Assembly: GCA_963965975.1 (NCBI GenBank) | Contig: OZ014418.1 | Location: 4,972,775 to 5,036,774 of the forward strand | DNA: 64,000 nt | Direction: 5' to 3' | From: Xestospongia bergquistia | Taxonomy: Eukaryota > Porifera > Demospongiae > Haplosclerida > Petrosiidae | Shown here: piece by piece, positions 1 through 64,000 of the stretch | How the letters are laid out: each line of letters starts with the position of its first letter | Position numbering within the stretch: the stretch's first letter is position 1 | The notes under the pieces: generated by a model | The model's input: the letters and a program-made list of their open reading frames with translations, nothing else | What the model was told of the DNA's origin: nothing | The model's database searches: none | Position numbers and translations under genes: made by a program

Positions 1-1001
1 ATAGAGTCCTTTATTCCTATCAGTTTACTTTACAAAATTCACTCAATAGTCTAAACCTTCTAATGTCTTTACATTAAAGACTTTAGAGGGTTAATGCAAA
101 CCAACTTACTAAACTGTTAATAGCAGTTTATTTCTTTAGTCCCATAGAGTCCTTTAGATTGAGCAGTTTACTTTATAAACTTTACTCAATAGTCTAAACC
201 TCATAAAGTCTTTAAGTTAAAGACTTTAGAGTGTTAATGCAAAATAACTTACAAAACTGTTAATAATAGTTTATTTAGTTAGTCCCAAAGAGTCCTTTAG
301 ACCGAGCTGTTTACTTTATAAACTTCACTCAATAGTCTAAAGCTTCTAAAGTCTTTAATTTAAAGACTTCAGAGTGTTAATGCAAACCAACTTACTAAAC
401 TGTTAATAACAGTTTATTTAGTTAGCCCAATAGAGTCCTTTAGAATGAGCAGTTTACATTAAAAAACTGACTCAATAGTCTAAACCTTCTAAAGTCTTTA
501 ATTTAAAGACTTTAGAGTCGTAATGCTAACCAACTTACTAAACTGTTAACAGCAGTTTATTTAGTTAGTTTCAAAGAGTCCTTTAGACTGACCAGTTTAC
601 TTTATAAACTTCGCTCAATAGTCTAAACCTTCTAAAGTCTTTAATTTATAGACTTTAGAGTGTTAATGCACACCAACTTACTGAACTGTTAATAGTAGTT
701 TATTTCTTTAGTCCCATAGAGTCCTTTAGACTGAGCAGTTTACTTTATAAACTTTAGTCAATAGTTTAAACCTTCCAAAGTCTTTAAATTAAAGACTTTA
801 GAGTGTTAATGCAAACGAACTTACTAAACTGTTAATAACAGTTTATTTAGTTAGTTTCATAGAGTCCTTTAGACTGACCAGTTTACTTTATAAACTTCGC
901 TCAATAGTCTAAACCTTCTAAAGTCTTTAAATTAAAGACTTTAGAGTGTTAATGCAAACCAACTTACTAAACTGTTAATAGCAGTTAATTTAGTTAGTCC
1001 C
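1..1001. repeat. seven-monomer block, short version of the higher-order repeat
   Basis: The unusual monomer with GAGTCCTTTATTCC starts at 1 and again at 1002, exactly seven monomers (1001 bp) later. The seven monomers keep the same type order as the first seven monomers of the 17-monomer block that follows. This block therefore looks like a shortened version of that unit. Confidence 0.8.
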
Positions 1002-3432
1002 ATAGAGTCCTTTATTCCTATCAGTTTACTTTACAAAATTCACTCAATAGTCTAAACCTTCTAATGTCTTTACATTAAAGACTTTAGAGCGTTAATGCAA
1101 ACCAACTTACTAAACTGTTAATAGCAGTTTATTTCTTTAGTCCCATACAGTCCTTTAGATTGAGCATTTTCCTTTATCAACTTTACTCAATAGTCTAAAC
1201 CTTATAAAGTCTTTAAGTTAAAGACTTTAGAGTGTTAATGCAAAATAACTTACAAAACTGTTAATAATAGTTTATTTAGTTAGTCCCAAAGAGTCCTTTA
1301 GACCGAGCTGTTTACTTTATAAACTTCACTCAATAGTCTAAACCTTCTAAACTCTTTAATTTAAAGACTTTAGAGTGTTAATGCAAACCAACTTACTAAA
1401 CTGTTAATAACAGTTTATTTAGTTAGCCCAATAGAGTCCTTTAGAATGAGCAGTTTACATTAAAAAACTGACTCAATAGTCTAAACCTTCTAAAGTCTTT
1501 AATTTAAAGACTTTAGAGTCTTAATGCAAACCAACTTACTAAACTGTTAACAGCAGTTTATTTAGTTAGTTTCAAAGAGTCCTTTAGACTGACCAGTTTA
1601 CTTTATAAACTTCGCTCAATAGTCTAAACCTTCTAAAGTCTTTAATTTAAAGACTTTAGAGTGTTAATGCACACCAACTTTCTGAACTGTTAATAGTGGT
1701 TTATTTCTTTAGTCCCATAGAGTCCTTTAGACTGAGCAGTTTACTTTATAAACTTTAGTCAATAGTTTAAACCTTCTAAAGTCTTTAAATTAAAGACTTT
1801 AGAGTGTTAATGCAAACGAACTTACTAAACTGTTAATAAAAGTTTATTTAGTTAGTTTCATAGAGTCCTTTAGACTGACCAGTTTACTTTATAAACTTCG
1901 ATCAATAGTCTGAACCTTCTAAAGTCTTTAATTTAAAGACTTTAGATTGTTAATGCAAACCAACTTACTGAACTGTTAATAGCAGTTTATTTCTTTAGTC
2001 CCATAGTGTCCTTTAGACTGAGCAGTTTACTTTATAAAATATACTCAATAGTTTAAACCGTCTAATGTCTTTAAATTAAAGACTTTAGAGTGTTAATGCA
2101 AACCAACTTACTAAACTGTTAATAGCAGTTAATTTAGTTAGTTCCATAGAGTCCTTTAGACCTATCTGTTTACTTTATAAACTTCACTCAATAGTCTAAA
2201 CCTTCTAAAGTCTTTAAATTAAAGACTTTAGAGTGTTAATGCAAACGAACTTACTAAACTCTTAATAGCAGTTTGTTTAGTTAGTTTCATAGAGTCCTTT
2301 AGACTGAGCAGTTTACTCTATAAACTTCGCTCAATAGTCTAAACCTTCTAAAGTCTTTAATTTAAAGACTTTAGAGTGTTAATGCAAACCAACTTACTGA
2401 ACTTTTAATAGCAGTTCATTTCTTTAGTCCCATAGAGTCCTTTAGACTTAGCAGTCTACCTTATAAACTTTACTCAATAGTCTAAACCTTCTAAAGTCTT
2501 TAAATTAAAGACTTTACAGGGTTAATGCAAACAATCTTACTGAACTGTTAATAGCAGTTTATTGAGTTTGTCCCATAGATTCCTTTAGACCTATCAGTTT
2601 ACTTTACAAACTTCACTCAATACTCTAAACCTTCTAAAGTCTTTAAATTAAAGACTTTAGAGTGTTAATGCAACCCAACTTACCAGACTGTTGATAGCAT
2701 TTTATTTATTTAGTCCCATAGACTCCTTTAGACTGAGCAGTTTACTTTATAAACTTTACTCAATAGTCTAAACCTTCTAAAGTCTTTAAATTAAAGACTT
2801 TAGAGTGTTATCGCAAACTAACTTACAAAACTGTTAATAATAGTTTATTTAGTTAGTCCCATAGAGTCCTTTAGACCGAACTGTTTACTTTATAAACTTC
2901 ACTCAATGGTCTAAACCTTCTAAACTCTTTAATTTAAAGACTTCAGAGCGTTAATGCAAACCAACTTACTAAACTGTTAATAATAGTTTATATAGTTAGT
3001 CCCTTGGAGTCCTTTAGACCTATCAGTTTACTTTACAAAATTCACTCAAAACTCTAAAGCTTCTAAAGTCTTTAATTTAAAGACTTTAGAGTGTTAATGC
3101 AAACCAACTTACTAAACTGTTAATAACAGTTTGTTTAGTTAGTTTCATAGACTCCTTGAGACTGACCAGTTTACTTTATAAACTTCGCTCAATAGTCTAA
3201 TCCTTCTAAAGTCTTTAATTTAAAGACTTTAGAGTGTTAATGCAAACAAACTTACTGAACTGTTAATAGCAGTTCATTTCCTTAGTCCCATAGAGTCCTT
3301 TAGACTGAGCAGTCTACCTTATAAACTTTACTCAACAGTCTAAACCTTCTAAAGTCTTTAAATTAAAGACTTTAGAGTGTTAATGCAAACCAACTTACTA
3401 AACTGTTAATAGCAGTTAATTTAGTTAGGCCC
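1002..3432. repeat. 17-monomer higher-order repeat, copy 1
   Basis: The diagnostic TTTATTCC monomer starts at 1002 and next at 3433. The spacing is 2431 bp, exactly 17 x 143. Other rare variants recur at the same offset, for example the CCCTTGGAGTCC unit near 3001 and again near 5431, and the GACTGTTGATAGCATT unit near 2686 and again near 5117. Confidence 0.88.
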
Positions 3433-5863
3433 ATAGAGTCCTTTATTCCTATCAGTTTACTTTACAAAATTCACTCAATAGTCTAAACCTTCTGATGTCT
3501 TTACATTAAAGACTTTAGAGCGTTAATGCAAACCAACTTACTAAACTGTTAATAGCAGTTTATTTCTTTAGTCCCATACAGTCCTTTAGATTGAGCATTT
3601 TCCTTTATCAACTTTACTCAATAGTCTAAACCTTATAAAGTCTTTAAGTTAAAGACTTTAGAGTGTTAATGCAAAATAACTTACAAAACTGTTAATAATA
3701 GTTTATTTAGTTAGTCCCAAAGAGTCCTTTAGACCGAGCTGTTTACTTTATAATCTTCACTCAATAGTCTAAACCTTCTAAACTCTTTAATTTAAAGACT
3801 TTAGAGTGTTAATGCAAACCAACTTACTAAACTGTTAATAACAGTTTATTTAGTTAGCCCAATAGAGTCCTTTAGAATGAGCAGTTTACATTAAAAAACT
3901 GACTCAATAGTCTAAACCTTCTAAAGTCTTTAATTTAAAGACTTTAGAGTCTTAATGCAAACCAACTTACTAAACTGTTAACAGCAGTTTATTTAGTTAG
4001 TTTCAAAGAGTCCTTTAGACTGACCAGTTTACTTTATAAACTTCGCTCAATAGTCTAAACCTTCGAAAGTCTTTAATTTAAAGACTTTAGAGTGTTAATG
4101 CACACCAACTTACTGAACTGTTAATAGTGGTTTATTTCTTTAGTCCCATAGAGTCCTTTAGACTGAGCAGTTTACTTTATAAACTTTAGTCAATAGTTTA
4201 AACCTTCTAAAGTCTTTAAATTAAAGACTTTAGAGTGTTAATGCAAACGAACTTACTAAACTGTTAATAAAAGTTTATTTAGTTAGTTTCATAGAGTCCT
4301 TTAGACTGACCAGTTTACTTTATAAACTTCGATCAATAGTCTAAACCTTCTAAAGTCTTTAATTTAAAGACTTTAGATTGTTAATGCAAACCAACTTACT
4401 GAACTGTTAATAGCAGTTTATTTCTTTAGTCCCATAGTGTCCTTTAGACTGAGCAGTTTACTTTATAAACTATACTCAATAGTTTAAACCTTCTAAAGTC
4501 TTTAAATTAAAGACTTTAGAGTGTTAATGCAAACCAACTTACTAAACTGTTAATAGCAGTTAATTTAGTTAGTTCCATAGAGTCCTTTAGACCTATCTGT
4601 TTACTTTATAAACTTCACTCAATAGTCTAAACCTTCTAAAGTCTTTAAATTAAAGACTTTAGAGTGTTAATGCAAACGAACTTACTAAACTGTTAATAGC
4701 AGTTTGTTTAGTTAGTTTCATAGAGTCCTTTAGACTGAGCAGTTTACTCTATAAACTTCGCTCAATAGTCTAAACCTTCTAAAGTCTTTAATTTAAAGAC
4801 TTTAGAGTGTTAATGCAAACCAACTTACTGAACTTTTAATAGCAGTTCATTTCTTTAGTCCCCTAGAGTCCTTTAGACTTAGCAGTCTACCTTATAAACT
4901 TTACTCAATAGTCTAAACCTTCTAAAGTCTTTAAATTAAAGAGTTTACAGTGTTAATGCAAACCATCTTACTGAACTGTTAATAGCAGTTTATTGAGTTT
5001 GTCCCATAGATTCCTTTAGACCTATCAGTTTACTTTATAAACTTCACTCAATACTCTAAACCTTCTAAAGTCTTTAAATTAAAGACTTTAGAGTGTTAAT
5101 GCAACCCAACTTACCAGACTGTTGATAGCATTTTATTTATTTAGTCCCATAGACTCCTTTAGACTGAGCAGTTTACTTTATAAACTTTACTCAATAGTCT
5201 AAACCTTCTAAAGTCTTTAAATTAAAGACTTTAGAGTGTTATCGCAAACTAACTTACAAAACTGTTAATAATAGTTTATTTAGTTAGTCCCATAGAGTCC
5301 TTTAGACCGAACTGTTTACTTTATAAACTTCACTCAATGGTCTAAACCTTCTAAACTCTTTAATTTAAAGACTTCAGAGCGTTAATGCAAACCAACTTAC
5401 TAAACTGTTAATAATAGTTTATATAGTTAGTCCCTTGGAGTCCTTTAGACCTATCAGTTTACTTTACAAAATTCACTCAAAACTCTAAAGCTTCTAAAGT
5501 CTTTAATTTAAAGACTTTAGAGTGTTAATGCAAACCAACTTACTAAACTGTTAATAACAGTTTGTTTAGTTAGTTTCATAGAGTCCTTGAGACTGACCAG
5601 TTTACTTTATAAACTTCGCTCAATAGTCTAAACCTTCTAAAGTCTTTAATTTAAAGACTTTAGAGTGTTAATGCAAACAAACTTACTGAACTGTTAATAG
5701 CAGTTCATTTCCTTAGTCCCATAGAGTCCTTTAGACTGAGCAGTCTACCTTATAAACTTTACTCAACAGTCTAAACCTTCTAAAGTCTTTAAATTAAAGA
5801 CTTTAAAGTGTTAATGCAAACCAACTTACTTAACTGTTAATAGCATTTTATTTAGTTAGTCCC
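3433..5863. repeat. 17-monomer higher-order repeat, copy 2
   Basis: Second copy of the 2431-bp block, nearly identical to the previous one by eye, sharing private variants such as CATTTTCCTTTATCAAC. Likeness to copy 1 is lost just before 5864. There the expected TTTATTCC monomer is replaced by one with TTTAGATCTATCAGC. Confidence 0.85.
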
Positions 5864-8800
5864 ATAGAGTCCTTTAGATCTATCAGCTTACTTTACAAAC
5901 TTCACTCAATAGTCTAAACCTTCTAAAGTCTTTAAATTAAAGACTTTAGAGTGTTAATGCAAACCAACTTACGAAACTGTTAACAGCAGTTTATTTATTT
6001 AGTTTCATAGAGTCCTTTAGAAAGAGCTGTTAACTTTGTAAACTTCACTCGATACTCTAAACCTTCTAAAGTCTTTAAATTAAAGACTTTAGACTGTTAA
6101 TGCAACCCAACTTACCAGACTGTTAATAGCAGTTTATTTCTTTAGTCCCATAGAGTCCTTTAGACTGAGCAGTTTACTTTATAAACTTTACTCAATAGTC
6201 TAAACCTTCTAAAGTCTTTAAATTAAAGACTTTAAAGTGTTATCGCAAACTAACTTACAAAACTGTTAAAAATAGTTTATTTAGTTAGTCCCATAGAGTC
6301 CTTTAGACCGAACTGTTTACTTTATAAACTTCACTCAATAGTCTAAACTTTCCAAACTCTTTAATTTAAAGACTTCAGAGCGTTAATGCAAACAAACTTA
6401 CTAAACTGTTAATAGTAGTTTATTTAGTTAGTCCCTTAAAGTCCTTTAGAATGAGCAGTTTACTTTATAAACTTCACTCAATAATCTAAGTCTTCTAAAC
6501 TCATCAATTTAAAGACTTTAAAGTGTTATTGCAAATAAACTTACAGAACTGTTAATAGCAGTTCATTTCTTTAGTCCCATAGAGTCCTTTAGACTGAGCA
6601 GTTTACTTTATAAACTTTACTCAATAGTTTAAACCTTCTAAAGTCTTTAAATTAAAGACTTTAGAGTGTTAATGCAAACCAACTTTCTAAACTGTTAATA
6701 GCAGTTTATTTCTTTAGTCCCATAGTGTGCTTTAGACTGAGCAGTTTACTTTATAAACTTTACTCAATAGTTTAAACCTTCTAAAGTCTTTAAATTAAAG
6801 ACTTTAGAGTGTTAATCCAAACAAACTTACTAAACTGTTAATAATAGTTTATTTAGTTAGTCCCATAGAGTCCTTTAGACCTCTCAGTTTACTTTACAAA
6901 CTTCACTCAATAGTCTAATCCTTCTAAAGTCTTTAAATTAAAACTTTAGAGGGTTAATGCAAACCAACTTACTAAACTAGTAATAACAGTTTATTTAGTT
7001 AGTTTCATAGAGTCCTTTAAACTGACCAGTTTACTTTATAAACTTCACTCAATAGTCTAAACTTTCAAAACTCTTTAATTTAAAGACTTTAGAGTGTTAA
7101 TGTAAACAAACTTACTGAACTTTTAATAGCAGTTTATTTCTTTAGTCCCATAGAGTCCTTTAGATTGAGCAGGTTACTTTATAAACTTTATTCAATAGTC
7201 GAAACCTTCTAAAGTCTTTAAATTAAAGAGTTTAGAGTGTTAATGCAAACCAACTTACTAAACTGTTAATAGCAGTTAATTTAGTTAGTCCCATAGAGTC
7301 CTTTAGACCTATCAGTTTACTTTACAAACTTCACTTAATAGTCTAAACCCTCTAAAGTCTTTAAATTAAAGACTTTAGAGGGTTAATGCAAACCAACTTA
7401 CTAAACTGTTAATAGCAGTTTATTTCTTTAGTCCCATAGAGTCCTTTAGACTGAGCAGTTTACTTTATAAAATTTACTCAATAGTTTAAACCTTCTAAAG
7501 TCTTTAAATTAAAGACTTTAGAGTGTTAATGCAAACCAACTTACTAAACTGTTAATAGCAGTTAATTTAGTTAGTCCCATAGAGTCCTTTAGATCTATCA
7601 GTTTACTTTACAAACTTCACTTAATAGTCTAAACCATCTAAAGTCTTTAAATTAAAGACTTTAGAGGGTTAATGCAAACCAACTTACTAAACTGTTAATA
7701 GCAGTTTACTTCTTTAGCCCCATAGAGTCCTTTAGACTGAGCAGTTTACTTTATAAACTTTACTCAATAGTTTAAACCTTCTAAAGTCTTTAATTTAAAG
7801 ACTTTAGAGTGTTATTACCAACTAACTTACTAAACTGTTAATAATAGTTTATTTAGTTAGACCCATAGAGTCCTTTAGACCTATCAGTTTACTTTACGAA
7901 CTTCACTCAATAGTCTAAAGCTTCTAAAGTCTTTAATTTAAAGACTTCAGAGTGTTAATGCAAACCAACTTGCTAAACTGTTAACAGCAGTTTATTTAGT
8001 TAGTTCCATAGAGTCGTTTAGAACTATCAGTTTACTTTACAAACTTCACTCAATAGTCTAATCCTTCTAAAGTCTTTAAATTAAAGACTTTAGAGGGTTA
8101 ATGCAAACCAACTTACGAAACTAGTAATAACAGTTTATTTAGTTAGTTCCATAGAGTCCTTTAGAACTATCAGTTTACTTTACAAACTTTACTCAATAGT
8201 CTAAACCTTCTAAAGTCTTTAAATTAAAGACTTTAGAGTGTTAATGCAAACCAACTTACTAAACTGTTAATAGCAGTTTATTTCTTTAGTCCCATAGAGT
8301 CCTTTAGACTGAGCAGTTTACTTTATAAACTTTACTCAATAGTTTAAACCTTCTAAAGTCTTTAAATTAAAGACTTTAGAGTGTTAATGTAAACCAACTT
8401 ACTAAACTGTTAATAGGAGTTAGTTTAGTTAGTCCCATACAGTCCTTTAGACCTATCAGTTTACTTTACAAACTTCACTCAATAGTCTAAACCTTCTAAA
8501 GTCTTTAAATTAAAGACTTTAGAGGATTAATGCAAACCAACTTACTAAACTGTTAATAGCAGTTTATTTCTTTAGTCCCATAGAGTCCTTTAGACTGACC
8601 ATTTTACTTTGTAAACTTTGCTCAATAGTCTAAATATTCTAAAGTCTTTAAGTTAAAGACTTTAGAGTGTTATCACAAACTAACTTACTAAACTGTTAAT
8701 AATAGTTTATTTAGTTAGTCCAATAGAATCCTTTAGACCTATCAGTTTACTTTACAAACTTCACTCAATAGTCTAAAGCTTCTAAAGTCTTAATTTAAAG

Positions 8801-10308
8801 ACTTTTGAGTGTTAATGCAAACCAACTTACTAAACTGTTAACAGCAGTTTGTTTAGTTAGTTTCATAGAGCCCTTTAGACTGAGCTGTTTACTTTATAAA
8901 CTTCACTCAATACTCTAAACCTTCTAAAGTCTTTAAATTAAAGACTTTAGAGCGTCAATGCAAACCAACTTACTAAACCGTTAATAGCAGTTTATTTCTT
9001 TAGTCCCATAGAGTCCTTTAGATTGAGCAATTTACTTTATAAACTTTACTCAATAGTCTAAAGCTTCTAAAGTCTTTAAATTAAAGACTTTAGAGTGTTA
9101 ATGTAAACTAACTTACTAAACAGTTAATAATAGTTTATTTAATTAGTCCCAAAGAGTCCTTTGAAATGAGCAGTTTACTTTAGAAAACTGACTGAATAGT
9201 CTAAACCTTTTAAAGTCTTTAAATTAAAGACTTTACAGTGTTAATACCAACCAACTTACTTAATTGTTAATAGCAGTTTATTTAGTTAGTCCCATAGAGT
9301 TCTTTAGACCTATCAGTTTACTCTACAAAATTCACTCAATAGTCTAAACCTTCTAAAGTCTTTAAATTAAAGACTTTAGAGTGTTAATGGAAACAAACTT
9401 ACTAAACTGTTAATAGCAGTTTATTTAGTTAGTCCCATACAGTCTTTTAGACTGAGCAGTTTACTTTATAAACCTTACTCAATAGTCTAAACCTTCTAAA
9501 GTCTTTAAATTAAAGACTTTAGAGGGTTATCGCAAACTAAATTACTAAACTATTAATAACATTTTTGTTAGTTAATCCCATAGAGTCCTTTAGACCGAGT
9601 TGTTTACTTTATAAACTTCTATCAAAAGTCTAAACCTTCTAAACTCTTTAATTTAACGACTTCAGAGTGTTAATGCAAACCAACTTACTAAACTGTTATT
9701 AGCAGTTTAATTAGTCCCATAGAGTCCTTTAGAATGAGCAGTTTACTTTATAAAATTTACTCAATAGTCTAAACCTTCTAGTCTTTAAATTAAATATTTT
9801 AGTGTGTAAATGCAAACTAACTTACTAAACTGTTAATAACAGTTTATATAGTTAGTTTCATAGAGTCCTTTAGACTGACCAGTTTACTTTATAAACTTCG
9901 CTCAATAGTCTAAACTTTCTAAACTATTTAATTTAAAGACTTTAGAGTGTTAATGCAAACCAACTTACTGAACATTTAATAGCAGTTTATTTCTTTAGTC
10001 CCATAGAGTCCTTTAGAGTGAGCATTTTACTTTATAAATATTACTCAATAGTCTAAACATTCTAAAGTCTTTAAATTAAAAACTTTAGAGTGTTAATGTA
10101 AACCAACTTACTAAACTGTTAATAGCAGTTTATTTCTTTAGTCCCATAGAGTCCTTTAGACCTATAAGTTTACTTTATAAATTTTACTCAATAGTCTAAA
10201 CCTTCTAAAGTCTTTAAATTAAAGACTTTAGAGTGTTAATGCAAACCAACTTACTAAACTGTTAATAGCAGTTTATTTAGTTAGTCCCATACAGTCCTTT
10301 AGACCTAT

Positions 10309-10313
10309 CAGTT
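10309..10313 (+). repeat. target-site duplication CAGTT, left
   Basis: The satellite reads CTATCAGTT up to 10313 and resumes with CAGTTTACTT at 11324. The intact monomer is CTATCAGTTTACTT, so CAGTT was duplicated on insertion. The right copy is 11324-11328. Confidence 0.8.
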
Positions 10314-11323
10314 CAGGGGTGGAGACAGGTACTGAAAAGTGGGGGGGCCAAGTGCTTAGTGAAGAATCAGATAGATGTAAATGAAAATCTTATTTTAAAA
10401 AAAATTCACTAGTTCAGCATATAGAAGGTCACAAGCTTCATAATACTGGTGGCGATGGTAGTCTTTCGGTGTTGTGTATCGATGTTGTTCACTCGTTTTC
10501 AAATCGTGAAGGATGTTTTCTATATCATGGTAAGTCTGGCTGATTAATGGAATGTTTTTCAGCAAGACTGGTTGACTCATCATAAAATCTGTTGAAAGCT
10601 TCATCTGATCGTATTCTTTTATAGTAAGATTTTGCTGCTTCCACTGCAGTAAAAGCGTCTAGAAGGCTTATGTCTTTTTTTGGAGAGTTAGTGAAAGCTG
10701 TTCTGCCATGCTGAATAAGAGATGGCAAAGCCGAAGGCAAAACAAGCTGTTGAACTTCTCCAAGCTTTGCTGTAAACCACCAGCTTTCATTCCATGAAGA
10801 TCGAGTTGCTGTTTACCACTCAGGTTTTGGATTCCTGATGCAGGAGAGCCATAGTTGTCTTCATTGCCCTCAGATCTTATCCTCTTGCAAGACCAGACAG
10901 AAAGCAAACTTTGTTGTCTTTGCCTTTTTGCCATTATATCTCTCAGTCATTCTTTAACTTAGCCAGCTGCCTTTTAATAACCACATGTGATAGCATAATG
11001 TATAGTGTAAATGGTTCATCCCATGAGATCACTTTGACCAATTATTAAATAATGTCATACTCTCTTAACAATTGTCACACTTTGCTTCTTTGAGCAATTA
11101 ACTTTAGCATACCAAATCGTGAATGTCATTGATTCTTATACAGCTGGTTGATTGTTTGATTAATCAAATTATTTTTCACCCAGTTTGTTAGTGAGGAGTG
11201 GAATTCATCATGCATACTTCTATATCACACAGTCAAAAATCAAACAGTAAGGGGGCAGAGCCCCCCCACTTTCAAAAGTGAGGGGCTCCAGCCCCCCCTG
11301 CCCCCCCTAGTTCTCCACCACTG
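10314..11323 (-). mobile_element. internally deleted hAT-type DNA transposon inside the satellite
   Basis: A 1010-bp non-satellite insertion. Its ends are CAGGGGTGGAGA on the left and TCTCCACCACTG on the right, which are 11 of 12 inverted matches. Just inside lie G-rich subterminal stretches: GAAAAGTGGGGGGGC on the left and its near-complement on the right. Flanks carry the 5-bp duplication CAGTT. Most hAT elements make 8-bp duplications, but some animal hAT groups make 5-bp ones. The minus strand carries remains of a transposase. Terminal motif, duplication and coding remains together support hAT. The element is too short and broken to be autonomous. Confidence 0.85.
10395..10934 (-). pseudogene. 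hAT transposase remnant (TTF/ZMYM1-like type)
   Basis: On the minus strand an ATG at 10934 opens with MAKRQRQQSLLSVWSCKR, typical of the basic N-terminus of TTF-zinc-finger/ZMYM1-like hAT transposases. The coding sequence then passes, with frame changes, to a region containing LLDAFTAVEAAKSYYKR, and then to TPKDYHRHQYYEACDLL, which resembles the middle of the same proteins. The TTF zinc finger, most of the RNase H-like catalytic core and the C-terminal dimerisation region are absent. At least one frameshift separates the pieces. It cannot encode an active transposase. The family call comes from memory of conserved sequence style. Confidence 0.7.
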
Positions 11324-14300
11324 CAGTTTACTTTATAAACTTTACTCAATAGTTTAAACCTTCTAAAGTCTTTAAATTAAAGACTTCAGAGTGTTAATGC
11401 AAACCAACTTACTAAACTGTTTTTAGCAGTTTAATTATTTAGTCCCATAGAGCCCTTTAGAATGAGCAGTTCATTTTATGAAATTTACTCAATAGTCTAA
11501 ACATTCTAAAGTCTTTAAATTAAAGGCTTTAGAGTGTTAATGCAAACCAACTTACTAAACTGTTGACAGCAGTTTATTTACTTAGTTTCATACAGTCTTT
11601 TAGACTGAGCTTTTTACTTTATAAACTTTTCCCAATAGTCGAAACCTTCTAAAGTCTTTAAATTAAAGACTTTAGGGTGTTAATGCAAACCAACTTACTA
11701 AACTGTTAATAGCATTTGATTTCTTTAGTCCCATAGAGTCCTTTAAACTGAGCAGTTTACTTTATAAACTTTACTCAATAGTCTAAACCTTCTAAAGTCT
11801 TTAAATTAAAGACTTTAGTGTGTTAATGTAAACCAACTTACTAAACTGTTAATAGCAGTTTATTTCTTTAGTCCCATAGAGTCCTTTAGACTGAGCTGTT
11901 TACTTTATAAAATTTAATCAATAGTTTAAAACTTCTAAAGTATTTAAATTAAAGACTTTAGAGTGTTAATGCAAACCAACTTACTAAACTGTTAATAGCA
12001 GTTTATTAGTTAGTCCCATAGAGTCCTTTAGACCTATCAGTTTACTTTACAAACTTCACTCAATAGTCTAATACTTCTAAAGTCTTTAAATTAAAGACTT
12101 TAGAGTGTTAATGCAAACCAACTTACTAAACTAGTAATAACAGTTTATTTAGTTAGTTTCATAGAGTCCTTTAGACTTACCAGTTTACTTTATAAATTCA
12201 CTCAATAGTCTAAACTTTCAAAACTCTTTAATTTAAAGACTTTAGAGTGTTAATGTAAACCAAATTACTGAACTTTTAATAGCGGTTTATTTCTTTAGTC
12301 CCATAGAGTCCTTTAGATTAAGCAGTTTACTTTATAAACTTTACCCAATAGTCTAAACATTCTAAAGTCCTTAAATTAAAGGCTTTAGAGTGTTAATGCA
12401 AACCAACTTACTAAACTGTTGACAACAGTTTATTTACTTAGTTTCATACAGTCCTTTAGACTGAGCTTTTTACTTTATAAACTTTACCCAATAGTCGAAA
12501 CCTTCTAAAGTCTTTAAATTAAAGACTTTAGGGTGTTAATGCAAACCAACTTACTAAACTGTTAATAGCATTTGATTTCTTTAGTCCCATAGAGTCCTTT
12601 AAACTGAGCAGTTTACTTTATAAACTTTACTCAATAGTCTAAACCTTCTAAAGTCTTTAAATTAAAGACTTTAGTGTGTTAATGTCAGCCTACTTACTAA
12701 ACTGTTAATAGCAGTTTATTTCTTTAGTCCCATAGAGTCCTTTAGACTGAGCTGTTTACTTTATAAAATTTACTCAATAGTTTAAACCTTCTAAAGTATT
12801 TAAATTAAAGACTTTAGAGTGTTAATGCAAACAAACTTACTAAACTGTTAATAGCAGTTTATTAGTTAGTCCCATAGAGTCCTTTAGACCTATCAGTTTA
12901 CTTTACAAACTTCACTCAATAGTCTAATCCTTCTAAAGTCTTCAAATGAAAGACTTTAGAGGGTTAATGCAAACCAACTTACTAAACTAGTAATAACAGT
13001 TTATTTAGTTAGTTTCATAGAGTCCTTTAAACAGACCAGTTTACTTTATAAAATTCACTCAATAGTCTAAACTTTCAAAACTCTTTAATTTAAAGACTTT
13101 AGAGTGTTAATGGAAACCAAATTAATGAACTTTTAATAGCAGTTTATTTCTTTAGTCCCATAGAGTCCTTTAGATTAAGCAGTTTACTTTATAAACTTTA
13201 CTCAATAGTCTAAACCTTCTAAAGTTTTTAAATTAAAGACTTTAGAGTGTTAATGCAAACCAACTTACTAAACTGTTAATAGCAGTTTATTTCTTTAGTC
13301 CCATAGAGTCCTTTAGACTGAGCAGTTTACTTTATAAACTTTACTCAATAGTTTAAACCTTCTAAAGTCTTTAAATTAAAGACTTTAGAGTGTTAATGCA
13401 AACCAACTTACTAAACTGTTAATAGCAGTTAGTTTAGTTAGTCCCATAGAGTCCTTTAGACCTATCAGTTTACTTTACAAACTTCACTCAATAGTCTAAA
13501 CCTTCCAAAGTCTTAAATTAAAGACTTTAGAGGGTTAATGCAAACCAACTTACTAAACTGTTAATAGCAGTTTATTTGTTAAGTCCCATAGAGTCCTTTA
13601 GACTGAGCAGTTTACTTTATAAACTTTACTCAATAGTCTAAACCTTCTAAAGTCTTTAAATTAAAGACTTTAGAGTGTTATCACAAACTAACTTACTAAA
13701 CTGTTAATAGTAGTTTATTTATTTGGTCCCATAGAGTCCTTTAGACCTATCAGTTTACTTTACAAACTTCACTCAATAGTCTAAAGCTTCTAAAGTCTTT
13801 AATTTAAAGACTTTTGAGTGTTATTGCAAACCAACTTACTAAACTGTTGACAGCAGTTTATTTATTTAGTTTCATAGAGCCCTTTAGACTGAGCTGTTTA
13901 CTTTATAAACTTCACTCAATAGTCTAAACCTTCTAAAGTCTTTAAATTAAAGACTTTAGAGTGTTAATGCAAACTAACTTACAAAACTGTTAATAATAGT
14001 TTATTTACTTAGTCCCAAAGAGTCCTTTAGACCGAGCTGTTTACTTTATAAACTGCACTCAATAGTCTAAACCTTCTAAAGTCTTTAATTTAAAGACTTC
14101 AGAGTGTTAATGCAAACCAACTTACTAAACTGTTAATAACAGTTTATTTAGTTAGCCCCATAGAGTCCTTTAGAATGAGTAGTTTACTTTAAAAAACTGA
14201 CTCAATAGTCTAAACCTTCTAAAGTTTTTAAAATAAAGACTTTAGAGTGTTAATGCAAACGAACTTACTAAAGTGTTAATAACATTTTATTTAGTTAGTT

Positions 14301-17300
14301 TCATAGAGTCCTTTAGACTGACCAGTTTACTTTATAAACTTCGCTCAATAGTCTAAACCTTCTAAAGTCTTTAATTTAAAGACTTTAGAGTGTTAATGCA
14401 AACCAACTTACTGAACTGTTAACAGCAGTTCATTTCTTTAGTCCCATAGAGTCCTTTAGACTGAGCAGTCTACCTTATAAACTTTACTCAATAGTCTAAA
14501 CCTTCTAAAGTCTTTAAATTAAAGACTTTAAAGTGTTAATGCAAACATACTTACTGTACTGTTAATAGCAGTTTATTTAGTTAGTCCCATAGAGTCCTTT
14601 AGACCTATCAGTTTACTTTACAAACTTCACTCAATAGTCTAAACCTTCTAAAGTCTTTAAATTAAAGACTTTTGAGTGTTAATGCAAACCAACATACGAA
14701 ACTGTTAACAGCAGTTTATTTAGTTAGTTTCATAGAGTCCTTTAGAAAGAGCTGTTTACTTTGTAAACTTCACTCAACACTCTAAACCTTCTAAAGTCTT
14801 TAAATTAAAGACTTTAGAGTGGTAATGCAACCCAACTTACCAGACTGTTAATAGCAGTTTATTTCTTTAGTCCTATAGAGTCCTTTAGACTGAGCAGTTT
14901 ACTTTATAAACTTTACTCAATAGTCTAAACTTTCTAAAGTCTTTAAATTAAAGACTTTAGAGTGCTATTGCAAACTAACTGACAAAACTGTTAATAATAG
15001 TTTATTTAGTTAGTCCCATAGTGTCCTTTAGACCGAACTGTTTACTTTACAAACTTCACTCTATAGTCTAAACCTTCTAAAGTCTTTAATTTAAAGACTT
15101 TAGAGTGTTAATGCAACCCAACTTACCAGACTGTTAATAGAAGTTTATATAGTTAGTCCCATAGAGTCCTTTAGAATGAGCAGTTTACTTTATAAACTTT
15201 ACTCAATAGTCTAAACCTTCTAAAGTCTTTAAATTAAAGACTTTAGAGTGTTAATGGAAACGAACTTACTAAACTGTTAATAACAGTTTATTTAGTTAGT
15301 TTCATAGAGTCCTTTAGACTGACAAGTTTACTTTATAAACTTCACTCAATAGTCTAAACCTTCTAAACTCTTTAATTTAAATACTTTAGAGTGTTAATGC
15401 AAACCAACTTACCGAACTGTTAATAGCAGTTCATTTCGTTAGCCCCATAGAGTCATTTAGAATGAGCAGTTTACTTTATAAACTTTACTCAATAGTCTAA
15501 ACCTTCTAAAGTCTTTAAATTAAAGACTTTAAAGTGTTATGCAAACAAACTTACTAAACTGTTAATAGCAGTTTATTTAGTTAGTCCCATTAAGTCATTT
15601 AGACTGAGCAGTTTACTTTATAAACTTTAATCAACAGTCTAAACATTCTAAACTCATTAAATTAAAGACTTTAGACTGTTAATGCAAAAGAACTTACTAA
15701 CTGTTAATAGCAGTTTACATGGTTAATCCCATAGAGTCCTTTAGACTGAGCAGGTTACTTTATAAAATTTACTCAATATTCTAAACCTTCTAAAGTCTTC
15801 AAATTAAAGACTTTAAAGTGTGAATGCAAACCAACTTACTAAACTGTTAATAGCAGTTTATTTCTTTAGTCCCATAGAGTCCTCTAGACTGAGCAGTTTA
15901 CTTTAAAAAGTTTAGTCAATCGTTTAAACCTTCTAAAGTCTTTAAATTAAAGACTTTATAGTGTTAATGCAAACCAACTTACTAAACTGTTAATAGCAGT
16001 TTATTGCTTTAGTCCCATAGAGTCCTCTAGACTGAGCAGTTTACTTTATAAACTTTACTCAATAGTTTAAACCTTCTAAAGTCTTTAAATTAAAGACTTT
16101 AGAGTGTTAATGCAAACCAACTTACTAAACTGTTAATAGCAGTTTATTTTGTTAGTCCCATAGAGTCCTTTAGACCTATTAGTTTACTTTACAAACTTCA
16201 CTCAATAGTCTAAACCTTCTAAAGTCTTTAAATTAAAGACTTTAGAGGATTAATGCAAACTAACTTTTTAAACTGTTAATAGCAGTTTATTTCTTTAGTC
16301 CCATAGAGTCCTTTAGACTGAGCAGTTTACTTTATAAACTTTACTCAATAGTCTAAACCTTCTAAAGTCTTTAAATTAAAGACTTTAGAGTGTTATCACA
16401 AACTAACTTACTAACTGTTAATAATAGTTTATTTAGATAGTCCCATAAAGTCCTTTAGACCTATCAGTTTACTTTACAAACTTCACTCAATAGCCTAAAG
16501 CTTCTAAAGTCTTTAATTTAAAGACTTTTGAGTGTTGATGCAAACAAACTTACTAAACTGTTAACAGCAGTTTATTTAGTTAGTTTCATAGAGCCCTTTA
16601 GACTGAGCTGTTTACTTTATAAACTTCACTCAATAGTCTAAACCTTCTAAAATCTTTAATTTAAAGACTTTAGAGTGTTAATGCAACCCTACTTACTAGA
16701 CTGTTAATAGCAGTTTATTTAGTTAGTTCCATAGAGTTCTTTAGACGGAGCAGTTTACTTTATAAACTTCACTCAATAGTCTAAACCTTCTAAAGTCTTT
16801 AAATTAAAGACTTTAGAGTGTTAATGCGAACTAACTTACAAAAATGTTAATAATAGTTTATTTAGTTAGTCCCAAAAAGTCCTTTAGTCCGAGGTTTTTA
16901 CTTTATAAACTTCACTCAATAGTCTAAACCTTCTAAACTCTTTAATTTAAAGACTTCAGGGTGTGAATGCAAAGCAACTTACTGAGCTGTTAATAGCAGT
17001 TTATTTGGTTAGTCCCGTAGAGTCCTTTAGACCTCTCAGTTTACTTTACAAACTTCACTCAATAGTCAAAACCTTCTAAAATCTTTAAGTTAAAGACTTT
17101 TGAGTGTTAATGCAAACCAACTTACGAAACTGTTAACAGCAGTTTATTTAGTTAGTTTCATAGAGTCGTTTAGAAAGAGCTGTTTACTTTGTAAACTTCA
17201 CTCAATACTCTAAACCTTCTAAAGTCTTTAAATTAAAGACTTTAGAGTGTTAATGCAACCCAACTTACCAGACTGTTAATAGCAGTTTATTTAGTTAGTC

Positions 17301-20300
17301 CCATAAAGTCCTTTAGAATGAGCAGTTTACTTTATAAACTTCACTCAATAGTCTAAACCTTCTAAACTCTTCAATTTAAAGACTTGAGAGTGTTAATGCA
17401 AACCAACTTACTGAACTGTTAATAGCAGTTCATTTCTTTAGTCCCATAGAGTCCTTTAGACTGAGCAGTTTACTTTATAAACTTCTTTCAATAGTCTAAG
17501 CCTTCTAAAATCTTCAATTTAAAGACTTGAGAGTGTTAATGCAAACCAACTTACTGAACTGTTAATAGCAGTTCATTTCTTTAGTCCCATAGAGTCCTTT
17601 AGACTGAGCAGTTTACTTTATAAACTTCATTCAATAGTCTAAACCTTCTAAAGTCTTTAAATTAAAGTCTTTAGAGTGTTAATGCGAACCAACTTACTAA
17701 ACTGTTAATAGCAGTTTATTTCTTTAGTCCCATAGAGTCCTTTAGACTGAGGAGTTTACTTTATAAACTTTACTCAATAGTCTAAACCTTCAAAAGTCTT
17801 TAAATTAAAGACTTTAGAGTGTTATCGCAAACTAACTTACTAAACTGTTAATAACAGTTTATTTAGTTAGTCCCATAGAGTCCTTTAGACCGAGCTGTTT
17901 ACCTTATAAACTTCATTCAATAGTCTAAACATTCTAAACTCTTTAATTTAAAGACTTCAGAGTTTTAATGCAAACCAACTTACTGAACTGTTAATAGCAG
18001 TTCATTTCTTTAGTCCCATAGAGTCCTTTAGACTGAGCAGTTTACTTTATAAACTTCTTTCAATAGTCTAAACCTTCTAAAATCTTCAATTTAAAGACTT
18101 GAGAGTGTTAATGCAAACCAACTTACTGAACTGTTAATAGCAGTTCATTTCTTTAGTCCCATAGAGTCCTTTAGACTGAGCAGTTTACTTTATAAACTTC
18201 ATTCAATAGTGTAAACCTTCTAAAGTCTTTAAATTAAAGGCTTTAGAGTGTTAATGCAAACCAACTTACTAAACTGTTAATAGCAGTTTATTTAGTTAGT
18301 TCCATTAAGTCATTTAGACTCTGCAGTTTACTTTATAAACTTTACTCAACAGTCTAAACATTCTAAACTCATTAAATTAAAGACTTTAGAGTGTTAATGC
18401 AAAAAAACTTACTAACTGTTAATAGCAGTTTACATAGTTAGTCCCATAGAGTCCGTTATACTGAGCAGTTTACTTTATAAAATTTACTCAGTTTTCTAAA
18501 CCTTCTAAAGTCTTCAAAATAAAGACCTTAAAGTGTTAACGCAAACTATCTTACTAAAGTGTTAATAGCAGTTTATTTCTTTAGTCCCATAGAGTCCTTT
18601 AGACTGAGCAGTTTACTTTATGAACTTTACTCAATATTTTAAACATTCTAAAGTCTTTAAATTAAAGAATTTAGAGTGTTAACGCAAACCAACTTACTAA
18701 ACTGTTAATAGCAGTTTATTTCTTTAGTCCCATAGAGTCCTTTAGACTGAGCAGTTTACTTTATAAACTTTACTCAATAGTTTAAACCTTCTAAGATCTT
18801 TAAATTAAAGACTTTAGAGTGTTAACACAAACCAACTTACTAAACTGTTAATAGCAGTTTATTTAGTTAGTCCCATAGAGTCCTTTAGACCTATCAGTTT
18901 ACTTTAAAACTTCACTCAATAGTCTAATCCTTCTAAAGTCTTTAAATTAAAGACTTTAGAGGGTTAATGCAAACCAACTTACTAAACTAGTAATAACAGT
19001 TTATTTAGTTAGTTTCATAGAGTCCTTTAGACTGACCAGTTTACTTTATAAACTTCTCTCAATAGTCTAAACTTTCAAAACTCTTTAATTTAAAGACTTG
19101 AGAGTGTTAATGTGAACTAACTTACTAAACTGTTAATAACAGTTTATTTAGTTAGTCCCATAGAGTCCTTTAGATTGAGCAGTTTACTTTATAAACTTTA
19201 CTCAATAGTCTAAACCTTCTAAAGTCTTTAAATTAAAGACTTTAGAGTGTTAATGCGAACCAACTTACTAAACTGTTAATAGCAGTTTATTTCTTTAGTC
19301 CCATAGAGTCCTTTAGACTGAGCAGTTTACTTTATAAACTTCATTCAATAGTCTAAACCTTCTAAAATCTTCAATTTAAAGACTTGAGAGTGTTAATGCA
19401 AACCAACTTACTGAACTGTTAATAGCAGTTCATTTCTTTAGTCCCATAGAGTCCTTTAGACTGAGCAGTTTACTTTATAAACTTCATTCAATAGTCTAAA
19501 CCTTCTAAAGTCTTTAAATTAAAGGCTTTAGAGTGTTAATGCAAACCAACTTACTAAACTGTTAATAGCAGTTTATTTAGTTGGTTCCATTAAGTCATTT
19601 AGACTGAGCAGTTTACCTTATAAACTTTACTCAACAGTCTAAACATTCTAAACTCATTAAATTAAAGACTTTAGAGTGTTAATGCAAAAAAACTTACTAA
19701 CTGTTAAGAGCAGTTTACATAGTTAGTCCCATAGAGTCCGTTAGACTGAGCAGTTTACTTTATAAAATTTACTCAGTATTCTAAACCTTCTAAAGTCTTC
19801 AAAATAAAGACCTTAAAGTGTTAACGCAAACTATCTTACTAAACTGTTAATAGCAGTTTATTTCTTTAGTCCCATAGAGTCCTTTAGACTGAGCAGTTTA
19901 CTTTATAATCTTTACTCAATAGTTTAAACCTTCTAAAGTCTTTAAATTAAAGACTTTAGAGTGTTAACGCAAACCAACTTACTAAACTGTTAATAGCAGT
20001 TATTTAGTTAGTCCCATAGAGTCCTTTAGACCTCTCAGTTTACTTTACAAACTTCACTCAGTAGTCTAATCCTTCTAAAGTCTTTAAATTAAAGACTTTA
20101 GAGGGTTAATGCAAACCAACTTACTAAACTAGTAATAACAGTTTATTTAGTTAGTTTCATAGAGTCCTTTAGATTGACCAGTTTACTTTATAAACTTCAC
20201 TCAATAGTCTAAACTTTCAAAACTCTTTAATTTAAAGACTTCAGAGTGTTAATGTGAACTAACTTACTAAACTGTTAATAACAGTTTATTTAGTTAGTCC

Positions 20301-23300
20301 CATAGAGTCCTTTAGACCGAGCTGTTTATCTTATAAACTTCACTCAATAGTCTAAACATTCTAAACTCTTTAATTTAAAGACTTCAGAGTTTTAATGTAA
20401 ACCAACTTACTGAACTTTTAATAGCAGTTTATTACTTTAGTCCCATACAGTCCTTTAGATTGAGCAGTTTACTTTATAAACTTTACTCAATAGTCTAAAC
20501 CTTCTAAAGTCTTTAAATTAAAGACTTTAGAGTGTTAATGCAAACCAACTTACTAATCTGTTAATAGCAGTTTATTTCTTTAGTCCCATAGTGTCCTTTA
20601 GACTGAGCAGTTTACTTTATAAACTTTACTCAATAGTCTAAACCTTCTAAAGTCTTTAAATTAAAGACTTTAGAGTGTTAATGCAAACCAACTTACTAAA
20701 CTGTTAATAGCAGTTTATTTCTTTAGTCCCATAGTGTCCTTTAGACTGAGCAGTTTACTTTATAAACTTTACTCAATAGTTTAAACCTTCTAAAGTCTTT
20801 AAATTAAAGACTTTAGAGTGTTAATGCAAACCAACTTACTAAACTGTTAATAGCAGTTAATTTAGTTAGTCCCATAGAGTCCTTTAGAATGAGCAGTTCA
20901 CTTTAAAAAAATGACTCAATAGTCTAAACCTTCTAAACTCTTTAAATAAAGGACTTTAGAGTGTTAATGCAAACCAACTTACTAAACTGTTAATAACAGT
21001 TTATTTAGTTAGTTTCATAGAGTCCTTTAGACTGACCAGTTTACTTTATAAACTTCGCTCAATAGTCTAAACCTTCTAAAGTCTTTAATTGAAAGACTTT
21101 AGAGTGTTAATGGAAACCAACTTACTGAACTGTTAATAGCAGTTCATTTCTTTAGTCCCATAGAGTCCTTTAGACTGAGCAGTCTACCTTATAAACTTTA
21201 CTCAACAGCCTAAACCTTCTAAAGTCTTTAAATTAAAGACTTTAAAGTGTTAATGCGAACCAACTTACTGAACTGTTAATAGCAGTTTATTTCTTTAGTC
21301 CCATAGAGTCCTTTAGACTGAGCAGTTTACTTTATAAACTTTACTCAATAGTTTAAACCTTCTAAAGTCTTTAAACTAAAGACTTTAGAGTGTTAATGCA
21401 ATCCAACTTACTAAACTGTTAATAGCAGTTAATTTAGTTAGTCCCATAGAGTCCTTTAGACCTATCAGTTTACTTTACAAACTTCACTCAATAGTCTAAA
21501 CCTTCTAAAGTCTTTAAATTAAAGACTTTAGAGGGTTAATGCAAACCAACTTACTAAACTGTTAATAACAGTTTATTTCTTTAGTCCCATAAAGTCTTTT
21601 AGACTGAGCAGTTTACTTTATAAACTTTACTCAATAGTCTAAACCTTGTAAACTCTTTAAATTAAAGACTTTAGAGTGTTATCACAAACAAACTTACTAA
21701 ACTGTTAATAATAGTTTATGTAGTTAGTCCTATAGAGTCCTTTAGACCTATCAATTTACTTTACAAACTACACTCAATAGTCTAAAGCTTCTAAAGTCTT
21801 TAATTTAATGACTTTTGAGTGTTAGTGCAAACCAACTTACTAAACTGTTAAAAGCAGTTTATTTAGTTAGTTTCATAGAGCCCTTTAGACTGAGCTTTTT
21901 ACTTTATAAACTTCACTCAATACTCTAAACCTTCTAAAGTCTTTAAATTAAAGACTTTAGAGCGTTAATGCAAACCAACTTACTAAACTGTTAATAGCAG
22001 TTTATTTCTTTAGTCCCATAGAGTCCTTTAGACTGAGCAGTTTAGTTTATAAACTTTACTCAATAGTCTGAACTTTCTAAAGTCTTTAAAGTAAAGACTT
22101 TAGAGTGTTAATGCAAACTAACTTAGAAAACTGTTAATAATAGTTTATTTAGTTAGTCCCAAAGAGTCCTTTAGACCGAGCTGTTTACTTTATAAACTTT
22201 ACTCAATAGTCTAAACCTTCTAAACTCTTTAATTTAAAGACTTTAGAGTGTCAATGCAAACCAACTTACTAAAGGTGTAATAAGAGTTTATTTAGTTAGT
22301 TTCATAGAGTCCTTTAGACTTACCAGTTTACTTTATAAACTTCACTCAATAGTCTAAACTTTCAAAAATTTTTAATCTAAAGACTTTAGAGTGTTAATGG
22401 AAACAAACTTACTGAACTTTTAATAGCAGTTTATTTCTTTAGTCCCATAGAGTCCTTTAGACTGAGCAGTTTACTTTATAAACTTTACTCAATAGTTTAA
22501 AACTTCTAAAGTCTTTAAATTAAAGACTTTAGAGTGTTAATGGAAACTAACTTACGAAACTGTTAATAGTAGTTTATTTCTTTAGTCCCGTAGAGTCCTT
22601 TAGACTGAGTAGTTTACTTTATAAACTTTACTAAATAGTCTAAACCTTCTAAAGTCTTTAAATTAAAGACTTTAGAGTGTTAATGCAGACTAACTTACAA
22701 AAATGTTAATAATACTTTATTTAGTTAGTTCCAAAGAGTCCTTTAGACCGAGCTGTTTACTTTATAAACTTCACTCAATAGTCTAAACCTTCTAAACTCT
22801 TTAATTTAAAGACTTCAGAGTGTGAATGCAAACCAACGTACTAAACTGTTAATAACAGTTTATTTAGTTAGCCCCATAGAGTCCTTTAGAATGAGCAGTT
22901 TACTTTAAAAAACTGACTCAATAGTCTAAACCTTCTAAAGTCTTTAAATTAAAGACTTTAGAGTGTTAATGCAAACGAACTTATTAAACTGTTAATAACA
23001 GTTTATTTAGTTAGTTTCATAGAGTCTTTTAGACTGACCATTTTACTTTATAAACTTCGCTCAATAGTCTAAACATTCTAAAGTCTTTAAATTAAAGACT
23101 TTAGAGGGTTAATGCAAACCAACTTACTAAACTGTTAAAAGCAGTTTATTTCTTTAGTCCCATAGAGTCCTTTAGACTGAGCAGTTTACTTTATAAACTT
23201 TACTCAATAGTTTAAACCTTCTAAAGTCTTTAAATTAAAGACTTTAGAGTGTTAATGCAAACCAACTTACGAAACTGTTAATAGCAGTTAATTTAGTTAG

Positions 23301-26300
23301 TCCCATAGAGTCCTTTAGACCTATCAGTTTACTTTACAAACTTCACTCAATAGTCTAAACATTCTAAAGTCTTTAAATTAAAGACTTTAGAGGGTTAATG
23401 CAAACCAACTTACTAAACTGTTAATAGCAGTTTATTTCTTTTGTCCTATAGAGTCCTTTAGACTGAGCAGTTTACTTTATAAACTTTACTCAATAGTCTA
23501 AACCTTCTAAAGTCTTTAAATTAAAGACTTTAGAGTGTTATCACAAACTAACTTACTAAACTGTTAATAATACTTTATTTAGTTAGTCCCATAGAGTCCT
23601 TTAGACTGATCAGTTTACTTTACAAACTTTACTCAATAGTCTAAACCTTCTAAAGTCTTTAAATTAAAGACTTTAGAGTGTTATCACAAACTAACTTACG
23701 AAACTGTTAATAATAGTTTATTTAGTTAGTCCCATAGAGTCCTTTAGACCGATCAGTTTACTTTACAAACTTCACTCAATAGTCTAAAGCTTCTAAAGTC
23801 TTTAAATTAAAGACTTTTGAGTGTTAATGCAAACCAACTTACTAAACTGTTAACAGCAGTTTATTTAGTTAGTTTCATAGAGTCCTTTAGAATGACCATT
23901 TTACTTTATAAACTTCGCTCAATAGTCTAAAAATTCTAAAGTCTTTAATTTAAGACGTTTGAGTGTTAATGCAAACCAACTTACTGAACTGTTAATAGCA
24001 GTTCATTTCTTTAGTCCCATAGAGTCCTTTAGAGTGAGCAGTCTTCCTTATAAACTTTACTCAATAGTCTAAACCTTCTGAAGTCTTTAAATTAAAGACT
24101 TTAAAGTGTTAATGCAAACCAACTTACTAAACTGTTAATAGCACTTTATTTCTCTAGTCCCATTGAGTCCTTTAGACTGAGCAGTTTACTTTATAATCTT
24201 TACTCAATAGTTCAAACCTTCTAAAGTGTTTAAGTTAAAGACTTTAAGTGTTAATGCAAACCAACTTACTAAACTGTTAATAGCAGTTTATTTAGTTAGT
24301 TCCATAGAGTCCTTCAGAACTATCAGTTTACTTTACAAACTTCACTCAATAGTCTAATCCTTATAAAGTCTTTAAATTAAAGACTTTAGAGGGTTAATGC
24401 AAACCAACTTACTAAACTAGTAATAACAGTTTATTTAGTTAGTTTCATAGAGTCCTTTAGACTGAACAGTTTACTTTATAAACTTCACTCAATAGTCTAA
24501 ACTTTCAAAATTCTTTAATTTAAAGACTTTAGAGTGTTAATGTAAACCAACTTACTGAACTTTTAATAGCAGTTTATTTCTTTAGTCCCATAGAGTCCTT
24601 TAGATTGAGCAGTTTCCTTATAAACTTTACTCGATAGTCTAAACCTTCTAAAGTCTTTAAATTAAAGACTTTAGAGTGTTAATGCAAACCAACTTACTAA
24701 ACTGTTAATAGCAGTTTATTTCGTTAGTCCCATAGAGTCCATTAGACTGAGCAGTTTACTTTATAAACTTTACTCAATAGTTTAAACCTTCTAAAGTCTT
24801 TAAATTAAAGACTTTAGAGTGTTAATGCAAACCAACTTACTAAACTGTTAATAGCAGTTAATTTAGTTAGTCCCATAGAGTCCTTTAGACCTATCAGTTT
24901 ACTTTACAAACTTCACTCAATAGTCTAAACATTCTAAAGTCTTTAAATTAAAGACTTTAGAGGGTTAATGCAAACCAACTTACTAAACTGTTAAAAGCAG
25001 TTTATTTGTTTAGTCCCATAGTGTCCTTTAGACTGAGCAGTTTACTTTATAAACTTTACTCAATAGTTTAAACCTTCTAAAGTCTTTAAATTAAAGACTT
25101 TAGAGTGTTAATGCAAACCAACTTACTAAACTGTTAATAGCAGTTTATTTCGTTAGTCCCATAGAGTCCATTAGACTGAGCAGTTTACTTTATAAACTTT
25201 ACTCAATAGTTTAAACCTTCTAAAGTCTTTAAATTAAAGACTTTAGAGTGTTAATGCAAACCAACTTACTAAACTGTTAATAGCAGTTAATTTAGTTAGT
25301 CTCATAGAGTCCTTTAGACTTATCAGTTTACTTTACAAACTTCACTCAATAGTCTAAACATTCTAAAGTCTTTAAATTAAAGACTTTAGAGGGTTAATGC
25401 AAACCAACTTACTAAACTGTTAAAAGCAGTTTATTTGTTTAGTCCCATAGTGTCCTTTAGACTGAGCAGTTTACTTTATAAACTTTACTCAATAGTCTAA
25501 ACCTTCTAAAGTCTTTAATTTAAAGACTTTAGAGTGTTAATGTAAACCAACTTACTGAACTTTTAATAGCAGTTTATTTCTTTAGTCCCATAGAGTCCTT
25601 TAGATTGAGCAGTTTCCTTATAAACTTTACTCGATAGTCTAAACCTTCTAAAGTCTTTAAATTAAAGACTTTAGAGTGTTAATGCAAACCAACTTACTAA
25701 ACTGTTAATAGCAGTTTATTTCGTTAGTCCCATAGAGTCCATTAGACTGAGCAGTTTACTTTATAAACTTTACTCAATAGTTTAAACCTTCTAAAGTCTT
25801 TAAATTAAAGACTTTAGAGTGTTAATGCAAACCAACTTACTAAACTGTTAAGAGCAGTTAATTTAGTTAGTCCCATAGAGTCCTTTAGACCTATCAGATT
25901 ACTTTACAAACTTCACTCAATAGTCTAAACATTCTAAAGACTTTAAATTAAAGACTTTAGAGGGTTAATGCAAACCAACTTACTAAACTGTTAAAAGCAG
26001 TTTATTTGTTTAGTCCCATAGTGTCCTTTAGACTGAGCAGTTTACTTTATAAACTTTACTCAATAGTTTAAACCTTCTAAAGTCTTTAAATTAAAGACTT
26101 TAGAGTGTTAATGCAAACCAACATACTAAACTGTTAATAGCAGTTAATTTAGTTAGTCCCAAAGAGTCCTTTAGACCTATCAGTTTACTTTACAAACTTC
26201 ACTCTATAGTCTAAACATTCTAAAGTCTTTAAATTAAAGACTTTAGGGGGTTAATGCAAACCAACTTACTAAACTGTTAATAGCAGTTTATTTCTTTAGT

Positions 26301-29300
26301 CCCATAGAGTACTTTAGACTGATCAGTTTACTTTATAATCTTTACTCAATAGTCTAAACCTTCTAAAGTCTTTAAATTAAAGACTTTAGAGTGTTATCAC
26401 AAACTAACTCACTAAACTGTTAATAATAGTTTATTTAGTTCGTCCCATAGAGTCCTTTAGACCGATCAGTTTACTTTACATACTTCACTCAATAGTCTAA
26501 AGCTTCTAAAGTCTTTAATTTAAAGACTTTTGAGCGTTAATGCAAACCAACTTACTAAACTGTTAACAGCAGTTTATTTATTTAGTTTCATAGAGCCCTT
26601 TAGACTGAGGTGTTTACTTTATAAACTTCACTCAATACTCTATACCTTCTAAAGTCTTTAAATTAAAGAGTTTAGAGCGTTAATGCAAACCAAATTACTA
26701 AACTGTTAATAGCAGTTAATTTCTTTAGTCCCATAGAGTCCTTTAGACTGAGCAGTTTACTTTATAAACTTTACTCAATAGTCTAAACGTTCTAAAGTCT
26801 TTAAATTAAAGACTTTAGAGTGTTAATGCAAACAAACTTACAAAACTGTTAATAATATTTTATTTAGTTAGTCCCAAAGAGTCCTTTAGACCGAACTGTT
26901 TACTTTATAAACTTCACTCAATAGTCTAAACCTTCTAAACTCTTTAATTTAAAGACTTCAGAGTGTTAATGCAAACTAACTTACTAAACTGTTAATAACA
27001 GTTTATTTAGTTAGCCCCATAGAGTCGTTTAGACTGAGCAGTTTACTTTAAAAAACTGACTCAATAGTCTAAACCTTCTAAAGTCTTTAAATTAAAGACT
27101 TTAGAGTGTTAATTCCAACCAACTTACTAATTTGTTAATAGCAGTTTATTTAGTTAGTCCCATAGAGTCGTTTAGACCTATCAGTTTACTTTACAAACTT
27201 CACTCAATAGTCTAAACCTTCTAAAGTCTTTAAATTAGAGACTTTAGAGTGTTAATGGAAACCAACTTACTAAACTGTTAATAGTAGTTTATTTAGTTAG
27301 TCCCATACAGTCTTTTAGACTGAGCAGTTTACTTTATAAACTTTACTCAATAGTCTAAACCTTCTAAAGTCTTTAAATTAAAGACTTTAGAGTGTTATCG
27401 CAAACTAACTTGCTAAACCGTTAATAAGATTTTATTTAGTTAGTCCCATAGAGTCCTTTAGACCGAGTTGTTTACTTTATAAACTTCACGCAAAAGTCTA
27501 AACCTTCTAAACTCTTTAATTTAAAGACTTCAGAGTGTTAATGCAAACCAACTTACTAAACTGTTATTAGCAGTTTAATTAGTCCCATAGAGTCCTTTAG
27601 AATGAGCAGTTTATTTTATAAAATTTATTCAATAGTCTAAACCTTCTAGTCTTTAAATTAAATATTTTATAGTGTACATGCAAACCAACTTACTAAACTG
27701 TTAATAACAGTTTATTTATTTAGTTTCATAGAGTCCTTTAGACTGACCAGTTTACTTTATAACCTTCACTCAATAGTCTAAACTTTCTAAACTCTTTTAT
27801 TTAAAGTCTTTAGAGTGTTAATGCAAACCAACTTACTGAACTTTTAATAGCAGTTTATTTCTTTAGTCCCATGGTGTCCTTTAGATTGAGCAGTTTACTT
27901 TATAAACATTACTCAATAGTCTAAACCTTCTAAAGTCTTTAAATTAAAAACTTTAGAGGGTTAATGCAAACCAACTTACTAAACTGATAATAGCAGTTTA
28001 TTTCTTTAGTCCCATAGAGTCCTTTAGACTGAGCAGTTTACTTTATAAACTTTACTCAATAGTTTAAACCTTCTAAAGTCTTTAAATTAAAGACTTTAGA
28101 GTGTTAATGCAAACCAACATACTAAACTGTTAATAGCTGTTTACTCAGTTAGTCCCATAGAGTCCTTTAGACCTATCAGTTTACTTTATAAACTTTATTC
28201 AATAGTTTAAACCTTCTAAAGTCTTTAAATTAAAGACTTCTGAGTGTTAATGCAAACCAACTTACTAAACTGTTATTAGCAGTTTAATTAGTTAGTCCCA
28301 TAGAGCCCTTTAGAATGAGCAGTTTATTTTATGAAATTTACTCAATAGTCTAAACCTTCTAAAGTCTTTAAATTAAAGGCTTTAGAGTGTTAATGCAAAC
28401 CAACTTACTAAACTGTTAATAGTAGTTTATTTCTTTAGTCCCATAGAGTCCTTTAGACTGAGCAGTTTACTTTATAAAATTTACTCAATAGTTTAACCCT
28501 TCTAAAGTCTTTAAATTAAAGACTTTAGAGTGTTAATGCAAACCAACTTACTAAACTGTTAATAGCAGTTTATTTAGTTAGTCCCAAAGATTCCTTTAGA
28601 CCTATCAGTTTACTTTACAAACCTCACTCAATAGTCTAATCCTTCTAAAGTCTTTAAATTAAAGACTTTAGAGGGTTAATGCAAACCAACTCACTAAACT
28701 AGTAATAACAGTTTATTTAGTTAGTTTCATAGAGTCCTTTAGACTGACCAGTTTACTTTATAAACTTCACTCAATAGTCTAAACTTTCAAAACTCTTTAA
28801 TTTAAAGACTTTAGAGTGTTAATGTAAACCAACTTACTGAACTTTTAATGGCAGTTTATTTCTTTAGTCCCATAGAGTCCTTTAGATTGAGCAGTTTACT
28901 TTATAAACTTTACTCAATAGTCTAAACCTTCTAAAGTCTTTAATTTAAAGACTTTAGAGAGTTAATGCAAACCATCTTACTAAACTGTTAATAGCAGTTT
29001 ATTTCTTTAGTCCCATAGAGTCCTTTAGACTGAGCAGTTTACTTTATAAACTTTACTCAATAGTTTAAACCTTCTAAAGTCTTTAAATTAAAGACCTTAG
29101 TGTGTGAATGCAAACCAACTTACTAAACTATTAATAGCAGTTAATTTAGTTAGTCCCATAGAGTCCTTTAGAATGAGCAGTTTACTTTAAAAAACTGACT
29201 CAATAGTCTAAACCTTCTAAAGTCTTTAAATTAAAGACTTTAGAGTGTTAATGCAAACGAACTTACAAAACTGTTAATAACAGTTTATTTAGTTAGTTTC

Positions 29301-32300
29301 ATAGAGTCATTTAGACTGACCAGTTTACTTTATAAACTTCGCTCAATAGTCTAAACCTTCTAAAGTCTTTAATTTAAAGACTTTAGAGTGTTAATGCAAA
29401 CGAACTTACTGAACTGTTAATAGCAGTTTATTTCTTTAGTCCCAAAGAGTCCTTTAGGCTGAGCAGTTTACTTTATAAACTTTACTCAATAGTTTAAACC
29501 TTCTAAAGTCTTTAAATTAAAGACTTTAGAGTGTCAATGCAAACAACTTACTAAACTGTTAATAGTACTTAATTTAGTTAGTCCCATAGATTCCTTTAGA
29601 CCTATCAGTTTACTTTACAAACTTCACTCAATAGTCTAAACCTTCTAAAGTCTTTAAATTAAAGACTTTAGAGGGTTAATGCAAACCAACTTACTAAACT
29701 GTTAATAGCAGTTTATTTCTTTAGTCCAATAGAGTCTTTTAGACTGAGCAGTTTACTTTATAATCTTTACTCAATAGTCTAAACCTTCTAAAGTCTTTAA
29801 ATTAAAGACTTTAGAGCGTTATCACAAACTAACTTCCTAAACTGTTAATAATAGTTTATTTAGTTAGTCCCATAGAGTCCCTTAGACCTATCAGTTTACT
29901 TTACAAACTTCACTCAATAGTCTAAAGCTTCTAAAGTCTTTAATTGAAAGACTTCAGAGTGTTAATGCAAACCAACTTACTAAACTGTTAACAGCAGTTT
30001 ATTTAGTTAGTTTCATAGAGCCCTTTTGACTGAGCTGTTTATTTTATAAACTTCACTCAATACTCTAAACCGTCTAAAGTCTTTAAATTAAAGACTTTAG
30101 AGCGTTAATGCAAACCAACTTACTAAACCGTTAATAGCAGTTTATTTCTTTAGTCCCATAGAGTCCTTTAGATTGAGCAATATACTTTATAAACATTACT
30201 CAATAGTGTAAACCTTCTAAAGTCTTTAAATTAATGACTTTAGAGTGTTAATGCAAACTAACTTACAAAAACGTCAATAATAGTTTATTTAGTTAGTCCC
30301 AAAGAGTCCTTTAGACCGAGCTGTTTACTTTATAAACTTCACTCAATAGTCTAAACCTTCTAAAGTCTTTAATTTAAAGACTTTAAAGTGTTAATGCAAA
30401 CCAACTTACCAAACTGTTAATAACAGTTTATTTAGTTAGCCCAATAGAGTCCTTTAGAATGATCAGTTTACTTTAAAAAACTGACTCAATAGTCTAAACC
30501 TTCTAAAGTCTTTAAATTAAAGACTTTAGAGTGTTAATGCAAACGAACTTACTAAACTGTTAATGACAGTTTATTTAGTTAGTTTCATATAGTCCTTTAA
30601 ACTGACCAGTTTACTTTATAAACTTCGCTTAATAGTCTAAACCTTCTAAAGTCTTTAATTTAAAGACTTTAGAGTGTTAATGCAAACCAACTTACTGAAC
30701 TTTTAATAGCAGTTCATTTCTTTAGTCCCATAGAGTCCTTTAGACTGAGCAGTCTACCTTATAAACTTTACTCAATAGTCTAAACCTTCTAAAGTCTTTA
30801 AATTAAAGACTTTAAAGTGTTAATGCAAACCACCTTACTGAACTGTTAATAGCAGTTTATTTAGTTAGTGCCATAGAGTCCTTTAGACTTATCAGTTTAC
30901 TTTACAAACTTCACTCAATAGTCTAAACCTTCTAAAGTCTTTAAATTAAAGACTTTTGAGTGTTAATGCAAGCCAACTTACGAAACTTTTAATAGCAGTT
31001 TATTTAGTTAGTTTCATGGAGTCTTTAGAAAGAGCTGTTTACTTTGTAAACTTCACTCAATACTCTAAACCTTCTAAAGTCTTTAAATTAAAGACTTTAG
31101 AGTGTTAATGCAACCCAACTTACCAGACTGTTAATAGCAGTTTATTTCTTTAGTCCCATAGGGTCCTTTAGACTGAGCAGTTTACTTTATAAACTTTACT
31201 CAATAGTCTAAACTTTCTAAAGTCTTTAAATTAAAGACTTTAGAGTGTTATCGCAAACTAACTTACAAAACTGTTAATAATAGTTTATTTAGTTACTCCG
31301 ATAGAGTCCTTTAGACCGAACTGTTTACTTTATAAACTTCACGCAATAGTCTAAACCTTCTAAACTCTTTAATTTAAAGACTTCAGAGCGTTAATGCCAA
31401 CCAACTTACTAAACTGTTAATAGCAGTTTATTTAGTTAGTCCCATAAAGTCCTTTAGAATGAGCAGTTTACTTTATAAACTTCACTTAATAGTCTAAACC
31501 TTCTCAACTTTTCAATTTAAAGACTTTAGAGTGTTAATGCCAACCAACTTACTGAACTGTTAATAGCAGTTCATTTCTTTAGTCTCATAGAGTCCTTTAG
31601 ACTGAGCAGTTTACTTTATAAACTTTACTCAATAGTCTAAACCTTCTAAAGTCTTTAAATTAAAGACTTTAGAGTCTTAATGCGAACCAACTTACTAAAC
31701 TGTTAATAGCAGTTTATTTCTTTAGTCCCATAGAGTCCTTTAGACTGAGGAGTTTACTTTATAAACTTCACTCAATAGTCTAATCCTTCTAAAGTCTAAA
31801 TTTAAAAACTTTAAATTAAAGACTTTAGAGCCTTAATGCAAACCAACTTCATAAACTGTTAATTGCAGTTTATTTACTTAGTCCATTAAAGTCCATTAGT
31901 TTGAGGAGTTTACTTTATAAACTTCACTCAATAATCTAAAACTTCTAAAGTCTTTAAATTAAAGACTTCAGAGCATTAATGCAAACCAACTTAATAAAAT
32001 GTTAATTGCAATTTATTTTGTTAGTCCCTTTTAATCCTTTAGTCTGAGTAGTTTACTTTGTAAACTTCACTCAATAGCCTAAATATTCTAAAGTCTTTAA
32101 ATTAAAGACTTTAGAGCGTTAATGCAAACTAACTTAATGAACTGTTAATTTCATTTTATTCTGTTAGTCCCTTTAAGTCCTTTAGTCTGAGCAGTTTACT
32201 TTATAAACTTCACTCAATAGTCTAAACCTTCTAAAGTCTTTAAATGGAAGACTTTATAGCGTTAATGCAAACCACCTTAATAAGCTGTTAATTGCAGTTT

Positions 32301-33533
32301 ATTTTGTTAGTCCCTTTAAGTCCTTTAGTCTGAGCAGTTTACTTCATAAACCTCTCTCAATAGTCTAAACCATCTAAAGTCTCTAAATTAAAGACTTTAG
32401 AGCATTTACGGAAATAAATTGTTAATTGCACTTTATTTAGTTAGTCCCTTTAAGTCCTTTAGTCTGAGCAGTTTACTTTATGAACTTCACTTAATAGTCT
32501 AAACCTTCTAAAGTCTTTAAATTAAAGACTTCAGAGCGTTAATGCAAACCAACTTACTAAACTCTTAATTGCAGTTTATTTAGTTAGTCCCTTTAAGTCC
32601 ATTAGTCTGAGGAGTTTACTTTATAAACTTCACTCAATAGTCTAAACCTTCTAAATTCTTTTAATTAAAGACTTTAGAGCGTTAATGCAAGCGAACTTAA
32701 TAAACTGGTAATTGCAGTTTATTTTGTTAGTCCCTTTAAGTCATTTAGTCTGAGCATTTTACTTCATAAACTTCCCTCATTAGTCTAAACCATCTAAAGT
32801 CTTGAAATTAAAGACTTTAGAGTGTTAATGCAAACCAACTTAATAAATTGTTAATTGCACTTTATTTAGTTAGTCCCTTTAAGTGCTTTAGTCTCAGCAG
32901 TTTACTTTATAAACTTCACTTAGTAGTCTAAACCTTCTAAAGACTTTAAATTAAAGACTTTAGAGCGTTATTGCAAACAAACTTTATAAATTGTTAATTG
33001 CAATTTTTTTTGTTATTCCCTTTAAGTCCTTTAGTCTGAGAAGTTTACTTTATAAACTTCCCTCATTAGTCTAGACCTTCTAAAGTCTTTAAATTAAAGA
33101 CTTTAGAGCGTTAATGCAAACCACATTCATAAACTGTTAATTGCAGTTTATTTACTTAGTCCATTAAAGTCCTTTAGTCTGAGGAGTTTACTTTATAAAC
33201 TTCACTCAATAATCTAAATCTTCTAAAGTCTTTAAATTAAAGACTTCAGAGCGTTAATGTAAACCAACTTAATAAACTGTTAATTGCAGTTTATTTAGTG
33301 AGTCCCTTTTAATCCTTTAGTCTGAGTAGTTTACTTTATAAACTTCACTCAATAGCCTAAACCTTCTAAAGTCTTTAAATTAAAGACTTTAGAGTGATGT
33401 TGCAAACCAACATAATAAACTGTTAATTGCAGTATTTTTAGTTAGTCCGCTTAAGTCGTCTAGTCTTAGCAGTTCGCTTTATAAATTTCACTCAATAATC
33501 TAAACCTTTTGAAGTCTTTAAATATAGCAAGTG
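11324..33533. repeat. 143-bp AT-rich satellite array, right segment
   Basis: The same satellite continues in the same orientation and monomer phase after the transposon. It runs to 33533, where it ends inside the monomer palindrome. Local higher-order patterns are visible. A four-monomer period of 572 bp links the ACTTCTTTCA variants at 17481 and 18053. A three-monomer spacing of 429 bp links the GAGTCCATTAGAC variants near 24732 and 25161. An approximately six-monomer period links variants near 11522 and 12378. No gene or other insertion is seen within this stretch. Confidence 0.98.
31794..33533. repeat. divergent edge subfamily of the satellite
   Basis: From about 31794 the monomers change type. 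CCCATAGAGTCC becomes CCCTTTAAGTCC, TTAGACTGAG becomes TTAGTCTGAG, and TTAATAGCAGTTTA becomes TTAATTGCAGTTTA. About 12 monomers of this kind form the right edge, with more small deletions, for example near 32401-32420. Diverged monomers at the flank of an array are usual where homogenisation is weaker. Confidence 0.85.
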
Positions 33534-33558
33534 ATTTCAATCTTTGAGGCAATATAGT

Positions 33559-33572
33559 GTTGTCATAGCAAC
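33559..33572 (+). promoter_or_regulatory. RFX X-box-like palindrome, copy 1
   Basis: GTTGTCATAGCAAC matches the RFX X-box layout (GTTGCC, two bases, GGCAAC) with one change in each half. It recurs in the second copy of the tandem duplication. No gene start is adjacent, so it may be fortuitous. Confidence 0.35.
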
Positions 33573-33900
33573 CATATTGACCTGGTGAGTTGATACATGT
33601 TGTAACAATCTCTTCACTGGTAATTGTAACAATATATTAGGAATATAAGCCTTGGTAGAGAGTATACCACCAGCTGTACACCATTAACAGTTGAGAACAT
33701 CACTAGAACATAAATTCAAATTGTAAGGTCTTCAAAGTGATTGTTTGTTCTTAGATCCACATAATCAAAATTCCATTGTTGTATGCCAAATTGTCCAATT
33801 TAATTTCATTTAGTTTCATTGAAATATTGAATTAGCTGGTCTGCTTGTGGTACATCTGGAGCCTCTGGTCAAACAGCAAACTGCTTGGAGGCAATATAGT

Positions 33901-33914
33901 GTTGTCATAGCAAC
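33901..33914 (+). promoter_or_regulatory. RFX X-box-like palindrome, copy 2
   Basis: Identical 14-base motif GTTGTCATAGCAAC, 342 bp after the first. Same caveat: there is no neighbouring start codon or transcript evidence. Confidence 0.35.
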
Positions 33915-34213
33915 CATATTGATTTGGTGAGTTGATACATGTTGTAACAATCTCTTCAATGGTAATTGTAACAATATATTAGGAATATAAGCCTTGGTAG
34001 AGAGTATACCACCAGCTGTACACCATTAACAGTTGAGAACATCACTAGAACATAAATTCAAATTGTAAGGATCTTCAAAGTGCTTGTTTGTTCTTAGACC
34101 CAATTCCATTGTTGTATGGCAAATTGTCCATTTAATTTCATTTAGTTCCATTGAAATACGGAATTAGCTAGTCTGCTTGTGGTACATCTGGAGCCTCTGG
34201 TCAAACAGCAAAC

Positions 34214-34534
34214 AAGGTTGTATATAAATACAATGTTGGTGGACAAAATACCAGAATAAGAATGGTCTGCTATATGTCTGGAGTTGCTTGTTGTATCCCA
34301 TGTCTTTGTATAAATGTACCCTTCATAATAAAGGGCTTTTCCATCTCATATGTTTTGACAAATTCAGACATATTAACATATAATTGGCACATGTAACTGT
34401 GGTTGCAATAAAGAAGTTTTACTCTTGTGAATTGTGAAGCTCTGACTAAATTTTGATAAGTTAAAGTTAATTGCTCGAAGAAGTTAGGTCTTTGATGAAG
34501 TTAAGTGTGCGAAGTTAATTATTGTTCAAAGGAG
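34214..34534. other. non-coding spacer
   Basis: AT-rich unique sequence. A TATATAAATA stretch at 34221-34230 and AATAAA at 34327-34332 are visible, but no open frame lies between them. Near 34450-34520 short GAAGTTAA-like words recur. Nothing else is recognised. Confidence 0.5.
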
Positions 34535-34714
34535 TTGATCTCATGGGATTGACCAAAAAAGTGTTGATAATGAGAGAGTTGATCTCATGGGAATTGATCT
34601 CATGGGATGAACCCTTTTATACATGCGTTTTGATCTCATGGGATTGATCCAAAAAGAGTTGATTATGAGAGAGTTGATCTTGTGGGAATTGATCTTATGG
34701 GATGAACCCGTTAT
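34535..34714 (+). repeat. 95-bp tandem repeat rich in TGATCTCATGGG
   Basis: Two units start with TTGATCTCATGGGATTGA at 34535 and 34630 and end with GGGATGAACCC. Within each unit TGATCTCATGGG or a close variant appears three times. The 19-mer TGATCTCATGGGATGAACC at 34595-34613 also occurs on the minus strand inside the hAT element at 11013-11031. The small open frame here is a product of the repeat, not a gene. Confidence 0.8.
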
Positions 34715-36690
34715 AGGGTATCGTTTCTCAGGTTTATGCCATGAGGAAAGCAAGTATCTATGGTGGTGATCCGTTTGTCTTGTCTCATCTCACGAAGGAT
34801 AGCATCATAGGCTTTGAGACCTTCTAAGACCATCACCCTCATATTGTCTGAGGGAGTGTCTAGGGCAGCTGAAGTGTTTGACTACAAGGTTTATCTTTTT
34901 TTATTAGGGATATCTGGCCAGTGTCCATATATCTAGCAGCTCAATAGTTGTTCTGTGTCACACACATATTGTAGGCCACGTGCTGTGCAAATGATGAACC
35001 ATATTACATTGGTCAAGGTCAAGTAATGTGTTTTTTTGTTTTGTATGTGGTTCCTGTGGTATGGCTGGTGGGTGAATGAGTCTGTTGTTATGATAATTGC
35101 ACAAGTTTTACATTTGTTTCATTGGCATTGTTGTTTTCCTGGTGGCAGCTTTGGGGGGTGTTGATTCTTCTTAATAAGGATAAAATAAGAATATAGTATA
35201 TGAGTGTACTATGATATGAGAACTGTCACAATAATTGGAACAATACTGAGAGTAACAGAAATATCAGGCGTCAAGATTTTTTAACTCTTTTAGCCTCTAT
35301 TCTGACTTTAAAAGACCTATCTAGAAAGAATTATGTGATACTTGCATTGTTGTTCTCTGACAGTCCAAATTCAATTATACAATTAGAAACAAACTTATAT
35401 ATATATTTGTAAACATCATCCTATGATTATTGTGGTGGTCAAATTAAAAGTGCTTGCAATAGTAACATTCATTGTTTACTATATATGCATAGTTATGCTC
35501 ATCTGTCAATGTCAAAAGTAACATACTACACCACATTAAAAATTGCAAAAGGACATGTATATAGGTACTCCATTGCCCAAAAGTATACTTTTAATTTTTT
35601 TAATGAATTCTTACAATTCACTGTATAAAATTAACATCATTGTCTAAAATGTCACTCATTTTTCTATTGTAAAGCAAATAAATAAAGACAAACTTATATA
35701 AAATGGATCATATGATCCAGCCATCTCCAAGATTTAATAAAAAATACAATTTACTCTTCTTTTATTTTTATATTAGTGAGACATATGCATACACAATTAT
35801 TAATTATGTTCACTTTTGTGGGAAAGTTATTTTATTTGCTAATAATGGTCAATTATTTCGAATTATCTCATTTTTAGAAATAATCTATGAATGTAGGTGG
35901 ATCCTCCTAGTTCATGGTAGGAGTATTACTAAGACTATTTTTTGCAACCAAGCAATATTCAATAACTTTGTACAACTAAAATGCTCAACATCCTTGTGAC
36001 ATTATACCATATATCTTATTGTAGTTATAATAGGTTAATGACATCATTTCAAAATGGCATAGATATGAGACCATAGATTTCCTGAAATCACTGCTTTCAT
36101 TTTTAAGACTACAAAGATGACATGGAAAGCATACACTTTGTCTACAATTGTGTTACATCTGAGAAAATAGCACATTACATACGTTATTTTGGTTACTGTG
36201 TTGTTGTGGGCTGTAAAAGAAGAAGGATTTTTGTGTGTCCTAGCTGAGATATTCAATGTTTTTTCGCAATTATTTTGATGAATAATTCTGACCACCCTAA
36301 TAGTTATCACTACCTTGTGAATGCTGATAAAACTTCTAAAGAAAATTCAGTCTAAGAAATAATGGCAACTCTCACTTCTATTAAATACCAACTCCCAAAA
36401 TTTTACCAAATCAACTTGTAAGACTGAGATAAATTTTGTCCTGTCACTGACTGGCTTCAATGTATACACTAGGTCATTGATCTAGTAGTCTGATATTGCT
36501 GACCAAGTGCATAAGGTAACATCAGACTAGTATTCTTGTAGCGAATGTATAAAATCACCTATAAAGCAGTAATTGTCTTGTAAATGTCTATTAGAATGGA
36601 GTACTTTAGAAATAATTTTTCATTGTGATAACTCACACGCTCATATTATGGTATTCATTGAAAAGTGGGCCCATAAGGTGAATCTCATTT
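34715..36690. other. intergenic spacer with no recognised gene
   Basis: AT-rich single-copy-looking sequence. Short frames, such as a 98-codon one at 35703-35999, show no recognisable motif or splice-supported extension. I see no RNA gene. The last 50 bp precede the ankyrin-gene start and probably hold its 5' untranslated region and promoter. Confidence 0.5.
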
Positions 36691-36703
36691 ATTGCTAAGC
36701 AAC
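36691..36703 (+). promoter_or_regulatory. RFX X-box-like site before the ankyrin gene
   Basis: ATTGCTAAGCAAC has the RFX half-sites ATTGCT and AGCAAC with a one-base spacer; known sites allow variable spacing. It ends 32 bases before the start codon at 36736. X-boxes in this position are typical of ciliary genes in animals. Its function here is inference. Confidence 0.45.
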
Positions 36704-36735
36704 AAAGTTATAGATGTTTTCTTGTTTTTTTGACC

Positions 36736-39700
36736 ATGGAGACTGTAGTTCAAAGTCTTTTACAAGCTTGTGCATTAGGTGATCCAAATCTATTAGCATC
36801 CTGTCTTCAGTATGGACTGGATTTGAACTTTGTCACAGAAGATGGACTAACTCTATTAATATATGCTATCACATATGCAGGTACAGTTTGCTAGGTTATC
36901 TTCCGATTCCCAACCTTAGAATTTGCTTAAATTCTAGGTAGTAATCCTCGAGGAGAATATTATCAAGTGATAGAAATGTTGCTGCAAGCCGGAATACATC
37001 CAGAGTCAGTTGATACCACGTATGGACGAACTTCGGCACATTGGGCTGCTATTTGCAAGCAAGGTGATATACTGAGGTTGTTGCTTGCTGCTGGTAAGTT
37101 TGGACGCAAATACACTTGACCAGCACTTTTAACGTGTTTTCCTAGGGGTAAGTTTAGTGATGCAATTAGTGCATGTCATAAATTGTAATTTGGGATAATT
37201 CTTATAGAGGCTTGTTCCTTGGTTTCTATGGACCGGCATTAAAATGAAGTAACACGAGTGCATTTTATGCAATTGTCACTCGAATTCATTCCATCACAAA
37301 ATAATATATTATATACTTTTAAGTATTGTTTAAAAGGAGGACAGTTTGACCACAAACTGTAGTCGCTACACGTCCGGTCACGCCCACCGTGTATTCTACA
37401 TTTTTGTGGGGATAGATGAGCTAGTCTTTAAGCCTTAAACTGAAGCTCTCACAACACTTAGTAAAAACAGCATTAAGAGGCTATAACGCTTGCAAAACGT
37501 GAAGTCTATATCGAGGTAAGTTAAAGTACGGTGTCCACTTTCTTGGATGAATACTTGAAGGGTGTGGCTCTACCTCTTAGAGCGTACTAAACTTCAGTCG
37601 ATTGCCGCTTATGCACAGAATAGTGAATCCAATCTGTTTTCTATTTCTATATTTCAGTGATGTCCTCAACGTATTAGTGCCCATTGGAGCAGTCAAAATC
37701 TACATTTTCCCCTGGTACCTGAGAGAAAAAGTGTAATTGCAAAGTGATTGCTTAATAACGGTGACATTTAAAGCTTATTGTATAATTCTAGTATAATTAT
37801 GATAATGATATAACTGTATTACGTAGATCAAGCGTTTTTGTGGTTGCCACAATTTCTATGTACTATGGTAATTATTAATGTACAATTGATGTTGTCATCA
37901 TTATTATATAGGATGTAATGTAGCAATGTATGATCTGGAAGGTCTTACTCCATTTCACCTTGCTATTTCTAACAATCTACAACACTGTGTTGAAGAAATA
38001 GTAGCTGCTTCACCAGATATAATTAATCTACCAACACTTAGTGGATTAATGCCACTAATGTTAGCTGCATATACTGGAAGTATTAGGGTATGTGACGTAA
38101 TTGGTACAACTTGACATTCATTTATGTAGTTGTGTCAACTCTTTCTTGGTCATGGCTGTGATCCCAATGTTATTAATGAGAACACCTTTCAGTCAGCTTT
38201 ACATATGGCTGCAGAGAGAGGTCACAGTCCTATTGTTGGCTTACTGATCAAGAAGCAAGCTATTTTAGATGCTGTTGACTTTAGAGGTAAAATCAGGGTC
38301 TGTATATGAAATAACTCAATAATGTACAAAGGACGTGATGTTAATTAGTTATCATATCATTCTATACAGTACTGTTTATCTACTTTTGTAATATATAGGT
38401 GTGACACCAGTTCATTTAGCCTCTAGTCTTCCTACCTCTGATGTGCTTGCTACTATTTGTGATATAGTTGGTAGTGCTGTCTTAGAGTTAACTGATGCTT
38501 CTGGACTGACACCATTAATGCATGCATGTGTCAATGGCAGTGAGGATTGTGTTGACTTCATTGTTAAGAAGAAGGTATGGATAAGTCTCCCTTTATGTGT
38601 CACAATGCAAATTGTGTTAAATGCTTACTTTCTGTTGTAGGTTAAGTTACTTGCTAAAGACAGCAATGAAGGCAAGACATGTTTACATTGGGCATCTGAA
38701 AGCACTATTTGTTCTCCCAATATTGTCAGACTGCTTTGTAAGAAGAAGAAGCAGTTGATTGATGACAAAGATGCATATGGAAGAACACCACTGCATTTAG
38801 CAGTTATAAGTGGACACACTGAGGCATTAAAGGTATTGTTAGATTCTGGGTGTGATTTTAGCCTGGCAGATAATAATCAGTACACTGCTGTACATTGGGC
38901 TGTTGGTAAGTAGCAATTGTCTATGTATAAGTCTTGTCACCTTTGATACTAACAAGTTAAATACAAAATTAATGTCTTTGAGTAAAGAGTCTGTTTTTCT
39001 TTCTAGTAAGTGGTCGACCAGGTACTCTACAGGAGCTTATATCTCATGGTTGTTCTACGGAGGATAAGGAAAAGAATGGAGCCACACCTCTTCATTTGGC
39101 TGCACAAACTTCCTCGGTTTCATCAGGTCAATAACATAATATCCTATATCACAGATGCCATTAATTTTACAGATGATGATGGCCAATTACTTGGAGTCAG
39201 TGAAGGAGCTTTACAGTGTTTAAATGTGAGTACTTTATAATACTTGCATGTTTTTTGACGTTTATAATAATAGATATTGGTAAGTAATGGTGCCTCAATC
39301 ACTGCTACTGATAATGAAGGTTGTCAACCACTTCATTGGGCATTACAATGTCATAGTAAGTGTAAAATGTTTGATGACAAACATTGGTTTAGACATGTAA
39401 CATTTAAACACTTATTTACATTTGTTATTTTTCTACCAAATATGTAAAATCTATTTATATATAAATAATGTCATTTCACTCTAATTTCAGACAATACACC
39501 AGCTGTCCAGATACTAGTACAAGAAGGAGCTGATCCGAAGAAAGCTACTTCTGAAGGATTAAAAAGTATTACTCTATTTTATAGAAATATTATTATGCAG
39601 TGTGTACTATCAATTCAGTAGTATAATGAAATCATACATAATATAAAATGTGTCTGTATTACTAGGCCTACATGTTGCTGCCAAATATGGGATTACTGAA

Positions 39701-42700
39701 AATTGTCGATATCTTATTGAGTTAGAAGGATGTGATGCCAATGAGAAAGATGACAAAGGACAGACTGCCTTGTTTTATTCAATAGAGAGTAATGCAATTG
39801 ATTGCTCCACATATTTACTTAGTATTGGCTGTTCTGCAAACCACAGGAATAAAGACAAACGAAGGTAAGATTAACTATAACCATGTGATGACTGTGTGAT
39901 AAATTGTAAGGGTAGAATATTATATTGTACTGGCTTTGTTAGTTTATTCAATTAACTTATAGAGTTACAAATTGTAAAATTTCAATATTAGTCTAATTAA
40001 TGTTTTGTTGATATCAGCATTGTTGGTGGTACTATTTGTATAAGATTGCATCATTAATCTATTTTGTAGTATTGCCAAACTTGTTATCATTTTTTATCAC
40101 ATGTATCATGGGGTCTAATTGTTTACCTTCTTATAAATCCTATATGATTACTTGAAATCATATCATGTATGTAGTCCTGTCCATATTGCAGCAAGCATTG
40201 GCTCTATAGAAGGATTACAATTACTCTCAAGTTATAATGGTGATTTTAATGCTAAAAGTATTGACTGTTTGACACCACTCCATGATGCAGCTGCCAATGG
40301 TCATACAGGTACATAAGTTTCATTGGGCTATTCATGAGCTTGAAACCCTTTCCTTATTTATAACAGTACTGACATAATATTTTATCTAGGTGTTCTCAAG
40401 TACCTTCTTAATGCTGGAAGTGATCCTAACCCATCCACAAGCCCTGAGCATACTAACATCGCTTCTCCATTGCACTATGCAGTATCTGAGGGATATAATG
40501 AGTGTGCTACATTATTATTGAAAGCTGGGGCAAATGTCAACTCATACATCATCACAGAAGAGGTAAGACAAAAACATTGTTCAAATAATATGCTAATGTA
40601 TTAATAAGAACAAGATATTCCCATATTATTATGAAGAACCAAATATATGCAAAAGAACATTATCTTGTTATAAAGAAAATATAGATGATACATTTAGGGC
40701 ACATCTTTAACTCCTACTGATTATGCTACTGAGTATCCAGACCTAAAAGATATCCTGCAATCAAATGGTGGTCTTTCTGGAATAGATATTTATATAGAAA
40801 AGCCTGAGAATGAAAACAAGGAGATTGAAGATATGTATGCAATAATTAAATAATTTTTTAACTCAACTAAACATAATATTTTATTTTAGGCTTGTTGAGG
40901 AAGCTCAAATGCAACAAAATCTAGAAAAACAAGCTGAAGTAAAGGAAAAACAAGGAAATACATTTGAGGTAGTTTTACTACCTACCATTCAATCTAAGCA
41001 ACCACACAGAGATCAAATTGATCCATTTGATCCAGTTGATCTAACAATTAAAGAGCACCTGAGCAGGTCTAGAGTGCTATCTTGTGCACTAAGTCTCATA
41101 CGTCAGAAAACTCCACCTCCTGATTCAATCAAGTGTAGTATTATTGGGCTGTTCAGTGCTCAAGCTACAATGTTAGCAGGAGGTATTTTAGGTTAGTAAA
41201 AGTATCACTTGTTTGATATAACTCTATAATGCAGCTGCCAATGATCATACATATACATGAGTTCATTGTGCTATGTATATACCTTTCTGTAGCAATATTT
41301 AGATTTACCTTTTCAATCATAATCTACATCAGACAGGATCAATTAATGCAGCTGTTAGGATAAAGAAATTTTTACAATGTGAAAAATATATGAAATTTAC
41401 TTAAAATATTTTGATAGGAACACCACTTGGAGATAAAACATTAGAAGTTGCTGGAAAGGTAGCTACTGATACTGCAGAGAACCTTACATTGTCAGCTGAA
41501 GAACTAGACACTGCACCACTTGAACTAGAGTGGTTGCAAACACCAGAGAAAGAGCCCACTCCACTACCTGAGCCTCAAAAATCTCCTCCTACTCCAGCTC
41601 CCTCTCCACGTCCAAAGTTTGAATTTCATATTGATTCTTATGAGCGTCGAATAAGAAAAGCTAAAGGTGAATCATAGAGTCTTGTTTTTGTAATGTCATA
41701 TTCAAAAGTGGTTGCTTCTTAACTTTTCTTATTGTTTGCATAGCTCAAATGGATGAGACAAAGTCCTCAGCATTTCTTGCCATGGAAGAACTTCTTCGAG
41801 CTCAGTCTACTCAAGCACATCTCAAGAGACAGTTTGTTATGGCTCAAGTAAAGGAAGAATGTAATATCAAAAGAGACAAGTTTAAGAAAGAAGAGGCAAG
41901 GGTATCCTTACATGTTAAAACTTCAATGAGTACAATATGTACTGTATTTCACGTTATTAAAATGATCATTCACATGTGTTCATGATGCTTGTATGATCAA
42001 TCATGTCGTTTCAATTAACATTATGATAAATTGTACATGTAAGTAATGCCTCTTTAGGAAAATGCAAAAGCACTCTCCAACCAGGCACTCTCCCAATATC
42101 AAGAAAGAATTGACAAGGCCAAAAGTACATCTGAGGTAGGAGGAAACTAGTTGTGTATGGGTATATTATCTTTTATTAGGAAGTTGATAGTCTTTTCAGA
42201 AAGCAAATAGGTAATGCTCATCAAATCAACTGTGAGGTGACAGCTTCTATGAGGCAATTAGGAATAAGTACTCGGGCTACAGTGTCAGAATGGCTGAAAA
42301 AGAAACAAGAACAGAAGAACAATCATCTTAAATCCACACTACACAATTGGCATAGGTATCAAAGAGCAACATAAAAACACTAAAGTACACTGGAGTGTTT
42401 CCATTTGAAAGGATGTACATTTAATTGAAATATAACTACCTTTGTAGATCAAAACAACAAAGAGAAGTTGCTATATCTATAAAGCAGGCAGTTACATCAC
42501 ATAGAGCACTGCAGCATGTTGCTTGGGGAGTTAAAAAAGATCTAAGTGCTCAGTTACAAGGTCTTAATAAACCAAAACATACCACAGGTATCTAATTTTA
42601 ACTAACACAACTAAACAAATAAATTATTCTCTTGTAGAAACAGGAAAGAAAAAGTCTATAATTTCTGAACTTGAAAGTACATATGTCCAGTCAAATGTAC

Positions 42701-43942
42701 CATTTTCAAAAAGAGAGTCTACTACATATAGAACTATAACTTGTAAGTTGATGGTAGAGCAGTTCAATGAATTATGCACATCGTTAGGCCCACTTTAAAT
42801 CTAATTGTCTATTTGAAAGTCTGACCAGTCCAGTCTAAATACATTTAGCTTGTTGTCAAACTGGCCAGACATCATTTTCTGAACAACCAATTTTTAAAAA
42901 AAAATTTGCAATTTAATGCTACAGTATTTGCAATAGTCATTTTAAAACTGCAGTTTTCTCTCTACTCAATCTCCAAAAACAAAATTTATGTTTTATGATC
43001 ATACTATATCTCAACTTTGGTTTCTTTATGCACTCATCATGTCAACCAAATAGAATGTAGTGGCAGTGTTCTTTACTAGTATACTTTCAAAAAATATTCT
43101 TTATCCAATTTGCTTATAACAGTGGTTTATTTAAGTCAGAGTTCTGGCTGGGTTTTCAAAGATTCTGTAAGTTTTAACAATGAATGAATGTTATTTCTGG
43201 CCCTGTATTTAAGCTTATCAGCTAGTTTGAAAGCTGTTTACGCATTTTTAACAGGCTAAAGTTTGCCATTGAGGTTTAACATATAGAATATTTGAAAATG
43301 TACTGGATAGAGCAATAATTGTAGGTTAAGGTAGTCTCTTGAAAGAAGTGGCTAACATGCAGATCATCATATCTCATTTATTGTCATAATGAATTGCACA
43401 TAAAATTATTGACAATAACATCATGCATATGTCTATAGCTAATGGATGCATCCGAGCTACTCCATTTGCATTGGTAAAAAGAGGAGAGCCTAGTCCTCCT
43501 CCAAAAGGAATTCATCGTAGCTACTCTCTTCCTGACAGTACTTTGTGGGAAATGGGTCAATGCTATGGTAAAATAAATTAATGTCATCATGTATTGTTAT
43601 TGTTTGATACATTCACTAGTGGGTGGAGTCAAAACCTTTTACAGTGGCATTCATCATCGCGCATATGGACCCAAAACAGTCCATGCTGAAAGAACACTTC
43701 ACTTTGTTTTTCCTAATCAACACAAGAAAACAAAACAGTGCAGAGCTTCATGTTCACCAAATCCAATCGCACTCTCACAGTATCCAGGACAACATTTCAA
43801 TCCAAATTCTACAGTACTATATCACTCTATGGCTGACCAATTTCCCCATAAATGTCAGAAAGATAGTGTTCAACTAGCTAAATTAGATCTACCTATGAAA
43901 GTTATTGATGAACCCACTATTGTAAAAAAAATAACAGCCTAA
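36736..43942 (+). CDS. multi-ankyrin-repeat protein with proline-rich and coiled-coil C-terminus (23 exons)
   Basis: Exons: 36736-36880, 36938-37093, 37912-38087, 38130-38286, 38399-38574, 38641-38905, 39007-39126, 39173-39225, 39274-39355, 39491-39565, 39666-39864, 40175-40308, 40390-40562, 40698-40834, 40890-41191, 41418-41666, 41744-41901, 42058-42135, 42180-42355, 42448-42587, 42638-42742, 43439-43567, 43620-43942. All junctions are GT-AG and every phase agrees, giving 1235 residues. The start sits in GACCATGG. Residues 1-680 hold about 17 ankyrin repeats (YGRTPLHLAVISGH, CLTPLHDAAANGH). A proline-rich stretch follows near 820-850 (PEPQKSPPTPAPSPRPK). A charged, probably coiled-coil region spans about 866-1050 (MEELLRAQ, QVKEECNIKRDKFKKEEAR). 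A basic C-terminus of no recognised family completes it. The repeats recall inversin and ANKRD55, but the C-terminus matches neither and no IQ motif was seen. Ankyrin arrays bind proteins, so a scaffold role is likely; its partner and location are unknown. ATTAAA at 44052-44057 could be the poly(A) signal. Confidence 0.88.
37094..37911. other. long intron 2 of the ankyrin gene
   Basis: At 818 bp this is the longest intron of the gene. It holds a hairpin at 37341-37360 (ACAGTTTG, loop ACCA, CAAACTGT) and GC-richer words such as GTCACGCCCACC near 37378 and GGGTGTGGCT near 37560. These look like part of an inserted repeat, but I could not define its ends. Confidence 0.4.
42743..43438. other. intron 21 of the ankyrin gene
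   Basis: A 696-bp AT-rich intron with GTAAGT donor and TATAG acceptor. No coding block or repeat is recognised. Confidence 0.55.
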
Positions 43943-45009
43943 CGTTTTTATATATTTGATTTATACATTAATGTATTAGTCATTACTCTATGTATAACTA
44001 TTTAGTTTGCTTTTAATGAACATTTAGGTTACTATATACATTTTCAAAGCAATTAAATGCTAAAATTTGAAATATGTTTCTATATTTTTGTCTTCATGAT
44101 AATTTGTTTCAGTAGAGAATTGAAAGGAAGCAGGTTTAACATCGGCTCAGATATTCAATATTTGATACTGTAATTTTTTTAACCTATATCTAAATTCAGC
44201 TTCCTTATGTTAATTATGTTGCTAAGCATGCTAATATTTATCAAATATCTGAAAAGCAAGATTTCAAACTTACAAAATTTACAATCATGCATATTGCTGT
44301 AACCCTAAACATTTAAATGACCAAAACTTTTAACTATTAATAATGGGATTAAGGTAAGTCATTTAAAGTTATACTTTGGTGAAAGTGTAAAAAAGACTGA
44401 CATGGCATTTGAGTTATGCTAATTATGACAGGACTGATCATGACAATTCTATCAAACTTAAACTGTCTCTTTTATTGCCTCCATGAGTCACATCATGTCA
44501 ATCTGTATGTAGTCAAGACATCAATGCAAATAATTCACAAGGAAACTAAAAGGCCCTTTATGACTTGGGATGTTTTTAAAAGATAAATTACAGAAAACAG
44601 GAAAGATAATTTGACATCACTAAATTTAGAGCTAGTTCCTGTGCCTGCTAATTCTTCAACTTTAGATTTAATGGCTCAGTTGAACAAATTATGAGGAAAC
44701 AATTCACCAAATGTTACTGCAGTGTAATGAAGCACCAAGTCACCAGTGGACAGTTGATGAAATTGATTTTGGATTAGCAACAACTGCATTGGTTCATCTT
44801 TAATGGCAAATCAGCACATATAATAAGTTCACATCTGAAAAAGTAAATAAAGATTATTGTCAAATGGTGCAAGAGATCTGCCATTACTGGTCTACTTGAT
44901 GGAACAACTGTTCTCCTAACTGAAGATCCTTTCTTGGTTGCTCTTTATTATAGCTATTTATGATTATTAATTCATTATCTATTTATAAGTTTCTTCTTAA
45001 CTTCTTTTA
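43943..45009. other. 3' untranslated region and spacer
   Basis: The first 100 bp or so are probably the 3' untranslated region of the ankyrin gene, with ATTAAA at 44052-44057. The rest is AT-rich and without open frames. The right part may include further decayed retrotransposon sequence continuing from 45010, but I recognise no motif there. Confidence 0.45.
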
Positions 45010-45960
45010 ATGCCATTGATAGCTGATCCCCACAAACGACAACCATTTTGTACATTGAATCTGATCATCAACACCTGGCCAAACATGGTGTACAAAATGA
45101 TTGAATTTGCTTAACAGTGGATTTCTGTCAGTCTAGACTTTATATTGTTATCATTTACTGAGCCAATTGATAGAGTTTCTATGAGCATCTCTAGGTACCG
45201 GAACCTTTTTTGACTGGTCCAGCGAAGGTAGTCTGCTCAATGTATCGCCTTTAGCTTCCTCACATCCAGATTCATATACAAGTGAAAACTAGTATCGACT
45301 TAGGGTTCACAAACCCATCACCAAATCCTAGCAGATGCCATAGAAGGAATGGCTTTGGGCCCACTAAATAAAAATGTTAATGGCCTCTGATCTTTGTACA
45401 GAAAGAAGTGACGTCCATGTAAATACGTGTGGAACTTTCTCACTGCAAAAACAATTGGTAGATATCCCTTTTCAAGTTGGGAATATTTTTTCTCTGCATG
45501 CTGAAGTTAGCATGTAAAACTACTAGGCTGTTCGGTCCTGTCATCAATTTGTGCAATAACACACCACCTAGTCCATAAAATTAAGCATTACAGGCTAAAA
45601 CCATTGTTGATCAAAACCATTTAGACCATTTCTGCAAAGAAAGGTTAGTGGGGCCAGAGTAGTATATAGCCCATTCTGAGAAGAAAATACAGTAATAATT
45701 CAACAGGCTGAAAAAGACTTTAGTGTTTTCTGATCAAGGAGCTCCAACTATAGCTGTCATTTTTGTGTCAGTAGAATGAAAAAAATATTCAACCTCAGGA
45801 GATAAAACATGCACTTGTCTAACTTAAGAGATGATGCCTGCTTGTTCCAGTCGAGAGAAAACTACTTCCAAGTTCCTTACATGATGAGATTTAGACACCT
45901 GCAATTCTCAGTGATGTGTATGAACAGGAAATTAAAGAAGCAGAGTACTATTAGAAAACT
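45010..45960 (-). pseudogene. decayed Ty3/gypsy-type pol (reverse transcriptase end and RNase H)
   Basis: Read on the minus strand, interrupted frames carry a recognisable gypsy pol order. Near 45835-45870 FSRLEQAG resembles the late reverse-transcriptase motif. Near 45627-45658 LAPLTFL resembles the connection motif. At about 45545-45580 YGLGGVLLHKL resembles the RNase H motif YGLGAVL. At 45207-45243 LSRLPSLDQSKK resembles the DALSRLP end of RNase H. Stops and frameshifts occur throughout, so it is dead. No long terminal repeats were identified. An LTR retrotransposon relic is the likeliest origin. Confidence 0.7.
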
Positions 45961-46305
45961 CATGATGTGAAACATGGATGTTGTTCACCATGATCTTTTC
46001 TAGCAACAAGGAGATATGGGCCTTTTTGCCAGCATTATTTTTAAAAGACTAGGACATGTTTCTCTAACAAATGTTACTTCTATTCTATCTTGTCTTATCC
46101 TTGTGTACTTACACAGATGTATTTTACTTTGTTACATGTCTTATACCTCTACCTCTACCAGTGACACCTAATAATAGTAAAGCCTATGCATTGAAAGACA
46201 GCTGATTACATGGTGGTTTGATACCATGTCACAAATTAAGTATGTAACAATGTGTGTGTATGATATTTCCTTTTCACTGTGCACCATGCAGGGCAGTCCT
46301 GTAAT
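45961..46305. other. spacer, probably more degraded retrotransposon
   Basis: No intact frame. It lies upstream of the minus-strand pol relic, so it could be further decayed pol, but I cannot show that from motifs. Confidence 0.3.
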
Positions 46306-46313
46306 CATCTGGA
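46306..46313 (+). repeat. target-site duplication CATCTGGA, left
   Basis: The 8-bp sequence CATCTGGA immediately precedes the element and is repeated exactly after it at 46630-46637. Confidence 0.85.
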
Positions 46314-46629
46314 CATAGGGGTAGGAAAGGGGGGGGCAAGAGGGGCTGAAGCCCCCCAACTTTAAATCAGAGGGACTAAGCCCCCTGGTTTGCACTCAAG
46401 ACTATGTACACAAAGTACTATGACCCAAGAACAACTAAACCATGTCATGTTGTTACATACACATAAGGACCGTACTGATAAATAAACTTGTTAGAAATAG
46501 CTAAAGAGTTTGTTTCCTTTAACAACAAACGAATTAATTTTTTGGTCATTTTCGATGTTTAATAATATAATGCAACTAAATTACAAGGTTAGCCCCCCCC
46601 CCCCCCCCCAACTCAAACTTACCCCTCTG
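46314..46629. mobile_element. hAT-type MITE, 316 bp
   Basis: Flanked by perfect 8-bp duplications CATCTGGA (46306-46313 and 46630-46637), the length typical of hAT elements. Its ends are CATAGGGGTAGG and, inverted, CAGAGGGGTAAG. Subterminal G runs on the left mirror a C homopolymer at about 46593-46609 on the right. It has no transposase and is therefore non-autonomous. Its ends resemble, but are not identical to, those of the element in the satellite. Confidence 0.82.
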
Positions 46630-46637
46630 CATCTGGA
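46630..46637 (+). repeat. target-site duplication CATCTGGA, right
   Basis: Right-hand copy of the 8-bp duplication flanking the MITE. Confidence 0.85.
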
Positions 46638-48449
46638 TATGTGTTAAGTATCAGTTCCAAAATTTCCAGACTCCACTTCAGATCAGATTTTGTCATTACA
46701 GTGCATTATGGTTGTTTCATCATTTCATTGCTGTATGTGATGATCAAAGTGACAAATGAAACTAACTGCATTCTTTAACAGTTGATGGACGTAGCAGTAA
46801 CCAATGACTTAAACCACAGGTGCTATAACAATGGTTGTGACTGATCATACTTGAAAATATCCTGCTAGCTTGATTCTCTGCTTATTTCCAGCAACTGTAT
46901 ATATTCGCTATGCTACATTTTTCTCATGTTACTGCTCATTGGTACTGGGATTGATACTGAAATTAATGATACTAAAATGAATCTTCAGGATGTCTTGTAT
47001 TTTGCCCTTCAAGCTATGGGTGTACTCCAACCGATGTCTCTTAGATTAGTCAGCTCTCACTTTACAGTATCTTTATGAATCTGGAATCCCCCAAGTAAGA
47101 TACCTTATCAATATTGGTGCCCCATTAAGAAGATTAATTTCATTATAGCTTCTACCCAAATTGATTCTTTCCACCCTCTACCTATTAAAATTCCTTCCAT
47201 CCATTCTCCTGTACCAACTCTTCCTTCAACTCATTCTTTCCTAATAATTATTCCTATCTATGGAACTCCTTCTTTTGATGAAGATTTCAACTTTCACAGT
47301 TTTTTTTTTAATTTGACATTTTAAAAATGTAAAAAATGCAAAAATTCATAAAAAATGTAATAATTACATGTAATTATTTCATTTTGCATTTGATTAATAT
47401 CATTCACACTGGTCTCTGATGTTTTTCATAGACATTGCTGCTACTGATATAATTTTTGTAGCTGTAGTCAGTGTTTCACTGTGATATCAGTATCTTCCAC
47501 AGCAAATATATAGATGATTTCTCATTTATAGCCTAGTTATAGAATGCATATATACTACTTTTAGACACAAAAAAGGAAATCACTTCAGAATTTTACAGAC
47601 TGCATTTTTAGACTATGTCATAATGGTTCATTTATTATGATAATCAGATCTGATCACTCTTTCTTCTCTGTTTTACAGTTATTATACTACTATTTTTTTA
47701 GAAATTTTCACTTGAATTCTCAAGCTGACTGATTATGAAGTAATTACTATTATATTGTAGTGAATATGTGTTTTATGAACATTATATGTTCAATACAGTT
47801 TTGACAATTTCCCTTTGACTACAGTAAGAAACGCAAGGTTCTACCAATGGTAGAAGTCAGATATTTATATAAAGATATAAAGATGAAGAATATTAATCTA
47901 TTTGGTTAAACACTATGAAGGAGGTTTATACAGGAATTAGAGCAAGCTTTCATACTCATGCTCTATTTCTTGTATATAGAAACCTCCAACTCGTAGTTTA
48001 GCCATGCACTAACTAACATTGTGGTGCATAAATCAAAATACTTTATTACAAATACCAATAACAATTCTAACCAAACTTGTAATGGTGTGCAAGCATAAAC
48101 TTTAATGCAGCATTCCTTAACATAAAAAGTGATCTAAAGGTAGTGTTATATAAGTCTAGTCTCACAGTGAGCTTATACCAGGTCTTGTTCACATATCTTG
48201 GTCAGCTAATGAAATCATTCTGAAATAGAGAGATAGACAAACTTAACTGGAACTGAAAAAATAAATGAAATGATATTCTTATTTGCTTCAGGTTTGTTTA
48301 TTATAATTAAAATGACATTCAATTCATTAACTAAAAGATAGGTATTAGCAGTGACTTGATGCCAGGGAAGTGTGTTGTAGGGAGATATCCTAACAAAATT
48401 ACCAATGCTACATTAAATGTTTCATACTTATATACCTAATCTCTACTTG
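46638..48449. other. intergenic spacer with no recognised gene
   Basis: AT-rich, no long open frame on either strand, no RNA gene seen. A pyrimidine-rich stretch with repeated TTCCTTC-like words lies near 47170-47260. Confidence 0.45.
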
Positions 48450-48518
48450 GTAACAAGATTTCCAACTTCATTATAATAAATAAATTTATTTATTATAATG
48501 AAGTTGGAAGTTTGTTAC
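48450..48518. repeat. long palindrome, perfect 25-bp arms without spacer
   Basis: 48460-48484 and 48485-48509 are exact inverted copies meeting at AAA|TTT, with outer ends TTCCAACTTC and GAAGTTGGAA. Imperfect pairing continues outwards to GTAACA at 48450 and TGTTAC at 48518. It could be a short fold-back element or a cruciform-forming site. Confidence 0.88.
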
Positions 48519-49297
48519 ACCTGATGCCAGTGACATACTTGGATTCTCACATATATGTAATACAACAGAATAGTTATGCAGAGCAAGCACATATTTTTAC
48601 ATATGCAAGCTTAAGTACATAAAACTATTCTTTAAATTGTATGCAACTTTCAATATTAATCCAAAAAAGCAACATAATTGAAATGCTGATAACATGAACC
48701 CTATAGCTATAGCACATACAAAAAATCAAACCAACAGTGATAGTCACAAAGCAATGCATTTGTCATGTGCTATTTGTTTTGGGACTATTCTATTACAATT
48801 GCTGCTACCTTGTGTGTATTCTGGATTAATACAAATTATATATGGATTGATACTAAACTACGCTAACATTTGTTTATATAAAATTAAAAATTTGACACCC
48901 TTGTTTATGATAAAATGGCATCCTTAGGAATGACTGTTGGTAGTGTGTACATGATTTGTCTAGTGTTTCTTTCGATTCTTTTATTCTAAGAAGGGAATAT
49001 CTTCAAGTTATTTCCAACCTTCTGGTTACTATGACAGGATGTGTTTTAAGTATTTGGCTTGATTAAATTATTTGCTTACATACATATACACATACATTTA
49101 AATGATAGTTCAATTACATTACTTACACACATCTAAATTTTTAGTTATATTATTATTACAAAAACAATTTAAAAAAAACACAAACAAGGTAATAACAATT
49201 TCTAAAAAAATTCATAAAATGAAGTGAAACAAACATCTGAAACAAGTTGACAGTAGAAACAGAAGTATAGAAATACCTATAGAGTAGCAACAACTTA
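48519..49297. other. spacer downstream of INTS13
   Basis: AT-rich sequence with small frames, for example 48694-48927, that show no recognisable motif. Nothing else is supported. Confidence 0.4.
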
Positions 49298-49303
49298 TTT
49301 ATT
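49298..49303 (-). terminator. poly(A) signal AATAAA for INTS13
   Basis: AATAAA on the minus strand lies 62 bp after the stop of the optional exon 18 and about 325 bp after the exon-17 stop. It suits either 3' end. Confidence 0.5.
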
Positions 49304-49364
49304 TTTAGTACTACCCTACAATAGGGTGGGATTTTTTTGCTACCATTTGCTACAGTTCATATGT

Positions 49365-49491
49365 TCATACTGCATTCCTATACTTCATGAATTCTTTTGA
49401 AAACTTTATTCCTTTGTAATAATTACATGCATTTTTTGGGCTTGTAGTTCCTTTGAGCAATATTTCATAGAATTTAGCACGTCGATATTCA
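49365..49491 (-). CDS. INTS13: possible alternative last exon of INTS13
   Basis: The INTS13 exon-17 stop lies inside a strong donor (AG|GTAAGG, exon end 49632). If that donor is used, the acceptor ending ATTTTTCAG gives a 127-bp exon here. The phase is right: 1 + 42 x 3 bases, including a TGA stop at 49365-49367. It adds residues beginning SEYRRAKFYEILL. The known human C-terminus shows no obvious counterpart, so this may be a lineage-specific extension or a chance frame. Confidence 0.4.
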
Positions 49492-49627
49492 CTGAAAAAT
49501 TGAATTGGATTACTTTTAACAGCAGTACATATAAATCAAAATAGGCTTTAAGCTAAACCCTTTCCTCCATATATTAATTTATAGATACAAAATCAGCAAA
49601 TAACATGTAATTACTAATTACTATCCC

Positions 49628-52600
49628 TTACCTATCACTTCCACTCTTCATAAAGGTATACAACTCTGCTCTGTTAGACTGACATGTTATTCTTCCTTTA
49701 AACTCTGGGTGACCAGCAGAAGCCTTAGCATTCAGTTGGGTAGTCCATATTGAAAGCAAAGAAGCCACTGGCTTAGCTATGTAAAACAGTTCACAGTTTA
49801 ACATTAGTTTGATGTTAAATACACACAATTGTAAGACTGAGTTTTGCAATCCAATAAGTATACCTGGTATGGGATAAGGAGCATTACGTAAACCCTTACT
49901 CCTAGACATATGAATCGATTCACTGCCACAATCTTCTTCTTGAACTTTCTTTACTAACTCTTGTATATGTATATCATCTAAATCAAAGTGAAAACATAAA
50001 GAGTCATTGACATCAGTAGTGATTCACATGTGAAGGGCTGGAAAAAATGGCTGCTTCATAATGTATTATTTATTAACCTTCAAGCCTGTACATCAATACT
50101 TCTAGTTTGGTCAGAAATCATTGCTACATAATTGTAAGAAAACTAGTAAAGAGCTTAACTAACTGTCTTGCTTCTGGTTCATATGGTTTTAGAAGAAGAG
50201 TTAGGTCAACACTATCAGCAGAAATGATGATTTAATTACCAAATGCATCATTTTAACAGGGTATTGCACTGCCTTTTTCTATTATTGTCTATGTGATTGC
50301 CATATTGTCTAAATCCTGTCGCAATAACAATGCTACCATGCTTGCAGCAAACTGACCAATGAAATTGTTTGATTTCAGGTTTATAAATATCATATTAATA
50401 CTTATAAGTAGCATGGGAGGTTTTATAAGTAAAAGTGTTCACAAACACTTATAATTTCCCGAGCAATGATGTTTTGTCATGTGAGTATTGCGTAAGAGTA
50501 GTTTGTATGGTGAGAATTTTATTAACGATTACTACATTAATTGAAGGATGATGAATTGATTGTAGATGAACATGTTAATATAATTCCTATTAAATTCACC
50601 AAACAATAAATTGATAATGCCAAATGTTTCAGTAGTTAGTACAATAATAAACATGAAAATGCTCAAGACAACTCTACACTAGATGCTACACTACAAACTT
50701 CAAATTCCAGAAATGATTGCTGAATTGTGTGTATATGCAGATTAATCTGGAATATGAGATAGGTGAACCTTTCTTGTGATTGATGGACAGTTGTACTCCC
50801 ATACTGTGTACTTTATATATGATCTGCAGTTTGTGATCATTTCATTTCACTATCTCAAGTTTTCTTAAAGCCAATGAACTCACTTTGGCCATCTATGGTG
50901 TGTATGTTCTAAAACACCGGTACCTGAGTATACCACAACAGACTTCATATAAGGGATTTGGGAATACTCTTTGCCAGCCCTCTCTTTGTATCTCCAAAAT
51001 GAACTTTAAAAGCCAAACATAAAGAATATCCACAGAACAGAGACATGGTAAAACTGAGTAGTCACATTTCTGTTCTTTTTTGTCCAATCTCATATATATA
51101 TTATATATATAGACTGGTCATCAACTCTAACAATTCTCAAGATTTGGGTTAGCAACATAGAAATAGTTTAATCTTCAGATCTTTCTACTCAATTCTGTAA
51201 GATGCTCTTTCTCACAATCACAGAAGGTTACAAGTAAATGGTCTAAGTATCAGTCCATAAATAATATGTGATTATCTTACTCAAAGATCCAATGTTTAGA
51301 GACCTGTAATAAGTGATTTCAGCTAATATAAAATTTTTATATTATATACTGTTTAGTTTTAAAACTTTAAATCCATGAATTAATTTTCTTAGTCTGATCA
51401 CTAAGTAATTAAGCTAAACATACAAGTATTAAATGAAGTTCATATGCAAAGTTGTGAATGATTGGTTAAGAATTTTTTTCATTGCTACTTCTCTCCAGTT
51501 ATTCAACAGGGTTCATTTGTAAAAGGTATCACCCAAGGGTCACAGACCCAAGGGTGATAATTTCATAAAATTCCAAGTCAGCAAACTAATATAGCACATA
51601 CAGACCAATGAACAATGATATATCTGATACATTATTATGAGATTCATAGCCACCATTGCTCCAAAAAAAGGACATGGTCATCAAGCAGTATTCTTTTAAG
51701 GTCAAACTAGAAAAACAATCTTATACACATTGTACAGACTATGAAACTCATTATCACGTGTGTGTATGTGTGCGTGTTAAATTAAAAATGCTATTTAAAT
51801 TTAAAGTCTTAAATGTGTTTTTTAAAACTGCAAATTAGGAAATTCGTAATATCTTGAGTTGGCAGGTTTATATATTATTACATATAGATTGATAAGCATG
51901 ACATAACTTACTACGAGATTCATTAACTACCATTGCTCCAAAAATAGTATGTGACCATCAAATAGCATTTTTATGTTCTATATAGAAATGATAATCCCAT
52001 AAAAATTGTGTGGACTATGAACCTCATTATAATGTGTGAATGTTCAGAATTTTATGTTTTATAACCTGCCAACTAGGGAATTTATAAAATCCTGACTCGG
52101 CAGGCTTATGCAACACATATAGACTAATAAACTGTGATATATCTGATATTACTTATCATGAGATTTGTACTAACCTACAGCTTTGCATCATAAAAAGTGT
52201 GTGGCTGTTAAAGAAAACCCTTTAAAATTACAAGCTAGATGATTTATAGAAGGCATATTGACCCATTAACAATGACAGAACTTGTACTTGAGTTTGTCAT
52301 AACATTTATATAAACTTGCCACCATGCATTTTTTTGAAGAAGGTACTAGTCATTTCAGCTCTTGGGTTTTATATTTGAACCTTGGAGATATTTTGGCTTT
52401 ATAGTTTAGTATTTAAGACCATTGTAATCACACCAATTATGATTCTTTTAGGAGGTCTTAATGCACTATATGAGTAATGAAAAATATTAAGAAAAGAAAG
52501 ACGTAGGGATGACAATGCCAAATCCTTGTAAGGTAGGGATGAATGCATAAATCTGTACAGGAATCCCTATATAAGTAATCAATCAATCAGTCATAAATGT

Positions 52601-55600
52601 CATTGAAAGACTATATAGCAGTATCTATATCCATGTATTGGTATTAGAGGCAATTCTGGATGCACTGATACCACTGAGGGATTTTATGCAGATATATAAT
52701 AGTATTTAATATTCAAGTTATAGAAATTTTAGAGTGGATTTGGGTATTCATCCCTACCTTGTTTCTTTCCTTTTTGACATTGTCATTATTACGACTATTT
52801 TATACTTTTAAAGGATTTATTAATTATTTCTCTTCTTTTTTAGTACATGCAAGTGCATTCGGTTTGAGCTATGAGTAAAGAATCACTTCTTTTGCTATAG
52901 AGTTTATATATAAAATGTTTCTATAGCTGTAATTTTTGATAAAGCAGCTTGTGACTCCAACAGCTACAATCCCTTTTCCAGCAATAACCCAGAGCACAAA
53001 AAACTGGAGTGAATGTAAGCAACAAAAACACCTCGACTCATTTCTTCATGTGGTATTGTTCACTAGCATGCTCAGATTTAAGAGTAACAGTATTAACATT
53101 AATTGACTTCATAACTATAACATTAATAATATTCTTCATTGATAAAGATTAAAATAAGCAAAGTTGATGGTTGATACTGAGTTCAAGAAATTATCATTTT
53201 ATGAGCAATGTCAAATTTTTAGGATGCTGTGAGGCCTATTCCCAAGTAACGATTTTCTATAATCAAAAGCCATTATGAAAAGTCTCTTCTAGTATAGGAG
53301 AAGGATTAGAAAAAGAAAGAGGAACAAATTGCCACTGCAATAGTTCCTAGGTCTCCATTTTTACAAGACTTAATGAAGTTATTGCAAGTCTTACTACCCG
53401 TGAAAAGACTTGATAATGGCAAGTAGGTGCTTAAAAGCCAACAAGTGAACTTCAAGAGTTATTAGAAAGTGTCATAGTGTACTAAAAGCAGTGGCCATCT
53501 GTACTGGACATATGTGGAACTGCCTAGAATCATAGTGGCTGTACCAGCCTGAACATAAATAATGTGAGTACACATACAGTCCAAAACATTAGACTGATTG
53601 GCAATCAAATATTTATGCAGCAAACATGTAATATTACATTTTAAAGACTTTCTATAGCACAATTCTACATGTACCTTTTTTATCATGTGTTGATTTGATA
53701 GACTGACTACTTGGAGACTGGCTTGCAGCATGACTGATAAACTCATATAGCATCCTGTGTTGTTCAGATAATCCACAATATTTCCCGGAAATAGCCTCGA
53801 GTTCGTTCCATAATAAATGATACTGTTCATCTCTGAAATAAAAAATAAGTTTTTGCTTTAAATAATTGAGTAAACTTCACAAAACTCTTATAATATAACA
53901 GTCAATTTGTTCTGATTAAAAAAAAGAATTTATTCGGTAGCTGATATACTGATAACAGGTCCATAGCAGCAATACAAGTCAAGTGAAAAACAATTATTTG
54001 AGTATTGCAAATGAGTGTACAGCTTAGCTTAAAAAGTAGCCAAAAAGATGAAGCATTAATTAAGGCTAAACTAATTGACACAGATAGGTTTCAGTCAACA
54101 AAGTCAAAACAGACATGAAAACATTGCTATAACCTCTATGGTCAGATACACAACACTATTTTATGCTTAAGATAATGTGTCAGCACTCCATAAGTCACGA
54201 AGATGTGAAAAGTAAATGAACTCTTTAAAACATTAGAGTGATTACTTTTTCATGAGAGTTTAACCTACTGATAAAGTCTAAAGCAATGCTAATGGCCATT
54301 TTTGTCACAAAAAGTCTTGTTGAGAGTTTCCAAAGCAACCATTAACAACATTAATTGTACGTAGTCCATCTCTCAATAAAACACACAGAATATGTATATT
54401 CATATTGCAATGACAGACAAAACCACAAGTTGCTATGAAATATTTAATGGATCTCTTTCAATTATCTAATTATTTCACTATATATAGATCTATAAGAAGC
54501 AAATTCTTAACAGTGTTATGTACCTTTTGGCACTACCTCTTGTTCTTGTACCTGATGAGGGTATGGGCAAAGGGTCATTATTTTCCTCTTTGTATTGAAG
54601 TGTTGTAATTATCTAAGATTTTAGAAGACAATCTGTTAATAACTTGTTAACTCCTGCACACTCTGTAAATTTGAGTTTGATTCCGGACTCAGAGTAACAT
54701 TGCAAGAAAGGAATAAGTTAGAGAAACTAACATTCATTACTTAAAATATATAAAAAATAGAATGCTCGCCATTAAGGAATAAAGTGAATGGCATTTTTCA
54801 CATTCCAACATGACATGATGTCACACATAATTTGCATATTATGAACAAATTCTTATGCAAGCATTTTCTAACTGTTTCAAAAACATTCAGAAAATAGGAA
54901 ATAACTTTAATAACAAAAGTCAGAAAGTTTAATAAAGAGACAATGGTAAAGACCTTCCATGAGATTTGAAAAAACAGTAATTCAACCACTAACAAAATGT
55001 CAATCTTGGCAATAGTTTAAAGGAAAGAAGTCTACTAGAAATCCCTAACAAACTATTAACATCCTTCATGTCATATACATGTGTAGCTCTACATGTAGCT
55101 GAAACATTTATGTATCAAAATGCAACCTGTACAAGTAGCAGAAATGGTCAAAGACACTAAATAGCCTTATTAAATCAAAACATCACAAAACTCTTCAATA
55201 TATGTAAAAACATTTTACTAAGCCACACCCACGTTGACTGTGTAATAAAATTGCAGCATAATAACAAGCAACCAGTTCCACAAAGTGGAATGTTAATCTA
55301 TTCACTCCACTCAAGTGTTATTTGAATAGTTATTATTATGAATTCATTAATTATAATTAAATCTGAACATGCTTGTAAACAGAGATGAAGGTTTCTATAG
55401 CTAAAGAATATATAGAGAGAACCAAGCTAGCAAGAAGCTTGGAACATGATCACTAACACCCATTGTTGAAGTGCTCATGACTAGGGTTAATAAAATTCAT
55501 TGGTTGCTATATGATGTGGTTCAATTTCTTTGATCATTGCAATAACATGACTAAAACAAACAAGGGGCAAGGTTGTAATTCCCCAAAACATAAAATAGGG

Positions 55601-55890
55601 GGGGAGGGGGCAAAGACCCCTATATAAATACTAAGTGTTACTCGCAATATTACATGCTCCAGTGAAGTACCTGTAAACTCACATGTAAGTGAAAACTTTG
55701 AAGCCATTACTATTAAGCTTATAGCAAAAAAATGATGAAAATTATGTTTAACCCTTCAAAGTCCAAAATTAACAAAAAAAGGCAAACATTGCCATGCACT
55801 TGTTACTTATGGTTGAATATTTTGAATTGAATTCTTGCCCTTTTCCTGTCCAACATTGCCTGAACCACTCCTAAAACAAATATACCCATG

Positions 55891-55947
<57 letters not shown>

Positions 55948-58900
55948 CATACACAAAATCCATAGTCCAAAACAATTATGGGACTGCCTGGAATGCATAG
56001 GTAATTAAAAGTAATGAAAATTTTTAAAAATGAAAGATAACGTAGGAATGGCAATGCCAAATATAAAAGAAACAAGGTAGGGATGAATAAATAATTCCAT
56101 ACAAAAATCTCTACAGAAGTAGGCAAATCTTAATTGAAATAATGGAAAAATGATTAGCAGTATATTAAAATTAATACAGCTATACAAACTCCTATCCTGG
56201 ATTTAATAAGCATGGTTACCACTGCTGATACTACTAGACAGTCTTTATTGACAAATATACCATATTTAATCAAAAAATTTGTAAGACTGATATTGATTGG
56301 CTATTTATGCAGAGATTATGTGTGGATTTGTGTATTTAGCCCTACCTTGTTTCTTTCCTTTTTAGCATTGTCATTTCTATATCTTTCATTCTATAAAAGT
56401 TTTTTTCAATATACCGTAAATTTACAATCTATTTTAACTTCACGATTAATTCATAATACACTATACCTTTTTACATGATTCAAGCTCAATTTCTGACAGA
56501 GCAAGATGATGAATTACACTGAGTAAAGGTTCTAGTTCCTGTAGAAGTCAATAGGTAATTAATAAATAGTTTATACACAATGCCTTACTTGTGTCATGCT
56601 GTAGGCAACAGTATCACTGAACACAAGTGGCCAGTGACGAGTCATTCTTTCCAAATTAGATTTAGCTATATAAATTTATAAGTACATACTTGTTTGACAA
56701 TGTGTGTGTATGTGACTGACAAGAACTCACCCATCTGTATTGGGTAAATACTAGGAATCTTGGTTCTTTCAACAGGATAAGGAACTAACATGTTATCATT
56801 GACCAGTAAACTAAAGTCCTATAAGTTTACCAATACAAATACTACACAACCTTTTATGTTACCGATATCCTATAATCAGTAATACGTCCACCCCAGCCTT
56901 CACTAATAGAAGGAGATTCATCTAGATGGCTCCGTCCACCAGGAAGACAATGCAAAAAGATAGCACCTGTCAAAAACATGCATAATGATTTTCTACTTCT
57001 TAGGCATAAAGGGATAAACATAAGTCTTACACAATTTACCTCCACGACAACAGAGCAAATGAGTAATTAATTTAGTTGAAGTATTTTTCCTGGGTTGTTC
57101 TAATAGAACTGGTTTGCCGGATAAAACAAAGTTAATAAGACATATTGTTGGGCGACTTGTCACCTACAATAGCATTAAGTTATATCAATGTAGGTCATTT
57201 ATTCCTTACATCAACCGGTGTAACTCTATAGAGACTAGAACAGTATTGAAGATCTAATGACAATGATTTAGGAGTTGACCAACGCAACATGACCATCTCT
57301 TTAGTAGAGTCAGTAGAATTAGTCTGAGATGTATGTTGATAGCCTGGAAATATTGAAAATACTAAATTAAAAAAAAATGAATGAAATACCAGCTCTAAAG
57401 ATATCTCTGTGAGCATCCTCTTTATGAATTAATTCAACATCATAATTAAAGGATCCTCCTCCACTTTGTTCTTCCTACACTGATAATATACAAATGTAGA
57501 TGTGTTTTAGGTTTTTACCTTCATTGGTATATTAGTGACTATGCTTGACCTTAAGGCAAAGTGCATCTTTACTAAGTCTATTGTTTTTCCTATTAGTTGA
57601 TTGGCTGGATATGAATATACTGCCATTGATAAATCATTTAGTACCTGAAACACAATTATATAGGATCAGTAGTTATTGTCCTACCTATATCTATACATAT
57701 ATCTGTCTCAATACATGAAGTATGCATGTGCAAATGTTGCACATCTATCAGGCATGTGTAAGCAGTATGAAGGTGAATAAGATCAAAGACTAGGTCATAA
57801 GATAGGTATACAGAAATTATGCTACAAATGATATAGTTTACTCTTTGTCCATGGACAGAATAAGAGATCAAAGTTGGATTTGTAACGAAATCTAGCTTAT
57901 GACTGTGCAAGGCAAACCTTGCTTATCCACATATTTCTAGATAATATTAATGGAAAAGAAACAGTTGTGAACAGAGAATGCTATTTCATTATAACTAAAC
58001 TATCTCCTACTTCTGGCAGTAAGAATATAGACTATTTCCTGCTTTAATTTCAATTTGAAAGATCCAGGATCATTATTATAGGATGGATAAGCCTGTTACT
58101 ATAATTCTAACTATGATGTATTGATTTTTGTTGTTGTCAAGAACTCATGAATCATGGAATAATTCCAAGTTCCTTGCTACTTTTCTGTTATTGCTCTCTA
58201 TAGTATAATATGCAAGAACAAATTTTGTGAGCTGGTTAAACATGGAACCTCATCACCTTCCAGCACATCATAGCTTTTGCTACTGACTATCAAGGTACTT
58301 GCATTTAAAAAAATAAGCAAACAAGCAAATAAAAACATTTTTTAAAGACGTAAACAGTTAATGTCAGTCCAATGCAAACAATGCAAACAAAATAGTAGAA
58401 ATGGTAATTGCATCATCCCACAGGTGGCACAAACAACTTAGGATATTTACCAACTATCTAAATCACTTAAACAATATCATTGATATGTTGTTGCATTCTG
58501 TGCCAGTGCTATTATGTAGGGATAATGCAATTGCCATCCCTACAATCTTGTTTATTGGACTGATATTAACAATGTTTACATTTGTTTCATTTTTAGAAAA
58601 GATTTTGTTTATTTGTTTATAATAGAGTAGTACTTTTTAAATTTGCATTATCAAAAATCATTGTATTCCCTTAAAAGTACTGTTTTACTTACTGAATGTG
58701 ATGGGGTGTCCAGTATGTCACAATGAGTGCCAGATACATGTGAATTTACAATCACAACTTCACATCTTTGAATGGGCAGTCTAAACAATACACGTGAATC
58801 ATTAAACATTGTAGTTCTAAATATGTATGGATGACTCAGATAAAAAACACAATCTTCATTCTGATGTCATACCAAACTTTATAATGATCGACAATTTCGG

Positions 58901-61710
58901 AAAACCATAAGGGACTTTATTATTCACCAAGGTTCTAATATTACCGTATGGAATTAATTAAGTAGTACTAGTACTAAAAGCTCAATTTTCTTTTTTTCAG
59001 GAAAGCTAGCTTCATAGTCCCTTCATCTACAAAGATACTTCAAACATCAAAAACTCACTTTTAAAAGAAGATAAGCAAACTTAACAGTTTATACTTCTAG
59101 GGCATAATAGAATAAGTGATTTCTGCAGGATCTATAGCAAATTCCTTCAACTGCCATCTTGCCTGTGAGTTACCCACTATGATCTAACAATGCTAGATAA
59201 GACATCTGGCACTTTCTTATATTACCAACAGATTATCTTGACATTAGACTAAAGAAGCTAGTACTAGCAAAAGCAATGGCTTAAAGTTATAGATAGTGGT
59301 GTACTAAAATGCCTTCACTTGTCTTTGCAGTCTTGTTTAATTATTCACTATAACATTAAAGTATGTACAACTTGCCTGGCAGGATCATGTTTCTGTTTTA
59401 TGTCTGCATTTTCAACTCTTAACAAGTTCACTGCAGTCTTCTCAATCTCTTTTAAGTCACTTTGTCTTAAGGGAATAAAAGCAAGTTCATTATTATTATA
59501 AAGAGATAATTATAGACAGAAATGACAGTTCATAATAAATGACATAATGGATATTGTTAGCTAGTGCATACAAAAACTAGGGTACTAATGGTTGAAACTG
59601 ATTCCCAAATTAGCAAACATCAGATGTTACATTGTATGCAGTAATTGGTTTACCCATTTAAACAACAAAATAAGATAATTCTTCCTTGATTAACAGGAGG
59701 TTTCCTCATGGGACCCAAAGATAAACTGACAGCATACTGTGTAGCAGTGAGCTGAGCTAAACATCTCATACCAAACTGAAGACCTTGGAGTATACTGGTC
59801 ATATGACTACGAGCATGAGGAGCCGATGAAGAAGAGAGAACAGGAAATCCGAACTTCTGAAACCCTCCCTGAACCTAATTAACAATCCTATCATGAAACA
59901 CTGTAATAAAAAGACCTTAGTTAATTCTTGATCTTCATCTCTCCATGTGTTGATAGGATGACATTTCATTTCATCAGCGGCAGCCACACACACCTATATA
60001 ATAAATAAATATTGAAAAATAATGAGGAGCATCAATACTTAACATCTGTTTTGTTAACTTTGACCTCCAAATTTATACCATAACTTTGACTTCTACCAAT
60101 CATAAAGTAACAAAATTACGAAAATACCTCTTTCTGTTAACTTAGTGTAAGTCTATAGAATTTTTGTTAGCCAAATTAAAGCTTTTGTGGTCTCTCCTAT
60201 TTTAAATATCAAAGGTATTTTTGATAGTTACTGAATAGTTTTGCTAAGATGATAAACACTGTGCAAGTGTTCATTGATAAAATGCATCATGCATGAGTTA
60301 CGTCATTGTGAATGCAAGAAAGTCATTCCTTTTATATAGCATTTCTGGTTCATGATTTCCTAAATAGTTAGCACCTAGTTTTTGGTATTTACAAGGCCTT
60401 TTGAATAGTGTAGGCCATCTCTCTCTAGCTCATTCCTAGCCAGGGTCATAACACTGAGTTAGTGTTCATTCTTAATAGGAATAAAGTATATGATATTGTT
60501 ATTCTATCATCCCTGTACACATGACAATAAGTGAATTAATTAAATTCTATTGTGACCACCGCATGATCATTGTGACCTATTAAACTCTATTTAATTGTTT
60601 TTAATAGTCTCTTTGTATGTTCAAAGTATAAAAATTCAATGTACTCTTGTGGCATTTTTAAAATTACTCTCAAGATTATTTTATTTTATTTTTTGTCAAA
60701 GACTTTGATTTGTTACCACTTGTTAATTGCTGCTTGGGTTATACAGTGAAGTTTTATCCTGAGTTCAATGAATTGAGCACTGAAGGTATGAGATTTGATA
60801 AATTAGTCAAATCCACACAAAGGAGAAGGAACATCCATGCAAACTCACATTTGAAGCTAGGCGTCATAAATATCACATAAATCCTAAGACCTCTTGGTAA
60901 TGTATTGATACTTCAAGATGTTTCTTTTCTAGTTTATGAGTGTGCATTTAAAAAAACATCCAAGAGGAGAAATGTAACTTCAATTTTGTCTTAGACAGTT
61001 GAAGATTTGATTTGTGAGTTCCTGAGGAGACTTACTACAGAGGCCTTGATTCAAGAAGTTATGAAGCTTGTTACTTACATTTGTAGAAAAAGTTATAGGG
61101 CCTATGTAAAGGTATTGAAATTGTACATCGAGCTTCAAGAACATGAAAATTAATCTTTTTAGTTAAAAATTATTTTAGCAATAAAGAATCCATCTAAGGG
61201 CTTAAATCACTCAGTACTAATACTAAATAATAAACAAGCCATTGTTTGGGCTAAATCCAGACATAAAAGTTTTAACAATTTCTTCTTCTTTTATGGGCAT
61301 TCAAATCTAAATACTAATTGGGATCATGTACAATCATGTGCCAATCACATAACACAAACAATTTGATCGATCTAGAACCCTAAGTTTGGATGCAAGTTTA
61401 CCAAGACATTCCCTCGCCTTGAAGAACATCTGCTTTCAAGACAAATTACAAAGATACTGCATCAACTTGTACATGTTTGATATGTCAGAATTGCTTATTC
61501 TACTCTTACCTGATATTGATCTGGGAACAGATCAAAGATTATTCGACAGTATTCAATAACAGCTTCAACACAACTTGTCCATAATGTTTTAACAATGGTT
61601 TTGGGACCCGACCCATGTTTACCACCAACTTTGAGATCTAATAGAATCTGAGCACCGCCAGATAAGGCAGACAGAGCATTTCCACACACAATGACAACTG
61701 TTTTGTCCAT
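49628..61710 (-). CDS. INTS13: Integrator complex subunit 13 (Asunder), 17 exons
   Basis: Exons in transcript order: 61710-61510, 59993-59916, 59874-59654, 59465-59376, 58780-58693, 57644-57519, 57474-57390, 57343-57210, 57163-57040, 56966-56863, 56818-56731, 56665-56589, 56538-56467, 54612-54524, 53832-53675, 49977-49864, 49776-49628. All phases agree and give 665 residues (human about 706). Recognised blocks in order: [20 protein letters not shown] in exon 1, [12 protein letters not shown] across exons 6-7, [16 protein letters not shown] in exon 8, [15 protein letters not shown] in exon 10, [13 protein letters not shown] in exon 15, [11 protein letters not shown] and [13 protein letters not shown] in exon 17. 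INTS13 works with INTS10 and INTS14 in Integrator, which acts in snRNA 3' processing and promoter-proximal termination in the nucleus. The C-terminal block corresponds to the motif that binds the cleavage module. Start M at 61710 aligns best with the human start; an in-frame ATG at 61773 would add 21 residues. Intron 4 has a GC donor. The charged linker before exon 16 is shorter than in human, so an exon may be missing in the 3.7-kb intron 15. Confidence 0.93.
51527..51559. repeat. 33-bp inverted repeat
   Basis: TATCACCCAAGGGTC and GACCCAAGGGTGATA flank ACA and pair at 13 of 15 positions. It lies just before the degenerate tandem repeat and may mark its edge. Confidence 0.6.
51560..52400. repeat. 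degenerate tandem repeat, three to four copies of about 250-280 bp
   Basis: Similar blocks recur in order. One landmark is CCATTGCTCCAAAAA near 51653 and 51930, with a weaker match near 52175. Others are GATATATCTGATA with ATGAGATT, and a TCAGCAAACT/GGCAGGTTTA/GGCAGGCTTA landmark. A fourth, weaker copy begins near 52255 (CATTAACAATGACAG). The blocks are well diverged, so the duplication is old. Confidence 0.65.
52502..52793. mobile_element. MITE copy 1, GTAGGGATGAAT family
   Basis: The ends are inverted and composite. The left end reads CGTAGGGATGACAATG followed by AAGGTAGGGATGAAT. The right end is the inverse, ATTCATCCCTACCTT followed by CATTGTCATTATTACG. It lies in INTS13 intron 15. A relative with the same end structure lies at about 56029-56390. 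No coding capacity. The superfamily is not identified and target duplications are unclear. Confidence 0.7.
55891..55942. repeat. (TA)n microsatellite
   Basis: About 25 TA dinucleotides followed by a short CATA run. The long Tyr/Ile frames read across it are artefacts. Confidence 0.95.
56029..56390. mobile_element. MITE copy 2, GTAGGGATGAAT family
   Basis: The left end reads AATGAAAGATAACGTAGG, then GGCAATGCCAAA and AAACAAGGTAGGGATGAAT. The right end is the inverse, with CCCTACCTTGTTTCTTTCC, then GCATTGTCATTTC and ATATCTTTCATT. The interior (ACTGCTGATACTACTAGAC) resembles copy 1 (CACTGATACCACTGAG). Copies 1 and 2 share family structure. It lies in INTS13 intron 13. Confidence 0.75.
57645..58692. 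other. intron 5 of INTS13
   Basis: About 1.05 kb, AT-rich. It holds a near-palindrome at about 58517-58544 (GTAGGGAT, CAATTG core, ATCCCTAC), possibly a remnant of the MITE family above. No coding block is recognised. Confidence 0.5.
58781..59375 (-). other. intron 4 of INTS13 with a GC donor
   Basis: The donor reads CCAG|GCAAGT and the acceptor TTTAG. Only this GC donor keeps the frame: AG from exon 4 plus A from exon 5 makes an arginine codon and gives [14 protein letters not shown]. The nearby GT two bases downstream would lead to a stop in exon 5. Confidence 0.8.
59994..61509. other. intron 1 of INTS13
   Basis: About 1.5 kb with GTAAGA donor and TATAG acceptor. AT-rich, with no recognised repeat or RNA gene. 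Confidence 0.6.
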
Positions 61711-61779
61711 CTTAGACACGTGGATTTTTAACCCCGAGTCTTTTCTTAGTAGACACGCCTCTTTATTTCTCACTTGAAG
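61711..61779. promoter_or_regulatory. compact bidirectional promoter of INTS13 and the PH gene
   Basis: Only 69 bp separate the proposed INTS13 start codon (61710, minus strand) from the PH-gene start codon (61780, plus strand). Both 5' ends must therefore overlap or lie very close. No TATA box is evident. A shared promoter is inferred from spacing alone; if INTS13 starts at the upstream ATG (61773) the gap is 6 bp. Confidence 0.65.
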
Positions 61780-64000
61780 ATGGCCTTACAGACAGTAAGC
61801 GTCTCGATATTCAGTATGTTAATGTTTAATTTCTTCTTCACAGAAAGAAGGCTACCTTTTTAAATATCGTAATAAGTTGTCAGGATGGGAGAACAGATAC
61901 TTCAGACTAGACAGAATGTACTTACACTACTATGAGACAAAAGATGTATGTCATATTAATACAGATGGAATTAGCTAGTCTAGATAACAAAATACTAAAT
62001 TCAGCCTTTCAGTGTCATCTTACAAACAAGTATGGCTATGTAAAGGACATGAAAAGAGACCTAATAATAACTTTCATCCTATGTCGATACTGACTGAATA
62101 TCCATTTTGTTACCATCTTTCATGTTAATCCAATATTGACAACTATAGTAATAAATGACGCATTACTAATAGTTGATATCTAATACATGTGCATTTAAAC
62201 ATTTTTCCTTAGGCTCCTGCTCCACGCAAGACTGTTCTTAGAGCTGACATCGTTGCTGCCTGTGAAAGTACTGGATTTCCTGATAGAAATAATACTTTAG
62301 AAATTTCTATAAAGAGTACAGAGAAGTGGCATGTCCAGTGTAGTTCAGAGGTAAGTAAATATACTTAATATTGAAGTTACATCATGGTCTATAAATTATA
62401 AGCTGTCATCATGCATTTCGTAGTAAATGTTTGTACTATCAGCTTAGATATATAGAGAATTACAATTAAAAGGACAACTGTGAAAATCTATTTGTTTAGT
62501 CAACCTGTAATTCAAGACCTATTGGTTCTCTTGTATCATTTAATACGCATGGCTAGTTACTTCATGGTGCTACCATGTTTGTCTGTGAGATGAATTATAG
62601 CTAACTTTCCATTGAGCATGAGTCAATCTATGATCCATTTTTGTTAATAATGTCATAGATAGTAGAGTGTGACATTTTAGATGTTGACATCACATTTGAA
62701 ATTGTATCAGAAAATGTTTCAAATACTTTGATTTTGATGAAACACTTTTAAACTGTTATCAATGAATGAATCCCAAACTGTAGGCTTTCAAATAATCTTT
62801 GTAAATTACATCTAATTTTTCTGCCTAACAAACTGGACATTATTTTGTGATGATGTAATATAGCTAAGCTACCTTATTTAATGCTATAATGCACTATTGA
62901 ATCATCTTATATGATTTTTTAACATGTGATTTGTTTTAGTTTGATATGAAGGAATGGGCTAAAGCTTTGTTATCACACGTAAGTTTTTTGATTTACAATG
63001 ACTAAATAGAACATATGTAGTATTGATTAAAATGTATATGTATATACACAAATGTTTTTAATGTAATCACAATGTAGTTTTTGTCCCAAACTCCAACTTG
63101 TGTCATTTTAAGTAACTCTCATATTATATTCCATAATGAATATAGTATAGGACCAGACTATGGCATGTTAAGCATATATATTATATTATATTAAACATTA
63201 TTAATAAGGATATAGCATATAGCTACTAACTATCAAAAATTTGAGACAATTTTATGAAAGTGAAAAGCCCATATGCTTTCATTAAGTGAATATCTTTCTA
63301 TTTATCTTTCATGTTTCACACAATGTATAATTGACAATACTACTACCAACTAACACATTCTTGTAAGTTGTAACAATGTAACACACACGTCACACACTAT
63401 TGTCGGAGCAAGCCTAAGGTTGAATGCTTATTATAGATAAGGCAGGCAAGAAACATACTTTGCTGTATGGTCTTTATTGGACCATGAAGACCATTTGATA
63501 TGATCATATAACAACTTATTAACTGTTGCTTACAATCAAATACCTTTTGTAGTTAAGGAAGAGTTAATGTACCTTTAGTGGTTCTCATATTTCACATTAC
63601 TGCTACCTATGCTGACAGAGTTGAGTCCATGTGATCACTTTTACTTAACAGTTTTAAAACATATCACTATTAAAGTGCACTGGCTGGAAACTTTTGTACA
63701 TATACATCACAATATTGCAATATACAGTTAATGTACATTACTGAGTTCAGCCAGCAATTTGTTTTTCCTTAAGTTATTGCATGATCATAATCAACTGTTT
63801 TTAAGTGTTGATCAGGGTCCTATTTCAAGAAGTGTCTATTAGAGATCTATTTAATCTCCAATGTCTTTAATGAAATTAATTAAAATGGACGCAGGTTTAT
63901 AATGGTTAAAACCTATAACTGCAAATGATTGTAAATGTGATCAACTAAAATTAACTTTGCCATGCTAAACATTCCTATAATTGGGCTCTTACAGGATTAC
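61780..64000 (+). CDS. PH-domain protein, 5' part (runs off the window)
   Basis: Exons: 61780-61794, 61844-61945, 62213-62350, 62940-62978, and possibly a fifth starting at 63995 after TCTTACAG. Phases agree at every junction. The first four exons encode 98 residues that form almost only a pleckstrin homology domain. Beta strands open with KEGYLFKYRNKLSGW and RYFRLDRMYLHYYE. The middle includes LEISIKSTEKWHVQC, and a C-terminal helix, DMKEWAKALLSH, carries the conserved tryptophan. PH domains bind phosphoinositides or proteins at membranes. The basic residues in the first loop (KYRNK) would suit lipid binding, which is inference. The start gives only five residues before intron 1. The remainder of the protein is outside the window, so the family cannot be named. 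Confidence 0.82.
62979..63994. other. last visible intron of the PH gene
   Basis: About 1 kb after a GTAAGT donor, AT-rich, with no coding block recognised. The acceptor at the window edge is tentative. Confidence 0.4.

What the first reader, a model, noticed from the sequence alone, without database searches (positions are those of the whole stretch)
1..33533. Nucleosome-sized satellite in which every monomer carries a near-perfect 29-bp palindrome
The 143-bp monomer contains TCTAAAGTCTTTAA, one A or T, then TTAAAGACTTTAGA. It also has two smaller dyads (AGTTTA/TAAACT and TAAACTG/CAGTTTA). About 227 copies keep these dyads despite point changes elsewhere. Regular dyads at nucleosome spacing could form cruciforms or bind a dimeric protein, as proposed for some centromeric satellites. 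I see no CENP-B box.
Basis: partly seen in the sequence, partly recalled or inferred. Interest (0 to 1): 0.75.

Follow-up and report, generated by a model that had tools for sequence, protein, structure and literature searches.

The report
Sponge centromere-like satellite with conserved palindrome
A 143-base repeat carrying a 29-base palindrome is massed in one interior region of each of the 15 chromosomes of a sponge, which makes it the likely DNA of the sponge's centromeres; the palindrome is the steadiest part of the repeat in most, but not all, of its versions.

Summary
In detail: window 1-33523 is an array of a 143-bp monomer (227 aligned copies) with a 29-bp palindrome; 105 of 227 copies keep all 14 arm pairs. 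The genome is a demosponge's: 15 chromosomes, 146.5 Mb. The repeat was seen on 15 of 15 chromosomes, in one interior region each as far as the capped hit lists show; one three-copy island on C1 lies far off, and one C5 hit 0.77 Mb off. I estimate about 46,000 copies (4.5% of the genome). That is a centromeric satellite's distribution; no chromatin data were available.

Three suprachromosomal families (A, B, C) and an edge layer (D) differ at 15 consensus sites; the only one inside the palindrome is its unpaired centre. Arms diverge 3.5% against 5.8% elsewhere, the lowest of 143 circular placements. This holds in A and B (and 11 D copies), not in C. Arm pairs show no compensation (24 double changes, 23.4 expected), so sequence recognition fits better than a cruciform. 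The smaller dyads are broken in B or C. No CENP-B box and no 10-bp WW phasing were found; a CENP-C search found nothing. Arrays switch orientation. Four searches found no sponge centromeric satellite in print.

The parts
1..33523 (+). 143-bp satellite array (family A on C8), continuing beyond the window's left edge; its right boundary is here
   Evidence: TRF; 227 monomers; C8 satellite also at 4631001-4632500 (L056) and 4800001-4810000 (L041)
10204..10232 (.). example of an exact 29-bp palindrome TCTAAAGTCTTTAA-A-TTAAAGACTTTAGA (consensus positions 59-87)
22..38 (.). position of smaller dyad 1 (AGTTTA/TAAACT) in the first monomer; this copy has changes in the right half; in family B the consensus keeps 4 of 6 pairs
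110..130 (.). position of smaller dyad 2 (TAAACTG/CAGTTTA) in the first monomer; in family C the consensus keeps 6 of 7 pairs
31886..33449 (+). edge layer (family D), 11 monomers sharing T1, T3, A4, T15, C89, A109, T122; palindrome arms 3.6% divergent, rest 8.2%
10314..11322 (.). insert in the array with terminal inverted repeats CAGGGGTGGAGA...TCTCCACCACTG, flanked by CAGTT on both sides; hAT-like by eye
   Evidence: class recalled, not searched

Best explanation
This is the main centromeric (or centromere-core plus pericentromeric) satellite of a demosponge. Shown: a 143-bp head-to-tail monomer, found on all 15 chromosomes, in one interior region of about 0.13 to 0.94 Mb each, in three suprachromosomal families with a diverged layer at the sampled edges of C8 and C10, and with orientation switches inside arrays. 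Inferred: the arrays carry the kinetochore chromatin, one nucleosome per monomer, and are kept alike by unequal exchange, conversion or break-induced copying, with young families replacing older ones from the core outward. Inferred with less confidence (about 0.35): the 29-bp palindrome is a symmetric recognition site for a dimeric DNA-binding protein that helps place or stabilise centromeric chromatin, in the way CENP-B does on its own box, but with a different site. The confidence given is for the centromeric-satellite part.
For: Hits were listed in part: 100 rows each, 100 of 140, 100 of 121; others (64 of 64; 46 of 46) are complete. Together they reach all of C1-C15, each within one region lying between 0.29 and 0.79 of the chromosome length. 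13 of 15 blind 10-kb samples from those regions were satellite; the two misses (C13, C14) gave satellite in a second sample. Family consensus differs by chromosome: A on C8, C12; B on C1, C2, C3, C9; C on C4-C7, C10, C11, C15, and C on C13. 15 family-level consensus differences, only site 73 (unpaired centre) inside the palindrome; chance of 0 of 14 others in the 28 arm sites 0.039, 0.014 if 4 chromosome-level differences are added. Arms 3.5% against 5.8%, rank 1 of 143 circular placements, base-matched permutation p 0.0024; with unique monomers 3.6% against 5.5%, rank 1, p 0.008. Family D, 11 copies: 3.6% against 8.2%.
Against: No CENP-A, H3K9me3, FISH or Hi-C data. Samples on C13 (3.60 Mb) and C14 (2.90 Mb) inside the regions hold no satellite, so the regions are interrupted and the functional site could be elsewhere in them. 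One C1 island of 3 copies at 1.55 Mb and one C5 hit at 3.69 Mb, 0.77 Mb from the next listed, lie off the main regions. The CENP-C_C family found nothing in this genome at E <= 0.001, which may be introns or divergence. For the palindrome: family C shows no arm constraint (rank 58 of 143, p 0.55) and on C10, C11 and C15 the arms vary slightly more than the rest; no compensatory changes; copies in an array are not independent, so the permutation p values are only a guide. No 10-bp WW periodicity in the consensus (p 0.81).
Confidence: 0.82

Rival explanations
1. Cruciform model: the palindrome (and the other dyads) matter as DNA structure, extruding hairpins that attract a CENP-A chaperone, as proposed for satellites without CENP-B boxes.
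For: Strong hairpin potential (whole monomer z -5.31, 29-mer z -5.47, dyad 2 z -5.35, dyad 1 region z -3.08). No CENP-B box. The review PMC8997354 (passages seen) describes dyads in centromeres of many taxa.
Against: Double changes at arm pairs are as many as independence gives (24 against 23.4), and 9 of the 24 are complementary, 5 of them the same pair change at 59/87. Two family-fixed changes break dyad 1 and one breaks dyad 2.
Confidence: 0.2
2. Passenger: the palindrome is an accident of the ancestral monomer's origin, kept by homogenisation, and its low divergence is partly base composition and mutational bias.
For: Absent constraint in family C. Base matching shrinks the contrast: A 2.9% in arms against 4.2% outside, T 3.3% against 4.6%. 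Array copies are not independent.
Against: Rank 1 of 143 placements over all samples, low arm divergence in A, B and D separately, and consensus arms identical in A, B, C and D while 14 other sites changed.
Confidence: 0.4
3. Pericentromeric heterochromatin satellite: the arrays flank or surround the centromere, but kinetochore chromatin sits on the non-satellite islands or another repeat.
For: Non-satellite DNA at C13:3.60 Mb and C14:2.90 Mb inside the regions; CENP-A on non-array islands is known in flies (recalled).
Against: 13 of 15 blind samples were array, and the same repeat serves every chromosome.
Confidence: 0.25

Closest known systems
Primate alpha-satellite (suprachromosomal families, CENP-B box / n box)
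   Same: Nucleosome-sized monomer, one region per chromosome, families shared by sets of chromosomes, older layers at the edge, local dimers (L053, L055), one short element of the monomer steadier than the rest in some families. Suprachromosomal families and edge layers as described in PMC8997354 (passages).
   Different: 143 bp not 171 (recalled); no CENP-B box in the window; no sequence relation known; the conserved element is a 29-bp symmetric palindrome; no regular HOR in the window (mean identity by lag 0.876-0.888 for lags 1-30, with a small excess at lag 17).
Satellites with dyad symmetries proposed to form non-B DNA (review PMC8997354; also PMC9070824, listing only)
   Same: Dyads in monomers of centromere-linked repeats that lack CENP-B boxes.
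   Different: The dyads described there are short (<10 bp; passage); here the arm is 14 bp, and pairing is not kept by compensation.
Tribolium madens TmSat1/TmSat2 macro-dyads (PMC13081366, passages)
   Same: Orientation switches inside putative centromeric arrays on several chromosomes.
   Different: Insect repeat with ~110-bp subunits and 704-bp monomer; here I saw only 3 of 20 non-mitochondrial region samples with a switch and cannot say how large the inverted blocks are.

Membership tests
Centromeric satellite DNA | Long tandem array of near-identical monomers | tested here: met
   33.5 kb in the window, period 143; 13 of 15 blind 10-kb samples elsewhere are array
Centromeric satellite DNA | One region on each chromosome at the primary constriction | tested here: inconclusive
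   One interior region on 15 of 15 chromosomes from capped or rare-variant hit lists; constriction itself not testable; small outliers on C1 and perhaps C5
Centromeric satellite DNA | Bound by CENP-A nucleosomes | not testable with these tools
   needs ChIP or CUT&RUN
CENP-B-box satellites | 17-bp CENP-B box | tested here: not met
   0 matches with up to 3 mismatches in the window; other chromosomes' samples not searched for it
Cruciform-type centromere repeats | Dyads able to fold | tested here: met
   z -5.31 for the monomer, 0 of 200 shuffles as good
Cruciform-type centromere repeats | Pairing kept by selection (compensatory changes) | tested here: not met
   24 double changes against 23.4 expected in 1122 monomers x 14 pairs

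The most novel reading that the evidence does not exclude
A sponge has its own CENP-B-like system: a dimeric protein reads the 29-bp palindrome on nearly every monomer of every centromere, so that animals of the earliest branches already used sequence-read, symmetric centromere boxes; family C arrays are a version that is escaping or replacing that system.
Probability: 0.2. Interest if true: 0.8.

Novelty: new member of a known kind. Interest (0 to 1): 0.52.

Why it matters
I found no sponge centromeric satellite in the held library (searches; most subscription papers are not held). A satellite that marks one region on each of 15 chromosomes gives a ready probe for sponge centromeres, lets family turnover be compared with alpha-satellite in a very distant animal, and offers a concrete 29-bp bait for finding a centromere DNA-binding protein outside the better-studied animals and fungi.

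Tried and rejected
Viral contigs hold no match to the 27-base palindrome core. Species naming: genome-size text search gave nothing relevant; the paper on Xestospongia muta (PMC12398682; passages and the assembly-statistics section) has 15 chromosomes and an 18.99-kb mitochondrion like this genome, but a different total (158.52 Mb) and chromosome sizes (largest 35.36 Mb against 28.17), so I say only demosponge, perhaps a relative of that genus. Amphimedon queenslandica was considered from memory and not confirmed. Nucleosome phasing by WW dinucleotides: none. Regular higher-order repeats in the window: none clear. Inversion junctions lying in dyads: of 5 switch points seen in L035, L037 and L052, two lie in dyad 2 and one in the palindrome, but the dyads cover about 47% of the monomer, so this means little. 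A first low-threshold monomer count counted wrong-strand matches because of the palindrome and was replaced; the 3-kb loci L002-L031 were used only for orientation, not in divergence counts. In one search, 12 edge monomers of the window were dropped before the family A figures.

Full report
What is there. Window 1-33523 is a tandem array of a 143-bp monomer (TRF: 234.5 copies; 227 monomers aligned, mean identity 92.8%), interrupted by an insert at 10314-11322. Each monomer has a 29-bp palindrome at consensus 59-87; 105 of 227 copies keep all 14 arm pairs.

Where it comes from. The window is C8:4972775-5036774 of a 146,460,797-bp assembly in 21 contigs. Contig lengths show 15 chromosomes (28.17 to 5.40 Mb), five small contigs of 23-98 kb and an 18,997-bp C21 carrying a full COX1 with TGA read as tryptophan. 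I read the COX1 as a demosponge's from memory; it was not compared with a database. The karyotype and mitochondrial length resemble Xestospongia muta in PMC12398682 (passages and one section read), but sizes differ.

Genome distribution. Exact palindromes with an A/T centre: 10,362 sites. With a C centre followed by G: 1,999 forward plus 4,309 reverse. Dividing by the fraction of sampled monomers that match (272 of 626 in families A and B; 135 of 484 in C) gives about 46,000 copies, 6.6 Mb, 4.5% of the genome; this assumes the samples are representative. Hit lists are capped at 100 rows, so I used rare single-base variants of the palindrome to sample the whole genome: searches (100 of 140 listed; 100 of 121; 64 of 64; 46 of 46), with the first 100 rows. 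They reach C1-C15. On each chromosome the hits lie in one region, between 0.29 and 0.79 of its length, 0.13 to 0.94 Mb wide, 8.2 Mb in all. No listed hit falls on C16-C20. Exceptions: C1:1545660, a three-copy island, and C5:3685885, 0.77 Mb from the next listed hit (left out of the C5 extent).

Families. 15 samples of 10 kb (one per chromosome) gave arrays on 13; C13 and C14 samples held none. Second samples on both gave satellite. Consensus differences: family A on C8 and C12; B on C1, C2, C3, C9 (T22, T34, T73, A123); C on C4-C7, C10, C11, C15 (A4, T41, C73, C89, T102, T125, G141), and C13 by L051. C12 shares T22 with B. The last 11 monomers before the window's array edge form family D (T1, T3, A4, T15, C89, A109, T122); copies with T1, T3, A4 and A109 recur at the left edge sample of C10 (L054), and mostly so in the C1 island (L001). 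Samples L053 (C14) and L055 (C10 flank) alternate two monomer types, a dimer (read by eye).

Palindrome constraint. 15 family-level consensus sites differ; only 73, the unpaired centre, is in the palindrome. The chance that none of the other 14 falls in the 28 arm sites is 0.039; adding four chromosome-level differences (32, 40, 134, 135) it is 0.014. Over 1122 monomers, measured against each chromosome's own consensus, arms diverge 3.5% and the rest 5.8%; of 143 circular placements of the same shape the palindrome ranks lowest, and a base-matched permutation gives p 0.0024. By family with unique monomers: A 3.2% against 7.5%, rank 1, p 0.002; B 2.9% against 5.8%, rank 11, p 0.006; C 4.2% against 4.4%, rank 58, p 0.55. 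So the constraint is not universal. Columns in an array are not independent observations.

Structure or sequence. In 1122 monomers x 14 pairs, 1054 cells are changed on one side, 24 on both, with 23.4 expected under independence; 9 of 24 are complementary, 5 of these being one change at 59/87. The smaller dyads lose pairs in family B (dyad 1, 2 of 6) and C (dyad 2, 1 of 7). Folding potential is nevertheless strong. I therefore lean to a sequence-read site over an extruded cruciform, with a passenger origin as the nearest rival.

Other features. No CENP-B box in the window. No WW periodicity near 10-11 bp (p 0.81). Arrays switch orientation: L035 (C2), L037 (C4, three switch points) and L052 (C14). 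The CENP-C_C Pfam family found nothing at E <= 0.001, which I treat as uninformative.

Literature. Searches for sponge satellite or centromere papers: 0 papers; 5; the two sponge-genome papers among them, PMC7385117 and PMC10280926, mention 'centromer' once each and 'satellite' never; 1, on transposons, listing only; 3, none on sponges by title, listing only. Dyad symmetries at centromeres are well known (PMC8997354, PMC13081366; passages). Hence a new member of a known kind, in a phylum where I found none described.

Noticed in passing
window 10314-11322: Insert with 12-bp terminal inverted repeats (CAGGGGTGGAGA / TCTCCACCACTG) and CAGTT on both sides, G/C-run ends; looks like a hAT-type non-autonomous element inside the satellite.
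   Followed up: partly
window 36682-40604 (+): Spaced open frames with ankyrin repeats (Pfam hits in 3 of 3 tested), probably exons of one ankyrin-repeat gene only about 3 kb from the array edge.
   Followed up: partly
window 49628-50023 and 61495-61785 (-): C-terminal and N-terminal pieces of a Mat89Bb-family protein (PF10221), likely one gene across 12 kb, within 30 kb of the array.
   Followed up: no
window 45318-45506 (-): Reverse-transcriptase RNase H fragment (PF17917), a retrotransposon remnant.
   Followed up: no
window 33545-34215: About 330-bp unit repeated twice in tandem right next to the array boundary (seen by eye).
   Followed up: no
window 34535-34709: 95-bp unit, 1.8 copies, with TTGATCTCATGGGA repeats.
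   Followed up: no
G000:C6:3154917-3155898 and 3199148-3200446: COX1-like pieces with stops in the nuclear chromosome C6, probably mitochondrial insertions.
   Followed up: no
L001 1285-1739 (G000:C1 about 1.545 Mb): Three-monomer island of the satellite far from the C1 cluster, mostly of the edge (D-like) type.
   Followed up: partly
L037 6790-6969: A 180-bp inverted piece of satellite inside an otherwise opposite-strand array.
   Followed up: partly
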